Shown here: piece by piece, positions 1 to 64,000 of the stretch
Layout: every line of letters starts with the position of its first letter
Position numbering within the stretch: the stretch's first letter is position 1
Assembly (NCBI RefSeq): GCF_000607165.1
Contig: NZ_JFZG01000008.1
Location: 434,001 to 498,000 of the forward strand
Origin: Ralstonia pickettii
GTDB lineage: Bacteria; Pseudomonadota; Gammaproteobacteria; Burkholderiales; Burkholderiaceae
Direction of reading: 5' to 3'
DNA length: 64,000 nt
Position numbers and translations under genes: made by a program
The notes under the pieces: generated by a model
Database searches by the model: none
Told to the model about the DNA's origin: nothing
The model's input: the letters and a program-made list of their open reading frames with translations, nothing else

Positions 1-1
1 A

Positions 2-454
2 CTCGTCGCGCAGATGGTCGTGTTCTTCATCCTGTGGTGGGTTGTTGCCAAATTCATTTGGCCGCCCCTGGTGAAGGCGCTCGACGAACGCGCGAAGAAA
101 ATCGCCGATGGCCTGGCCGCTGCCGATAAGGGCAAGGCTGAGCTGGAGCTGGCCAACAAGCGGGTCGACCAGGCACTGACCGAAGCGCGCAATGAAGGCG
201 CGCAACGCATCGCGGACGCTGAAAAGCGCGCCCAGATGAGCGCCGACGAGATCAAGCAAAACGCCCAGGCCGAAGCCGCGCGCATCATCGCGCAAGCCAA
301 GGCAGAAGCCGAGCAGCAAACCGTGCGCGCGCGTGAATCGCTGCGTGACCAGGTTGCTGTGCTGGCCGTCAAGGGTGCCGAGCAGATCCTCAAGCGTGAA
401 GTCAATGCGCAGGTCCACACCGATCTGCTCAATCAACTCAAGGCTGAGCTGTAA
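2..454 (+). CDS. atpF: ATP synthase Fo subunit b, 5'-truncated by window edge
   Basis: This is the peripheral-stalk subunit b of F1Fo ATP synthase, which ties the F1 head to the membrane sector. The frame is already open at the window edge: codons for L-V-A-Q precede the Met at 14, so the true start lies outside and about ten residues are missing. A hydrophobic N-terminal membrane segment ([16 protein letters not shown]) is followed by a long, charged, Ala/Glu/Lys-rich coiled coil, as in the family. Only 2 bases separate it from atpH. Recognition is secure from sequence and operon context. Confidence 0.96.
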
Positions 455-456
455 TC

Positions 457-993
457 ATGGCAGAACTCGCAACCGTTGCCCGTCCGTACGCAGAGGCGCT
501 GTTCCGCGTGGCGAAGGCCGGCAATCTGGGTGCATGGTCTGAGCTCGTGTCGGAGATGGGGCAAATTGCCGCCGTGCCCGACATGAAGGCAGTCGCCGAT
601 GATCCGAAGCTCTCCAAAGCCGATGTGGCGGGGATCTTCCTGTCGGCGCTGAAATCTCCGGTTTCGCATGAGGCGAAGGAACTGGTTGGCCTGCTGGTGG
701 CCAACAAGCGTCTGTCGCTGCTGCCGGAAATTGCCGCGCAATTCCATGTGCTGCGGAATGCCAGCGAAGGCGCCGCCGACGTCGAGATCACCAGTGCGTT
801 CCCGCTTGAGGGCGCGCCCCTGACCGAACTGGTCGCCACGCTCGAACGCAAGTTCGGCAAGAAGCTGCAGGCTCACGTGAGCGTCGATCCTTCGTTGATC
901 GGCGGCGTGCGTGTGCAGATTGGCGACGAAGTGCTCGACACCTCGGTGCGCGCGCGCCTGACGCAGATGCAGTCTGCGCTGACCGCCGCGTAA
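457..993 (+). CDS. atpH: ATP synthase F1 subunit delta
   Basis: This is the 178-residue delta subunit (OSCP-type), which sits on top of F1 and binds subunit b. The N-terminal helical domain starts [16 protein letters not shown], and the C-terminal part has the family pattern around [25 protein letters not shown]. Length is normal for the family. The ATG follows the atpF stop by 2 bases, which suggests translational coupling. It is the second gene visible in the atpFHAGDC operon. Confidence 0.97.
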
Positions 994-1066
994 TGCTGTT
1001 TCGCGAGGCGCCGATGCAATCGACGATATCGCGCCCGCAGACAGATTGAAGAATTAGGAGCATTCG

Positions 1067-2608
1067 ATGCAACTGAACCCCTCCGAGATCAGCGACCTGA
1101 TCAAGACCCGTATCGAGGGCTTGAAGGCTGGCGCTGACGCAAAGAACACCGGCACGGTCATTTCCGTGACGGACGGTATCTGCCGCATTCATGGCCTGTC
1201 GGGCGTGATGCAAGGCGAAATGCTGGAATTTCCGGGCAACACGTTCGGCCTCGCGCTGAACCTCGAGCGCGACTCTGTCGGCGCTGTGGTGCTGGGTGAA
1301 TACGAGCACATTTCCGAAGGCGACGAAGTCAAGTGCACGGGCCGCATTCTGGAAGTGCCGGTTGGCCCGGAACTGCTGGGCCGCGTGGTCAACGCACTGG
1401 GTCAGCCGATCGACGGCAAGGGCCCGATCAACGCCAAGAAGACGGACGTGATCGAAAAGGTCGCTCCGGGCGTGATCGCACGTCAATCGGTGAGCCAGCC
1501 GGTGCAGACCGGTCTGAAGTCGATCGACGCAATGGTGCCGATCGGCCGTGGCCAGCGTGAGCTGATCATTGGCGACCGTCAGACCGGCAAGACCGCTGTG
1601 GCAGTCGACGCCATCATCAACCAGAAGGGCAAGGGCATCTTCTGCGTGTACGTGGCAATCGGCCAGAAGGCTTCGACGATCGCCAACGTGGTGCGCAAGC
1701 TCGAAGAGCACGGCGCGCTGGACTACACGATCGTGGTGGCTGCTGCCGCTTCCGACTCGGCTGCCATGCAGTACCTGTCGGCCTACGCCGGCTGCACGAT
1801 GGGCGAATACTTCCGCGACCGCGGCGAAGACGCCCTGATCGTGTATGACGATCTGACCAAGCAAGCTTGGGCGTACCGCCAGGTTTCGCTGCTGCTGCGC
1901 CGTCCGCCTGGCCGTGAAGCTTACCCGGGCGACGTGTTCTATCTGCACTCGCGTCTGCTGGAGCGTGCTGCACGTGTGAACGCCGAGCACATCGAGAAGA
2001 TCACCAACGGTGAAGTCAAGGGCAAGACCGGTTCGCTGACCGCACTGCCCGTGATCGAAACGCAGGCCGGCGACGTGTCGGCATTCGTTCCGACCAACGT
2101 GATCTCGATTACCGACGGTCAGATCTTCCTGGAAACCGACCTGTTCAACGCAGGTGTGCGCCCCGCAATCAACGCCGGTATTTCGGTGTCGCGTGTGGGT
2201 GGTGCCGCTCAGACCAAGGTCATCAAGAAGCTGTCCGGCGGTATCCGTACCGACTTGGCCCAGTACCGTGAACTGGCTGCGTTCGCGCAGTTTGCTTCGG
2301 ACCTGGACGAAGCGACCCGCAAGCAGCTCGAGCGCGGCCGCCGCGTGACCGAACTGCTCAAGCAGCCGCAATACCAGCCGCTGCAAGTGTGGCAGCTGGC
2401 CGCGTCGCTGTACGCAGCCAACAACGGCTTCCTCGACAACGTGGACGTGAAGGACATCCTGGCTTTCGAAAAGGGCCTGCACGACACGCTGAAGACGAAG
2501 TACGCCGACCTCATCAACCGCATCGAAGATACGAAAGATCTTTCGAAGGAAGATGAAGCTGCCCTGCGTGCCGCGATCGAGGATTTCAAGAAGTCCGCCG
2601 CGTTCTAA
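1067..2608 (+). CDS. atpA: ATP synthase F1 subunit alpha
   Basis: This is the 513-residue alpha subunit of the F1 hexamer; it carries the non-catalytic nucleotide sites. The P-loop GDRQTGKT lies at residues 169-176 and the alpha/beta signature region [18 protein letters not shown] follows. The first 20 residues form the alpha-type N-terminal extension. The ATG is preceded by a good ribosome-binding site (TTAGGAGCATTCG). The 73-bp gap from atpH contains no other gene. Full family length and no visible damage. Confidence 0.98.
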
Positions 2609-2672
2609 CCGCGTCATTCCCGAAACTGGTCGCGCGTAGCCTGCGTGACCAGGTTTGAACGGAGAGGAAGAA

Positions 2673-3548
2673 ATGGCCGGAACAAAAGAAATCCGCACCA
2701 AGATCAAGAGCGTGCAAAACACGCGCAAGATCACCAAGGCGATGGAAATGGTCGCCGCATCCAAGATGCGCAAGGCGCAGGAACGGATGCGCGCTGCCCG
2801 CCCGTACGCTGAGAAGATCCGCAACGTGGCTGCGCACATGGCACTGGCCAATCCGGAGTACAAGCACCCGTTCATGGTTGCGCGCGACGTCAAGCGTGCC
2901 GGCCTGATCGTGGTGACGACGGACAAGGGCCTGTGCGGTGGCTTGAACACAAACGTGCTGCGTGCCGTCACCACCCAACTGCGCGATCTGCAGAACAAGG
3001 GCGTTGAGACGCAAACCACCGCCATCGGTACCAAGGGTATGCAGTTCCTGGGCCGCGTCGGTGCGAAGGTGGTCTCGAACGTCGTGCATCTGGGCGACAC
3101 GCCGCATCTGGAAAAGCTGATCGGCGCGATCAAGGTGCAACTGGACGCGTTCAACGCAGGCCAGATCGATGCCGTGTACCTCGCGTACACCCGCTTCATC
3201 AACACGATGAAGCAGGAACCGGTGGTCGAGCAGCTGCTGCCCCTGACCGCCGACAAGCTCGCACAGAGCGATGCCGAGAAGCAGGCCTACTCGTGGGATT
3301 ACATCTACGAGCCGGACGCACAAACGGTGGTCGACGAGCTGCTGATCCGCTACGTCGAGGCGCTGGTGTACCAGGCGGTGGCCGAGAACATGGCGTCCGA
3401 GCAATCGGCCCGGATGGTTGCGATGAAGGCGGCTTCGGACAATGCGAAGAACGTGATCGGCGAACTGCAACTGGTCTACAACAAGACCCGTCAGGCAGCG
3501 ATCACGAAGGAACTGTCCGAAATCGTCAGCGGCGCAGCGGCAGTCTGA
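2673..3548 (+). CDS. atpG: ATP synthase F1 subunit gamma
   Basis: This is the 291-residue gamma subunit, the central rotor shaft of F1. The start [24 protein letters not shown] is the conserved N-terminal helix that inserts into the alpha/beta hexamer, and the C-terminal helix ([28 protein letters not shown], cited in part) is also typical. An in-frame ATG six codons upstream at 2655 lies before the ribosome-binding site GGAGAGGAAG, so 2673 is preferred. The gene lies between atpA and atpD in the standard order. Confidence 0.97.
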
Positions 3549-3551
3549 TAG

Positions 3552-4994
<1,443 letters not shown>

Positions 4995-5085
4995 GAGCAA
5001 CGTCTGGCGCCGCGCGTAAGCCGGGGCCAGTACTGGCTTCCTGAGGCCCATTCAGGAAGCCGCTTTTCTGAGCAAAGGAATCGAG

Positions 5086-5502
5086 ATGGCAACCATTCAT
5101 GTAGACGTCGTCAGCGCTGAGCACGAGATCTTCTCCGGCAATGCCAAGTTTGTGGCGCTGCCCGGCGAAGCCGGCGAGCTGGGCATTCTGCCCGGTCACA
5201 CGCCGCTGATCACGCGCATCAAGCCGGGCGCCGTGCGCATCGAGAAGGAAGATGGCGGCGAAGAGTTCGTGTTCGTTGCCGGTGGCATTCTCGAAGTGCA
5301 GCCGAAGAAGGTGACCGTGCTGGCCGATACCGCAATCCGCGGTCACGACCTGGACGAAGCCAAGGCGAACGAAGCCAAGCGTGCGGCCGAAGAGGCGCTC
5401 CAGAATCAAAGCAGCGATCTGGATCTGGCCCGTGCGCAAGGTGAACTGGCCGTGGCCGCTGCGCAGCTTGCAGCGATCGCGCGCCTGCGTCGCAAGCGCT
5501 AA
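5086..5502 (+). CDS. atpC: ATP synthase F1 subunit epsilon
   Basis: This is the 138-residue epsilon subunit, the regulatory foot of the rotor. The N-terminal beta-sandwich contains the conserved [19 protein letters not shown] segment, and the C-terminal part is two Ala/Arg-rich helices ending in RLRRKR. It is the last gene of the operon, 91 bp after atpD, and is followed directly by an intrinsic terminator at 5543. Confidence 0.97.
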
Positions 5503-5542
5503 GCAAGTGTGTGTTGGCCGGTGTCATCGGCCGGCGCAGACG

Positions 5543-5573
5543 AAAAAGCAGCCCCGAAGGGCTGCTTTTTTTT
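5543..5573. terminator. Bidirectional intrinsic terminator after atpC
   Basis: A perfect 8-bp stem AGCAGCCC / GGGCTGCT (5547-5554 and 5559-5566) encloses the loop CGAA. It is followed by eight T on the plus strand and preceded by five A, so it can end both the atp operon and the convergent gene that stops at 5599. Confidence 0.93.
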
Positions 5574-5598
5574 GCCTGCGAACTGGCGCGGCACTTGG

Positions 5599-8001
5599 TC
5601 AGCGGTGCTCACCTTCGCGCTTTTCTTCACCGCGATTGCCTTGCGGATGCGGTTGGGCTTCGTGGTGTTCCTGCCGAGGCGGTTGGGTCTGCGGTTGAGG
5701 TTGCGGCGGACGGGCCTCAGGCGGACGCGGCTGGACCTGCGGTTGCGGCGGGCGCATCTCAACGTGCGGTTGCGGTGCGGGACGCGGGGCTTCCATGTGC
5801 GGTTCCGGCCGGCGCTGTTCAGGCTCCGGGCGTGCGCGCATCTGCGGCGGCTCGTTGTGCGGACGCTCCTGCATGACCGGTGCCGGGTTGCCGTTGAAGC
5901 GATTCGGCTCCTGGCCACCGCGTTGCGGTTGCGGTTGAGGACGCTGCGCTTGTGGTCCGGGCTGCGGCAGTTGCGGACGCGGTTCGAAGGCGCGGCGCTC
6001 GTCACGCGGTGTACCGGGCGCGCCTTCGCGCTGCGGCGGACGCGTCGTCATGCCGGCCGGGCCTTGTGGTGCAGGTGCAGTCTGCGGTTGCCCCGGCCGC
6101 TCCTGCGGTGCGGCGGCACCCGGCAACGGGCGTGGACGGTTGATCGCGTCGGGGGCCATGAGGGCCCGCGGAGCCGGTCCAGGCTGGCCGCCATGCTGCG
6201 CCGGTGTGCCCTGCGGGTTCGGGGAGCCCATCAATCCTTGCGGACCATTCGGGCCGTGTTGTTCCGCCGGTCGGCCTGGCTCGTTACCGGCGTGTGCGGG
6301 CATATTCGGCCCGTTCGACCCACTCGGTGCGGCGCGAGTCAGCCGTAGACCCGCGGCCTGTGCAGCCGCGGGTGGGGTCGGAATTCCCATATTGGCGTGA
6401 CCCCGCACCGGCGCAACGCGGGCTCCCACGTTGCCGCCCGTCCACGCCGGGCCAGCGCCCGGGACCGCACCACCTTGGGAGCGGAACCGTTCTGCCAACG
6501 CATCGTGCCCGCCTGCCGGCACGGCGGGTGCGCGCACCGCAATCGCCTGACGTGCAAACGCCTGCGGCGGCGGCAACTGATGCGGCCCGCCATTGGCCGC
6601 TGCGCCCACCAGGCTGGCACGCACTGGTGCCAACGCCGGCGTCGACACAAACTGCGCGTGCGCCATCTGCGCGCGCAGTTGTTCCGGCCGCAGATGCGTC
6701 ATGGCGGGGCCGACCGGCTGGCCGTTCACGAACGTCTTGGCGGGCACGGCAGTCAGGGCGGCCGGGTTGTTCGCGTTGACGTACGTGACCCGGTTCACGT
6801 TTCGAACGTTGGTCACGTTGGTGTTGTTGATGATGGTCTTGTTGACCGTAACGTTGTTCACCACCACCGTGCGGTTGATGTTCGTCACGTACGTCGGGCT
6901 GGCCGCGTACACGGGGCGATATGCCTCGCCCGGCGCAAGCGGGAACCACGCCACACCCGGCGAGCCGATCGAGATGTTGATCCCCCAGCTCACGCCGCCG
7001 CCACCTCCGCCGCCCACGAAACCGACGAGTGCCGGCGCATAGACCGGACGCGGCACCACCGGCCCGGGCACCCAGCACCAGGTGGAGCCGACATACGCCC
7101 AACGGCCGTAGTGGAAAGGCGCGAAACCCCACGGCGCGTCATCGACCCACGTCCAGCCCCAGGGCGCTACCCACGCCCAATGGCCTGTGCGATACGGGGC
7201 CCAGCCGGCGGGCACGGCACGCGGTACCCACACGGCGCCATAGCCGTCTTCTTCACGCCATGTGCCGTTGTCGTCGAGGGCTTCGTAACCGGTCATTTCG
7301 CGGCCGACGTAGCGGGCGGACATGGAAGCGTCTTCGCGGGCATCGCGCGATTCCGCCCAGCGGTCGAAGGCGTCGCGGCCCGGGTTGTCGGTGCCGCCGG
7401 CCTCGGCGAGGTCGGTGCCGCCAAAGCGGATTTGCTGACCGGCGCCCAGCGGTGCGGAGCGGTCATCGCCGTAGGCTGTGCCCTGGCCATGCCACACGGT
7501 GACGGTCGTGCTGGAGCCATCGGGTGCGACGTCGAGACGGTATTCGCCCGGTGCCTGCGGTGTGAAGGCTAGGTTGGGCGTGTCGATCTCGATGGTTTGG
7601 TCGGCGGGCAGCGAACGCACGCGAACCGACAGGGCGCCTTGGGTGAGTTTCACCTGGGTGTTGCGGTCGTCCAGGTCGACGAGTGTGGCGCCGGTGTTCT
7701 GGCCCAGGCGCAACGCCGTGGACCCGACGTGCAGCTCGCTGTGGCTGCCCTGGTCCGACCACAGGCGGTCGCCAGTGGTGAGCGGGCGGTTGAGCGAGGC
7801 GCCGGCCCAATCATCGGAGCCGGCGGGCGCGAAGCTCACCGTGCCGGAAAAATCCGACAGCCGCGCCACCCGCGAAGCCGGATCAGCGGCCATCGCAGCC
7901 TGCGCACCGCAGACGAGCAGCACGGCGGCAACACCTACCGCGCGCAACACATGCGGCAGCCGTACACCGGAGAGCGGAGAACGACGGGAAAGATTGGACA
8001 T
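5599..8001 (-). CDS. Secreted FecR-domain / DUF6600-type protein with Pro-rich tail
   Basis: This 800-residue exported protein has no assigned reaction. Residues 1-38 form a signal peptide ending AMA|AD. A FecR-like beta-sandwich domain follows (about 45-190: SDFSGTVSF, then TTGDRLWSDQGSHSELHVG). Next come Trp-rich repeats (about 235-330: GHWAWVAPWGWTWVDD, PWGFAPFHYGRWAYVG) typical of DUF6600 proteins, and an Asn/Val/Thr-rich stretch (VVVNNVTVNKTIINNTNVT). The last 250 residues are almost entirely Pro, Gln, Arg and His and are probably disordered. The gene converges on atpC and shares its terminator. A transcript starting near 8302 would cross a terminator-like hairpin before this start. The family call is good; the function is unknown. 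Confidence 0.85.
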   Translation of the reverse strand: MSNLSRRSPLSGVRLPHVLRAVGVAAVLLVCGAQAAMAADPASRVARLSDFSGTVSFAPAGSDDWAGASLNRPLTTGDRLWSDQGSHSELHVGSTALRLGQNTGATLVDLDDRNTQVKLTQGALSVRVRSLPADQTIEIDTPNLAFTPQAPGEYRLDVAPDGSSTTVTVWHGQGTAYGDDRSAPLGAGQQIRFGGTDLAEAGGTDNPGRDAFDRWAESRDAREDASMSARYVGREMTGYEALDDNGTWREEDGYGAVWVPRAVPAGWAPYRTGHWAWVAPWGWTWVDDAPWGFAPFHYGRWAYVGSTWCWVPGPVVPRPVYAPALVGFVGGGGGGGVSWGINISIGSPGVAWFPLAPGEAYRPVYAASPTYVTNINRTVVVNNVTVNKTIINNTNVTNVRNVNRVTYVNANNPAALTAVPAKTFVNGQPVGPAMTHLRPEQLRAQMAHAQFVSTPALAPVRASLVGAAANGGPHQLPPPQAFARQAIAVRAPAVPAGGHDALAERFRSQGGAVPGAGPAWTGGNVGARVAPVRGHANMGIPTPPAAAQAAGLRLTRAAPSGSNGPNMPAHAGNEPGRPAEQHGPNGPQGLMGSPNPQGTPAQHGGQPGPAPRALMAPDAINRPRPLPGAAAPQERPGQPQTAPAPQGPAGMTTRPPQREGAPGTPRDERRAFEPRPQLPQPGPQAQRPQPQPQRGGQEPNRFNGNPAPVMQERPHNEPPQMRARPEPEQRRPEPHMEAPRPAPQPHVEMRPPQPQVQPRPPEARPPQPQPQTQPPRQEHHEAQPHPQGNRGEEKREGEHR

Positions 8002-8589
8002 GATGAGCCCTCGTTTTTATGGCGGCCTGTGCCGCGTGGATGTCTCCATTTAACGCGGCAGGCGTCGAGGGGTCGACTTGCCTTTGTAAGAGCGTGTTTC
8101 GTAACGCGGGAAGCCGATAGACGGATCGGCCGCACCCAGAGCGCTGGGGAAAGGCGGGAAGCAGGCGGGCAGGCGCGCGAATTGCGCGCACAAAAAAAAG
8201 CGCGCGGGCCGGGGAGCACCGCGCGGACGGGAAATCCCTTCGAGGGGTCAATTCGAAAGGAGGGGGTAACCTTGCACCCGGGGACTGTGTCGCCGCCGTC
8301 GCGGGCCTGATATAGCGCACAACAATTGGACACAAACGCTGGGGTGCGAAGGCATTGTGGGTGACGGGGTGGCCCCGAGGCGTAACAAAGTGTGTCGGAT
8401 TGCAATCGAATGCAAGCGCGGTAAAAGCCGCTTCGTGTGAGCTCAAAAGCGCCTGGAGGGGCTGCTCAGGGAACGCCTGCTGCACCTGCACAGTCCCATC
8501 GCTTTGCCGCTTAGGCAGACGGGGCTTGGGAAAAGGCGAACCAGCGGGGGGTGTCCTAGTCTGGGGTGTCGGGTTCATAGGAGGGAGGC
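8002..8589. other. Divergent intergenic region with candidate leader RNA
   Basis: These 588 bp separate two divergent exported-protein genes. I see no convincing protein gene; the open frames across it have no recognisable features. It holds a candidate minus-strand promoter and terminator (8190-8335, described separately). At its right end is a strong plus-strand ribosome-binding site AGGAGGG just before the ATG at 8590. Confidence 0.6.
8190..8302 (-). ncRNA. Candidate small RNA or attenuator leader
   Basis: Read on the minus strand, a possible promoter has -35 TTGTGT (8335-8330) and -10 TATATC (8314-8309) with a 15-bp spacer, giving a start near 8302. The transcript would contain CCCCCTCCTTTC (8266-8255), complementary to Shine-Dalgarno sequences, and a small CCC/GGG hairpin. 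It would end in a GC stem (GCGCGG at 8224-8219 with CCGCGC at 8207-8202) followed by eight T (8199-8192). That gives about 110 nt. It could be a free sRNA or the attenuated leader of the gene starting at 8001. The promoter spacing is short, so this is only a candidate. Confidence 0.35.
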
Positions 8590-9732
8590 ATGCACAGGCA
8601 TGCGATGCACCATGTGTTGCAGAAGTCGAGAGCAGTGGGCGTTTTTGTTACCTTGATGGGGGCACTCAGCGCGGCGGGCGCCGCACAGGCCGGCATCGAA
8701 GGGGCTTCTGCTCCCCCTAGTGCGTCCGCGAGTGCGCCAGCCGCCTCCGCACCTGTTGCTTCTGTGCCAACCGTCCCTCTTGCAAAAACGAAAGAGCAGC
8801 CCGAGCGCCCGGCGGGCAGTTTCTGGCAGGGCGCAGTAGGAAAGGGCGCCGACAGCCCTGGCTGGAACGTCTGGTTGAACGTGTACGACCCGCCACCCAA
8901 AGAGCAGGACAAAGACAAGGACCCCGTGGCCGACACGCTGACCGGCGAAGCCTACGATGACCGCCCCCAGGGCCGCGCCTTCTGGACCATCGAAGGGCGC
9001 AATGTGCCCGAGCGCCGCTTCGTGTGGCGCGAGCGCGCAGAAGCGCTTGATGCGGCCGGCCAGTCCGTCGTGCGCGAGGGCGGCACGCTCTCCGGTGCGC
9101 TGTCGGCCGACGGTACCACCGCCGCCGGCACCTGGAGCGACGGTGGCCGCAGCCAGCCCTTCACGTTGCAGCGCGTGGCGCGCTATCAGGAGGCCACGGG
9201 CGCCTCCGGCCAAGCCAAGCTGACCGAGCGCTACCCGGTGACGGGCGATGCCGCCATCGACGCGCTGATCCAATCGCTGCGCGTGCGCAAGTGCGACCAA
9301 TACGACACCGAATGCGTCATCCGCATCAGCGCCGTCGGCCTGGGCGACACCGTGAGCCTCTTGCGCATGGTGTGGGCCTACAGCGGCGGCGCGCACGGCA
9401 ACTACAGCTTCACAGCCGGCAACTGGCGACGCGGCGCGCAGGGCTTTCAGCCCATCGCCTTGGCCGATGTGCTGAACCCCACATCCGCCTGCCTGCAGAG
9501 CTTCAATACGCAGATTGTCGATGCGCTCAAGCGCGAAGGCGCACCCGATGCGCCGCGCGGCGCCCTCAAGGAGCGCGATCTGCGTAACGCCGCGTTTCCG
9601 TTTACGCTGCAAGGTGACCGCATCGTCGTGCACTACGGGCCGTATGAGGTCGGTCCGTATTCGTCGGGCGCCTTCCGTGCCGCCGTGCGCTTCGATGACC
9701 TGGGCTCCGCATGCAAGCGGCCCACAACCTGA
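8590..9732 (+). CDS. Exported DUF3298 (RsiV-like C-terminal) domain protein
   Basis: This 380-residue protein has an N-terminal hydrophobic signal (AVGVFVTLMGALSAAGAAQA), an Ala/Ser/Pro linker and a C-terminal domain. That domain contains MVWAYSGGAHGNYSF and HYGPYEVGPYSSGAF, the pattern of DUF3298 domains found in RsiV-like and lysozyme-responsive proteins. The ATG is chosen because AGGAGGGAGGC directly precedes it. It probably acts in the periplasm; no enzymatic residues can be named. It is divergent from the FecR/DUF6600-type gene and 20 bp upstream of a CoA-binding protein gene, with which it may be cotranscribed. Confidence 0.8.
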   Translation: MHRHAMHHVLQKSRAVGVFVTLMGALSAAGAAQAGIEGASAPPSASASAPAASAPVASVPTVPLAKTKEQPERPAGSFWQGAVGKGADSPGWNVWLNVYDPPPKEQDKDKDPVADTLTGEAYDDRPQGRAFWTIEGRNVPERRFVWRERAEALDAAGQSVVREGGTLSGALSADGTTAAGTWSDGGRSQPFTLQRVARYQEATGASGQAKLTERYPVTGDAAIDALIQSLRVRKCDQYDTECVIRISAVGLGDTVSLLRMVWAYSGGAHGNYSFTAGNWRRGAQGFQPIALADVLNPTSACLQSFNTQIVDALKREGAPDAPRGALKERDLRNAAFPFTLQGDRIVVHYGPYEVGPYSSGAFRAAVRFDDLGSACKRPTT

Positions 9733-9752
9733 TTGCACCTGCATCGCCAACC

Positions 9753-10214
9753 ATGTCCGCCAATCCTTCCTACGTCGACGAGCAAGACACCATGCGCCGG
9801 CTGCTGTCCGGCAAGACCATCGCCGTGGTCGGGCTGTCGCCGCGTCTCACGCGGCCCAGCTATGACGTGGCGCGCTATCTGCAGCAGGCCGGCTATCGCA
9901 TCGTGCCCGTCAACCCGCAGCACGCAGGCGAAGACGTGCTCGGCGAGCCTTGCTACGCCACGCTCACCGAAGCGGCGACGACGCTTGCCGCCGCCGGCCA
10001 GCGCATCGATCTGGTCGATATCTTCCGGCGCTCAGAACAGGTTCTGCCCGTCGTACAGGAAGCCGTGACGCTCGGCGTGGGTGGGATCTGGGTGCAGCTC
10101 GGCATCGTGAATGACGAGGCGATGGCCGTGGCGCGCAACGCCGGCATTCCGGCCGTGCAAGACCGCTGCACGAAGATCGAACACTGGCGACTCGGTGTCG
10201 GCGAGCAAAAATGA
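9753..10214 (+). CDS. CoA-binding domain protein (YccU-like)
   Basis: This protein of about 153 residues has a Rossmann-type CoA-binding fold: the glycine-containing strand-turn KTIAVVGLSPR, then YRIVPVNPQHAGEDVLGEP, then GGIWVQLGIVNDEA, and the family C-terminus AVQDRCTKIEHWRL. Single-domain proteins of this type bind CoA or nucleotides; their physiological role is poorly defined. The ATG at 9753 (MSANPSYVDE) is preferred over an upstream Met at 9711 that would overlap the preceding gene. Length is normal. Confidence 0.88.
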   Translation: MSANPSYVDEQDTMRRLLSGKTIAVVGLSPRLTRPSYDVARYLQQAGYRIVPVNPQHAGEDVLGEPCYATLTEAATTLAAAGQRIDLVDIFRRSEQVLPVVQEAVTLGVGGIWVQLGIVNDEAMAVARNAGIPAVQDRCTKIEHWRLGVGEQK

Positions 10215-10252
10215 ATGCCGCTCCAACGCCTTGTGACAAACACGACGGCGCA

Positions 10253-10261
10253 GGGGGGGGG
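10253..10261. repeat. Nine-G homopolymer tract between two genes
   Basis: An uninterrupted run of nine G lies between the CoA-binding protein gene and the esterase gene, about 95 bp before the esterase start. Such tracts can change length by slippage; whether this one does cannot be told from a single sequence. Confidence 0.9.
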
Positions 10262-10356
10262 CAGACGTTTCGCTGACGATCGCTTCCTGACGTATCAAGG
10301 GAGTTCAGCCAACCTGGCGCGCTACACTCTGGCGGTCATTGCATCCTGCTTACATC

Positions 10357-11304
10357 ATGGCCGTCGATCCGCAAATCCTGCAGTTCTACCAACGCCTTGC
10401 CGAACAGTTCGGCGCCTTGCCCCCGCCTGAAGACGCACCCGCGCAGCGCGCGCGCTTTGAGGCGATTGCTGCGGTATCCGAGCGGCCCGATCCCGAAGGC
10501 GTTGACGTTTCAGACCTCAGCCTGCCGCTCGTGGGGCGCACGCTCGACGCCATCGTCTTTCGTCCAAAAGGCGTGATCACGCCGCGCTTGCTGGTGTGGT
10601 TCCACGGTGGTGGCTGGGTGGTCGGCGCGCCGCGCACAACGCATCGCATGCTGGCCGCATTGGTCGCGCAAGACACGGGCTGCGCCGTTGTGAGTGTCGA
10701 TTACCGCCTCGCGCCCGAGCATGCGTTTCCCACGCCGGCGGACGATGCACGCGACGCGCTCGCGTACCTAGCCGAGCAGCGCGCGTACCTCGACTTCGAT
10801 CCAGAGTTTCTGGCCGTGGGTGGCGATAGCGCGGGCGGCCATCTTGCGGTGCAGGCCGCGCAGGGCATGCGTCCTGGCCTCGTCAACGCGCAGTTCCTGT
10901 TATACCCCGTTACCACGCCGGCTTTCGGTAGCGAAAGCTACAACGCGTTTGCACAAGGCCCTGGCCTCACGCGTGACGAAATGCGCTGGTACTGGGAGAA
11001 ATACATCGGTGCAGAAGCCCTCGCCAAGCCACTCGCCGAGCACGACGCGCGCATCTTCCTGATGGCGCGCGCGCCGGCATATACGCCGCCAGACACCGTC
11101 GTTATCGTGGCAGCGCACGACGTGCTGCGCGACGACGGCCTGCAATACGCCGACTACCTCGTGCAGCACGGCGCGCAGGTCATCACCATCGAAGCCTCCG
11201 GCATGACGCACGCCTTTGCGCGCATCCAGTTCGAGGCCGAGCGCGCACGCGAATGGATGCGCCGCGCAGCGCATGCATTCGTCGGGATAATCAGCGAGGA
11301 ATAA
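10357..11304 (+). CDS. Alpha/beta hydrolase, hormone-sensitive-lipase-type esterase
   Basis: This carboxylesterase of about 315 residues belongs to the HSL / family IV lipolytic group. The oxyanion-hole motif WFHGGGWVVG and the nucleophile elbow GGDSAGGH are plain, and the C-terminal AAHDVLRDDGLQYADYL and SGMTHAF segments supply the acid and His. No signal peptide is visible, so it is probably cytoplasmic; the substrate is unknown. The ATG at 10357 is preferred; a TTG six codons upstream is possible. It converges with the small DUF3562-type gene 11 bp downstream. Confidence 0.9.
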   Translation: MAVDPQILQFYQRLAEQFGALPPPEDAPAQRARFEAIAAVSERPDPEGVDVSDLSLPLVGRTLDAIVFRPKGVITPRLLVWFHGGGWVVGAPRTTHRMLAALVAQDTGCAVVSVDYRLAPEHAFPTPADDARDALAYLAEQRAYLDFDPEFLAVGGDSAGGHLAVQAAQGMRPGLVNAQFLLYPVTTPAFGSESYNAFAQGPGLTRDEMRWYWEKYIGAEALAKPLAEHDARIFLMARAPAYTPPDTVVIVAAHDVLRDDGLQYADYLVQHGAQVITIEASGMTHAFARIQFEAERAREWMRRAAHAFVGIISEE

Positions 11305-11315
11305 GCAGGGCGGGA

Positions 11316-11519
11316 CTAACGCGTGGGCGTGCGGCGCGGGCGGAACGCGGCGAGCACCCGGCGTGTGACAAACAGCGAGAGATAGTCGTGCACGCTGGCG
11401 TCGGCCGCCAATGTGCGCATTGTCTGCATGTACTGCTCGCGGACGAGATCAGCCGGTGCGCCGGTGTCCTGTGCGATCTGGTGGATCTGCTCGTCCTGGT
11501 CTGCGATGGCGGTACCCAT
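11316..11519 (-). CDS. Small DUF3562-type protein
   Basis: This 67-residue protein has the layout of DUF3562 proteins: a helix (IADQDEQIHQIAQDTGAPADLVREQYMQ, cited in part), then LAADASVHDYLSLFVTRRVLAAFR and a basic tail. The inner ATG at 11519 (MGTAIADQ) is chosen because the upstream extension is Arg-rich and unlike the family. Function is unknown. A TATAGT hexamer near 11580 on the minus strand could be its -10 element. Confidence 0.7.
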   Translation of the reverse strand: MGTAIADQDEQIHQIAQDTGAPADLVREQYMQTMRTLAADASVHDYLSLFVTRRVLAAFRPRRTPTR

Positions 11520-11691
11520 GTTTGCTTTCCGGTCGTTGCTCTGGCGGTGACGCGCTGGCTGACTTGCGCGGCGAGTGACCACTATAGGAAACGCGTCGGA
11601 ACAATCCAGCCTTGTTGCAAAGCTTTCAACGGGTCACCTGCGCGGCATCAAAACGGTGCTGTTGCCGGTGCAGACACTGCACTGGCAATGA

Positions 11692-12753
11692 TCATTTGCC
11701 CCAGTTTGCGGGCATGCTCTGCAGGCCGATGGCGGCGCCCGACGCATCCGTCACGCGTGCCAGTTCACGATACGCAATGGCCTGCACGCGCTCGGGCAGC
11801 GGCACGAACTTCGCACGCGCGGCCAGCTCGTCGCCGTGGAAGTAACCCCACGTCAGGAACTTCAGCGCGGCCAGCGTGCGCGGGCCCGATGCGCTGACTG
11901 CCGGCACGACGATGAAGGTGCCCATGGTGATCGGCCACGTCTCCGCACCCGGCAGGTTGACCAGCGGAGCCGTGAAATCGCCTTTGCGGTTCCACGCGCT
12001 CTGCATCACCGCTTCGCGAAAGCCGCTCACCTGCGCGCTGACAAAGCGGCCCGCCGGGTTGCGTAGCTGCACGCCGCTCAGGTCGTTGTCGAGGATGTAG
12101 TTGTAGTCGACATAGCCGATGGCGCCGGACGTGGCCTGCACCGCTTTGACCACATCGCCACTGCCCTTTGCGGCTGTAAAGCCCGCCGGCCAGTTGATGG
12201 TCGACTTGGTGCCGTAAGCGCTTTTCCAGTCGGGGCTGACGGCGCTCAGATAGTCGGTGAAGTGGTACGTCGTGCCTGAGCCATCGGAGCGCACGACGGG
12301 ATGGATCTTCAGCTTGGGCAGCGTCACGCCCGGGTTCAGCGCGCGCAGCTCAGGCGCATCCCAGCTCTCGATCTTGCCGAGGAAGATCTGCGCCAGCAGT
12401 TCGCCCGTCAGCTTGAGCTGACCGCGCGGCACGCCCGGCACGTTCACAAACGGCACCGCACCTGTCACCACCGACGGCACGCAGACGAGGCCCGCCTTGG
12501 CAGCCTCTGCGCTGGAGAGCGGCACGTCAGACGCACCAAAATCCACGGCGCCCGCGCGAATGCGCTTCAGGCCCTCTCCTGAACCTACCGCGTCATAGCT
12601 GAGCGCAACGCCCGACGACGCGGCATACCCCGCTGACCAGACGCGATAGACCGGCGCAGCGGCGGTCGAACCTGCGCCGCGCACATCAGCGCGCGCGACA
12701 ACCGGCAAGCCCGCAGCCGCAACGGCCAGGGCGAGAACAACGTGCTTGAACAT
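11692..12753 (-). CDS. pstS: PstS-like phosphate-binding periplasmic protein
   Basis: This periplasmic phosphate-type binding protein has about 353 residues. A signal peptide (MFKHVVLALAVAAAGLPVVARA) precedes the PstS hallmark GAGSTAAAPVYRVWSAGY. The loop VVRSDGSGTTYHFTDYLS supplies phosphate ligands, and PAGFTAAKGSGDVV and SGAIGYVDYNY are also typical. No pstC, pstA or pstB is adjacent, so it is either an orphan receptor or serves a transporter encoded elsewhere. A longer frame runs upstream to 12843, but the signal peptide fixes the start at 12753. No PHO box was recognised upstream. Confidence 0.88.
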   Translation of the reverse strand: MFKHVVLALAVAAAGLPVVARADVRGAGSTAAAPVYRVWSAGYAASSGVALSYDAVGSGEGLKRIRAGAVDFGASDVPLSSAEAAKAGLVCVPSVVTGAVPFVNVPGVPRGQLKLTGELLAQIFLGKIESWDAPELRALNPGVTLPKLKIHPVVRSDGSGTTYHFTDYLSAVSPDWKSAYGTKSTINWPAGFTAAKGSGDVVKAVQATSGAIGYVDYNYILDNDLSGVQLRNPAGRFVSAQVSGFREAVMQSAWNRKGDFTAPLVNLPGAETWPITMGTFIVVPAVSASGPRTLAALKFLTWGYFHGDELAARAKFVPLPERVQAIAYRELARVTDASGAAIGLQSMPANWGK

Positions 12754-12900
12754 GGGGAGAGCTGCGGACTGCAGAAGACGCGAAGCGTGCGATTGTAGCG
12801 ACGCGCCTGTGACAGCACGGTGTGCAGCCCTGATAGAGCCCATCTACAACATGGAGATGTGTTGTAAGACGTTCCGCAAACGTTGGGCGGAGTAGGGGGT

Positions 12901-12935
12901 GGGATCGGCGGTTTTGTTTAGGGCTCGCCGATCCC
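12901..12935. other. Perfect 10-bp inverted repeat between gst and pstS
   Basis: GGGATCGGCG (12901-12910) and CGCCGATCCC (12926-12935) form a perfect stem with a 15-nt loop. It lies just past the end of the gst gene on its strand. No T-run follows, so it is a weak candidate for a terminator and may instead protect the 3' end. A second inverted repeat TACAACA / TGTTGTA lies at 12845-12866. Confidence 0.6.
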
Positions 12936-12945
12936 GGACTACCGG

Positions 12946-13575
12946 TCAGGCGACAGTGCTGGCCGCGTCGGCCTTGATCAAGCCCTCAGTCTTCAACGCT
13001 TCAACCACCTGCGGCCGCGCACCCACCCGCGCCATATACGCCTGCACGTTCGGATATGCGCCCATCGGCAGCGCCAGGAAGTTCGTCCAGTTCAGCACCG
13101 TAAAGGCATAGGCGTCGGCCACGCTGTAGGTGTCGGCCAAGTACGGCTGTTTGGCAAGGCGGGCATCGAGTTCGGCAAAGCGCTTGGCGAGCTTGTCCTT
13201 TGCGCCCTGGCGTGTGGCTTCCGGCGTGTCCTTGTACCAGAGCGGGCCGAAGCCTTTATGCAGCTCGGTGCTGACAAAGGTGAGCCATTCGATCACGGCA
13301 AGACGATGCGCACTGCCGGGCTTGCCGATGAGCGCCTGCGTCGGGTCGAGGTCGGCCACGTATTGCAGCAGCGCTGCGGCTTCGGTGTGGCGCGAACCAT
13401 CCGCGAGCTCCAGCAGCGGCACGTAACCGCGCGGCGAGATCGTGTAGAAATCCGTGCCGTCGGCGGTGAGGTGCTTGGCAAGGTCGACGGCGGTCAGGTC
13501 AAACTGCGCACCCACTTCGCGCAGGGCGATGTGCACGGCCAGCGAGCAGGCGCCGGCGGAGTAGTAGAGCTTCAT
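12946..13575 (-). CDS. gst: Glutathione S-transferase
   Basis: This 209-residue GST is of the bacterial beta class. It starts MKLYYSAGACSLAVHIALRE, with the Cys-10 region of the beta class, and has the thioredoxin-fold cis-Pro segment GYVPLLEL and the glutathione-contact motif DGSRHTEAAALLQYVA. The all-helical C-terminal domain ends near ALKTEGLIKADA. A start three codons upstream (13584) is also possible. It is divergent from a LysR-type regulator 100 bp away, which may control it. Likely role: glutathione conjugation or peroxide detoxification. Confidence 0.92.
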   Translation of the reverse strand: MKLYYSAGACSLAVHIALREVGAQFDLTAVDLAKHLTADGTDFYTISPRGYVPLLELADGSRHTEAAALLQYVADLDPTQALIGKPGSAHRLAVIEWLTFVSTELHKGFGPLWYKDTPEATRQGAKDKLAKRFAELDARLAKQPYLADTYSVADAYAFTVLNWTNFLALPMGAYPNVQAYMARVGARPQVVEALKTEGLIKADAASTVA

Positions 13576-13675
13576 GGTTGTCATCTCGCAAATGGGTTTG
13601 GGATGCCGCCAACGGCGGCGGTGACGACACTGTAGGATTGCGTCGTTGCCAATGAAATAGGCGGGGAAGAAAATC

Positions 13676-14557
13676 ATGCTTGCGCAGACGCAATACCGGC
13701 TGAGCGCGGCCGACCTTGAGATCGTACTGGCGATGGCGCGCACGGGCACGCTCGCCGCGGCCGGCGAGCGGCTTGGCGTGGATGCGTCCACCGTGTTCCG
13801 GTCATTGCAGCGCATCGAGCGCGGGCTGGGCGCCACGTTGTTTGCTCGCTCACGTACCGGCTATCTCGCGGGGGACTTGGCGCACGCGCTGGCGGAGCAG
13901 GCCGAGCAGGTGGAGTCGGCGCTCGAGGCGGCGCGATCGGCGGTGCATGCGGTGCCCGATCAGGTGTCAGGCACGGTACGCATCACCACCACGGACACGA
14001 TCCTCGTCGGCCTGGTCGCGCCTGCGTTGAAGGTGCTGCAAGCCGAGCATCCGAACCTCACCTACGACCTCCGTGTGAGCAACGAACTGGCCAGCCTGAC
14101 CCGGCGCGATGCCGACATCGCCGTGCGGGCCACGCGGCGCCCGCCGCAGCATCTGGTGGGCAAGCACATCGGCTCGATTCGGGTGGGGTTGTACGCGGGG
14201 CGCACGAGCGGCACCACCTACGCCGATGTCGAAGCCGGCCGCACGCCGTGGCTCGCGATTGACGACGCGATTCCGGATCACCCATCGGTGAGTTGGCGCA
14301 AGCGGCATTTCCCCAAGGTCATGCCCACGTACTTCGTCAACAGCCTGCAGATCGCGGCCGAGATGGTGGGGATGGGCATGGGCGTTGGGATCCTGCCCGT
14401 GGTGATGGCACAGGACCGTCGCGATCTGGTGGTGCTGCGGGATCTGGAAGATGCCAATCAATCCGAACTATGGCTGCTGACGCATCCAGAATCGCGGCAC
14501 TTGCGGCGGATTGCCGTGGTGTATGGGCACTTGGCGCAGACGTTGCGGTTGCCGTAG
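13676..14557 (+). CDS. LysR-family transcriptional regulator next to gst
   Basis: This 293-residue regulator has an N-terminal helix-turn-helix (residues about 10-70: DLEIVLAMARTGTLAAAGER, then DASTVFRSLQRIERGLGATLF) and a C-terminal periplasmic-binding-type sensor domain beginning GTVRITTTDTILVGLVAPALK. The first helix differs from the commonest LysR form but the fold is clear. It is divergent from gst across a 100-bp gap, the usual arrangement for a regulator and its target. The inducer is unknown. Confidence 0.9.
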   Translation: MLAQTQYRLSAADLEIVLAMARTGTLAAAGERLGVDASTVFRSLQRIERGLGATLFARSRTGYLAGDLAHALAEQAEQVESALEAARSAVHAVPDQVSGTVRITTTDTILVGLVAPALKVLQAEHPNLTYDLRVSNELASLTRRDADIAVRATRRPPQHLVGKHIGSIRVGLYAGRTSGTTYADVEAGRTPWLAIDDAIPDHPSVSWRKRHFPKVMPTYFVNSLQIAAEMVGMGMGVGILPVVMAQDRRDLVVLRDLEDANQSELWLLTHPESRHLRRIAVVYGHLAQTLRLP

Positions 14558-14558
14558 T

Positions 14559-15488
14559 TCAGTTGGCCGCAACGGCCCGGGCGATCGGCTGCTCTTCGGG
14601 AATGAGCGCGGCGCGGCGGCGCAACTCCTCGGTCGTGTCGCCATTGCCGTCGGCTCGCCAGCCTGGCGGGCGGAACAGGTAGCCAAGCACTTCCCTCGCC
14701 GAGCGGGCCGTCTTCAGGTCTTGCCACAGCGCGCGCCAGTGCGCGAATTCGATCACCAGCAGGTTGTACGTGCGCATCGGGTGCACGAGGCCGTAGCGGC
14801 AGGGCACGTCCTTTCGCTCAGGGATGTACGTGCCGAACAGCCGGTCGAACACGATCAGCACGCCGCCGTAGTTGCCGTCGAGGTATTCGAGGTTGGACGC
14901 GTGATGCACGCGGTGTGCCGAGGGCGTATTCAGTACCCATTCCAGGGGCCCGAGGCGGGGAATCCACGTGGCGTGAATCCAGAACTGGTACAGCAGATTG
15001 AGCGACAGCAGCATCAGCACGATGCGCGGCGGCATGCCCAGCAGCGGCGCCAGCGCAAAGAAGGCGAGCGTGCCCGTCAATCGGCCCGTCCAGCCGAAGC
15101 GGTAGGCCGCCGACAGGTTCAGATCATTTGGTGAGTGGTGGATGGCGTGCGTACACCAGAACCAGCGCACGCGGTGCGCGGCGCGGTGGTACCAGTAGTA
15201 GCAGAACTCCTGGCCGAGAAAGCACGCAACCCAGCCCGTCCAGTGGTCCATCGGCAGCGTCCAGAGACGATGCTGGTAGACCCATTCCAGGCCTTGCATC
15301 CAGAACGCCAGCGGCAGCAGCCAGCGCAGTGGGTACTCGCGTACCAGGAAATCCACCACCGACACGCCGGCGGCCTTCCAGTCGTAGTTGGCCCAGCCGT
15401 TTCTCAAGGACAGCACGATCGCCTCGGCCAGTGACGACACCAGCACGAGCACGACGGCAATCTTCAGGATGGTGAACAGCACGGCCAT
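14559..15488 (-). CDS. Sterol desaturase / fatty acid hydroxylase family membrane protein
   Basis: This 309-residue integral membrane di-iron oxygenase-type protein has the eight-His pattern in boxes: WYHRAAHR, CTHAIHHSPNDLN and HRVHHASN. Hydrophobic segments precede and separate the boxes (LFTILKIAVVLVLVSSLAEAIVL near the start, quoted in part). Bacterial members hydroxylate or desaturate lipids and carotenoids; the substrate here is unknown. It converges with the LysR gene (1-bp gap). A two-gene unit with the upstream minus-strand hypothetical gene is possible. Confidence 0.88.
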   Translation of the reverse strand: MAVLFTILKIAVVLVLVSSLAEAIVLSLRNGWANYDWKAAGVSVVDFLVREYPLRWLLPLAFWMQGLEWVYQHRLWTLPMDHWTGWVACFLGQEFCYYWYHRAAHRVRWFWCTHAIHHSPNDLNLSAAYRFGWTGRLTGTLAFFALAPLLGMPPRIVLMLLSLNLLYQFWIHATWIPRLGPLEWVLNTPSAHRVHHASNLEYLDGNYGGVLIVFDRLFGTYIPERKDVPCRYGLVHPMRTYNLLVIEFAHWRALWQDLKTARSAREVLGYLFRPPGWRADGNGDTTEELRRRAALIPEEQPIARAVAAN

Positions 15489-15586
15489 GGCGCGGGGCTC
15501 CCGGCTCCGTAGGAATGCCAGCGACGGTACTGCAAACGATGCCGGGGCGGCAATTGGGGCCGACGCCGGGGCGTCTTACAACGTAT

Positions 15587-16024
15587 TCAGCGCCCCCAGG
15601 TGTTGTTGCGGTTGTGCAGAAAGATGTGCACGCCGCCGCTCTTGTCTTGCGCCACGCCGGCGCTGCCCCAGGTATAGCGCGTCAGGCCGCCCGGGTCCTT
15701 GCCGAGTTTGCTGGCGATCCAGCGGCGGTGGCGTTGTTCTACGACGTCGATGTCGTCGTACGAAACCGGCTGTGCCAGCTCGACGAATACGCTGACGAGC
15801 GCCTCGGCTTCAAACCGCAGGCTGACGGTAATGGGCGTTGTGTCGTCCAGTGCAGCCACCGTCGCGAATTGGCAGGGGACGTCCATCCCTTCGACGCTTA
15901 CAGGCCGCACTGGCCCGACCGTAAAGCGTGCCGGCAGGGCATCGGCTTTTGTCTGCGGCGTGATGCGGACGTCAGCGAACCGGACGTCACCCGTGGCGGG
16001 GTCGATGTGGAGAGCGTCGTGCAT
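15587..16024 (-). CDS. Conserved-looking hypothetical protein, 145 aa
   Basis: I do not recognise this family. The protein starts MHDALHIDPATGDVRFADVR, is soluble, has no signal peptide, and is predicted mainly beta in its first 100 residues. It contains an acidic/aromatic segment (ELAQPVSYDDIDVVEQRHRR) and a C-terminal YTWGSAGVAQDKSGGVHIFL. The ATG at 16024 is preferred over a Met 12 codons upstream. Codon usage is like that of its neighbours, so I believe it is a real gene. It lies upstream of the hydroxylase gene on the same strand. Confidence 0.6.
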   Translation of the reverse strand: MHDALHIDPATGDVRFADVRITPQTKADALPARFTVGPVRPVSVEGMDVPCQFATVAALDDTTPITVSLRFEAEALVSVFVELAQPVSYDDIDVVEQRHRRWIASKLGKDPGGLTRYTWGSAGVAQDKSGGVHIFLHNRNNTWGR

Positions 16025-16248
16025 GGGCTTGGGTTTCAAGGGAATGAACTGCCTGGGCAATCATGCGGGGCGTTTCCTTTTATAGCAGCCATCCTTTCGT
16101 GGGGGCGGGTTTCGCCGCCTCAAGTTCGCCTGCGCGGTGCCGTAGCAGTTCGGAGTGGCCCCCGACAGCCGGCAGTCGGATCTGGAGGGCGCTACGGCAA
16201 ATACCGTACGCAGTCAGATTCATGGAAAACGTTTGGCCTAGAAGAATC

Positions 16249-18051
16249 ATGATCTCCTCTCTCCGCACCCGAATTCTCCTCATTTCATCGGCCACCGTGG
16301 TCGGTGCCCTGGCGCTGTCCGGCGCCGCCACCTATTCCATCGTGCGCTCCAACACGATGGAATCGATCGATCAGAACCTCGCTGCCATTGCCAGCGGCAA
16401 CACGCTCGCCATCGACAAATGGGTCGCGGCGAAGGCGCAGGCCGTCAAGGCCACCGCCGGCGTGATCGAGCACGGAGACCCGCAAGGCTTCGGCAAGCAC
16501 ATGGGTGACGCCAACGGCTTTCCGATCATCACGATCGGCTGGACCGACAAGAGCTTCATCTCCACCAGCGCCACCACGCCCAAGGACTACGACCCGACCA
16601 TCCGCCCCTGGTACAAGCAGGCCATTGCCGCAGGCCAACTGCTGGTGACGAAGCCTTACGGCGACGTGTCGACCGGCGTGCCCTACGTGTCATTTGCTGC
16701 GCCGCTCATCAAGAACGGCGAAACCACCGGTGCGCTGTCCGGCGCCGTCCCGCTGGACGGCGTGCGCGAGGTGGTGGCAGCGGTACACCCGACACCGTCG
16801 AGCCTCGCCTTCGTGGTCGCCAAGGATGGCCAGGTGATTGCCCACCCTGACGCAAAATTGATGCTCAAGCCGGCCACCGACGTGGCGGCATCGCTCACCG
16901 TCGATACGCTCACCAACCTGGCGAAGGCCACCGCGCCGCTGGAGGTCGAGCTGGCCGGCGCGCCTAAGCTGCTCAAGGCGCAGGCCGTGCAAGGCACCGA
17001 TTGGTACCTGGTGATCGCGCTGGACAAGGCGGAAGCCACCGCCGGTTTGCGCAACGTCGTGCGTGCGCTGGCAGTGGCCATGGTGCTGCTGACGCTGGCT
17101 GCCGTGGGCATCGCCGCGTTCTTCACCTCGCAGTCGTTCCGCCGCCTGTCGCAGGTGCGTGATGCGATGGACACCATCGGCTCCGGCGGCGGTGACCTCA
17201 CGCACCGCCTGCCCGTGGTCGGCAACGATGAAGTCGCGCAGATCAGCGCCTCGTTCAACACGTTCATCGACAAGATTGGCGAAGTGCTGCTGGAAGTGCG
17301 CGCCAGCGTCGACAGCATGAAGTCCGCCACCGGCGAGATCGAAGCGGGCAACCGTGACCTGTCCAATCGGACCGAAGTGTCGGCCAGCAACCTGCAGGAA
17401 ACCTCTGCCGCGCTGACCGAACTGACGACCAGCGTGAAGAACTCCGCCGATGCCGCCGTGCAGGCCACGCGCCTGGCCAGCGACGCCAGCGATGCCGCCA
17501 CGCGCGGCGGCGACGTGGTCTCGAGCGCGGTCAGCACGATGGACGAGATTGCCAAATCGTCGGCGCGCATTACCGAGATCATCGGCGTGATCGACAGCAT
17601 TGCGTTCCAGACCAACATCCTCGCACTGAACGCCGCGGTGGAAGCCGCCCGTGCCGGCGAGAACGGCCGCGGCTTTGCCGTGGTGGCCGGCGAGGTGCGC
17701 ACGCTGGCGCAACGCAGCGCCACGGCCGCCCGCGAGATCAAGGATCTGATCCAGGCATCCGAAGCCAGCGTGAAGACCGGCGCGCAACGCGTGCAGGCCG
17801 CCGGCACAACGATGCAGGAGATCGTGCAGGGCATCGAGCGTGTCGCGCGCATCATCGGCGAGATTGATGGTGCGATGCACGAACAGAGCACCGGTATCAG
17901 CCAGATCGATCGCAGCGTCGCCGAGATGGACCAGGCCACGCAGCAGAACGCTGCGCTGGTCGAGCAGTCGACGGCCGCATCGTCGATGCTCAACGAGCAG
18001 GCCCAGGGTCTGGCTCGCACGGTCGGGCTGTTCAAGCTGCGCAGCGCCTGA
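16249..18051 (+). CDS. Methyl-accepting chemotaxis protein with dCache-type sensor
   Basis: This 600-residue transmembrane chemoreceptor has TM1 at the N-terminus (ILLISSATVVGALALSGAAT). A periplasmic double-Cache sensor follows (DPTIRPWYKQAIAAGQLLVT, then SFAAPLIKNGETTGALSG). TM2 is near residues 265-285, then comes HAMP (FRRLSQVRDAMDTIGSGGGD) and the signalling hairpin tip IDSIAFQTNILALNAAVEAA, the CheA/CheW-binding hallmark. No C-terminal CheR pentapeptide is seen. The ATG at 16249 (MISSLRTR) was chosen because it starts directly at the signal anchor. The sensor type often binds amino acids or organic acids; the ligand is not known. Confidence 0.93.
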   Translation: MISSLRTRILLISSATVVGALALSGAATYSIVRSNTMESIDQNLAAIASGNTLAIDKWVAAKAQAVKATAGVIEHGDPQGFGKHMGDANGFPIITIGWTDKSFISTSATTPKDYDPTIRPWYKQAIAAGQLLVTKPYGDVSTGVPYVSFAAPLIKNGETTGALSGAVPLDGVREVVAAVHPTPSSLAFVVAKDGQVIAHPDAKLMLKPATDVAASLTVDTLTNLAKATAPLEVELAGAPKLLKAQAVQGTDWYLVIALDKAEATAGLRNVVRALAVAMVLLTLAAVGIAAFFTSQSFRRLSQVRDAMDTIGSGGGDLTHRLPVVGNDEVAQISASFNTFIDKIGEVLLEVRASVDSMKSATGEIEAGNRDLSNRTEVSASNLQETSAALTELTTSVKNSADAAVQATRLASDASDAATRGGDVVSSAVSTMDEIAKSSARITEIIGVIDSIAFQTNILALNAAVEAARAGENGRGFAVVAGEVRTLAQRSATAAREIKDLIQASEASVKTGAQRVQAAGTTMQEIVQGIERVARIIGEIDGAMHEQSTGISQIDRSVAEMDQATQQNAALVEQSTAASSMLNEQAQGLARTVGLFKLRSA

Positions 18052-18174
18052 AGCGCTGCACCCCTCTTCACCGCGCCCGGGCCGGGTGCTCCTTTGCCTA
18101 GAATGGAGCCCCGGCAACTTTCCCCGCGCCTCTTGCCTTCGGCGGACGTTGCCTGACCTCAACGCTCCGCCTGC

Positions 18175-19332
18175 ATGCCCAATGTGCTGATCCTCGGTGG
18201 CCGCGCGCCGGTGGCGCTCGACCACGCCCGCCGCTTTGCCCACCAGGGGTGGACGGTCTGCATTGCCGAGAGTATTCCGTGCCAGATCAGCGGGGCCTCC
18301 AGGGCGGTCGCGGCCACCTTTCGCATTGCATCGCCGCGTCATGCGCCGGCGCAGTTCGCGGCGGACCTTGCACGCATCGTCCGGGAGCGCGCCATCGATC
18401 TGGTGGTGCCGACGTGCGAGGAAGTCTTTTTTGTATCGCGCTATCGGCATCACTTGCCGAACCACGTGCGGGTCCTGGCCGAGGATTTCGACACGCTGCG
18501 CGCGGTGCACAGCAAATGGCAGTTCCTGGAACTCGCGCAGGATTGCGGCGTGGATGTGCCGGTCTCCGCGCGGGTGCGCACGTTGGCTGAAGCGCGCGCC
18601 TGGGCAGCCGGGCGCCCCGTCGTTCTCAAGCCGGAGTTCTCACGCTTTGGCGTGCATGTGCGCCTGTATCGCACCGGCATTCCCGACGATGCACCGCCGC
18701 TGGCCGATCTGGGCGCGTGGGTGGTGCAGCGCCTGGTGGCGGGGCAGGAATTCTGCTCGTACAGCGTGGCCGATCGCGGTCGGCTGGTGGCGCACGCGCT
18801 GTATCGGCCCGACTGGCGCATGTCGACCAGTGCGAGCTTCTACTTCGCGCCCGCACGCATCGACGCGGTCCGCAATTTCGTCGCCAACTTTGCGCGCAAG
18901 CTCGACTTCACGGGGCAGCTCTCGTTCGACTGGATCGAGCAGGCCGATGGCCGCGTGAGCCCGCTCGAATGCAACCCGCGCGCCACCAGCGGTTGCCACT
19001 TGTTCGGCCTTGACGATCCACTGCCCGCCGCGCTGGCCGGCACGCTCGACGGCTGCATCGAACCGTCGCCGGGTGTGCCGCGCATGGCGGCTGCGGTGAT
19101 GGCATCAGCGGGGCTGTTCGATGCCGTGCGCCACGGCAGGCTGCGCCAATGGCGCCAGGACTGGCGCGCCGCCACCGACGTCATCGCCACGCCGGGCGAC
19201 CGCGGCCCGCTGTGGGGCGGCGTGTGCGATCTCGCCGCCTATGCGCGCATGGCGATCGCGCAGCGTTGCAATATGCGCGAAGCGGCCACGCAAGACATCG
19301 AGTGGGATGGCCAGGAGCTGCCCGAGGTATGA
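18175..19332 (+). CDS. ATP-grasp ligase of a three-gene operon
   Basis: This 385-residue ATP-grasp enzyme probably forms an amide or acyl-phosphate bond. The N-terminal Rossmann-like domain starts MPNVLILGGRAPVALDHARR. The central domain contains RPVVLKPEFSRFG, and the metal/ATP-binding signature LECNPRATSG has E265 and N267. It resembles CarB-like stand-alone ATP-grasp proteins. Its stop overlaps the next start (ATGA at 19329), so it is translationally coupled to an acyltransferase-like gene and, through that, to a Rieske oxygenase gene. The substrate is unknown. Confidence 0.85.
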   Translation: MPNVLILGGRAPVALDHARRFAHQGWTVCIAESIPCQISGASRAVAATFRIASPRHAPAQFAADLARIVRERAIDLVVPTCEEVFFVSRYRHHLPNHVRVLAEDFDTLRAVHSKWQFLELAQDCGVDVPVSARVRTLAEARAWAAGRPVVLKPEFSRFGVHVRLYRTGIPDDAPPLADLGAWVVQRLVAGQEFCSYSVADRGRLVAHALYRPDWRMSTSASFYFAPARIDAVRNFVANFARKLDFTGQLSFDWIEQADGRVSPLECNPRATSGCHLFGLDDPLPAALAGTLDGCIEPSPGVPRMAAAVMASAGLFDAVRHGRLRQWRQDWRAATDVIATPGDRGPLWGGVCDLAAYARMAIAQRCNMREAATQDIEWDGQELPEV

Positions 19333-20468
19333 CGGCGCCCGGCGCCGTGCCGCATGCATGCTTTGCCGACAAGGCGGGCGCGTTCCTGCATGTGCATCGC
19401 GGGCAGGCGTCGCTGCCGTTCGTCGCCAATCTGGTGACGCAGGTCGACGTGATGGAGGCCGGCGGTTTGCCGCTGCCGGTGACGATCAACGGCAGTGACG
19501 ATCGCGCCAATCATGCCGAGAATGCCTGGGTCTGCTCGCCCATCACCACGTATGGCCGCTATGCGGCGGAAGAGTCCGAGCGTCTGATGCCGCGCGTGCT
19601 GCGGCCGCTGCTGCGCGGTGCGATCGGCCTGGCCGATGCGTGGATGCGGCGTGCGCAGCTGGACCGGGCGGTGGCCGTCAACAACTGGCTCGTCAGCACG
19701 AACCTGTATCCATCGGTAGCGGCGTTCGATCTGGGCGCGCTGGCGCGTACGTGCCGCGACCGGTGGCCCGACCGCGCGATCTGGCTGCGTTCGCTCAACA
19801 CGATCCAGCATGCCGACTGGCTGCGCGCTGCCACGGTCGCCGGCTTCGATTTGATCCCCACGCGGCAGGTCTATCTGTTCCAGCACCTGCAGCGTGCCTC
19901 GCGCGCATCGGAGGTGCGTCGCGACCTGCGGCGGGATCTCAAGCTGCTCAGCTCGACACCGCTGACGTTCGTGCCGCACGATGCCTTTACCAATGCCGAT
20001 TTCGCGCAGGCCGAGCGGCTGTATGCGCAGCTCTATCTCGACAAATATTCCGCCTTGAACCCGCGCTATACCGCAGCGTTCCTTCGAGCGTGGCATGCGG
20101 CGGGGCTGCTCGAATGTGCGGGATTTCGCGATGCGCAGGGCGTGTTGCGAGCCGTTGTCGGCGTGTTTGGGCAAGGGCCGTTACTGACAGCGCCCATCGT
20201 CGGGTACGACACGACGTGGCCACAGCAGGCGGCGCTGTATCGCCTGCTGATGGCGCACGTGCTGCGCCTGACCATCACGCGCGGTGCCGAACTGAACCTG
20301 AGCGCCGGTGCCGCCCACTTCAAGCGCCTGCGCGGCGGCATGCCCGCCATTGAGATGAGCGCCGTGTACTGCCGGCATCTGCCGCCCGCCACACGCCACG
20401 CCATCGCTGTGCTGCGCACCCTCACAACCCGGATCGGCGTGCCGATCATGCAACGCTTTCAGTTATGA
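19329..20468 (+). CDS. GNAT-type (CelD/BioF2-like) acyltransferase candidate
   Basis: This 379-residue protein has a C-terminal half resembling the GNAT/FemAB-like acyltransferase fold. The segment LNLSAGAAHFKRLRGGMP matches the 'SxGAxxFKxxxG' pattern of CelD/BioF2-like proteins, and QAERLYAQLYLDKYS lies earlier. The N-terminal half (PFVANLVTQVDVMEAGGLPL) is not recognised. ATG at 19329 overlaps the ATP-grasp stop, and its own stop overlaps the Rieske gene start. Probably it transfers an acyl or aminoacyl group to the ATP-grasp product; this is inference. Confidence 0.7.
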   Translation: MTAPGAVPHACFADKAGAFLHVHRGQASLPFVANLVTQVDVMEAGGLPLPVTINGSDDRANHAENAWVCSPITTYGRYAAEESERLMPRVLRPLLRGAIGLADAWMRRAQLDRAVAVNNWLVSTNLYPSVAAFDLGALARTCRDRWPDRAIWLRSLNTIQHADWLRAATVAGFDLIPTRQVYLFQHLQRASRASEVRRDLRRDLKLLSSTPLTFVPHDAFTNADFAQAERLYAQLYLDKYSALNPRYTAAFLRAWHAAGLLECAGFRDAQGVLRAVVGVFGQGPLLTAPIVGYDTTWPQQAALYRLLMAHVLRLTITRGAELNLSAGAAHFKRLRGGMPAIEMSAVYCRHLPPATRHAIAVLRTLTTRIGVPIMQRFQL

Positions 20469-21493
20469 CTGCCTGGAACGCCACGCTGCTGCGCGGTTGG
20501 TATCCCGTCGCCGAAGCGCACCGCCTGCGCGACAAGCCGATGCGCGTGACCCTGTTCAACCGCGCGGTGGTGCTCGCGCGTTTGCCTTCGGGAAGCCTGC
20601 TTGCGCTTGATGACCGCTGCCCGCATCGGCATGTGCCGTTGTCCGATGGACAGCTCGTCGGCGTGACACTGCAATGCAAGTACCACGGCTGGACGTTCGG
20701 CGCCGACGGCCGCTGCACTGCCATGCCGGGCATGTGCCCGGGCGCCGCTGTGCCCGCCGTGCAAGTGAACGCGTGGCAGGCGTTCGAGCACGACGGGCTG
20801 GTCTGGATGAGCGCACGGGCACCAGGTGAGGCCGCCCCTGCCGCATTGCCGGCGTTCCTGAATCGCTTGCCGGCCGGCAGCCGCCGCTTTCTGTGGAGCA
20901 CGTTGTGGCAGGCCCGCCCGGCCGACGCGTTGGAGAATTTTCTCGACCCGCTGCACACGCATCTCGTCCACCCGGGCCTGGTGCGCAGCCATGGCGCGCG
21001 CCAGCCGATGACGGTGACCGTCACCCAGTCGGCAGATGGCTTGCAGGTGGACTACGCCGGTCAGGCGCAGCAAAGCGGCTTGCTGTACCGCCTGTTCGAA
21101 TCACCCCGCACCATGGAGCGCGCGCATTTTGGTCTTGCCGCCCCGGCGACCGCCCAGCTCGAATACCGCTACGCCAACGGCAGCGCGCTGTATTTCACGC
21201 TGCACTTCACGCCCGAAGACGACATGCGCACGCGCCTGTTCGCCACGCTGCATGTGGAAAACCGCTGGGCGCCTGCCTGGGCCGTGCGCTGGTTCGTCTG
21301 GCCGTTCCTGTATCGCGTGGCTGAGCAAGACCGCCGCGTGGTTGAGGCGCAGGCTGCCAACAGCGCGCGCTTTAACCGCCAGGACGGCATTTCCACCGAA
21401 CTCGATCTTGTGCGGCCCATGCTGGACGCCGTGTGGATGCCCAGCGGCAAGCCTGTGGAGCCGGGCGAGCGGGTGATGCAGATGTGGCTGTAG
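20465..21493 (+). CDS. Rieske 2Fe-2S aromatic-ring-hydroxylating oxygenase
   Basis: This 342-residue Rieske non-haem iron oxygenase has C52-x-H54 and C71-x2-H74 as the 2Fe-2S ligands (RCPHRHVPLSDG, then LQCKYHGWTFG). N158-x2-D161-x2-H164-x4-H169 in ENFLDPLHTHLVHPG form the mononuclear iron site. It belongs to the vanillate demethylase / PaO-like branch. No reductase or ferredoxin gene is adjacent, so electrons must come from elsewhere. It is the third gene of an ATGA-coupled operon, which suggests it oxidises the product of the two preceding enzymes. Confidence 0.9.
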   Translation: MTAWNATLLRGWYPVAEAHRLRDKPMRVTLFNRAVVLARLPSGSLLALDDRCPHRHVPLSDGQLVGVTLQCKYHGWTFGADGRCTAMPGMCPGAAVPAVQVNAWQAFEHDGLVWMSARAPGEAAPAALPAFLNRLPAGSRRFLWSTLWQARPADALENFLDPLHTHLVHPGLVRSHGARQPMTVTVTQSADGLQVDYAGQAQQSGLLYRLFESPRTMERAHFGLAAPATAQLEYRYANGSALYFTLHFTPEDDMRTRLFATLHVENRWAPAWAVRWFVWPFLYRVAEQDRRVVEAQAANSARFNRQDGISTELDLVRPMLDAVWMPSGKPVEPGERVMQMWL

Positions 21494-21505
21494 CGCACCA
21501 CGCCG

Positions 21506-21853
21506 TTACATTGACCGTCCGTCGAAGTGGGTGACCGGCACGCTGGCCAGATCGATGTCTTCCAGGCAGCGGACGTTGACGGCAATCATCGGTGTGCCGT
21601 CGGGCATGACGCCTTCGGCATACGGATGGATGCCGCAAGTCGGGCAGAAGCGGTGCTTGATCACATGCTTGCGGAAGAGATAGGTGCTGGCGTTGTCTTC
21701 CGGCGTGAGCAGCCGCACCTTGTCGGGCGCCACAAACCACAGCAGCGAGCCTTTGCGCTGGCAGACCGAGCAGTTGCACGCCATCGCGCTTTCCGGATGA
21801 CCTTCAACTTCGAACGCGACGTTTCCGCAGTGGCAGCTTCCCTTGTGTGTCAT
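21506..21853 (-). CDS. GFA-family zinc protein
   Basis: This 115-residue protein has the Gfa / Mss4-like fold. Zinc ligands are visible as SCHCGNV, CNCSVCQRKG and RFCPTCGIHPY. Relatives are called glutathione-dependent formaldehyde-activating enzymes, but most have no shown activity. The start at 21853 has AGGAGA a suitable distance upstream. It converges on the Rieske gene with a 12-bp gap and shows no link to it. Confidence 0.92.
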   Translation of the reverse strand: MTHKGSCHCGNVAFEVEGHPESAMACNCSVCQRKGSLLWFVAPDKVRLLTPEDNASTYLFRKHVIKHRFCPTCGIHPYAEGVMPDGTPMIAVNVRCLEDIDLASVPVTHFDGRSM

Positions 21854-22054
21854 GCCGGTCTCCTTGTGGCGTGTTTGTGATGGATGTGGCGCCGTCCACT
21901 ATAGGCGAGCCGGTCCGCGCACGATGCCCGCTTTCTCGGGAATCACCCTAGGTCTCTGCCTCCATGCAGCGGTGCGACAATCGCCGCGAGTCGACCACAC
22001 GAACGCCCCACGGATCGCCGCGCCTTGACGGCGACCGCGTCATGAGGAGCCATC

Positions 22055-22534
22055 ATGCATCGCCATCGTCCTGTTGCTGTGATCCGGGCGGTTTCTGCCG
22101 CCGCCATCTTTGTCGGCAGCGCCAGCGCGTTTGCGCAAGCGTCGGAACCGGCGGCTGTTCCAGTCTTAGCGCCACAGATCTCGGCACAGATCATCAACAT
22201 GGGCGGCATGACCCCGGACGAGATCGGTCCCGTCATCGCCGAGATGGGTACGCTGCGCACGAAAACGCTGGTGACGGCCGCCAACGGCACGGTCGGCATC
22301 CAGGTGGGCACTGTGGCCAAGCACACGCATACGTACTCGGATGAGATCCAGTACGTGATGTCGGGCACGGCCACCGTCTGGCTCGACAACGCGCCGCGTG
22401 AGGTCCGGGCGGGCGATCTGATCGTGATTCCGCGCGGCGTAGTGCACGGAACGCTGACCACCAGCACGGATTTCAAATCGATGGCGATCAAGCTGCCGCC
22501 GCAGCGTGCGGGCGATACGCACAAGGTGCCGTGA
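22055..22534 (+). CDS. Exported cupin-domain protein
   Basis: This 159-residue protein has a signal peptide (AVSAAAIFVGSASAFA|QA) and a single cupin barrel. Motif 1 is KHTHTYSDEIQYVMSG, with the metal-binding His pair and Glu, and motif 2 is GDLIVIPRGVVHG. It is periplasmic and its function is unknown. GAGGAG precedes the ATG. It stands alone upstream of hemE with a 94-bp gap. Confidence 0.88.
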   Translation: MHRHRPVAVIRAVSAAAIFVGSASAFAQASEPAAVPVLAPQISAQIINMGGMTPDEIGPVIAEMGTLRTKTLVTAANGTVGIQVGTVAKHTHTYSDEIQYVMSGTATVWLDNAPREVRAGDLIVIPRGVVHGTLTTSTDFKSMAIKLPPQRAGDTHKVP

Positions 22535-22628
22535 CATCTGCGCCGTGATCTGCGGCATGTTGGCCTGGGTCAGGGCGGGATGAAAACACCATCCCTTACA
22601 ATGGCGCCCTCCTAAAGAGTCCATCGCC

Positions 22629-23723
22629 ATGTCCGCACCGCTCGCCAACGACACCTTCCTGCGCGCCCTGCGCCGCCAGCCCACCGACTACACGCCGCTG
22701 TGGCTGATGCGCCAGGCGGGCCGCTATCTGCCGGAGTACAACGCCACGCGCGCGCGGGCCGGCAGCTTCCTCGGCCTGGCCAAGTCGCCGGCGTATGCGA
22801 CGGAAGTGACGCTGCAGCCGCTGGATCGCTATCCGCTGGACGCGGCGATTCTGTTCTCCGACATCCTGACCGTGCCCGACGCCATGGGCCTGGGCCTGTC
22901 GTTCGCGCAGGGCGAGGGCCCGCGCTTTGCCAAGCCGGTGCGCACGGAAGCCGATGTGGCGGCGCTGTCGGTGCCGGACATGTCGTCGCTGCAATATGTG
23001 TTCGATGCCGTGGCGGAAATCCGCCGCGCGCTCGTGCAGGACGGCCGCCAGCGTGTGCCGCTGATCGGCTTCTCGGGCAGCCCGTGGACGCTCGCCTGCT
23101 ACATGGTCGAAGGCGGCGGCTCGGACGACTTCCGCACCGTCAAGTCGATGCTCTACGCGCGCCCCGACCTGATGCACCGCATCCTGGAGATCAACGCGCA
23201 GGCCGTGATCGACTATCTGAACGCGCAGATTGATGCCGGTGCCCAAGCTGTGCAGGTGTTCGATACCTGGGGCGGCGCGCTGGCCGATGGCATCTACCAG
23301 GAGTTTTCGCTGGCCTACATGGCCCGCGTGGTGAAAGGCATCCGCGCCGGGGCCGATGGCCAGCGCGTGCCGGTCATCCTGTTCACCAAGGGCGGCGGCC
23401 TGTGGCTTGAAGCCATGGCCGACACCGGGGCCGACGCGCTGGGTGTTGACTGGACCGTCAACCTGCAGCTCGCCCGCCAGCGCACGGCTGGGCGTGTCGC
23501 CCTGCAGGGCAACCTGGACCCGACGGTGCTGTTTGCCGAACCGGATGCCATTCGCGCCCAAGTGCGCCGCGTGCTGGAAGACTACGCAGCCAGCGGCGAC
23601 AGCGACGGCCACATCTTCAACCTCGGCCACGGCATCTCGCAGTTCACGCCGCCCGAAGCCGTGTCGGTGCTGGTGGACGAGGCGCACAGTTTCAGCCGTG
23701 CGCTGCGCACAAAAGCGAAGTAA
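22629..23723 (+). CDS. hemE: Uroporphyrinogen III decarboxylase
   Basis: This 364-residue enzyme decarboxylates the four acetate side chains of uroporphyrinogen III to give coproporphyrinogen III in haem synthesis. Signature 1, [15 protein letters not shown], and signature 2, [17 protein letters not shown], are intact, as is the C-terminal [13 protein letters not shown] segment. Length is normal. hemN, the next-but-one haem gene in the pathway, is also in this window at 53 kb but is not linked. Confidence 0.97.
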
Positions 23724-23930
23724 CACGTATCAGATCAATGCTGCGGTGCGATAGCGTTTGAATTGGGCCGCAGTAGTGCGTGAAGCCAAGGGCACGGGTG
23801 GAATCTTCGCCGCTTTGGTGCAGTAAGGGTGAGTGACTACTCGCGTGCGGGTGGCCCCATCTGGCCCGAAAGGGGTGTCAAGCGATTTATTTCGCGCTTT
23901 CTGGTGCGTAAGCCGCCTGTCAAGACTTGA

Positions 23931-24004
23931 CTTATGCACAAAGCTGTCGCGGCTGGTTCTTTCCGCGACGCAACAGGGGAAGCGTTGTGCATCCAACGCA
24001 TAAG
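23931..24004. other. Nested stem-loop structure upstream of priA
   Basis: CTTATGC (23931-23937) can pair with GCATAAG (23998-24004). Alternatively ATGCACAA (23934-23941) can pair with TTGTGCAT (23985-23992). Inside, GTCGCGG (23946-23952) pairs with CCGCGAC (23963-23969) around a 10-nt loop. The two outer pairings share bases, so they are alternatives. It may be a structured leader RNA or a DNA protein-binding structure. Confidence 0.5.
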
Positions 24005-24110
24005 TGTTTGATTTTTCTAAGAGAAAGCCGCGTGCGCGTAAATCGTGCAAGCTAGAAAAACGGTGAATCCATTGGCCTTCGCAGGCGCGGCAGGCGACTT
24101 TTCAACAAAG

Positions 24111-24132
24111 TTATCCACAGGCTGTGTGGATA
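24111..24132. promoter_or_regulatory. Inverted pair of DnaA-box-like sites
   Basis: TTATCCACA (24111-24119) is an exact DnaA box. TGTGGATA (24125-24132) is the inverted complement of its last eight bases, with a 5-bp spacer. It lies 181 bp before the priA start. It may bind DnaA and link priA transcription to replication; alternatively it is a chance palindrome. Confidence 0.55.
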
Positions 24133-24174
24133 GCCCGGAAAACGGTCGCCGATCAGGGCGCCAGGGCGCAAACC

Positions 24175-24189
24175 TCAAGTAATACTTGA
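24175..24189. promoter_or_regulatory. Perfect 15-bp palindrome in priA leader
   Basis: TCAAGTA-A-TACTTGA is a perfect odd palindrome 125 bp before the priA ATG, of the size of a dimeric repressor operator. No regulator is recognised for it. Confidence 0.5.
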
Positions 24190-24313
24190 ACATTGAGCCG
24201 GCCACGACAATGGCTGTGAAGGCAAGGTGAGATGGGCAAGACGCATTTCCCAGGTGCAGGATTCGCCGCTGCATCGCAACAATCCCTTTGCAATTCAACC
24301 GTTTGCGCTTTGC

Positions 24314-26611
24314 ATGACCACCGCCCAAGTCGACGCTGCGTTCTCTGATGCCAAGGCGTCGGCCGCCATCGCGCGGGTAGTGATTGATACGCCGCTCGAT
24401 GCGGTGTTCGATTACCGGTGCGGGCCGCCTGTGCTTCCCGGGCAACTTGTCGTCGTACCGTTTGGCAACCGCCGTGTGGTGGCGTTGGTCATCGACACCG
24501 CCGCGACCACCGATGTGCCCCAAGAGAAGCTGCGCGATGTCGAGCGGGTGCTCGACTGGGTGCCGCCGCTCAATGTCGAATGGCGAGCTTTGGCCGAGTT
24601 TGCTGCCGGTTACTACCACCGCGCGCTGGGCGAAGTGACGTTGCCCGCACTACCGCCGCTCTGGCGCACGCCGGGCAGCTGGGACAACCTCGCGCGCCAG
24701 GCCAACGAAACCGTCTACGTAATGTTCGAACCGGCCCGGGCCGCGTTGCTGGACAGCATTCCGAAACGTGCGTCCGGCGCCATGCGCCTAGCTGAAGCGC
24801 TGACCGGCGATGGCGAGCTGTCCGCCAGCGCTGCCGTCGAACTGCACGGGCAAGCCGTCGCTAAGCTGCGGGATTGGACGGCCGTCGGCTGGCTGCGCGC
24901 AGAACTGCGGCCGAAAGCGCTGTTGCCGCAACCGCTCGAATTGCCGGCGCCTTCCGTCGCGCCCGCCCTGAACGATGAGCAGGCGACCGCCGTGGCGGCC
25001 ATTGCCCAAGCTGGCGCGGCGGGCACATTCAGCCCGTTCCTGTTGTACGGCGTGACCGGCAGCGGCAAGACCGAGGTTTACCTGCACGCCATCGCCGACG
25101 CCCTGGCGCGGGACCCGGCCGCACAGGTGCTGATGCTGGTGCCCGAGATCAACCTGACACCGCAACTGGAAGCGCGTATCGCCGCACGTTTCCCCGGCGT
25201 GCCCATGGCCGCGCTGCACAGCGGCCTGGCCGAACAGCCGCGTGCGTTGAACTGGCTGGCCGCCCATCGCGGCGAGGCCCGCATCGTCCTCGGCACGCGG
25301 CTGGCGATGCTGGCGTCGCTGCCTAACCTCGCGCTCATCCTCGTCGACGAAGAGCACGACACGTCGTACAAGCAGCAGGAGGGGCTGCGCTATTCCGCAC
25401 GCGATCTGGCGCTGTGGCGCGCCAAGCAGCGCAACATCCCCGTCGTGCTGGGCTCGGCCACGCCGTCACTGGAAACGTGGTGGCGCGCAGAACAGACCCC
25501 CACCACGCGTCTGACGCTCTCGCAACGCGCGCAGGCTGAAGCGGTGCTGCCGCGCGTATCGCTCGTCGACTTGAATCTGGAGCGCCGCGCCGGGCGTGAG
25601 ATTCGCGATGGGCTGTCTAAACCGCTCGTCGATGCGATTGCCGATCGCCTGGCGCGCGGCGAACAGAGCCTGCTGTTCCTCAACCGCCGCGGCTACGCGC
25701 CCGTGCTTTCGTGTGACGCGTGCGGCTGGTTGTCGGGCTGCCCACGTTGCTCGGCGTACCTCGTGCTGCACAAGCCCGAGCGGCGACTGCGCTGCCACCA
25801 CTGCGGGTACGAATCCCGCATCCCGCATCACTGCCCCGACTGCGGCAACGTCGACATCGCTCCGCTTGGGCGCGGCACACAGCGCATCGAAGAGACGCTC
25901 GGCGAGCTGTTTCCGCAGGCCCGCGTCGCCCGCATCGACGCCGATTCCACCCGCCGCAAGGGCAGTGCCGAAGCGCTGTTCGACACCGTGCACGAAGGCA
26001 GTGTCGACATCCTGATCGGCACGCAGATGGTCGCCAAGGGGCATGACTTCCAGCGGGTGACGCTGGTGGGCGTGGTCGCACCCGACTCCTCACTGTTCTC
26101 GCACGACTTTCGTGCGGGGGAGCATCTTTTTGCCTCGCTGATGCAGGTGGCGGGCCGCGCGGGCCGGGCCGGGCTGGCTGGGGAGGTGCTGATTCAGACG
26201 CGGTATCCGGATGCCCCCGCGCTGCAGGCGCTGGTTCGGCACGACTACGGCGGTTTTGCGCGCCAGTTGCTGCGGGAACGCAAGCAAGCCGGGCTGCCGC
26301 CGTTTGCCTATCAGGCGCTGCTCACCGCCGAGCACAAGGAAGTGGCGCGGGCGCTTGAATTTTTGGGCGCTGCGCGTTCTGCGGGTGAAGCCTTGGCGGC
26401 CGAAATGGGTGCGCCGGTGTTTTTGCATGATCCGGTGCCCATGACGATGGTGCGGTTGGCCAACCGCGAGCGCGCGCAGTTGCTGGTGGAGTCGGCTTCT
26501 CGGGCGGCTTTGCAGAAGTTCTTGTCTGCCTGGACCGAGGGGTTTGCTGGGATCGGCAAGACTGTGAAGGGGGTGCGGTGGCAGTTGGAGATTGATCCTT
26601 TGAGGATTTGA
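24314..26611 (+). CDS. priA: Primosomal protein N', replication-restart helicase
   Basis: This 765-residue PriA recognises stalled replication forks and loads the primosome. The N-terminal 3'-DNA-binding domain (PLDAVFDYRCG) is followed by the helicase core with Walker A GVTGSGKTEVYL and Walker B DEEHDTSYKQQEG. The zinc-binding insert has paired cysteines (CDACGWLSGCPRC, LRCHHCG, HHCPDCGN). The ATG at 24314 (MTTAQVD) is chosen over upstream frame. The stop at 26611 abuts the first base of repeat copy A. Confidence 0.96.
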   Translation: MTTAQVDAAFSDAKASAAIARVVIDTPLDAVFDYRCGPPVLPGQLVVVPFGNRRVVALVIDTAATTDVPQEKLRDVERVLDWVPPLNVEWRALAEFAAGYYHRALGEVTLPALPPLWRTPGSWDNLARQANETVYVMFEPARAALLDSIPKRASGAMRLAEALTGDGELSASAAVELHGQAVAKLRDWTAVGWLRAELRPKALLPQPLELPAPSVAPALNDEQATAVAAIAQAGAAGTFSPFLLYGVTGSGKTEVYLHAIADALARDPAAQVLMLVPEINLTPQLEARIAARFPGVPMAALHSGLAEQPRALNWLAAHRGEARIVLGTRLAMLASLPNLALILVDEEHDTSYKQQEGLRYSARDLALWRAKQRNIPVVLGSATPSLETWWRAEQTPTTRLTLSQRAQAEAVLPRVSLVDLNLERRAGREIRDGLSKPLVDAIADRLARGEQSLLFLNRRGYAPVLSCDACGWLSGCPRCSAYLVLHKPERRLRCHHCGYESRIPHHCPDCGNVDIAPLGRGTQRIEETLGELFPQARVARIDADSTRRKGSAEALFDTVHEGSVDILIGTQMVAKGHDFQRVTLVGVVAPDSSLFSHDFRAGEHLFASLMQVAGRAGRAGLAGEVLIQTRYPDAPALQALVRHDYGGFARQLLRERKQAGLPPFAYQALLTAEHKEVARALEFLGAARSAGEALAAEMGAPVFLHDPVPMTMVRLANRERAQLLVESASRAALQKFLSAWTEGFAGIGKTVKGVRWQLEIDPLRI

Positions 26612-27125
26612 GGCTTGGTGGTCCATTTGTGTTTCGTACCCTGCCGGGCACGACTCACTTTTCTTTGTCTTGCCAAAGAAAAGTAAGCAAAAGAAAGGCG
26701 CGCCCGAGATGGCGAAAGCCTTCTTGGATTTGTGTCGCGGGGAGGGGAAGGAGCCAAACTCGCTGCGCTCAGACAAGGCTCCTTCCTTAATCCTCCCCGC
26801 AACAAAAATCCAAGGCGCCATCAAGGGCTCAACGTCAAAAGAAAAAGGCCAACCCATCGTGCGGTTGGCCGTGTCGTTTGGGCTTGCACTGAGATGGTTT
26901 GGCCTTTGACTTTCCTGCCCTAGATGGCGCCTTGAATTTCTGTTGCAGGGAGGAAAAAGAGGGGAGGCCTGTCTGAGCGCAGCGAGTTTGCCTCCCCTCC
27001 CTCCCTGCGACATAAATTCAAGGAATGGGTCGCCATCTCGGGCGCGCATTTCTTTGCTTACTTTCTTTGGGCAAGACCAAAGAAAGTGAGTCAGCCCCGG
27101 CAGGGGATGAAACAAGGGATGCACC
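26612..27125. repeat. Composite palindromic repeat, copy A (full)
   Basis: Full copy of the dispersed family. It starts directly after the priA stop (GCTTGGTGGTCCAT) and ends in the inverted tip GGGATGAAACAAGGGATGC. The tips contain ACTTTTCTTTG / CAAAGAAAAGT and GGCGCGCC-type sequences. The left arm hairpin is 26723-26814 and the right arm hairpin 26931-27022; both have the conserved CTCGCTGCGCTCA loop (inverted in the right arm). The centre has GGCCAACC / GGTTGGCC (26847-26870). Open frames across it are repeat-derived, not genes. Confidence 0.9.
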
Positions 27126-27191
27126 AAAAACAAAAAACCAAGCCCATAAAGCGACGCTAAAGCCACGCCGAGAGCCCCCCACACCACGTGC

Positions 27192-27244
27192 GGTTGCACC
27201 CAAATCTACCCATTTCGAACCAAGGGGTTTCACTAGGTTGCACC
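27192..27244. promoter_or_regulatory. Candidate PutA operator pair
   Basis: The nonamer GGTTGCACC occurs twice (27192-27200 and 27236-27244), 44 bp apart and 79-131 bp before the putA ATG. GTTGCA is the core bound by the ribbon-helix-helix domain of E. coli PutA in put control regions (established knowledge). Autorepression in the absence of proline is inferred. Confidence 0.55.
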
Positions 27245-27322
27245 TTCAAGATCGCCAGGCGTATGATCCGCCCAATTTGCCGGCCACAAGCTAGGCAATG
27301 GCAGCTCTGGATAGGAACCCAC

Positions 27323-30300
27323 ATGGCTACAACCACCCTCGGGGTCAAGCTGGACGATGCTTCGCGTGAACGCCTCAAGCGCGTTGCGCAGTCCATTGAC
27401 CGCACGCCGCACTGGCTGATCAAGCAGGCGATCTTCACGTATCTGGACCAAGTGGAGCGGGGGCAGCTGCCAACTGATGCAAACGGCCCGGCGGCGGATG
27501 GCCTCCCGTCCGCCGCCGCAGCCGTCTCCGACGTGCACGAGGGTGATGAGCCCGCGGTGCAACCGTTCCTCGAATTCGCGCAGAGCGTGCAACCGCAGTC
27601 GGTGCTGCGCGCTGCCATCACGGCCGCCTACCGCCGACCGGAAACCGAAGCGATTCCGATGTTGCTGGAGCAGGCCCGTCTGCCGGGCGCGCTCGCCTCG
27701 GAAGCCAAGCAGCTGGCCCGCGATCTGGCCGGCAAGCTGCGCACGCAAAAGGTCGGCACTGGCCGCGAAGGGTTGGTGCAGGGCCTGATCCAGGAATTCT
27801 CCTTGTCGAGCCAGGAAGGCGTGGCGCTGATGTGCCTGGCCGAGGCGCTGCTGCGCATTCCCGACAAGGCCACGCGCGACGCATTGATCCGCGACAAGAT
27901 CAGCAACGGCAACTGGTATTCGCATGTCGGCCAGAGCCCGTCGCTGTTTGTGAATGCCGCCACCTGGGGCCTGCTGCTCACGGGCAAGCTGGTCGCCACG
28001 CATAACGAAGCGGGGCTGTCGAAGGCGCTCACGCGCATCATCGGCAAGAGCGGCGAGCCGCTGATCCGCAAGGGCGTGGACATGGCGATGCGCCTGATGG
28101 GCGAGCAGTTCGTCACCGGCGAAACCATTTCCGAAGCGCTGGCCAACGCGCGCAAGTTCGAGGCCGAAGGCTTCCGCTACTCCTACGACATGCTCGGCGA
28201 GGCCGCGATGACGGAGGAAGACGCGCAGCGCTACCTCGCGTCGTACGAGCAGGCCATCCGCGCGATCGGCCAGGCGTCGGGCGGGCGCGGCATCTACGAA
28301 GGGCCGGGCATTTCGATCAAGCTGTCGGCGCTGCATCCGCGCTACTCGCGCGCGCAGTACGACCGCACGATCAACGAGCTGTATCCGCGTGTGAAGGCGC
28401 TGGCGATGCTGGCGCGTGAATACGACATCGGCATCAACATCGATGCCGAAGAGGCCGACCGCCTGGAACTGTCGCTCGATCTGCTGGAGCGCCTGTGCTT
28501 TGCGCCCGAGCTGGCTGGCTGGAACGGCATCGGCTTTGTGGTGCAGGGCTATCAGAAGCGCTGCCCGTTCGTGCTGGACTACATCATCGACCTGGCCCGC
28601 CGCAGCAAGCACCGCCTGATGATCCGCCTGGTGAAGGGCGCGTACTGGGACAGCGAGGTCAAGCGCGCGCAGGTCGACGGCCTGGAGGGCTACCCGGTCT
28701 ACACGCGCAAGGTCTACACCGACGTGTCGTACCTGGCCTGCGCCCGCAAGCTGCTGGCCGCGCCGGAAGCGATCTTCCCGCAGTTCGCCACGCACAACGC
28801 GCACACACTGGCGGCCATCTATCACATGGCCGGCCAAAACTATTACCCCGGTCAGTACGAGTTCCAGTGCCTGCACGGCATGGGTGAGCCGCTGTACGAG
28901 CAGGTGGTCGGCAACAAGCCAGGCAAGCTGAACCGCCCGTGCCGCATCTACGCGCCGGTCGGCACGCATGAAACGCTGCTGGCCTATCTGGTGCGCCGCC
29001 TGCTGGAAAACGGCGCCAACACCTCGTTCGTGAACCGCATTGCGGATGAGTCGATTCCGCTGGACGACCTCGTCGCCGATCCGGTGGCAGTGGTGGAAAA
29101 GATGCACGCCGATGAAGGGACGCTCGGCCTGCCGCATCCGAAGATTCCGCTGCCGCGCCACCTCTACGGCGATGTGCGTGCCAACTCGTCAGGCATTGAT
29201 CTGGCGAACGAGCAGCGCCTGGCGTCGTTGTCGTCCGCCCTTCTTGCGGGCACGAGCACGGTCTGGAATGCCGAGCCGACCATCGGCGATGCGCCTTACA
29301 CGGGACGCATTTCGGAAACCCGGCCGCAACCGGTGCGCAATCCGTCGGACCTGCGCGACGTGGTCGGCCACGTGACCGAGGCCACCGAAGCCGACGTCGA
29401 TGCAGCGTTGTCGGCCGCCGCCGCTGCTGCCCCGATCTGGCAAGCCACGCCGCCCGAGGCGCGCGCCGCGTTGCTCGATCGCGCAGCAGACCTCATGGAA
29501 GGCGAGATGCAGCACCTGATGGGGCTGATCATCCGCGAGGCGGGCAAGACGCTGTCCAACGCCATTGCGGAAGTGCGTGAAGCGGTCGATTTCCTGCGCT
29601 ATTACGCGGCGCAGGTGCGCGGCGGGTTCTCCAACGACACGCATCGCCCGCTGGGCCCCGTGGTCTGTATCAGCCCGTGGAACTTCCCGCTGGCGATCTT
29701 CACGGGCCAGGTGAGCGCGGCACTAGCTGCCGGCAACCCGGTCCTGGCCAAGCCCGCTGAGCAGACCCCGCTGATCGCCGCTCAGGCCGTGCGCATCCTG
29801 CGTGAAGCCGGCGTGCCGGCCGGCGCCGTGCAACTGCTGCCGGGCCGTGGCGAGACCGTCGGCGCGGCGCTTGTGAAGGACATGCGCACCAAGGGCGTGA
29901 TGTTTACCGGCTCGACCGAAGTCGCGCGCATTCTGCAGCGCACGCTGGCTGGCCGCCTGGATGCCAACGGCGCGCCGATCCCCCTGATTGCCGAAACCGG
30001 CGGTCAGAACGCGATGATCGTGGATTCTTCCGCGCTGGCAGAACAGGTGGTGGCGGATGTGCTGTCGTCTGCGTTTGATTCGGCAGGCCAGCGGTGCTCG
30101 GCGCTGCGCGTGCTGTGCCTGCAGGATGATGTCGCCGATCGCGTGCTCGCGATGCTCAAGGGCGGCATGGCTGAATTGGCGATGGGCAATCCGGATCGCC
30201 TCGCCACGGATGTGGGCCCGGTGATCGACGCCGAAGCGCGCGACAACATCGTCGGCCATATCGAAGCGATGCGGGCCAAGGGCCGCCGCGTGCATCAGGC

Positions 30301-31315
30301 GCCGGTGCCGGCCGCGTGCGCGCACGGTACGTTCGTGCCCCCGACCATCATCGAACTCGACAGCCTGTCGGACCTGACGCGCGAGATCTTCGGTCCCGTG
30401 CTGCACGTGGTGCGCTGGAAGCGCACGGCCAAGGATACGGATAGCGCCGGCCTGACCAAGCTGATCGAGCAGATCAATGGCACGGGCTACGGCCTGACGC
30501 TGGGCATCCATACGCGTATCGACGAGACCATCGCGCACGTGGTGGACCGGGCGCATGTCGGCAACCTGTATGTGAACCGCAATATCGTCGGTGCCGTGGT
30601 GGGCGTGCAGCCGTTCGGCGGCGAAGGCCTGTCGGGCACGGGCCCGAAGGCCGGCGGGCCGCTGTATCTGCTGCGCTTGCTGTCGACGTGCCCGCAGGAC
30701 GGCATGCGCACCGCGCTGCAACTGACCGCGGGTGCCGGCACGGAAATCGACACCGATGCGCGCCGCGCGCTGCTGGCGCCGTTCGATGCGCTGGCGGACT
30801 GGGCACGCAAGCAGGCGCCTGAGCTGGCTTCGCTGTGCGAACGCCTAGCTGCGGCGTCAGCCACGGGCGCCACGGCTACGTTGCCGGGCCCGACGGGCGA
30901 GCGCAACACCTACACGCTGCTGCCGCGCGAAGCGGTGCTGTGCGTGGCGGCAGATCCGGCCGATTGGCTGCGCCAACTGGCGGCTGTGCTGGCCGTGGGC
31001 AGCGTGGCGGTTGTGCAGGAAAACCCTGCCATCGAAGCGGTACTTCGGGGCTTGCCGGCGGCAGTACAATCGCGCGTCCGCGTGGTCGGGTCGACCGACG
31101 AAGCGGCTTTTGATGCGGTGCTGCACCACGGCGATTCGGACCATCTGCGCGCCATTTGCGAAGGACTGGCACGACGTGCCGGCCCCATCGTGGGCGTGCA
31201 AGGCCTGCCGCATGGCGGGGAAGGGCTGGCGCTGGAGCGCCTGCTGATCGAGCGTTCGCTGTCGGTCAATACGGCCGCAGCGGGTGGCAACGCCAGCCTG
31301 ATGACCATCGGCTGA
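27323..31315 (+). CDS. putA: Trifunctional proline dehydrogenase / P5C dehydrogenase / repressor
   Basis: This 1330-residue membrane-associated flavoenzyme oxidises proline to glutamate in two steps and can repress its own gene. The N-terminal ribbon-helix-helix domain is [20 protein letters not shown] with the following helix. The FAD-dependent PRODH barrel spans about residues 200-540 ([16 protein letters not shown] near 440). The aldehyde dehydrogenase domain (about 600-1060) has E891 in [10 protein letters not shown] and nucleophile C925 in [10 protein letters not shown]. The C-terminal extension is typical of long PutA proteins. The ATG at 27323 opens exactly with the DNA-binding domain; the frame runs 45 codons further upstream, through the operator sites. 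Confidence 0.97.
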
Positions 31316-31445
31316 CGGGGAGCACGAGCAGGATTCGCAGCGCCATCCGCACGACGGGTGTGGGTGGAGCGCGAAGCGGGAGGAGGGCGACGGTGATCCC
31401 GTCGCGCTATTGATCCAAATTGCGTTTGAACTAGGAGACGCACAA

Positions 31446-32579
31446 ATGAAATTGAAGCAACTGTGTCTGGCGGCAGCACTGTGCGCGCTTGGCAGCGCGG
31501 CATCGGCCCAGGAAGTCATCAAGCTGGGCTACGCCGGCCCGATGACCGGTCCTCAAGCCCAGTACGGCAAGGACATGCAGAACGGCCTGACGCTGGCGGT
31601 CGAGGAATTCAACGCCACGCATCCGAAGATTGCAGGCAAGGAAGTCAAGTTCCAGCTGATCTCGGAAGACGACCAGGCTGACCCGAAGACCGGCACCACC
31701 GTCGCACAGAAGCTGGTGGACAACGGCATCAAGGGCATGCTGGGCCACTTCAACTCGGGTACGACCATCCCGGCCTCGCGCATCTACAACAACGCCGGCA
31801 TCGCAGAAATCGCGATGGCAACGGCACCGGAATACACGAAGCAAGGCTACAAGACGACGTTCCGCATGATGACCTCCGACACCCAGCAGGGTTCGGTGGT
31901 TGGCACGTACGCTGTCAAGAAGCTGGGCTACAAGAACATCGCCATCGTTGATGACCGCACGGCTTACGGCCAAGGTCTGGCGGACGAGTTCGAGAAGGCA
32001 GCCAAGGCTGCCGGCGCCACCATCGTGCGTCGCGAGTTCACCAACGACAAGGCCAGCGACTTCAAGTCGATCCTCACGCAGATCAAGGCCAAGAAGCCTG
32101 ACGCCGTGTTCTACGGCGGCGCGGAAGGCCAATCGGCTCCGCTGGTCAAGCAGATGCGCGAACTGGGCATGAAGTCCACGCTGATGTCGGGCGAAATGTC
32201 CAAGACCGACGACTTCATCAAGCTGGCTGGCGCGCAATCGGCCGAAGGCGTGGTGTGCTCGCTGGCCGGTCTGCCGCTGGAACAAATGCCGGGCGGCGCT
32301 GGCTACAAGGCCCGCTACGAGAAGCGCTTCGGCACGCCGGTGCAGACGTACTCCCCGTACGCCTACGACGGCGCAATGGCCCTGATGCAAGCCATGGTGA
32401 AGGCCGGCTCGTCGGATCCGAGCAAGTACCTGCCGATCCTGGCCGCGACCAACATGCAAGGCGTGACCGCCAAGCACTACGCCTATGACGAGAAGGGCGA
32501 CCTCAAGGATGGCGGTATCACCGTCTACAAGGTCACCGGCGGCAAGTGGACGCCGCTGGAGAGCGTCGGCGGCAAGTAA
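31446..32579 (+). CDS. Branched-chain amino-acid-type ABC binding protein (LivK-like)
   Basis: This 377-residue periplasmic substrate-binding protein has a signal peptide (MKLKQLCLAAALCALGSAASA|Q) and the family opening VIKLGYAGPMTGPQAQYGKD. It continues GHFNSGTTIPASRIYNNAGI and IVDDRTAYGQGLADEFE, as in Leu/Ile/Val-binding proteins. AGGAGA precedes the ATG. No permease or ATPase genes are adjacent, so it must serve a transporter encoded elsewhere. An intrinsic terminator follows at 32611. Confidence 0.92.
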   Translation: MKLKQLCLAAALCALGSAASAQEVIKLGYAGPMTGPQAQYGKDMQNGLTLAVEEFNATHPKIAGKEVKFQLISEDDQADPKTGTTVAQKLVDNGIKGMLGHFNSGTTIPASRIYNNAGIAEIAMATAPEYTKQGYKTTFRMMTSDTQQGSVVGTYAVKKLGYKNIAIVDDRTAYGQGLADEFEKAAKAAGATIVRREFTNDKASDFKSILTQIKAKKPDAVFYGGAEGQSAPLVKQMRELGMKSTLMSGEMSKTDDFIKLAGAQSAEGVVCSLAGLPLEQMPGGAGYKARYEKRFGTPVQTYSPYAYDGAMALMQAMVKAGSSDPSKYLPILAATNMQGVTAKHYAYDEKGDLKDGGITVYKVTGGKWTPLESVGGK

Positions 32580-32610
32580 TCCGACCGGCTCTCAGCCATT
32601 CGCAGTATGG

Positions 32611-32637
32611 AAACCGCCCTCCGGGGCGGTTTTTCTT
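32611..32637 (+). terminator. Intrinsic terminator after LivK-like gene
   Basis: A perfect stem AAACCGCCC / GGGCGGTTT (32611-32619 and 32624-32632) with a TCCG loop is followed by a T-rich tract TTTTTCTTT. Confidence 0.92.
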
Positions 32638-32777
32638 TGCCGGCGGCTCAAGGCTCCAAATGCAGAGTTGTCGCTTTCTGCGTCGAACGTCATCGATCTA
32701 TTATTAAATATCGTGTAACGAGGGTCTAACGCGTGTCAGTGCTTGGCTGACTTTCCCAAGCGGGTGCTTCGGGTACC

Positions 32778-34001
32778 ATGTCGCCCATGACAGGACTTCA
32801 CGATCTCTTCCCTTCGTGGCCGCCCGCACCTGGCGGTCTCTTCTGGATCGGGCTGGCGCTGGTCGGCGCGGCACTGTGCGGCGAGTTTGCGCGTGCGGCG
32901 CTGAAGCTGCCCCGCATCGTCGGCTATGCGGCGGCGGGGCTGGTGGCGGGTGTGCTTGGCCGCCCGCTCATCGACGCCGACATGCTCGACCAGACCCACA
33001 TCCTGATCGAGATGGCGCTGGCGTTGGCGCTGTTCGAACTAGGGCACCGGCTGTCGTTCGAGTGGCTGCGAGCCAATCGTTGGCTCTTGCTCACCAGTGG
33101 CTTCGAGAGCCTGCTGACCTGGGGCCTGGTCACCTGGGTGCTGCAGCTGTTTGGCGTGGCGACGCCGGTGGCGGTGGCCGCAGGCGCCATCGCGGTGGCC
33201 ACGTCCCCCACGGTACTGCTGCAACTGAAGAACGAACTACGCGCCGAAGGCCAGGTGACGGAGCGGTTGCTCTCGCTGGGCGCACTCAACAGCATCTACG
33301 CAAGCGTGCTGGTGCCGCTTACCGCCGGCTGGCTGCACAGCGAATACGGCCACTGGGCGGCAGCGCTGCTCCATCCGCTGTACCTGCTGGCAGGCTCCGT
33401 GCTTCTTGCCTGGGTGGTCGGCAAAGTGGGCCATGCGCTGTATCACCGCATGGCGGGTGACGATCATTACGCATTCCTGGTGCTGGTCGGCCTGGTGCTG
33501 TTTGCGCTGGCGATGGCCAAGCTGCTCAAGCTGTCGGTGCCGCTCACATTGCTGCTGGCAGGCGTGGTGTTCAAGCACCAGGACGATCACCCCCGCGTGT
33601 GGCCATCGCATTTCGGCAGCGCGGGCAGCATCTTGATTGTGGTGATGATCGTGTCGCTCGGCTTGCCGCTCAAGGCGTCGGACTGGGTGATTGGTGGTGT
33701 GGCGGCGGTGGCGCTGGTGCTGTCGCGCTTCATCGCCAAACTGGCAGCCACGACGGCGCTGGGCTCGTTCTCGGGCCTGTCGATGCGGCAGAGCATCGCC
33801 CTGGGCCTGGCGCTTGGGCCCATGTCAGGACTGTCATGGTTGCTGATGCACGATACGGCGGCACTGTATCCACAAACCGGCGGGCCGCTTGCGGCCATCA
33901 TCCTGTGCACGCTGGCGATCCAACAGATTGCCGCACCAATCCTGACCGCGCGTTCGCTGCGCTGGGCAGGTGAGGTGCGACAAGACGAAGGGAGGCACTG
34001 A
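32778..34001 (+). CDS. Monovalent cation:proton antiporter (CPA2/KefB-like)
   Basis: This 407-residue polytopic membrane protein has about 11-12 hydrophobic segments. The Na+/H+ exchanger fold is seen in [20 protein letters not shown], the helix [12 protein letters not shown] and [20 protein letters not shown]. It lacks the C-terminal TrkA-N regulatory domain of full KefB/KefC proteins, so it is the short form. The Met at 32787 (MTGLHDL) is an alternative start. The ybdK start lies 5 bp downstream with its ribosome-binding site inside this gene's end, so the two are probably cotranscribed. Confidence 0.88.
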
Positions 34002-34006
34002 GCCCC

Positions 34007-35143
34007 ATGTCCCTCGAACCGTTCTCGAAATCCGAAGCCCTCACGTTTGGCGTCGAGCTGGAACTGCAGCTCGTCAATCGCCATGACTACGACCTCGCTT
34101 CGGCGTCGCCCGACCTGCTGCGCATGCTCAAGGGCAAGGAATACCCCGGCGACATCAAACCGGAGATCACCGATTCGATGATCGAGATCTCCACCGGCAT
34201 CTGCCACAGCCACGATGAAGCACTCTGGCAATTGCGCGAGATGCGCGACCGCATGGCCGACGCCGCCACGGCGCTGAACATCGGCATCTGCGGCGGCGGC
34301 ACGCACCCGTTCCAGCAGTGGAGCCAGCGCCAGATTTCGCAATCGCCGCGCTATCAGTACATCTCGGATCTGTACGGTTACCTCGCCAAGCAGTTCACCG
34401 TGTTCGGGCAGCACGTGCACATTGGCTGCCCGAATCCGGACGATGCGCTGTATCTGCTGCACGCCATGTCGCGCTACGTGCCGCACTTCATTGCGCTGGC
34501 CGCGTCGTCGCCGTTCGTGCAGGGCGTGGATACGGGGTTTGCTTCCGCGCGCATGAACTCCGTCAGCGCCTTCCCGATGTCGGGCCGCGCGCCGTTTGTG
34601 CTTACATGGGATGCCTTCATCGCGTACTTCGACAAGATGCACGCCACGGGCGTGATCGAAAGCATGAAGGACTTCTACTGGGACATCCGCCCCAAGCCCG
34701 AATTCGGCACGATCGAAGTGCGCGTGATGGACACCCCGCTGACTGTTGAACGCGCCGCCGCCATCGCTGCCTATATCCAGGCGCTTGGCCGCTGGCTGCT
34801 GCTCGATCGCCCGTTCATGCCCGTGGAAGACGATTACCTCGTCTACACCTTCAACCGCTTCCAGGCATGCCGCTTTGGGCTGGCCGGCGAATACGTCGAC
34901 CCGGCCACGGGCAACCGAGGCGCGCTGGCCGATCACATCCTGGAGACGAGCAAGGTGCTGTCGGCTCATGCCGAAGCGCTGTCGTCCGAAGGCGCGCTCG
35001 ATATGGTGCGGGAAGTGGTGGAAGCGCGCGATGCGGATGCCGAATGGATCCGCGCGGCGCAACGTGAAACCCGCAACCTGCACGAGACCGTGCGACGCGG
35101 TTGCGGGCGGTGGACGCAGCAGGCGGCAACGCAGCCCGCCTGA
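34007..35143 (+). CDS. ybdK: Carboxylate-amine ligase, YbdK / GCS2 family
   Basis: This 378-residue member of the glutamate-cysteine ligase 2 family forms gamma-glutamyl-type amide bonds. It opens [19 protein letters not shown] with the metal/ATP-binding Glu residues. It continues [19 protein letters not shown] and [20 protein letters not shown], with [14 protein letters not shown] near the end. Its start is coupled to the antiporter gene (GGAGG at 33991). The actual substrates of this subfamily are not settled. A link to glutathione-gated ion transport through its KefB-like neighbour is attractive but inferred. Confidence 0.92.
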
Positions 35144-35158
35144 CGCCTCGAAGAACGG

Positions 35159-35674
35159 TCAGTCGTTGCGGACCGTTCCCGGCGCTTCCAGCCAGCGCTG
35201 CATGAAGACGAGGTCGAGCCACTGGCCGTGCTTGATGGCAGCCTCCGGCATGCGGCCGACTTCTTTGAAGCCCAACTTTTCGTGCAGGCGGATCGACCCT
35301 GCATTGGCGCCGTCGATGGCGCCCACCATCAGGTGTTTGCCCAGGGCAGCGGCACGCTCGCACAGCGCTTCGACCAGCAGGCTGCCCAAGCCCTTGCCGC
35401 GCCAGTCGCGATGAATATGCACCGAGTGCTCGACGGTGGTGCGAAAGCCCGGGTACGGCCGGAAATCCCCAAACGATGCAACGCCCGCGACTTGCCCGCC
35501 ATCATCGGCCACCAGCACCGGATACCCCTGCGTGGCACGCAACGCCAGCCACGCGGTGCGGTCTTCCAGCGTGACCGGCGTTTCGGTGTAGATCGCGTTG
35601 GAGGTGGCGATCACGTCGTTGTAGATGGCGAGGATGGCCGGCAGATCGGCCTGCGTTGCGTCGCGGAGCAGCAT
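35159..35674 (-). CDS. GNAT acetyltransferase, phosphinothricin-acetyltransferase-like
   Basis: This 171-residue acetyltransferase has the pat/bar-type opening RDATQADLPAILAIYNDVIA and the tyrosine segment SNAIYTETPVTLEDR. The acetyl-CoA P-loop is HRDWRGKGLGSLLVEAL, and the C-terminal NAGSIRLHEKLGFKEVGRM is typical. Housekeeping relatives acetylate methionine derivatives or amino-acid analogues. The ATG at 35674 is preferred. It lies 14 bp downstream of the OPT gene on the same strand, so it probably shares its transcript. Confidence 0.9.
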   Translation of the reverse strand: MLLRDATQADLPAILAIYNDVIATSNAIYTETPVTLEDRTAWLALRATQGYPVLVADDGGQVAGVASFGDFRPYPGFRTTVEHSVHIHRDWRGKGLGSLLVEALCERAAALGKHLMVGAIDGANAGSIRLHEKLGFKEVGRMPEAAIKHGQWLDLVFMQRWLEAPGTVRND

Positions 35675-35688
35675 GATGCGTGATGGGC

Positions 35689-37743
35689 TCAATGGGTCGG
35701 ACGCACCGCCAGAACGCGGCGCGCGAAGGCCCAGCATACCAAGGCGAACACGATCAGCCCAAGCCATTGCGCTGTGCCTTCAAACGACCCGCCCACGATC
35801 GCCAGCGGCGCATCCTTGCCCGTGGCCCCGATGACGGCCGCCATCAGCACGCCCACCAGGCTTTCACCGACGATCAGGCCCGACGCCAGCAGCACGCCAT
35901 GGCGGTTCGGCACCTCGGCATAGCGCGCGTACGGCACACCGGCCGCCTGCGCACGCTTGGCAAGAATCTTCTCGATGACCCACGCCAGCACCGCACCCGT
36001 TACCAGCACCGTGCTGATCGTCGGTGGCAGGTAGATGCCGATGCCTACCGCCAGCACCGGCAGCCGGGCGACGCCGCCACGCTGCTTGAGCGCCCAGTCG
36101 ACGGCGATCAGCAGCATGCCGATGACGATGCCTGCAATCACCATGTTCCATTCCAGCTGGTGCGTGAAGATGCCGGTGGCAATGGCCGTCATGAGCGTAG
36201 CCTGCGGGGCAGAGAGCGCCTGCGCCGCGTCCATGCTGGCACGCGGCAGCGCGCCCGGAAAGCCATACGCGTTGTACAGCAGCTCCAGCACCGGCGAGAT
36301 GACCGCAGCACCCGCGACGCACCCGATCAACAGCGCCACCTGCTGGCGCCACGGCGTGGCACCCACCAGCCAGCCGGTCTTCAGATCCTGCAGGTTGTCA
36401 TTGGAGATGGTCGCCACGGCCACCACGGCCGAGGTTGTGAAGATGGCCAGCGCAATGCCCAGCTTGCTTGCTTCCGGCGAACCCACGATGCCGTTGTCCG
36501 CCCCGATGGCCAACAGCAGCAGCGACACCAAGGTGATGGCGATGATGCCAATGCCCGAAATCGGGCTCGACGACGAACCGATCAGCCCGGCCATGTAGCC
36601 GCACGCCGCCGCCACCAGAAAGCCGAACACCACCGCAAAGATCACCGCGCAGGTGATCAACGTCCAGCGCGAGCCGGCCGATAGCATGGTCGGCGCCAGG
36701 AACGCGGCAAACGTGATTACCAGCACCACGACCATGGCCAGCGTGACCAGCAGAATCCAGCGCGGCGCCATGTCCTGCTCGGTGCGCTGGGCGCCATCGG
36801 CCTTCGGGCGCAGGCTGCCGAACGAGCGCTTCACGCCGTGCACCACCGGGCCGATCAGCGTGCCCAGCGTCCACACGGCCGCCACCGCAATCACGCCTGC
36901 ACCGATAAAACGCACCTGCGTGCGCCACACATCCGTGCCAAACGCTGAGAGCGCCTTGTCCGCCGGCACTGGCGTGATGGAGGTCAGATACGGCACGGCG
37001 ATGCCCCAGGCAATCACCAGGCCCACCAGCATGGCAAGCCCTGCCACCAGCCCGATCAGATAGCCCGCGCCCAGCAGTGCCGTTGAAAAGCCCAGCGGCA
37101 AGCGCACCACTGCGGCCCCCGCAGCGAACCACCAGCTTGCCCCTTCGCCCAGCAGGCGCAGGCCGCTGGTTGCAAACGCCACGATGGCCGCGACGATGCC
37201 GCCGGCAGCCAGATCGCGCATGCCGGTGGCAGCCGGCACCGCCTTGCCTTCGGCAGTGTCTTTACCGTCCGCTGATTCGCCGCTGCCCACGCGCAGGATC
37301 TCCGCCGCCGCCACACCTTCGGGATAGGGCAGGTCGCTCTGCACCACCATCGCGTGGCGCAGCGGAATCGTGAACACCACGCCGAGCATGCCGCCCGCCA
37401 TGCAGACCCCAAACGTTTGCCAGAACGGGAAACCTTGCCAATGCCCAATCATCACCAGGCCGGGCAGAATGAAGATGATGGAAGACAGCGTCCCGGCCGC
37501 AGACGCCTGCGTCTGCACCATGTTGTTCTCAAGGATGTTCGTGCCGCCGAGCATGCGCAGCACCGCCATGGAAATCACCGCTGCGGGAATCGCCGATGAG
37601 AACGTCAGGCCGACTTTCAGGCCCAGGTACACGTTTGAAGCGGTGAAGATCACGGTGATGATCGCGCCGAGGATCATGCCGCGCAGCGTCAGCTCCGGCA
37701 GGGTCGCTGCCGAAATGTGCTTGGGAGGATGGAGGGATTGCAT
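35689..37743 (-). CDS. OPT-family oligopeptide transporter
   Basis: This 684-residue polytopic transporter belongs to the oligopeptide / yellow-stripe-like (OPT) family. It starts MQSLHPPKHISAATLPELTL and has the hallmark first helix FTASNVYLGLKVGLTFSSAI. Pore motifs QTQASAAGTLSS and AGLIGSSSSPISGIGI follow, and about 15 hydrophobic segments can be counted. ATG 37743 was chosen; a TTG five codons upstream is possible. It probably imports peptides or metal-peptide complexes. Repeat copy B lies directly upstream, so its promoter must be inside or next to the repeat. Confidence 0.92.
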   Translation of the reverse strand: MQSLHPPKHISAATLPELTLRGMILGAIITVIFTASNVYLGLKVGLTFSSAIPAAVISMAVLRMLGGTNILENNMVQTQASAAGTLSSIIFILPGLVMIGHWQGFPFWQTFGVCMAGGMLGVVFTIPLRHAMVVQSDLPYPEGVAAAEILRVGSGESADGKDTAEGKAVPAATGMRDLAAGGIVAAIVAFATSGLRLLGEGASWWFAAGAAVVRLPLGFSTALLGAGYLIGLVAGLAMLVGLVIAWGIAVPYLTSITPVPADKALSAFGTDVWRTQVRFIGAGVIAVAAVWTLGTLIGPVVHGVKRSFGSLRPKADGAQRTEQDMAPRWILLVTLAMVVVLVITFAAFLAPTMLSAGSRWTLITCAVIFAVVFGFLVAAACGYMAGLIGSSSSPISGIGIIAITLVSLLLLAIGADNGIVGSPEASKLGIALAIFTTSAVVAVATISNDNLQDLKTGWLVGATPWRQQVALLIGCVAGAAVISPVLELLYNAYGFPGALPRASMDAAQALSAPQATLMTAIATGIFTHQLEWNMVIAGIVIGMLLIAVDWALKQRGGVARLPVLAVGIGIYLPPTISTVLVTGAVLAWVIEKILAKRAQAAGVPYARYAEVPNRHGVLLASGLIVGESLVGVLMAAVIGATGKDAPLAIVGGSFEGTAQWLGLIVFALVCWAFARRVLAVRPTH

Positions 37744-37853
37744 CCTGCGGTTCTCCAAAGAGGGTTCTTGTGGCGCGGATTATAGGAGTGGATGGGGGCG
37801 GGGGCTTGTGGGTTTTTTTTGGGGGGTGCTCTAGATTTCTTGCTCTTGTGGAG

Positions 37854-38364
37854 CATCCCTTGTTTCATCCCCTGCCGGGGCTGACTCACTTTCTTTGTCT
37901 TGCCAAAGAAAGTAAGCAAAGAAAGGCGCGCCCGATGCGGCGAAAGACTCCTTGAATTTATGTCGCAAGGAGGGGAAGGGAAAAACTCGCTGCGCTCAGA
38001 CAGTTTCCCTTCCTTTTTCCTCCTTGCAACAGAAATTCAAGGCGCCGCATAGGGCAACAAAGTCAAAGGACAAAAACCAAACACTCTGGGCGCTCGCCCA
38101 AACGACAAGGCCAACCGCGCGATGGGTTGGCCTTTTTCTTTTGACGTTGAGCCCTTGATGGCGCCTTGAATTTTTGTGAGCGGGCGGATAAAGGAAGGAG
38201 GCCTGTTTGAGCGAAGCGAGTTTGCCTCCTTCCCCGCACGGTCACACAAATTCAAGGGGATGTCGCCATCTCGGGCGCGCCTTTCTTTTGCTTACTTTTC
38301 TTTGGAAGACAAAGAAAAGTGAGTCGGTCCCGGCAGGGAACGAAAGGGGTGTGGACCACCAAGG
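37854..38364. repeat. Composite palindromic repeat, copy B (full)
   Basis: Full copy between the OPT gene start and the sdaA end. The left tip is CATCCCTTGTTTCATCCCC; the right tip ends at GTGGACCACCAAGG, the inverse of the copy A start. The left arm hairpin is 37950-38042 (inner stem GGAAGGGAAA / TTTCCCTTCC) and the right arm hairpin 38164-38257 (GGAAGGAGGC / GCCTCCTTCC). The centre contains GGCCAACC / GGTTGGCC (38109-38132) followed by TTTTTCTTTT. The region 38100-38170 is the inverted equivalent of the copy A centre. Confidence 0.9.
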
Positions 38365-38377
38365 CAAAAACCAAAAA

Positions 38378-39754
38378 TCAGCACTCCACAATATTCACCG
38401 CCAACCCCCCCCGCGCCGTCTCCTTGTACTTGGTCTTCATATCCGCCCCCGTCTCCCGCATCGTCTTGATCACGGAGTCGAGCGAAACATAATGCGTGCC
38501 ATCCCCACGCAACGCCATGCGCGCCGCATTCACCGCCTTCACAGACGCCATCGCATTGCGCTCGATGCACGGAATCTGCACCAGCCCGCCGACCGGGTCG
38601 CACGTCAGCCCCAGGTTGTGCTCCATGCCAATCTCAGCAGCGTTTTCGACTTGAGCAGGCGTGCCGCCCTGCACCGCAGCGAGCGCGCCCGCTGCCATCG
38701 AACACGCCACGCCGACCTCTCCCTGACAACCGACTTCCGCGCCAGAGATCGACGCATTCATCTTGTAGAGCATGCCGATCGCACCGGCGGTGAGCAGGAA
38801 ATCCACCACACCGCTGTCGTTCGCGCCGGGCACGAAGCGGTCGTAGTAATGCATCACCGCCGGGATGATGCCCGCTGCGCCGTTGGTCGGTGCCGTGACG
38901 ACGCGCCCCCCCGCAGCGTTCTCTTCGTTCACGGCAATCGCATACAGGTTCACCCAATCGATGACTGACAGCGGGTCGGACAGCGTGCGTTCGGCCTGCA
39001 CCGTGAGCCGTGAATACAACTCGGCGGCACGGCGCCTCACGTGGAACGGGCCCGGCAGTTCGCCCTCCGTACGGCAGCCGCGCGCCACGCACGCTTGCAT
39101 CACGTGCCAGATGTTGAGCAGACCGGCACGCACTTCGGCCTCGGTGCGCCACGTCAGCTCGTTTTCGAGCATCAGGCGGGCGATGGATTTGCCCGTCGAC
39201 TCGCACATCGCCAACAGTTCCTTGCCGCTGCGGAACGGATGCGGCAACTGGTCATGCGCTGCCAGCACCTGCGTGTTCGGTGCGCCAGCCGTGACGACAA
39301 AACCGCCGCCGACTGACAGATAGCGAGCCTCGCGCAGACGCTCGCCGGCGGCGTCGAAGGCGTGGAACTTCATGCCGTTCGGATGCTCGGCCATCGCTTC
39401 GCGGCGGTAGAAGGCGATGTGTTCCTTCTCGGTAAAGCGCATCGCGTGACGGCCCAGCAGCGACAGCGATTGCGATGCACGCAACTCCGCCAGCTTGGCA
39501 TCGATGGTGTCGGGGTCGATGGTGTCAGGCGCCTCGCCCATCAGGCCGAGGATGACGCCGCGGTCCGTGCCGTGGCCTTTGCCGGTGGCACCGAGCGAGC
39601 CGTACAGCTCGACGCGCACGCTGGCGACTTGTGGCATCAGCCCATCAGCTTCCAGGCCGGAGGCGAACATGAGCGCGGCGCGCATCGGCCCGACGGTGTG
39701 TGAGCTGGACGGGCCAATGCCGATCTTGAAGAGGTCGAAAACGGAAACAGCCAT
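38378..39754 (-). CDS. sdaA: L-serine ammonia-lyase (single chain, 4Fe-4S)
   Basis: This 458-residue enzyme deaminates L-serine to pyruvate. The N-terminal beta domain carries [17 protein letters not shown]. The alpha domain has the cluster cysteines in [27 protein letters not shown] and [18 protein letters not shown]. Length is normal for the fused type. It lies on the same strand as gcvTHP, with an alginate-lyase-like gene between; the pairing makes sense because GcvTHP activity and serine hydroxymethyltransferase link glycine to serine and pyruvate. Confidence 0.96.
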
Positions 39755-39850
39755 GGGTGAGGCTCCGGGGGGGCGTTAAAGGGTGCAAGCGGCTTGTGGC
39801 CGCTTGCGCCAGGTTGTTGTGCGCGCGCTCTCAGTACAGCGCTTCGCCGT

Positions 39851-40969
39851 TCAGCGGGCTGCGCATAGCGCCAGCCAATCAGGCGCTGTAGCGGCGAGCC
39901 GCTCGGCCAGCGTGCGGTATTTCGGGTCCAGTCGCGCAGCCTGCCAATACAGCGTGCCGGCGCTTTTCGGCTCCCACATGCCGGAGAAGCCGGGCAGGCC
40001 CGCGTCGGCTCGCTTCTTGTCGAAAGCAACGTGTGAGTGGACGTATTCCTCGTGCGTGCGGCTGCCGTCGGCATACGGCACGAGCCAATCAACGGCGGCG
40101 GCGAGCGTGGCGCCGTTGGCTGCGCGCTCATGTAGCCAGTGCTGGCCGAAAGGCTGCACGGCAATCGCGGCCATCGTCAGCGGCTCGAGGTCGTAGACGA
40201 CGTAGTGCAGTGCATCGCGGTCTTCAAAATCTTCCACCGACCCGTCCGGGCGCACGTTATTGGCGAGCTGTTGCAGGAACAGGCGATGTACCTGCGCGAG
40301 CAACGCGTGGTCACCCAGCGCGGCAGCCGACATTGCCATCAGCTTGATGCGATGGCTTTGCCAGTTGTTCACCCACGTGTGGGACAGCGGCTGGCGCGCA
40401 GCCTCGGCGCGGGCGATATAGCCCTCGGCCAGCGTGTGCAGGAAGCGTTGCGTCTCTGCGTGCGTGCCCGGCGTCAGGCCGTCGCGCGCGAGCATGTAGG
40501 CCTGGATCAGCGCATCGAACTTCGTCTCGTCGATCGGGTTGAAGCTCGGTACATACGTTCCAACCCACGCGTGCAGAAAGGTGTCGACCTGCTCGGCGAA
40601 CCGCATGTCGCCCGTGAGGCGCCAGGCCATTGCTGCGTCGCGCATGACCGGAAAGTCCCGCGCGGCCGTAACGGATTCGTCGTAGATGCCCTGATGGGGC
40701 AGCGTGCCTTCCGTATGCAGGCGCGGCAACGGGTGCGGCGTCCGCTCGAGATGCTGGGTGGCGCGGGCGATCAGTTTTCCAGCAGCAGGCTCACCGGACA
40801 GCGCAGGCGAAACGCTGCACCACTCGCGTGCCGACCCGGTCGAGGTGTGCGCGCCGGCGGATTCCGATACGGCCGCACCTGCTTGCACCGGCGAGCACGC
40901 ACCGCATACCGCAACAGCGGCAGCACAGGCAAGCAGACGGAGGAGCGAGGAAGGCTGGAGCATCGGCAT
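39851..40969 (-). CDS. Alginate-lyase-family lipoprotein
   Basis: This exported protein of about 372 residues has a probable lipoprotein signal (LLRLLACAAAVAVCGAC, two possible lipid Cys). The alpha/alpha-toroid pattern of the alginate lyase family is seen in WRLTGDMRFAEQVDTFLHAW, NPIDETKFDALIQAYMLARD and HTWVNNWQSHRIKLMAM, with the conserved Asn and His of the catalytic cleft. YADGSRTHEEYVHSHVAFDKKR is near the end. It interrupts the gcvP-sdaA interval and has no polysaccharide genes next to it. ATG at 40969 fits the signal peptide. Confidence 0.82.
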   Translation of the reverse strand: MPMLQPSSLLRLLACAAAVAVCGACSPVQAGAAVSESAGAHTSTGSAREWCSVSPALSGEPAAGKLIARATQHLERTPHPLPRLHTEGTLPHQGIYDESVTAARDFPVMRDAAMAWRLTGDMRFAEQVDTFLHAWVGTYVPSFNPIDETKFDALIQAYMLARDGLTPGTHAETQRFLHTLAEGYIARAEAARQPLSHTWVNNWQSHRIKLMAMSAAALGDHALLAQVHRLFLQQLANNVRPDGSVEDFEDRDALHYVVYDLEPLTMAAIAVQPFGQHWLHERAANGATLAAAVDWLVPYADGSRTHEEYVHSHVAFDKKRADAGLPGFSGMWEPKSAGTLYWQAARLDPKYRTLAERLAATAPDWLALCAAR

Positions 40970-41129
40970 AGCGGGGTCTCGTCGATCAGGTGAACTGTCG
41001 TCACCATAAACGGCGAGGCGCGCTGAAAAAAGCGGTTGTGAGCACGAGTTACAGGGATTGCGCCGCGTTACATGTGACGCGGCGGCGGAGCGCAATGCAC
41101 CGCCGCCGCCTCATGTCACGTCGAATGCA

Positions 41130-44069
41130 TCAATCCTGCGCGTACTCGCTCATCGGCACGCAGGCGCAGAACAGGTTGCGGTCGCCGTAGACGTTGTCGG
41201 CGCGGCCGACCGGCGGCCAGTACTTTTGCTTGCGCAACGATGCTACCGGGTAGGCGGCCTGCTCGCGCGTGTACTTGTGCGACCAATCGTCGGCCATCAC
41301 CACGGCTGCGGTGTGCGGTGCATGCTTGAGCGGGTTGTCTTCGCGGTCGAATTCGCCCGAGATCACCTTGTCGACTTCGCCACGGATGGCGATCATCGCG
41401 TCGATGAAGCGGTCGAGTTCCACCTTCGGTTCGCTCTCGGTCGGCTCGATCATCAGCGTGCCGGGCACCGGGAAGCTCATCGTCGGTGCGTGGAAGCCGA
41501 AGTCCATCAGGCGCTTGGCGATGTCTTCGTTGCTGATGCCCGATTCCTTCTGCAGCGGACGGATGTCGAGAATGCACTCGTGCGCCACCAGGTCGTGCGC
41601 GCCCGTGTACAGCACTGGGTAATACGGAGCGAGCCGCTTGGCCACGTAGTTGGCAGACAGGATGGCCGTCTCGGTAGCGGCGGTCAGGCCCGCTGCGCCC
41701 ATCATCGCGATGTACATCCAGGAGATCGGCAGGATCGACGCCGAGCCGAACGCTGCAGCCGACACGTTGCCGATGTTCTGGCTGGCGTCTTCACCCGAGG
41801 CCGCGCGGCCGGGCAGGAACGGTGCGAGGTGCGCGCCCACGGCCACCGGACCCACGCCCGGGCCGCCGCCGCCGTGCGGAATGCAGAACGTCTTGTGCAG
41901 GTTCAGGTGCGAGACGTCGCCGCCGAAGTGGCCGGGCGCCGCGGTGCCGACCATGGCGTTCATGTTGGCGCCGTCGACGTACACCTGGCCGCCGTGGCTG
42001 TGCACGATCTCGCACACGCGCTTGACGCCTTCCTCGAACACGCCGTGCGTGGACGGGTAGGTGATCATGATTGCCGCGAGGTTCTTGCTGTGCTCGGCAG
42101 CCTTCTTCTCCAGGTCAGCCAGATCGACGTTGCCGCGCTCATCGCACGCCACGACAACGACCTGCATGCCGGCCATCTGTGCCGACGCGGGGTTCGTGCC
42201 ATGCGCCGACGACGGGATCAGGCACACGTTACGGTGCGCTTCGCCACGGCTGGCGTGGTAGGCATGGATGATCAGCAGGCCAGCGTATTCACCTTGCGAG
42301 CCGGCATTCGGCTGCAGGCTAACGGCGGCGTAGCCGGTGGCGGCGCACAGCATCTGCTCGAGCTGGTCGATCATCTCGCGGTAGCCGACGGTCTGATCTG
42401 CCGGCGCGAACGGGTGGATGTTCGAGAACTCGGGCCACGTCACCGGCAGCATTTCTGCGGTGGCGTTGAGCTTCATGGTGCACGAGCCCAGCGGAATCAT
42501 CGTGCGGTCGAGCGCGAGGTCCTTGTCGGCCAAGCTGCGCAGGTAGCGCAGCATTTCGTGCTCGGAGTGGTGTGCGTTGAACACCGGGTGCGTCAGGTAC
42601 GCGCTCTGGCGCACGAGCGACGCCGGATACGCGTCCGCAACTGCTGCTTCGGTCTGGTCGAAGTCCGGCGCGGCAGCGTGGGCGGCGTGCGCGAAGACTT
42701 CCCACAGCGCGACCACATCGGCGCGCGTGACCGTCTCGTCCAGCGAGATGCCCAGGCGTGTGTCGTCGATCTGGCGCAGGTTGATGCCGTGCGCCTGTGC
42801 CGCGATGTGCAGGTTGGCAGTACGTGCGCCGGTGGCGACCGTCAGCGTGTCGAAAAAGGCGTCGGCTTCCAGCGTGTAGCCGATCGCGCGCAGGCCGGCG
42901 GCCAGCGTGGCGGTCAGGCGGTGCACGCGTTGGGCGATGCGCTTCAGGCCCTGCGGGCCGTGGTAGACGGCATACATCGATGCCATCACACCCAGCAGCA
43001 CCTGTGCGGTACAGATGTTCGAGGTGGCCTTCTCGCGGCGGATGTGCTGCTCGCGCGTCTGCAGAGCCAGGCGGTAGGCCGGGTTGCCCTGCGCGTCGAT
43101 CGTCACGCCGACCAGGCGACCGGGCATCGAGCGCTTGAACGCATCGCGCACGGCCATGTAGCCGGCGTGCGGGCCGCCGAAGCCGAACGGCACGCCAAAG
43201 CGCTGCGTGTTGCCGATCACGACGTCGGCACCCCATTCGCCCGGCGCAGCCAGCAGCGTGAGCGCCAGCAAGTCGGCAGCCGCCACGACCAAGCCGCCGG
43301 CAGCGTGCACGGCATCGGTTAGCGCCTGGTACGTCGCCAGATCGCCCAGCAGCGCACCGTTGGCGCCCGGGTATTGCAGCAGCACGCCGAACGCGTCGTG
43401 CTTGGCAGCGTCGGCTGCCGGGCCGGTCACCACCTGCACGCCGATCGGCTCGGCGCGCGTGCGCACGACTTCCAGCGTTTGCGGGAGCACGTCGTCCGCC
43501 ACAAAGAACACGGTCGACTTCGATTTGCCAATGCGCTGCAGCAGCGTCATCGCCTCGGCAGCGGCCGTCGCTTCGTCCAGCATCGACGCGTTGGCGATGT
43601 CCATCGCGGTCAGGTCGATCACCATCTGCTGGAAGTTCAGCATCGCCTCCAGGCGGCCCTGCGAGATTTCTGGCTGGTACGGCGTGTAGGCCGTGTACCA
43701 GGCGGGGTTCTCGAGGATGTTGCGCAGGATGACGCCCGGCGTGTGCGTGCCGTAGTAACCCTGGCCGATCAGGCTCTTGACCACGCGGTTCTGTCCGGCG
43801 ATGCCGCGCAGCTTGGCCAGCGCCGCCTCTTCGGTCAGCGGCTGTGTGAATTCACCCAGCGGCATGCCGTCCTGGCGGCGGATGGCCGGCGGAATCACGG
43901 CGTCGATCAGCTTGGCGCGGCTATCAAAGCCGAGCGCCGCAAGCATCTGCGCTTGCTCTTCCGGCGACGGGCCGATGTGGCGGTGCGCGAAGGCGTCGCA
44001 CGCCTCCAGGGCGGCGAGGGTGGGGCGTTCGGCAGCAAGCGCCGAGGAAGCGGGGTGCGGAGCGTTCAT
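41130..44069 (-). CDS. gcvP: Glycine dehydrogenase (decarboxylating), P protein
   Basis: This 979-residue PLP enzyme decarboxylates glycine and passes the aminomethyl group to the lipoyl arm of GcvH. It is the fused single-chain form: the N-terminal half has [19 protein letters not shown] and [20 protein letters not shown], and the C-terminal half holds the PLP lysine K726 in [15 protein letters not shown]. The ATG at 44069 (MNAPHPASS) is chosen. It is the third gene after gcvT and gcvH. Inverted repeats (41061-41084) follow its stop but without a T-run. Confidence 0.97.
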
Positions 44070-44136
44070 GGCAAGGGCTCGAAATTCAGGCAAAGCGCCG
44101 ATGTGCGGGTCAGGCACATCGGCTTCGGTGACCGGC

Positions 44137-44517
44137 TTAGCCGATCTTGGCGGCGTACTGCTCGGCCGACATCAGCGCGTTCACATCGTCGGCGTTGGTC
44201 GGCTTGATCTTGAACAGCCATGCGTCGTAGGCGCCGGCGTTGACCGACTCGGGCGCGCCTGCGGCGTCGGCGTTGTTGGCGATGATCTCGCCCGACACGG
44301 GGGCGTAGATGTCGGAGGCGGCCTTGACCGATTCGACCACGGCAATCGCCTCGTCCTTGGCGACGGCGCGACCAGCGTCCGGCAGCTCCAGGAAGACGAT
44401 GTCGCCGAGCGCGTCCTGCGCGTAGTCGGTGATGCCGATGGTCAGCGTGCCGTCGGCTTCAACGCGGATCCACTCGTCGTGTTCGGTGTACTTCAGATCG
44501 GCGGGGACGTTGCTCAT
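44137..44517 (-). CDS. gcvH: Glycine cleavage system H protein
   Basis: This 126-residue lipoyl carrier has its lipoylated lysine at K65 in [19 protein letters not shown]. It begins [20 protein letters not shown] and is of normal length. An upstream in-frame Met (44568) would overlap gcvT. It shuttles the aminomethyl intermediate between GcvP, GcvT and the L protein, the last not encoded here. Confidence 0.97.
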
Positions 44518-44564
44518 GAAAGGTTTCTCCGGAAGATTGGTATTGGGGGATGCGGATTCGGTGT

Positions 44565-45692
44565 TCAACTGACCAGCGCCTTGCCATTGCGCACGAACGG
44601 CAGTTTAACCACAGTCGCGGTCAACTTGCGGTCGCGAATTTCGACCTGCACGTCGGTGCCGACGGCCACGTCCTTGGGCAGGCGCGCCAGCGCAATGGAG
44701 AGCGACAGGCTCGGGCTGAACGTGCCGCTGGTGATCTCGCCGTCACCGGCAGCGGTGATGACCTTCTGATGGGCGCGCAGCACGCCGCCCTTGTCGCGCA
44801 GGATCAGGCCGACGAACTGTTCGCGCTGGCCGCCGGCTTGCAGCGCGGCCTTGCCGGTGAAGTCGCGTTCGCTTTGCAGGTCCACCGTCCACGCGAGGCC
44901 GGCGTCGAGCGGCGAGACGTGCTCGTCCATGTCTTGGCCGTAGAGGTTCATGCCCGCCTCCAGGCGCAGCGTGTCGCGTGCGCCCAGGCCGGCCGGGCGT
45001 ACGCCTGCTTGCAGCAGGCGCTCCCACACACCGGCGATCTGCGCGGCCGGCACGATCAGTTCGAAACCGTCTTCACCCGTGTAGCCGGTGCGCGCAACCA
45101 TGATCTCGCCGACGTGCTCGACGGTGGCGAAGCCGGCGTTGAACGGCTTGAGCGCTTCGCCCACGGCCTGCGTGCCGGGGAGCGCGGCGTACGTCTTGGC
45201 GCGCGCATTCGGGCCTTGCACGGCCAGGATGCCCAGCGGCTCGGCGCCACCGTTGTTGTCGGAGCGGCGCGGCGTGATCGTCACGTCGGTGCCGGCGGCG
45301 GCGTTCTGCGCAACGATCCACTCCAGGTCCGTCGGCGCGGTGCCGGCGTTGACCACCAGACGGAACCAGTCTTCGCGGAAGAAGTAGACGATCAGATCGT
45401 CGATCACGCCGCCCTTGGGGTTGAGCATGCAGCTGTAGAGCGCCTTGCCGGGCGTCTGCAGCTTATCGACGTTGTTGGCGAGCAGCCCACGCAGGAAGTC
45501 GCGAACGCGCGCGCCGGTGAGGTCGACCACGCACATGTGCGAGACATCGAAGATGCCGGCGTCTTGGCGCACGGCGTGGTGTTCTTCAATCTGGGAGCCG
45601 TAGTTGACGGGCATGTCCCAGCCGCCAAAGTCGACCATGCGGGCGCCCAGCGAGCGGTGGATGGCATTGAGCGGCGTGTGTTGGAGCGTCAT
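44565..45692 (-). CDS. gcvT: Glycine cleavage system aminomethyltransferase (T protein)
   Basis: This 375-residue tetrahydrofolate-dependent enzyme releases ammonia and forms methylene-THF. The N-terminus [20 protein letters not shown] is followed by [20 protein letters not shown] and DVSHM, and [17 protein letters not shown] marks the folate-binding domain. It is the first gene of the gcvTHP operon, 60 bp downstream of the riboswitch-controlled terminator. Confidence 0.97.
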
Positions 45693-45751
45693 GGAATCTC
45701 TCGGCTGATTACGCCGCCGTGGCCGGGCGCGGCGCATTGAACGGGGACCAG

Positions 45752-45827
45752 AAAAGCAAAAAGGCCACCCGCGCAGCCTAGTTCCTCATGGTGACGCCAT
45801 GAAGATCATCAAGCTGCGCAGATGGCC
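45752..45827 (-). terminator. Riboswitch-controlled terminator before gcvT
   Basis: On the minus strand, GGCCATCTGCGCAGC (45827-45813) pairs with GCTGCGCGGGTGGCC (45777-45763) using two G-U pairs, then TTTTTGCTTTT follows. The first arm directly follows, and can overlap, the closing stem of the second glycine aptamer, so glycine binding should prevent terminator formation (inference). Confidence 0.8.
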
Positions 45828-46056
45828 CCTCTGTCCTTGGTACCTGAGAGATTGCGAAGCAGCGCGTACTGCGGTACGCGCCGGTCCGTGAGCCCCTTCG
45901 GTGGGCGCCCGCTGTGGTTCGTGCGGCGCCAGCTCTCCAGAGTGCGGTCGGACGCATGTCCGCCGATCCGCCCGGTCCTGGATGCCTGAGAGTTTTCGGG
46001 TGCTACCCCTTCGGCGGCGCCTTGCCGTGTACGGCGGGCACGCTCTCCCGGATGGA
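45828..46056 (-). promoter_or_regulatory. Tandem glycine riboswitch
   Basis: Two glycine aptamers are in series on the minus strand. Aptamer 1 (about 46056-45970) opens GGGAGAGC, with CCGAAGGGGTAGCACCCG in the core and ACTCTCAGGCA near its end. Aptamer 2 (about 45947-45828) opens CTGGAGAGC, with ACCGAAGGGGCTCACGG and AATCTCTCAGGTACC, ending AGGACAGAGG. These are the conserved elements of the gcvT-class glycine riboswitch, and it precedes gcvT with a terminator as expression platform. Expected behaviour: glycine turns the gcv operon on. Confidence 0.93.
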
Positions 46057-46135
46057 TGAGCGGAATTTACGGAAGGGGGATGGGATTGTCAATTGGGGGG
46101 CGGCGGCTTTTTGGAGGAGGGCTGGCTTGATGCTT

Positions 46136-46428
46136 TTGGTCCATCCCTTGTTTCATCCCCTGCCGGGGCTGACTCACTTTTCTTTGTCTTGCCAAAGAAA
46201 AGTAAGCAAAAGAAAGGCGCGCCCGAGATGGCGACTTCCCCTTGAATTTCTGTCGCAGAGAGGGGAAGGGAAAAACTCGCTGCGCTCAGACAGTTTCCCT
46301 TCCTTTTTCCTCTCTGCAACAGAAATTCAAGGCGCCATCTAGGGCTGGTACGTCAAAGGCCAAAGACCAAAGACAACGGCCACAGCTTCGGGGCGCTGGC
46401 GAGATCGCCAAGCCCCAAGGGTGTGGCC
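46136..46428. repeat. Composite palindromic repeat, copy C (half)
   Basis: Only one arm is present. The tip TTGGTCCATCCCTTGTTTC and the arm hairpin 46240-46332 (outer stem CCTTGAATTTCTGTCGC with GCAACAGAAATTCAAGG; inner stem GGAAGGGAAA / TTTCCCTTCC) are complete. A centre follows with its own stem GGCCACA / TGTGGCC (46378-46428). The second arm is missing; the next gene's stop is 33 bp further on. Confidence 0.85.
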
Positions 46429-46460
46429 GGAGTGCGGGTGTTGGTTGGTCTTGCTGTGAC

Positions 46461-46787
46461 TTACTTGCCAATCTGGCGGCTGACCTGGTTTTCCTGCTGG
46501 TTCAGCGTGCGCTGCTCCTGCTTGGTGATGGCACCGCCATTCTGAGCCGCCATGTCGCGCTCTTCCTGGCGAATCTGATGGTCTTCCCGGTGCAGCTGGC
46601 GCGCTTGGCCCTTGGTGATCTCGCCTTCCTTCACTTCGTTGTGGATGCGCTTGTTCTGGTTGGCGAGGCGGTGGTTGACCTCGGCGCGGCGCGGGTGGTC
46701 TTTTTGCCACTGCGTCTGGGCGAAGGCGCCGGTGGTGGCGGACAGGGCGACGGCGGTAACGGCCAGGGCTTTGACGATGCGGTTCAT
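46461..46787 (-). CDS. Small secreted Gln/Lys-rich protein, 108 aa
   Basis: I do not recognise a characterised family. A clear signal peptide (MNRIVKALAVTAVALSATT, then GAFA|QT) is followed by a charged, helical, Gln/Arg/Glu-rich mature part of about 85 residues (WQKDHPRRAEVNHRLANQNK ... ITKQEQRTLNQQENQVSRQI). It has no cysteines and probably forms helical hairpins or a coiled coil in the periplasm, somewhat like Spy/CpxP chaperones in composition but without their LTxxQ motifs. It stands alone. Confidence 0.75.
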   Translation of the reverse strand: MNRIVKALAVTAVALSATTGAFAQTQWQKDHPRRAEVNHRLANQNKRIHNEVKEGEITKGQARQLHREDHQIRQEERDMAAQNGGAITKQEQRTLNQQENQVSRQIGK

Positions 46788-46970
46788 GGTGGTTTCTCCG
46801 GTGGGCGGCCGACTGATTCAGCCGCTGTCCTGCCTATAACGAACCGCGTTGCCGACGCGCTTACGGTCTTCGTGTAACCACACGTAAGCCGTGTAACGCG
46901 GCGCAGAAGGCCGGGGGGCGCAAACGAATGTGGTGCCGGCGCTTACCTTCAGCCGCTCAACGTGGTTGAC

Positions 46971-48977
46971 TTACCAGCCGAAGCCAGCGCCGACCCCAAC
47001 GTTGTACTCACTGCCGCCTGCCGTGGAGCCGCCGATGGTGACCGTGGCGCGCGAGCCGATCTTGCGCTGGTAGCCGATCGCGAGTGCTGCCTGGCCGCGG
47101 TACACCCCGGTGCCGATGGCCATGCGGTTATCGGTTTGCAGGCCGGCAGCGCTTGCCATCATGGTCGACATGGCGGCACTCATTGCACCCACGCGATTGA
47201 CCTTGGTGTCGATCTGATTGACTTGGTTCTGCACGTTCCCCAGACCTTGTTGCACATCGGCCACCTTGTTGTCCACGCGATCGAGCTGTGCCTTGTTAAC
47301 GGCGTCCGTAGCTTGCGTGCCTTCTGCAACGTTGGTGATGGCGCGCTCGTTGCCAACGGAGCCGACCGACACGCTGTTGGCGCGATCGGCCACCGAGTGA
47401 GCACCCACTGCGACAGCATTGTCTGCCGACGCGACGGCATTGGCACCGGTCGCCGTGGAATTTGCACCGCTGGCAACGGCGTTGGCGCCCGATGCTGTGG
47501 AGTAGTTGCCGGTTGCTGCGGCTTCCTCCTTCGTTGCCGGGTCACCGCTGCCGCCGCTACCGACAAACCGAGGATTTTCCGCGCCGCCGCCATCGCTCGT
47601 GGCACCCTCCAGCTTGTTGACGCGGCCGTCGAGGTTCGCGAGCGCATCACCCACGTTGTTATGCACGGTCTTGTCCGTGAACGAATACATCGGGGGCGTC
47701 CACACACCGTTGTTGAACCCGGCACCGCCGCCCAAGGCGCTGCCAACACTGTTGAGCTGGCTGAAGTTCACAGCGTCGTTGTCAGCCACGCCATTTGCTA
47801 CGTTGCTCAGCTTCACCGCATCGCCACCCTTGTTCAGCGTCACGCTAGATTTGGTGGCATCGTCGTACACGACTACGTTTGCGATGCTGCCGTCGTCGCG
47901 GACCAGACCGGTGTTCTTGAGCTGGCGTACGTTCACGGCATCGGTGTCATCCGTACCTTCGGCCACGTTCTTGACCTGCACCGGCCCCGTGCCTGCGCCC
48001 TGGAGCGTCACGCTTGTGCCGCCTGCGTCGTATTGCACGGAATTGCTGGCCAAGCTGGCCGCGTTATCGGCCACGGACTTGACGTCATTGAGTTGGCCAC
48101 CGTTGACGGCATCCTTGCTATCGGCTTCCACCTTACCGTCGGCGACGTTACCCAGTTGCACCGCATCGCCACCCTTGTTCAGCGTCACGCTGGATTTGGT
48201 GGCATCGTCATAGATGACGGCGTTGCCGACGCTGCCGTCGTTGCCGATCAGGCCGGCGTTCTTGAGCTGCTGGACGTTCACGGCATCGGTGTCTGCCGTA
48301 CCAGCGGTGACGTTGGTCAGCTTGCGCGTGATGGCGTTGCCGTCCACGTCCTTGCCGGCGAAGTTCACAGCATCACCATCGGTGTCTTTCGCTACGCTGA
48401 TCTCAGCGCCAGCCCCGGCCTGCTGGACCATGCCGGCCTTGCCGTTGGTGAGGTTGGTGATGTTGTTGGCGTTGGTGACGATACTGGCAGCATTACCCTT
48501 GATACGATCGTCGAGATTGCCGAGCGCGCCGCCCACGGTTGAGTACGTCGTGCTTCCCGTGCTGTCCGCACCCAGTGTGTAGGTCGGCGCAACAACGGCA
48601 CCCGTCACGCTATTGAGGCGAGCATCGCCACCGAGTGCGGTAAGCGCACCGTTGAGCTGGTTGACGGTCACGGCATCGGTTGTACCGATACCATTTTGAA
48701 CGCCCGTCAGGCGACGGTTTTGTCCCGCTAAATTAGAGAAATTGACCGAACCTCCGGTCACACCGCTGCCAATATTGATCGGCCCTCCAGCGTCCGGCTG
48801 CTCGATCAGCGTTTGCGCCATCGCCCCAGGCGCAGAAAGCAATACCGTGCCCGCGATCAGCGCAGAAACCGCAGCCCGCACAACAGGACGTCCCTTGCCA
48901 CGCCCACGCGCGATTTCCGAAACTGCCATCCATACGCCAATCGCTTTGTTGAAAACGACGCGATATGCCTTGTTCAT
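46971..48977 (-). CDS. Trimeric autotransporter adhesin, YadA-like
   Basis: This 668-residue outer-membrane adhesin (type Vc secretion) starts with the extended signal peptide region MNKAYRVVFNKAIGVWMAVS. Repeated Trp-ring/neck-type modules follow (DAVNVQQLKNAGLI, SVTLNKGGDAVQLGNVADG, SVTLNKGGDAVKLSNVANG), then YadA-head-like SGANAVASGANSTATGANA repeats. A neck (TQATDAVNKAQLDRVD), a coiled coil and the C-terminal anchor barrel ending GGSEYNVGVGAGFGW complete it. It is short for the class. The head-like repeats lie close to the anchor, after the neck modules, an unusual order. Confidence 0.93.
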   Translation of the reverse strand: MNKAYRVVFNKAIGVWMAVSEIARGRGKGRPVVRAAVSALIAGTVLLSAPGAMAQTLIEQPDAGGPINIGSGVTGGSVNFSNLAGQNRRLTGVQNGIGTTDAVTVNQLNGALTALGGDARLNSVTGAVVAPTYTLGADSTGSTTYSTVGGALGNLDDRIKGNAASIVTNANNITNLTNGKAGMVQQAGAGAEISVAKDTDGDAVNFAGKDVDGNAITRKLTNVTAGTADTDAVNVQQLKNAGLIGNDGSVGNAVIYDDATKSSVTLNKGGDAVQLGNVADGKVEADSKDAVNGGQLNDVKSVADNAASLASNSVQYDAGGTSVTLQGAGTGPVQVKNVAEGTDDTDAVNVRQLKNTGLVRDDGSIANVVVYDDATKSSVTLNKGGDAVKLSNVANGVADNDAVNFSQLNSVGSALGGGAGFNNGVWTPPMYSFTDKTVHNNVGDALANLDGRVNKLEGATSDGGGAENPRFVGSGGSGDPATKEEAAATGNYSTASGANAVASGANSTATGANAVASADNAVAVGAHSVADRANSVSVGSVGNERAITNVAEGTQATDAVNKAQLDRVDNKVADVQQGLGNVQNQVNQIDTKVNRVGAMSAAMSTMMASAAGLQTDNRMAIGTGVYRGQAALAIGYQRKIGSRATVTIGGSTAGGSEYNVGVGAGFGW

Positions 48978-49491
48978 GTCAATTACCCTGCGAAATAAGA
49001 AACGGAATCCGGTACTGATCCGTGCCGCGGATCAGCCGGCGCAGAGTCTGTAGAAATCAAGGGGCAAGTTCTGTTGATTTTCGTGCGCATCGCAATAAGC
49101 GATGGAATCCGCAAGATCAGAAAATTCCTACATCAAGGCGTACGGCCGATGCTAGACCGCTGGTTTTGATGGCATAAAGATGCCCATTGCCACCACAAGA
49201 AATTACAGATGTCAGCCAATTCTTAGTTTTGAATTTGACAACCATCAATCAGTGGATTCCAAAATCTGGTAGCGACCTCGCTGTGCCGCGCAAAAGGAAA
49301 TGCGTCAAAAACGTGGTTTAAAAAACGACTCCATCGGAAACTGCGAGCCTAAAAATCGACAAAAAAATAAAAAACGGAGGCGAGGCCCCTGGGCACCCGC
49401 CGCCGTGCCGAGGGCGGGAACCATCGGATCGCACGTGCTACCATCCCCTTCCGCTGTACGTTCCCGCCTGCTTTTTCTTCTGCCTCTTCCC
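48978..49491. other. 514-bp AT-richer divergent region, adhesin / rep
   Basis: No gene was recognised. Base composition is visibly richer in A and T than the rest of the window, especially 49040-49375 (for example AAAAAAATAAAAAACGG near 49360). It separates the adhesin and rep starts and should hold both promoters; I could not assign them. An AT-rich region before an adhesin suits silencing by an H-NS-like protein (inference). Confidence 0.55.
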
Positions 49492-51612
49492 ATGTCTTCC
49501 GGTCTCGCCCACGGGCTCAATGCTGCCCAATCCGAAGGTGTGCATTACCTCGACGGCCCATGCCTGGTGCTGGCCGGGGCGGGCTCAGGCAAGACGCGCG
49601 TGATTACGCAGAAGATTGCGCACCTGATCCTCGACAAGGGCTTCGAACCGAGGCACATCGCTGCCGTTACGTTCACCAACAAGGCCGCCAAGGAAATGCA
49701 GGAGCGCGTGGCCAAGCTGATGGACGGCAAAACACGCGAAGACGGCAAGCGCATTCCCATCAAGCAGTTGACGGTGTGTACGTTCCACTCGCTCGGTGTG
49801 CAGATCCTGCGGGCCGAGGCCGAGCACGTGGGCCTCAAGCCGCGCTTCTCGATCATGGATTCGGACGACTGCTTCGGGATGATCCAGGAGCAACTGGCGA
49901 CCACCGACAAGCAACTGATCCGCCGTGTGCAGAGCACGATCTCGCTGTGGAAGAACGGTCTCGTCGACCCGGACACCGCGATTGCCGAGGCGCTCGCCAA
50001 CAACAACGTCGATGACCATCAGGCGGCGCTCGTCTACCGCAATTACGTTGCGACGCTGCACGCGTATCAGGCCGTGGATTTTGACGATCTGATTCGTATT
50101 CCTGCCGAGCTGTTCGCGCGCAATGAAGAGGTGCGGCTGAAGTGGCAGAACCGCCTGCGCTACTTCCTTGTCGACGAATACCAGGACACCAACGCCTGCC
50201 AGTACCAGTTGCTGAAGCTCCTGGCGGGTGGCTCACACCTGCGTGCGCCGGCCTTCACGGCGGTGGGCGACGACGATCAGGCCATCTACGGCTGGCGCGG
50301 CGCCACGCTCGACAACCTCAAGCTGTTGCAGACGGATTTCCCGAACCTGAAGGTCATCAAGCTGGAGCAGAACTACCGCTCCACCGTGCGCATCCTGAAT
50401 GCGGCCAACGCCGTGATCGCGCAGAACCCGAAGCTGTTCGAGAAGACGCTGTGGAGCGAGCACGGCATGGGCGACGCGATCAACGTGACCAGCGCCAATG
50501 ACGAAGAGCACGAAGCCGAGAGCGTGGTCTTCAAGCTCTCTGCCCACAAGTTCGAGCGCCGCGCGCAGTTTCGGGATTACGCGATCCTGTATCGCGGCAA
50601 CTTCCAGGCACGCCTGTTTGAGCAGATCCTGCGCCGCGAGCGCATTCCGTATGTGCTCTCGGGCGGCCAGAGCTTTTTCGACAAGGCCGAGATCAAGGAC
50701 CTGTGCGCCTACCTGCGGCTGATTGCCAATGCGGATGACGATCCTGCGTTCATCCGCGCCATCACCACGCCCAAGCGCGGCGTGGGCAACGCGACGCTGG
50801 AAGTGCTGGGTTCGTTTGCGGGACAGGCGAAGGTGTCGCTGTTCGAAGCGGCGATGATGGGCGGCATCGAAGCCCAACTGGCGCCGCGCCAGCTCGAGCC
50901 GCTGCGGGTGTTTTGCGAGTTCATCGTGCGGCTGTCGGACCGGGCCGCCAAGGAACCAGCCGCCACGCTGCTCGACGAGATGATGGAAGGCATCCATTAC
51001 GAGGCCTACCTGTATGACACCCACGACGAGCGCCAGGCCCAGAACAAGTGGACCAACGTGCTGGAGTTTCTCGACTGGCTCAAGCGCAAGGGCACCAAGC
51101 CCGAGAAAGACGACGACGAAGAGGCCACCGGTTTCGACAATGCCGATGGCCTGATGGACGCCGGCAAAAACCTGCTGGAGCTCACGCAGACCATCGCGCT
51201 GATCAGCATGCTCGAAGGCAAGGAAGAGGACCCGGATGCTGTGCGCCTGTCAACGCTGCATGCGAGCAAGGGGCTCGAATATCCGCACGTGTTCCTGGTG
51301 GGCGTGGAAGAGGGCATCCTGCCGCACTGCCGCGAAGACGATGATCTGACCGACGAGAAGATCGAAGAAGAGCGGCGGTTGATGTATGTGGGCATCACGC
51401 GGGCGCAGCGCAGTCTGCATATCAGCTGGTGCAAGAAGCGCAAGCGTGCGCGGGAGACGGTGGTGTGTGAGCCGTCGCGCTATATCGCGGAGATGAAGCT
51501 TGGCGAAGACGCGGGGCCGACACCGGAGGACACCATGCCGGCGATGTCGCCGAAGGATCGGCTCGGGGCGTTGAAGGGGTTGCTGGCGGCGAAGAAACCT
51601 GTGGCTTCGTGA
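49492..51612 (+). CDS. rep: ATP-dependent DNA helicase Rep (UvrD family)
   Basis: This 706-residue superfamily 1A 3'-5' helicase has motif I AGAGSGKTRVITQKIAHL, motif Ia AVTFTNKAAKEM, motif II VDEYQDTNACQY, motif III VGDDDQAIYGWRGA, motif IV LEQNYRST and C-terminal motifs LSTLHASKGLEYPHVFLVG and RRLMYVGITRAQ. Length and the short C-terminus favour Rep over UvrD. The ATG at 49492 (MSSGLAHGLNAAQ) is chosen because the upstream frame is Lys/Arg-rich and unlike helicases. It aids forks through protein blocks. Confidence 0.92.
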   Translation: MSSGLAHGLNAAQSEGVHYLDGPCLVLAGAGSGKTRVITQKIAHLILDKGFEPRHIAAVTFTNKAAKEMQERVAKLMDGKTREDGKRIPIKQLTVCTFHSLGVQILRAEAEHVGLKPRFSIMDSDDCFGMIQEQLATTDKQLIRRVQSTISLWKNGLVDPDTAIAEALANNNVDDHQAALVYRNYVATLHAYQAVDFDDLIRIPAELFARNEEVRLKWQNRLRYFLVDEYQDTNACQYQLLKLLAGGSHLRAPAFTAVGDDDQAIYGWRGATLDNLKLLQTDFPNLKVIKLEQNYRSTVRILNAANAVIAQNPKLFEKTLWSEHGMGDAINVTSANDEEHEAESVVFKLSAHKFERRAQFRDYAILYRGNFQARLFEQILRRERIPYVLSGGQSFFDKAEIKDLCAYLRLIANADDDPAFIRAITTPKRGVGNATLEVLGSFAGQAKVSLFEAAMMGGIEAQLAPRQLEPLRVFCEFIVRLSDRAAKEPAATLLDEMMEGIHYEAYLYDTHDERQAQNKWTNVLEFLDWLKRKGTKPEKDDDEEATGFDNADGLMDAGKNLLELTQTIALISMLEGKEEDPDAVRLSTLHASKGLEYPHVFLVGVEEGILPHCREDDDLTDEKIEEERRLMYVGITRAQRSLHISWCKKRKRARETVVCEPSRYIAEMKLGEDAGPTPEDTMPAMSPKDRLGALKGLLAAKKPVAS

Positions 51613-51633
51613 TTGGTTTTTTTGTTCTTTGTT

Positions 51634-51671
51634 TGTGGTGCATCCCTTGCTTCATCCCCTGCCGGGGCTGA
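51634..51671. repeat. Repeat family, terminal stub D
   Basis: About 38 bp match only the outer tip of the family (TGTGGTGCATCCCTTGCTTC, then ATCCCCTGCCGGGGCTGA). The similarity stops exactly there and unrelated sequence follows. It lies in the 85-bp convergent gap between rep and the ABC binding protein gene. Confidence 0.8.
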
Positions 51672-51697
51672 AACAGAACCAGACCACCAAGTCCAAA

Positions 51698-52786
51698 TCA
51701 ATTCCCCGCCCCCTGAATGTAATTCAGATCAACAAACTCACTCCCCCGATTCCCACGCGTGAAATCAAGCGTGAACCCGCCCACATCAACGCGGGTCTGC
51801 AATGCACGCCGCAGTTCTGCACCGGCAACCTTGCCACCGCTGGCATTCATCGACTGAATCAAATACACCGCAGCGATATACCCCGACAGCGTTGCAGCAG
51901 AAGGCGGCTCATCCAGAAACTGCTTCATCCGCGCCATATGCTCGCGCGCGACCTTGGTGGCGCCGCTGGCCGGGTTCGGCACCGTCTGCGCGAGCAGCAT
52001 GCCGCCGCTGTACCCCGCGCCCAGGATCTCCCGCGCCACTTGTGGGTTGACCGACGATAGCCCGACGAGAAAGCCGTACCACCCCTGCTGCGCCAGCGCA
52101 CGCCCAACGGTGGCGTAGGTCAGCGTATCGCCAGCGATGATCACTGCCGTGGGTTTTGTCAGTGCAATACGGGCAGCAAGTTCCGCCGGGTCTCCGGTGA
52201 GCGTGTAAAGGTCCAGCGTCTCCCCAGTGCTCCCCTTGGCTAACGTGCCTCGCAGACGCGCACCAAGCTGCGGATCAAAGCCTGCTGCAGTGACGAGCGC
52301 AATCCGCCGCATCCCGAACTGCCGCAGCCGGTTATGCGCAGCGACGATCTCGTGGTCGTAATCGGGGCGGATGAACAGGACGTTGTCAGACGCGGATGTC
52401 GCGCCCGAGAGCGGGGCGAGCAGCGGCACGTTGCGCCGTGCGATCTCGGCAGACGCGACCAGCGCGGGCAGCAGGCGTTCGCTTACGCCAAAGAGCACTT
52501 CTACATGGTCGCGATCGATCATGTCGACGGCCTGCGGTACGGCTTCACCAAGCGCAGCTTCGCGCCGGACGAGGCTGATGCGCCGGCCCTTGATGCCGCC
52601 GTTCTGGTTGGCCGCATCGAATGCAACCTTGGCGCCGGCCATGAAGTCGCGCGCGTAGTCGGCTTGGTCTGCACCGCGTTCGACCAGTTGGCCGACGACA
52701 AAAGACGTACCCTGCGCATGCACCGCCAGCGTCACGGCCGCGCAGGCCAGCGCACATGCGCCGCGGCGTGCCAGTCTCTGCCACAT
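51698..52786 (-). CDS. ABC transporter substrate-binding protein, LivK-type fold
   Basis: This 362-residue periplasmic binding protein (Peripla_BP_6 type) has a signal peptide (RRGACALACAAVTLAVHA|QG). It continues FVVGQLVERGADQADYARDF, AFDAANQNGGIKGRRISLV and DNVLFIRPDYDHEIVAAHNR, as in amino-acid and amide receptors. The start at 52786 is fixed by the signal peptide; the frame runs further upstream. No transporter genes are adjacent. It is divergent from hemN. Confidence 0.88.
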   Translation of the reverse strand: MWQRLARRGACALACAAVTLAVHAQGTSFVVGQLVERGADQADYARDFMAGAKVAFDAANQNGGIKGRRISLVRREAALGEAVPQAVDMIDRDHVEVLFGVSERLLPALVASAEIARRNVPLLAPLSGATSASDNVLFIRPDYDHEIVAAHNRLRQFGMRRIALVTAAGFDPQLGARLRGTLAKGSTGETLDLYTLTGDPAELAARIALTKPTAVIIAGDTLTYATVGRALAQQGWYGFLVGLSSVNPQVAREILGAGYSGGMLLAQTVPNPASGATKVAREHMARMKQFLDEPPSAATLSGYIAAVYLIQSMNASGGKVAGAELRRALQTRVDVGGFTLDFTRGNRGSEFVDLNYIQGAGN

Positions 52787-52970
52787 GGTGTTTCCCCCAA
52801 AAAATCGAGTCGACGACCTGCGCTGTTGTGTTGTTGTGACGGCCAGCGTATGGCTGGCGACGCGGCCATGGTGCCGATTGTCGATGTTAGGGGGTAGAAC
52901 GTGACAGATCGGTGAAGTTGGGTCCCTCCCGGCGGAGGGGGCGATGCGTTTGAACAGGCGGTGACTGACG

Positions 52971-52984
52971 TTGACACACATCAA
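52971..52984 (+). promoter_or_regulatory. FNR/ANR-type box before hemN
   Basis: TTGACACACATCAA matches the FNR/ANR consensus TTGAT-N4-ATCAA in nine of ten positions. Its centre is 52977.5. A class II promoter would start near 53019, and TAGGAT at 53007-53012 fits as the -10 element. This predicts induction of hemN at low oxygen. Confidence 0.7.
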
Positions 52985-53040
52985 CGCGACACCCGCACCG
53001 CAGTTTTAGGATGAACCATCGCCCCCACAACAATCGCCCC

Positions 53041-54525
53041 ATGTTTCCGTTCGCCAAGCCGGCCGACGATCCGTCCGCCGCAAATGACACCGCCTTCCGC
53101 TGGTCGGCGCCGCAGGTGCGCGAGCTCGCGCAGCGCTTTGATACGCACGGCCCGCGCTACACGTCGTACCCGACGGCAGACCGCTTTCACAACAAATTCG
53201 GTAACGCCGATTACCTCGACGCCTTGCACCGCCGCGCGGCGATTGCGCCCGCGCTGCATGCGCCGCTGTCGCTGTACATGCACCTGCCGTTCTGCGCGAA
53301 CCTTTGCTATTACTGTGGCTGCAACAAGGTCATCACCAAGGATCGCTCGCGCAGCGCACGCTACGTTGAAACCCTCGCCCGCGAGATGGCGATGGTGGCC
53401 AACCAGATTGGCCCCCTGCGCCGCGTAACGCAGTTGCATTGGGGTGGCGGCACGCCCACTTTCCTTGCGCACGACGAAATGCGCGCCGTGATGGCCGCCT
53501 CGCGTGAGCATTTCGATCTGGCCAACGATGGCGAGATCTCCGTCGAACTCGACCCACGCCACGCCGACGACGCCACGCTTGAAGTCCTGGCCGAAATCGG
53601 GTTCAACCGCGCAAGCCTCGGCATTCAAGACTTTGACCCCGATGTCCAGCGCGCGGTCCACCGCATCCAGAGCGTGGAAGAGACACGCCGCGTGGTCGAC
53701 ACGGCGCGCCGGCTGGGCTTCGAGTCGATCAGCTTCGACCTGATCTACGGCTTGCCGTATCAGCGCACGGAAACCTTCAACGCCACGCTGGATCGTGTGC
53801 TGGAGATGGCGCCTGATCGGCTGTCCGTCTACAGCTATGCGCACCTGCCGCATCTGTTCAAGGCGCAGCGCCGCATCGACATGCTCACGCTGCCGACCGC
53901 AGACGAAAAACTCGATTTGCTGGCGATGACGGTGGAGCGCCTCGTTGCCGAGGGCTATGTCTACATTGGCATGGACCACTTCGCGCGGCCTGACGATGCA
54001 CTCGCCATCGCGCAGCGCGAAGGGCGGCTGCAGCGCAATTTCCAGGGCTATTCGACGCACGCCGATTGCGACATGCTGGCCTTTGGCGTGTCCGCCATCA
54101 GCCGCGTGGGTGATGTGTATGCGCAGAACGAGAAGAATCTCGACGCCTATTACGCACGTATCGACGCCGGCGAACTTGCCGTGCTGCGCGGCATGTCGCT
54201 CACGCCGGACGACCACGTGCGCCGCGCGCTGATTGGCGAGTTGATGTGCGGGTTCGAATTGAACATGCGCGCATTCGGTGCGCGCCACGGGCTGGACTTC
54301 AAGCGCAGCTTTGCGGACGAGCTGCAGGCGCTGGCACCCCTGGAGGAAGCCGGGCTGGTGAAGGTAGGGGACGAGCGTATCGTCATCACGCCGCAAGGGC
54401 GGCTGCTCGTACGCCGCATCGCCATGGTGTTCGATTCGCACCTGCGTGAGGCAGGCACGGAGCGCGCGGTGGAAGCCGAGGGCAAGCCCGTCACCTTCGT
54501 CCCGCGCTACTCCAAAGTGGTCTGA
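53041..54525 (+). CDS. hemN: Oxygen-independent coproporphyrinogen III dehydrogenase
   Basis: This radical-SAM enzyme of about 494 residues converts coproporphyrinogen III to protoporphyrinogen IX without oxygen. The cluster motif C85-x3-C89-x2-C92 lies in [16 protein letters not shown], with the extra Cys94 typical of true Hem[15 protein letters not shown] is the conserved N-terminal segment, and the C-terminal HemN domain includes [14 protein letters not shown]. Two starts are possible, 53011 and 53041. I prefer 53041 because the predicted -10 element overlaps the 53011 ATG and the inferred transcript begins downstream of it. Confidence 0.94.
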
Positions 54526-54549
54526 TCCGCCTACTGGCCCGACGTCACG

Positions 54550-56028
54550 TCAGACCGTTACCGGTTCGGGCTGCAGTGCAGTGGTTTGCGTCTGCGCACT
54601 GACCAGCGTCTGCGGCCAGATTTCCGCCAGGCGCAGCAGGTTGGTCGAACCGGCCTGGCCGAACGGCATGCCCGCCGTGATGGCGATCTGGTCGCCCGAC
54701 ACGGCAAAGCCTTCACGCGCAGCGGCACGGCACGCTGCATCCACCATTTCGTCGACGTTGCTCACATCGGGGCTGACCGTGCTGTGCACGCCCCACGTGA
54801 TCGCCAGACGGCGCGCCGTATCCAGGCGCGGCGTGATGCTCACGATGGGCGCGAGCGGCCGCTCGCGCGCGGCGCGCAGGCTGGTCTGACCGCTGGACGT
54901 GTAGGTGACGGTGGCCACTGCGCCCAGGATGTGCGTGACGTCGCGCAGGGCCGCGCAGATGGCGTCCTGGCGCGTGGGCAGCGGCGGTTGATGCTGCGCG
55001 TCGATCAGGTTGCGGTACAGCGGGTCGCGCTCGGTCTCGGCAATGATGCGGTTCATGATGCTGACCGCAGCCACCGGATGCTTGCCGCTGGCCGACTCGG
55101 CCGACAGCATCACGGCATCGGTGCCGTCATACACGGCGCTGGCCACGTCAGACGCTTCGGCACGCGTCGGCACCGGCGCCTCAATCATCGATTCCAGCAT
55201 CTGCGTGGCCACGACCACCGGCTTGCCGTGGTGGCGCGCCATGCGCAGGATGCGCTTCTGCACGCCAGGCACGCGCTCGGGCGGCAGTTCCACGCCCAGG
55301 TCGCCGCGCGCCACCATCAGGGCATCGGACGCCTGCACGATGTCTTCCAGATGCAGCAGCGCTGCGGGCTTCTCGATCTTGGAGAGCAGGCCGGCGCGGT
55401 CGCCAATGATCTCGCGCGCGGCGATCACGTCTTCGGCGCGCTGCACGAATGACAGTGCGATCCAATCGACGCCCAGCGACAGGGCGAAGTCCAGGTCGCG
55501 CAGGTCTTTCTCTGTGAGCGCCGGAATGGGGATCACCGCATCCGGCACGTTCACGCCCTTGCGGTCCGACAGCGGGCCGCCATCGACCACGCGCGTGACG
55601 ATGACCGTCGGATCGGCGGCTTCCACCTCCAGGCGGATCTTGCCGTCGTCGAGCAACAGCGATTGTCCTGGCGCGGCAGCCGCATACAGCTCAGGGTGCG
55701 GCAGGTGCACGCGGGTGACATCACCCGGCGTCGGGTCGCGGTCGAGCACAAAGCGATCGCCGTTCTTGAGCACGACACGGCCATCGGCGAACGTGCCGAT
55801 GCGCAGCTTCGGGCCTTGCATGTCAGCGAGGATGCCAATCGGGCGGCCGGTCTCGGCCTCCACCGCGCGCACGGTGTCGTAGCGCTTGCGGTGGTCTTCG
55901 TGCGAGCCGTGGCTGAAGTTCAAGCGAAAGACGTCTGCGCCGGCGTCGAAGAGGGCGCGGATGGTGTCTTTGTCGCTGCTGGCGGGGCCGAGGGTGGCTA
56001 GGATTTTGGTGTTGCGGAAGCGGCGCAT
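54550..56028 (-). CDS. pyk: Pyruvate kinase
   Basis: This 492-residue glycolytic enzyme converts PEP and ADP to pyruvate and ATP. It starts MRRFRNTKILATLGPASSDK, with catalytic segments LNFSHGSHEDHR, the signature LLSKIEKPAALLHLEDI, VARGDLGVELPPERV and MLSAESASGKHPV. The frame extends upstream into repeat copy E, but the conserved N-terminus fixes the start at 56028, so the repeat ends about 23 bp before the start. It lies last in a same-strand series after the D-glycerate pathway genes whose product, 2-phosphoglycerate, leads to PEP. Confidence 0.96.
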   Translation of the reverse strand: MRRFRNTKILATLGPASSDKDTIRALFDAGADVFRLNFSHGSHEDHRKRYDTVRAVEAETGRPIGILADMQGPKLRIGTFADGRVVLKNGDRFVLDRDPTPGDVTRVHLPHPELYAAAAPGQSLLLDDGKIRLEVEAADPTVIVTRVVDGGPLSDRKGVNVPDAVIPIPALTEKDLRDLDFALSLGVDWIALSFVQRAEDVIAAREIIGDRAGLLSKIEKPAALLHLEDIVQASDALMVARGDLGVELPPERVPGVQKRILRMARHHGKPVVVATQMLESMIEAPVPTRAEASDVASAVYDGTDAVMLSAESASGKHPVAAVSIMNRIIAETERDPLYRNLIDAQHQPPLPTRQDAICAALRDVTHILGAVATVTYTSSGQTSLRAARERPLAPIVSITPRLDTARRLAITWGVHSTVSPDVSNVDEMVDAACRAAAREGFAVSGDQIAITAGMPFGQAGSTNLLRLAEIWPQTLVSAQTQTTALQPEPVTV

Positions 56029-56050
56029 GTTGGTGTTTCCGGTGGGGTTG

Positions 56051-56602
56051 TTGTTTGAACCTTGGTGGTTCATCTCCCTTTCACCCCCTGCCGGGGGCGA
56101 CTCACTTTCTTTGTCTTGCCAAAGAAAAGTAAGCAAAGAAAGGCGCGCCCGAGATGGCGACCCCTTCCTTGAATTTGTGTAACCGGGCGGGGAAGGAGGC
56201 AAACTCGCTGCGCTCAAACAGCCTCCTTCCTTTTTTCGCCCGCTTACACAAATTCAAGGCGCCATCTAGGGCAGGGTGCGGCCACACAATCTGTGCGCAG
56301 TCCTAGTTGGCTCTTGTTTGATGCTGCGTTGCTCGCTTTGCTTCGCGTTGTGCTGCTGGTTCCTACTGCACTCGTGCTCGATGGTGTGGCCGTTGGAGCC
56401 CTAGATGGCGCCTTGAATTTCTGTTGCAGAGAGGAAAAAGAGGGCAGGCCTGTCTGAGCGAAGCGAGTTTTCCCCTTCCCCTCTCTGCGACATAAATTCA
56501 AGGGGAAGTCGCCATCTCGGGCGCGCCTTTCTTTGCTTACTTTCTTTGGCAAGACAAAGAAAGTGAGTCAGCCCCGGCAGGGGATGAAACAAGGGATGAA
56601 CC
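56051..56602. repeat. Composite palindromic repeat, copy E (full)
   Basis: Full copy between pyk and the glycerate kinase gene. The left tip begins TTGTTTGAACCTTGGTGG. The left hairpin 56167-56259 is nearly perfect: CCTTGAATTTGTGTAA / TTACACAAATTCAAGG and GGAAGGAGGC / GCCTCCTTCC around the conserved loop. The right hairpin 56411-56503 pairs only in its outer part; its inner arms do not match. The centre (56270-56400) closes with CGGCCACAC / GTGTGGCCG. It is nearly the same as copy F and in the same orientation. Confidence 0.9.
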
Positions 56603-56636
56603 AAAAGCATCAATCCATCCCTCGTCCAGTCCAACG

Positions 56637-57956
56637 TCAAGCAGTAATCAAAATCGCCCGAAAATCATTCACATTAGTCCGCGTCGGCCCAGTCACAATC
56701 AAATCGCCCAACGCATTAAAGAACCCATACCCGTCGTTGTTGTCGAGCCATTGCTTCGGCTTCAACCCAAGCGTTTCAGCACGCGCCAGGCTATCCGGTG
56801 TCAGGATCGCTCCAGCGTTGTCTTCCGAGCCATCGATGCCATCGGTATCGCAGGCAATTGCATGCACACCCGGAAGGCCATCCAACGCCACGCCCAGTGC
56901 CAGGAGAAACTCGGCATTACGGCCACCGCGGCCGTTACCGCGCACCGTCACCGTGGTTTCACCGCCCGACAGAATCACGCACGGCTTGGTGAACGGCTGA
57001 TTGCGCGCCACGATCTGCCGCACGATGCCGGCGTGCACTTCGGCCACATCGCGCGCTTCACCTTCAATGCTGTCCGACAGGATGTGCGCCTCATAACCGA
57101 GTGCGCGTGCCTGTGCGGCCGCCGCTTCCAGCGCGTGCTGAGCTGTCGCGATGACGTGGCTGCGATGGCCTTCGAAACGTGCATCGCCGGGTTTGGGCGT
57201 TTCGCCTGCGCCGGTTTCCAGATGACGGCGCACTGCATCGGGTACGTCGATGCCGTATTTGTTGATCACGGCCAGGGCATCCGCGCAGGTGGTGGCGTCG
57301 GGGAGCGTCGGGCCGCTGGCGATGAGCGTTGGGTCGTCGCCAGGAATATCGGAGATCAGCAGGGTCTCGACGCGTGCCGGTGCGCACGCCAGCGCCAGGC
57401 GCCCGCCCTTGATCGACGACAGGTGCTTGCGCACGCAGTTCATCTCGCCGATGCTCGCGCCGCTTTTGAGCAGCGCGCGGTTGACGGACTGCTTGTCGGC
57501 CAGCGTCAGGCCCTCGGCTGGTGCAGCCAGCAGGGCCGAGCCACCGCCCGAGATCAGGCACAGGACAAGGTCGTCCTCTGTCAAACCTTCGAGCAGGCCG
57601 ACCATGCGTTGCGCAGCGCGCTGGCCGGCCGCATCGGGCACGGGGTGCGAGGCTTCAACCACTTCAATCCGGCCTTGTGTGCCGGGCGCGCGGCCGTGCT
57701 CGTAACGCGTGACGACCAGGCCAGAGAGTTCGCCCTTCCAGTGCTGCTCCACTGCCTCGGCCATCGCGGCTGCACCTTTGCCCGCGCCGATGACGATGGT
57801 GCGGCCACGCGGCGGTTCGGGCAGGAATGCCGGCAAGCATTGCGCAGCGCTGACCGCAGCCACCGCGGTATCAAACAGGCCGTGCAGCAACGCGCGCGGC
57901 GACGGATTGGGCAAGGCAGCGCGCAGGGCGGCCTGGGCAGACTGGTCGTGGTGCAT
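56637..57956 (-). CDS. ttuD: Glycerate 2-kinase, MOFRL family (GckA/TtuD-like)
   Basis: This 439-residue kinase phosphorylates D-glycerate to 2-phosphoglycerate. The N-terminal domain (TIVIGAGKGAAAMAEAVEQ, then LCLISGGGSALLAAPAEGLT and EMNCVRKHLSSIKGGRLA) and the C-terminal MOFRL domain (LSGGETTVTVRGNGRGGRNA, ACDTDGIDGSEDNAGA) are intact. ATG at 57956 (MHHDQSAQAALR). It lies downstream of garR with a terminator-like hairpin in the 65-bp gap. The neighbouring gcl, hyi and garR genes make the glyoxylate/D-glycerate role very likely. Confidence 0.93.
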   Translation of the reverse strand: MHHDQSAQAALRAALPNPSPRALLHGLFDTAVAAVSAAQCLPAFLPEPPRGRTIVIGAGKGAAAMAEAVEQHWKGELSGLVVTRYEHGRAPGTQGRIEVVEASHPVPDAAGQRAAQRMVGLLEGLTEDDLVLCLISGGGSALLAAPAEGLTLADKQSVNRALLKSGASIGEMNCVRKHLSSIKGGRLALACAPARVETLLISDIPGDDPTLIASGPTLPDATTCADALAVINKYGIDVPDAVRRHLETGAGETPKPGDARFEGHRSHVIATAQHALEAAAAQARALGYEAHILSDSIEGEARDVAEVHAGIVRQIVARNQPFTKPCVILSGGETTVTVRGNGRGGRNAEFLLALGVALDGLPGVHAIACDTDGIDGSEDNAGAILTPDSLARAETLGLKPKQWLDNNDGYGFFNALGDLIVTGPTRTNVNDFRAILITA

Positions 57957-57977
57957 GGCAGAAAGCGGGGAGACAGC

Positions 57978-58011
57978 AAAAAAAACTGCCGCCGCCCGAA
58001 GGCTGCGACAG
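57978..58011 (-). terminator. Terminator-like hairpin between garR and glycerate kinase
   Basis: On the minus strand, CTGTCGCAGCC and GGCGGCGGCAG pair (one mismatch, one G-U) around a TTCG loop and are followed by eight T (57985-57978). It should reduce readthrough from garR into the kinase gene. Confidence 0.8.
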
Positions 58012-58021
58012 TGCACACAAC

Positions 58022-58936
58022 TTACGCAATATCGTGGTTCGACATGATCTCGATCGCGCGGCACAGCGCCGAGTGGTCTTGCTTGCCCATGCCGTTGGCA
58101 GCGCAGGTGTTGAACAGCTCCTGCGCGGTGGCCGTGTTCGGCAGGGCCACGCCCAGGGTCTTGGCGCCCTGCAGGGCCAGGTTCAAGTCCTTCTGGTGCA
58201 GCTCGATGCGGAAGCCCGGGTCGAACGTACGCTTGACCATGCGCTCGCCGTGCACTTCGAGAATGCGCGACGCAGCGAAACCGCCCATCAGTGCCTGACG
58301 GACCTTCGCCGGGTCTGCACCCGCCTTCGATGCGAACAGCAGCGCTTCCGACACGGCCTGGATGTTCAGCGCGACGATGATCTGGTTGGCCACCTTGGTG
58401 GTCTGGCCGTCGCCGTTGCCGCCGACCAGCGTGATGTTCTTGCCCATCAGGTTAAACAGCGGAGCAACGCGATCGAACGCAGCCTGCTCACCGCCCACCA
58501 TGATCGTCAGCGATGCAGCCTTCGCGCCCACTTCGCCACCCGACACCGGAGCGTCCAGGTATTGCGCGCCGGTCTTGTTGATGCGCGATGCGAAGTCCTT
58601 CGTCGCGATCGGCGAGATCGAGCTCATGTCGACCACGATCTTGCCGGCAGCAACGTCCTTGCCTGCATCCTTCAGCGCCTTGGCCACGCCCTTCTCGCTA
58701 AACAGCACGGCTTCAACGTGCGGCGTGTCCGGCACCATGATGAAGATGATGTCGGCGCGCTTGGCGACTTCCTCGGCGCTCGTGCAGACCGTCACGCCGG
58801 CTTCCACCAGCGCGGCCGGGGCCGGGTTGACGTCGTGCACGAACAACGTGTGGCCGGCGGCGCGCAGGTGTCCTGCCATGGGGGCGCCCATGATGCCGAG
58901 GCCGATGAAACCGAGGTTGAGATTGGTGGTTGCCAT
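58022..58936 (-). CDS. garR: Tartronate semialdehyde reductase (2-hydroxy-3-oxopropionate reductase)
   Basis: This 304-residue beta-hydroxyacid dehydrogenase has a Rossmann start LGFIGLGIMGAPMAGHL and the substrate motif DAPVSGGEVGAKAASL. The catalytic lysine is K181 in GQTTKVANQ. It reduces tartronate semialdehyde to D-glycerate with NAD(P)H. The context (gcl, hyi, glycerate kinase) supports this over 3-hydroxyisobutyrate dehydrogenase. GGAGAT precedes the ATG. Repeat copy F separates it from hyi. Confidence 0.93.
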   Translation of the reverse strand: MATTNLNLGFIGLGIMGAPMAGHLRAAGHTLFVHDVNPAPAALVEAGVTVCTSAEEVAKRADIIFIMVPDTPHVEAVLFSEKGVAKALKDAGKDVAAGKIVVDMSSISPIATKDFASRINKTGAQYLDAPVSGGEVGAKAASLTIMVGGEQAAFDRVAPLFNLMGKNITLVGGNGDGQTTKVANQIIVALNIQAVSEALLFASKAGADPAKVRQALMGGFAASRILEVHGERMVKRTFDPGFRIELHQKDLNLALQGAKTLGVALPNTATAQELFNTCAANGMGKQDHSALCRAIEIMSNHDIA

Positions 58937-58976
58937 GGTGAGGGATCTCCTTGGTTTGAATGTGTTGGTGGTTTGC

Positions 58977-59532
58977 TTGTTTGAACCTTGGTGGTTCATC
59001 TCCCTTTCACCCCCTGCCGGGGGCGACTCACTTTCTTTGTCCTGCCAAAGAAAGTAAGCAAAGAAAGGCGCGCCCGAGATGGCGACCCCTTCCTTGAATT
59101 TGTGTAACCGGGCGGGGAAGGAGGCAAACTCGCTGCGCTCAAACAGCCTCCTTCCTTTTTCCGCCCGCTTACACAAATTCAAGGCGCCATCTAGGGCAGG
59201 GGTACGGCCACACAATCTGTGTGCTGACCTAGAGGCTCTTGCTTGTTGCTGTTGCTGCTCGCTTCGCTTCGCGTTGTGCTGCGGGTTCCTACTGCACCTG
59301 TGGTCGATGGTTTGGCCGTTGGAGCCCTAGATGGCGCCTTGAATTTCTGTTGCAGAGAGGAAAAAGAGGGCAGGCCTGTTTGAGCGAAGCGAGTTGCCTG
59401 CACTCCCTCTCTGCGACATAAATTCAAGGGGAAGTCGCCATCTCGGGCGCGCCTTTCTTTTGCTTACTTTTCTTTGGCAAGACAAAGAAAAGTGAGTCAG
59501 CCCCGGCAGGGGATGAAACAAGGGATGCACCA
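58977..59532. repeat. Composite palindromic repeat, copy F (full)
   Basis: Full copy between garR and hyi, co-oriented with copy E and nearly the same over its whole length including the centre (CGGCCACACAATCTGTG, CTACTGCAC). The left hairpin is 59092-59184. The right hairpin is 59337-59429, with inner arms GAGGGCAGGC and GCCTGCACTC that pair except for one base. The right tip ends GGGATGCACCAC. Confidence 0.9.
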
Positions 59533-59569
59533 CTCCCGCCGGGACAAGGCGAACATCACCAATGGGGCA

Positions 59570-60352
59570 TCAAGCAACGTTGTGAGCCGCCCGCCAACCA
59601 AGACCTTCCACAGTCCCAGCCTTAGGCTTGTACTCACAACCAATCCAGCCTTGGTAGCCAATCTCATCCAACCAACGGAACAGGAACTGGTAGTTGATCT
59701 CGCCGGTACCTGGTTCGTTACGGCCAGGGTTGTCCGCCAACTGCACATGCTTGATCTTGTCCAGATGGCGCTTCAGCGTGCTTGCCACTTCGCCCTCCAT
59801 CCGTTGCATGTGATAGATGTCGTACTGCACATACAGGTTGGACGCATCCACGTCGTTGATCAGATCCAGCGCCTGCTGCGTGCGGTTCAGGTAGAAGCCG
59901 GGAATATCGAACGTATTGATCGGCTCGATCAGCAGATCGATCTTCTCGGCCTTCAGCGCCTTCGCCGCAAACTTCAGGTTCTCCACCAGCGTCTTGCGTG
60001 CAGCGTCTTCGCTCACGCCTTCGGGGCGAATGCCTACCAGGCAGTTGAGCTGTTTCACGCCGAGCACCTTGGCGTACTTGATGGCTTCGCCCACGCCGTC
60101 CTGAAACTCGCTCACGCGATCGGGCAGGATGGCGATACCGCGCTCGCCGCCGTCCCAGTTGCCGGCCGGCAGGTTGTGCAGGACGAGGTCGAGCTGGAAG
60201 CGGTTCAGACGATCGGCAATCTGGTCTGCGTGGAACGCGTAGGGGAACAGGAATTCCACACCGCGAAAGCCCGCACGCGCGGCGGCTTCGAAGCGGTCAA
60301 GGAAGGCCTGCTCGTTGAAGAGCATGGTCAGGTTGGCTGCCAGCTTTGTCAT
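59570..60352 (-). CDS. hyi: Hydroxypyruvate isomerase
   Basis: This 260-residue TIM-barrel enzyme of the xylose-isomerase-like group interconverts hydroxypyruvate and tartronate semialdehyde. It starts MTKLAANLTMLFNEQAFLDR. Metal/catalytic Glu and Asp/His residues are seen in LLIEPINTFDIPGFYL, LYVQYDIYHMQRMEG and HVQLADNPGRNEPGTGEINY; WIGCEYKPKAGTVEGL is near the end. An excellent ribosome-binding site AAAGGAGAAACC precedes the ATG. It lies 43 bp downstream of gcl and is surely cotranscribed with it. Confidence 0.95.
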   Translation of the reverse strand: MTKLAANLTMLFNEQAFLDRFEAAARAGFRGVEFLFPYAFHADQIADRLNRFQLDLVLHNLPAGNWDGGERGIAILPDRVSEFQDGVGEAIKYAKVLGVKQLNCLVGIRPEGVSEDAARKTLVENLKFAAKALKAEKIDLLIEPINTFDIPGFYLNRTQQALDLINDVDASNLYVQYDIYHMQRMEGEVASTLKRHLDKIKHVQLADNPGRNEPGTGEINYQFLFRWLDEIGYQGWIGCEYKPKAGTVEGLGWRAAHNVA

Positions 60353-60395
60353 GGTTTCTCCTTTTATCGGACGGTGAGGGAACGGCGGGTCGTCT

Positions 60396-62171
<1,776 letters not shown>

Positions 62172-62517
62172 GGGGTGTCTCCAGGAAGGGGAAGGTGGGA
62201 ATCCGTTGGAGCTGATCCTATTCCCGCATGCCGATATGGATAAACGCAGCTTTCGTCAGTTGATTGCTAACTCTGAATACCGAATGGTTTTGCGTACCGC
62301 ACCAATTCCCCGGCAACTAATACGCCGAAGAAGCTTGTATTGAAGCCGTTTCAAGCTGCTTTTGTGCGGCGCAAAAGAATGGCGCAACGCGCTCGTATCG
62401 ATCACATCGTTGTCCACCATTTTTGCCATTCGTCACAGGTGATATGCGCCAGAAAGCTGCAATCCAGGTACGGAATGCTCACTAAAATGGTCAGACATTG
62501 CGAACTGGAATGATGGA
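62172..62517. other. 346-bp divergent control region, gcl / LysR gene
   Basis: It is non-coding and should hold both promoters. Two adjacent dyads are visible at 62340-62377 and are listed separately. A further AT-rich stretch lies at 62230-62300. Promoter hexamers could not be assigned with confidence. Confidence 0.6.
62340..62377. promoter_or_regulatory. Two adjacent dyads, likely LysR operators
   Basis: TTGAA-N5-TTCAA (62340-62354) and CTTTTGTGC-G-GCGCAAAAG (62359-62377, one mismatch) lie between the divergent gcl and LysR starts. The first contains a LysR-like interrupted palindrome. Binding by the adjacent regulator is inferred. Confidence 0.5.
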
Positions 62518-63429
62518 ATGGACAAGCTCAAGCAGATCGAAGCGTTCATCGCCGTGGTGGAACACGGCAGCATGGCCGCCGCCGCGCTCACGCAGGATGT
62601 GACGCCCGTCATGATCGGCCGCCGCATCAACGCGCTGGAAGCCCGCCTGGGCGTGAAGCTCCTGCACCGGTCGACCCGCCGCATTGCGGTGACGGAGCAG
62701 GGCGCGGTGTTCATGGAACAGTGCAAAAAGGCGCTGGGCGAGCTGGACCGCGCAGAGCTGCTGGTTGCCGAGGGCCGCCACAAGGCGACCGGGCACCTGA
62801 TCGTCTCGGCGCCGGCTGCCTTCGGCCGCAAGCACGTCGCCCCGCACGCGCCGGACTTCCTGCGCGCCAACCCCGACGTGCGCATCTCCTTCAACCTGAC
62901 CGACCGCGTGGTCGACCTCGTGCGCGAAGGCTACGACGTGGGCATCCGTATTGGCGGCGCGATCGATCCGAACTTCGTGGCGATCCGCCTGGCGTCGAAC
63001 AAGCGCGTGGTGTGCGGCACGCCTGCGTACTTCGCCAAGCACGGCGTGCCTCGCACGCTGGATGATCTCGAGCGCCATAACTGCCTCGCCTTCAACCTGC
63101 AGGGTGGGCAGCAGCGCGGCTGGTATTTCCAGCAGAACGGTAAGGCCGTCACCGTGAAGGTGAACGGCAATCTCGACTGCAACGATGGTGAACTGCTGCA
63201 CCGCTGGATGGGCGAAGGCCTAGGCCTGGGGTGGCGCTCAACGTGGGAGATTCAGCCCGAGCTGGAATCCGGCGCGCTGATGACCGTGCTGGACGACTAC
63301 GCGCTGCCCGACTACGACATCCTCGCCGTGTACCCGCAGCAGCGGCCGGTGCCGGCAAAGATCCGGTTCTTTATCGAACACCTGAAGACGGTGTATGGCC
63401 AAGCGGGGTATTGGTCGCGAACGAGTTGA
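62518..63429 (+). CDS. LysR-family regulator of the glyoxylate operon
   Basis: This 303-residue regulator has an N-terminal helix-turn-helix (KQIEAFIAVVEHGSMAAAAL, then VMIGRRINALEARLGVKLLH) and a C-terminal effector domain starting GHLIVSAPAAFGRKHVAPHA. It ends near FFIEHLKTVYGQAGYW. It is divergent from gcl, which suggests that it controls the gcl-hyi-garR-ttuD genes in response to a pathway metabolite such as glyoxylate (inference). The ATG at 62518 opens the helix-turn-helix domain directly. Confidence 0.92.
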   Translation: MDKLKQIEAFIAVVEHGSMAAAALTQDVTPVMIGRRINALEARLGVKLLHRSTRRIAVTEQGAVFMEQCKKALGELDRAELLVAEGRHKATGHLIVSAPAAFGRKHVAPHAPDFLRANPDVRISFNLTDRVVDLVREGYDVGIRIGGAIDPNFVAIRLASNKRVVCGTPAYFAKHGVPRTLDDLERHNCLAFNLQGGQQRGWYFQQNGKAVTVKVNGNLDCNDGELLHRWMGEGLGLGWRSTWEIQPELESGALMTVLDDYALPDYDILAVYPQQRPVPAKIRFFIEHLKTVYGQAGYWSRTS

Positions 63430-63508
63430 GCGTGCGGAAATGGATGACGGTTCCTAAACTTGTCATCAGATGCTTCGCGGGTGGCGCGCTCAATGCCGGA
63501 GACTGAAG

Positions 63509-63967
63509 ATGCTACACAGAACTGCAGTTGTCGGCGCTCTCATGCTCAGCACTTCCGCCCTGGCGTGCGATCTGACCGGGCTTGAGCACCCGCTGGTGTT
63601 CTCGCCCGGCGAGTCTGCGCTGCCGACCGCCGAAATCCTGAAACTGGCGGAATGGGATTCGCAGCTCAAAGAAGATTTCCGCAGCGGCGGCAAGTACCGG
63701 GTGCGCTTGCGGGAGGCGTCCGAGCCTGCTCCCGACCCAGAGCTGGCAGTGCTGCGGCTCAGAAGCATCCAGGCCGTGCTGGACGCTGTCGGAATCGAGG
63801 GCGACAAAGTCGAGTCGTCCGAAGCCGATACGCATCTACGTGCCGTGGAACGCGAGGGTGTCGCTCCCAAAATGCCGACAGCCGCCTACGTAGTTTTCCA
63901 ACCGGACTGCCAGAACCCGTGTTGCCCGGGCTCCGCGCCCGCCTCTCCGCTCGCTCCCGAGCGATAA
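63509..63967 (+). CDS. Small exported protein, function unknown
   Basis: This 152-residue protein has a signal peptide (MLHRTAVVGALMLSTSALA|C); the Cys at +1 does not make a good lipobox. The segment KYRVRLREASEPAPDPELAV and the following LRLRSIQAVLDAVGIEGDKV resemble the distal part of OmpA-like peptidoglycan-binding domains in pattern, but the key motif is incomplete. The C-terminus has a Cys cluster (DCQNPCCPGSAP). It lies 79 bp after the LysR gene on the same strand. Confidence 0.65.
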   Translation: MLHRTAVVGALMLSTSALACDLTGLEHPLVFSPGESALPTAEILKLAEWDSQLKEDFRSGGKYRVRLREASEPAPDPELAVLRLRSIQAVLDAVGIEGDKVESSEADTHLRAVEREGVAPKMPTAAYVVFQPDCQNPCCPGSAPASPLAPER

Positions 63968-64000
63968 GCGCTAGGTAATCGCCACGCGCCCCTGCGTCAA

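Follow-up and report, generated by a model that had tools for sequence, protein, structure and literature searches.

A 64,000-nucleotide stretch of Ralstonia pickettii DNA (contig NZ_JFZG01000008.1, here called the window) carries a family of long palindromic repeats between its genes, which raises the question whether these repeats are mobile elements or functional parts of the genome. A preliminary description had listed four full copies, a half copy and a stub, and profile matches recovered all six: four two-armed copies, or doubles (A, B, E and F), one single arm (C) and one remnant (D). Element A spans 26618..27127 (arms 26618-26828 and 26917-27127 around a centre of 88 bp), B 37848..38359 (arms 37848-38055 and 38151-38359), E 56065..56604 (arms 56065-56272 and 56398-56604) and F 58991..59533 (arms 58991-59197 and 59324-59533). 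Element C lies at 46137..46345 on the minus strand, and D is a tip remnant at 51635..51675 in which the palindrome has collapsed to approximately the hairpin H3 described below; the doubles and the remnant are listed without a strand. These profile ends lie within about 15 bp of the limits first proposed, except that the end of C had been placed at 46428, some 80 bp out into its inner flank. All six copies were found between called genes, as had been proposed, E overlapping the crude call of its left gene by 9 nt. The gene between E and F has a best-segment amino-acid identity of 93% to Ralstonia soli and 96% to Ralstonia sp. SET104. The arms of a double are inverted, as expected, whereas its two tips, first described as complements of each other, usually differ in type, one being CATCCCTTGTTTCATCCCC-like and the other usually CCTTTCGTTCCC-, CCTTTCGTACCC- or CCTTTCACCCCC-like. 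The prediction of many copies per genome was confirmed. At least 37 elements are present in the own genome (19 scored as double, 16 single and 2 partial), a lower bound because the best 40 of 49 candidates were scored; two of the 19 doubles are collapsed mini-palindromes. Each of the 16 Ralstonia genomes searched gave matches, in 53-108 rows per genome that count both strands and both arms and are thus not copy numbers.

An arm is about 210 bp long and consists, from its inner end to its tip, of a long hairpin (H1), GGCGCGCC, a T-rich tract, a second hairpin (H2, CTTACTTTTCTTTG paired with CAAAGAAAAGTGAG) and a third (H3, TCA.CCCC ggca GGGG.TGA). In element C, where the minus strand is the outward sense (tip at 46137, inner end at 46345), H1 occupies 46221..46345 and is followed outward by GCGCC and the T-rich tract, H2 (CTTACTTTTCTTTG..CAAAGAAAAGTGAG) lies at 46172..46207 and H3 (TCA-g-CCCC ggca GGGG-a-TGA, with covarying sub-types) at 46154..46171, all on the minus strand. 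The predicted RNA folds of C with short flanks (246 nt; -123.8 kcal/mol, z -9.6) and of F (556 nt; -351.2 kcal/mol, z -20.5) exclude chance. The suggestion of a structured element held when 61 pairs were followed through 47 own-genome arms: standard pairs occupied 98.4% of 2858 cells, and pairing fell to 41-53% when the partners were slid by 1-3 columns as a control. Double changes were seen at 25 pairs (16.6 in shuffles) and in 262 cells (82 in shuffles). The structure is also biased toward one strand, the outward RNA being more stable than the inward one in 217 of 217 arms (means -113.5 vs -99.1 kcal/mol). Wobbles present in at least 4 of the 47 arms, counted on the union of pairs predicted on either strand (a count on the outward-strand structure alone is biased toward G.U), comprised 8 G.U and no A.C columns, and rare wobbles in the same set were balanced, at 27 G.U vs 33 A.C cells. 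In a stricter set of 45 pairs predicted on both strands there were 2 G.U and no A.C persistent columns, and 14 and 17 rare cells.

Doubles were defined as tips-outward pairs of arms, and the opposite, tips-inward arrangement within 650 bp did not occur among 150 elements. Their centres range from 88 to 574 bp (n=89). None of these 89 doubles is a transposase-bearing relative, which agrees with the earlier remark that the copies hold no transposase; the three centres exceeding 220 bp are filled by minisatellites or low-complexity frames. Centres of the A/B type contain GGCCAACC..GGTTGGCC followed by T-rich sequence, and that of B, where TTTTTCTTTT follows, has by eye the look of an intrinsic terminator. 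Most of the 16 own-genome single arms have an inner flank that ends in GGTTTGGCCGTACCCT or a variant of it, and at the single sites L107 and L114 a canonical terminator was recognized by eye already before the arm.

The elements occupy a restricted gene context, as judged from the calls of a home-made codon-usage gene finder rather than from annotation. By majority call, 21 of 49 sites are convergent, 28 tandem and none divergent; at two sites one genome was called divergent, one of these being a tie. Intergenic regions of at least 60 nt in the examined loci, a background that includes the element-bearing ones, comprise 67 divergent, 44 convergent and 199 tandem regions. Gene 3' ends lie close by: of 54 distances to them in the own genome, 41 are below 70 nt. 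Position alone is ambiguous, as a repeat tolerated only where it is harmless would avoid promoters too. Single arms carry a direction as well: at 10 of 11 sites between tandem genes the upstream gene reads the arm from inner end to tip, or at 9 of 10, outward with transcription, when one mixed site (single in one genome, double in the other) is left out.

We tentatively favour, at a rough probability of 0.42, the reading that the elements are domesticated, vertically inherited, direction-sensitive 3'-end modules whose outgoing RNA is kept C/A-rich, perhaps for Rho. Each arm would act one way, from inner end to tip, so that the outward RNA would contain in order an inner hairpin (a terminator-like one in some elements), H1, a U-rich tract, H2, H3 and then a C/A-rich stretch. 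This outgoing stretch, kept rich in C/A and poor in G/U, would remain unstructured, and the element would end or insulate transcription, most likely by way of Rho, which would act on this C-rich, G-poor tail. Doubles would act both ways between neighbours and singles would serve the upstream gene. Against a role as a 3'-end module, a terminator scan of 45700-60000 stayed at or below shuffle level, with 12 sites vs 14.2 in shuffles and none within C, D, E or F.

The sequence beyond the tips is strand-biased as well. On the left of F (58825..58990), the plus strand, which runs toward the tip, is G/T-rich, and this extends into the neighbouring gene (GC skew +0.31 and AT skew -0.23 at 58825-58974). 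The right flank (59534..59724) is the mirror image, the strand toward the tip, here the minus strand, again being G/T-rich: plus-strand GC skew is -0.18 at 59500-59649 and -0.23 at 59575-59724, and AT skew +0.37 and +0.08. Across the family, intergenic G+T on the strand toward the tip at 0-15, 15-30 and 30-60 nt was 0.84, 0.79 and 0.69 on 3' sides and 0.83, 0.79 and 0.72 on 5' sides (controls 0.52 and 0.55).

The same holds for four-fold sites of the neighbouring genes, binned at 0-60, 60-100, 100-150, 150-250, 250-400, 400-700 and 700-1200 bp from the tip. Their G+T on the incoming strand was 0.92, 0.90, 0.80, 0.69, 0.61, 0.54 and 0.50 for doubles and 0.80, 0.89, 0.79, 0.69, 0.60, 0.56 and 0.53 on the tip side of singles. 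Four-fold G+T on tip sides is thus about 90% within 100 bp and fades over about 400 bp to a background of about 51%. Singles show the opposite skew on their inner side (0.37-0.42 between 60 and 700 bp), which makes the outward strand C-rich to either side of the arm, as selection on the RNA predicts. The skew is independent of gene orientation. In genome G000, all 31 tip-side flanks with at least 12 four-fold sites at 30-120 nt reached 0.69 or more. With one genome per site and at least 10 four-fold sites at 30-150 nt, 51 of 52 flanks exceeded 0.52, namely 36 of the 37 that face a 3' end and all 15 that face a 5' end. Within 150 bp the skew in translated downstream codons was about as strong as at antisense positions, which is not easily predicted by Rho acting on untranslated RNA.

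The composition follows the element. Genes more than 1.5 kb from any element in the examined loci were flat (0.46-0.56), as were the element-free Cupriavidus orthologues of E and F (0.45-0.52, 28 flanks), whereas occupied Ralstonia E and F sites (14 flanks) gave 0.87, 0.83, 0.67 and 0.53 in the first four bins. Partial elements showed a weaker skew (0.78/0.71/0.67). In Herbaspirillum, Noviherbaspirillum and other Burkholderiales, tip sides gave 0.87, 0.78 and 0.61 (16 flanks; 23, 98 and 163 sites) and distant positions 0.56-0.58; inner-side values, which mix singles and doubles there, were left out. A literature search, mostly of listings, returned no report of such an element-coupled composition field.

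REPs have been suggested to act as exonuclease barriers or RNase III sites. By analogy, the arms could be 3'-UTR structures with a post-transcriptional role, in which they block 3' exonucleases or are processed by RNase III. Very stable hairpins, a 3' position and the outward sense bias agree with such a role, and yet it does not predict a skew that runs past the tips into the neighbours' codons, so we regard it as very improbable.

A further reading takes the family as a passive, ancient MITE-like repeat that persists where it is harmless, its palindromy being kept by template switching and its skew produced by strand-specific mutation at the tips. The repeat nature itself, the tip-outward arms and the avoidance of divergent promoters fit this reading, and REPs are reported in similar locations, between convergent or tandem genes and near stop codons, in the accessible part of PMC3733652. 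However, four-fold identity between orthologues was 77.8-81.9% in all distance bins (81.1% at 700-1200 bp) and is not clearly lowered near the elements, so the tip region is not clearly hypermutable. Polarised changes were compared between near (0-150 bp) and far (600-2000 bp) positions. Changes from G/T to A/C, the disfavoured direction, were reduced near the tips both in G007/G008 (3/404 vs 53/1904, Fisher p 0.012) and in G005/G015 (3/182 vs 117/1368, Fisher p 0.0003). Changes from A/C to G/T numbered only 1/42 near and 59/1924 far in G007/G008, and 6/20 and 97/1216 in G005/G015. Two further sets pointed in the same direction but were small (2/90 vs 73/808; 0/40 vs 30/330), and the sets that use outgroup G011 have species in common and thus lack independence. 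Fewer changes in the disfavoured direction argue for selection or conversion bias, and would not result from an added mutation process. Hypermutation around the tips was accordingly rejected as a candidate, and the comparison suggests that the flank skew reflects a fixation bias. We estimate that a scaled coefficient of about 2.4 would match the G:C ratio of about 11 near the tips. The passive reading also fails to account for persistent wobbles that are only G.U in the outward sense, or for elements that are more conserved than four-fold sites: orthologue identity was 90.3% for elements vs 80.2% for four-fold sites of the flanking genes and was higher for the element in 147 of 155 pairs, doubles being scored in the better-fitting orientation. 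We consider it unlikely.

The proposal of a non-autonomous mobile element found no support as regards present-day behaviour. The 150 elements of ten genome sets, with one genome per species, formed 49 orthologous sites, 39 of which are shared by at least two genomes; the groups cover examined loci only, and absence from a group is no evidence. When empty and occupied sites were compared, 12 shorter Ralstonia alleles were inspected at base level, and 10 kept tip remnants and are therefore deletions: A and F in G011, B in G007, C in G015, D in the window, and the L090 site in G015, G007, G002, G006 and G013. Of the 7 genomes grouped at site C, 6 have a single arm and G015 has a collapsed element. 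At site D, full doubles occur in G015, G007, G008, G005, G011 and L011, and the MAG L009 has no element and no remnant, with 642 bp of other sequence instead. At L090 the palindrome is full in the own genome, G008 and G011, and an arm match was not found at E<=10 in G009; L009 at site D and G009 at L090 could be true absences. The full, H2-level and H3-level palindromes at L090 in different species are a nested collapse.

Recent insertion was also considered and set aside. Three G000 copies (L090, L105 and L094) have no orthologues among the elements examined. L090 has full copies in two other species, remnants in five and neither in G009; at L105 a distance of 187 bp to about 1.5 kb separates the two flank matches in six genomes, and in G010 they lie on separate contigs. 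By eye the junctions show no obvious target duplication, and Ralstonia offers no clean empty site for comparison. In Cupriavidus, on the other hand, seven loci gave no arm match at the orthologues of E and F, with base-level inspection of the E sequence in three loci and of the F sequence in one, and such clear element-free orthologues leave room for an ancient insertion phase. The elements thus look old and not recently mobile, having probably spread by ancient mobilisation.

The content of the sites is less stable than their position. Element A keeps its orientation in G015 and G008; whole or segmental inversions were found for B in G015, D in G007 and G008, and L109 and L115 in G000, and in L193 of G007 the centre alone is inverted. 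Single arms were 89.1% identical between orthologues and 86.1% between paralogues of the same genome, the nearest neighbour being the own orthologue in 13 of 32 cases. Because a divergence of about 10% alone makes long blocks differ, exact block alleles are a weak test, and multi-base classes were compared instead. Agreement between orthologous and paralogous single arms was 16/38 and 65/196 for stem class, 18/38 and 60/196 for bulge class and 26/38 and 98/196 for tip type; it was higher for the basal block (34/38 and 144/196). The sites have thus largely stayed in place while their content moves, presumably through ectopic conversion, and the reshuffled blocks suggest that copies still exchange content by recombination. 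Part of this signal could also arise from saturation of constrained sites.

In a DNA-level alternative, the palindrome would occasionally be broken at replication and RecBCD/RecA repair would use the G/T-rich 3'-ended flanks, the breaks driving exchange and inversion between arms and copies. RecA and Chi both favour G/T-rich strands. A skew that is centred on the element whatever the gene orientation, the inversions and segmental swaps at several sites, and single arms whose stem and bulge classes agree little more between orthologues than between paralogues would all be expected, and this reading explains orientation independence and exchange better than selection on the RNA does. Within the best 40 of 57 candidates scored in G015, 17 of the 25 listed chromosomal sites are no more than 350 kb from the start of the record, which opens with a reading frame that we take, by recognition, to be DnaA-like; the concentration toward dnaA, seen in this one genome, fits as well. 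In 104 flanks GNTGGTGG occurs 23 times on the incoming and 3 times on the outgoing strand. As a Chi-like motif it was rejected: no 6-8-mer stands far above the expectation from shorter words (largest z 3.4, for another word), and the asymmetry of GNTGGTGG is therefore taken to follow from composition. The lack of such a word counts against the repair reading, as do the opposite skew on the inner side of single arms and the outward-RNA preference and orientation of singles, which it leaves unexplained. In addition, replication-coupled cleavage is described, in the accessible part of PMC3315005, only with artificial palindromes that exceed natural lengths. We judge this alternative unlikely.

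Selection at the RNA level accounts at once for the tip-side skew, its reversal on the inner side of singles, the direction in which these singles lie and the outward bias of the structure. The 3'-end module is on these grounds ranked above repair, although not decisively. It counts against the module that the outgoing RNA is U-poor, which is not what Rho classically prefers.

None of the known systems compared matches the family fully. Like REP/BIME repeats, it consists of dispersed intergenic palindromes, single or in inverted pairs often of two types, which lie between convergent or tandem genes beside stop codons, with 0 of 49 sites divergent by majority call. REP units, however, measure 20-40 bp, as against an arm of about 210 bp with three hairpins, and no adjoining RAYT was found. 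All 16 genomes encode Y1_Tnp proteins (17 matches), and none of the 3.1-3.4 kb loci around these matches held an arm match at E<=1. The own-genome protein scored 55.3 bits, below the 80-bit REP-transposase cut-off, and mobilisation by a RAYT was rejected on both counts. As to the GTAG/CGTC tag of REPs, one arm alignment shows GTGAG/GTAAG at the foot of H2/H3. The skew around E. coli REPs (21 clusters in 350 kb) is far weaker than around the Ralstonia elements: 0.73/0.66/0.66 at 0-60/60-100/100-150 nt in 3'-facing genes vs 0.58/0.56/0.60 in controls, with no signal in the few data on the 5' side.

The Pseudomonas fluorescens repeats R0, R1, R2 and R6 (Silby et al. 2009) share inverted repeats around a variable core and a tail-to-tail bias; the accessible part of that paper gives them as 80-177 bp long with inverted repeats of 24-43 bp and as likely MITEs (PMC2718517), and it is this published description, not sequence, that sets them apart. 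MITEs share the terminal inverted arms, the absence of coding capacity and the many copies, and differ in that no related transposase was found in the centres of the present family's doubles and most of its sites are common across the genus. Intrinsic and Rho-dependent terminators share hairpins near stop codons, B-type centres including a canonical-looking terminator, and a C-rich, G-poor outgoing RNA. In the arms, however, GCGCC stands between H1 and the U run, the scan calls no terminator in the arms of C, E and F, and the skew spans hundreds of bp. As the preliminary description had supposed, no named family matched, either in Rfam at gathering scores or in the literature searched. A known RNA family was excluded, the window yielding at the gathering score only two glycine riboswitch matches, and sub-threshold matches on F were microRNA families far below the cut-off, as with any long hairpin. 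Ralstonia is not mentioned in the main text of PMC2267715, PMC3733652 or PMC2817692, and searches with words of the element returned only papers that, judging by title, do not concern bacterial repeats.

Outside Ralstonia, an arm query matched at least 28 of 150 genomes of the order sample and an 81-bp query at least 44 of 369 of the class sample, the own genome included in both; the matches fall mostly on H2 and its surroundings. The three-hairpin plan is retained in Herbaspirillum L027 and L034. A phage search with the element gave no match, and plasmids gave partial matches in 14 records, none covering 80%.

The repeat and its surroundings may thus form one extended cis-acting module that recurs across Burkholderiales, a view to which we give just short of an even chance. 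A palindrome would be linked to a strand-polarised field of base composition that covers some 300-400 bp beyond its tip and is upheld by selection, even where it falls on synonymous codons of unrelated neighbours and whatever their direction; the module would mark transcript ends or repair sites in a manner not described before. Bacterial intergenic repeats are usually viewed as parasites or small RNA structures. Here, the base composition of coding sequence hundreds of bases from a repeat can be predicted from that repeat, irrespective of gene direction, and the repeat keeps its address through the reshuffling of its content. If the field is selective, the function of a large palindrome would become directly testable by recoding silent sites, and codon usage near such elements would need reinterpretation. 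The E. coli REP signal, weaker and on the 3' side only, suggests that the effect may be more general.

The dnaA end of the chromosome record of Ralstonia genome G015 (C2, near position 0) carries a cluster of elements, and among the listed sites, which come from searches that scored 40 of 57 candidates, 17 of 25 lie within 350 kb of that end. Three doubles have centres enlarged to 394-574 bp by a minisatellite-like expansion, at positions 11456-12446, 2234-3043 and 2395-3235 of loci L011, L165 and L173, respectively.

A Y1 tyrosine-transposase-like protein is present in all 16 Ralstonia genomes (loci L139-L154), with a single match per genome except in G002, which has two. No repeat arm adjoins the Y1 gene at any of these loci. 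Its neighbour in each of the three loci read is a gene that we take, by recognition, to be gltB-like.

Within the window, a tandem pair of glycine riboswitch aptamers (Rfam RF00504) is located on the minus strand at 45821-46060, with the gene called at 44565-45692 downstream of both aptamers and the single-arm element C (46137-46345, minus strand) placed just past the pair. A 173-nt direct repeat, the copies of which are 84% identical and 345 bp apart from start to start, lies inside a called reading frame (47797-47969 and 48142-48314).

Far outside Burkholderiales, the tip module, the outer end of the arm, was matched over 44 bp with 91% identity in Pasteurella multocida plasmid records (H12-H14). 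A weak G+T excess is also seen in Escherichia coli K-12 (loci L249-L255): where the end of a gene adjoins a cluster of REPs (repetitive extragenic palindromes), its four-fold sites in the nearest 150 bp or so are richer in G+T than those near gene ends elsewhere.
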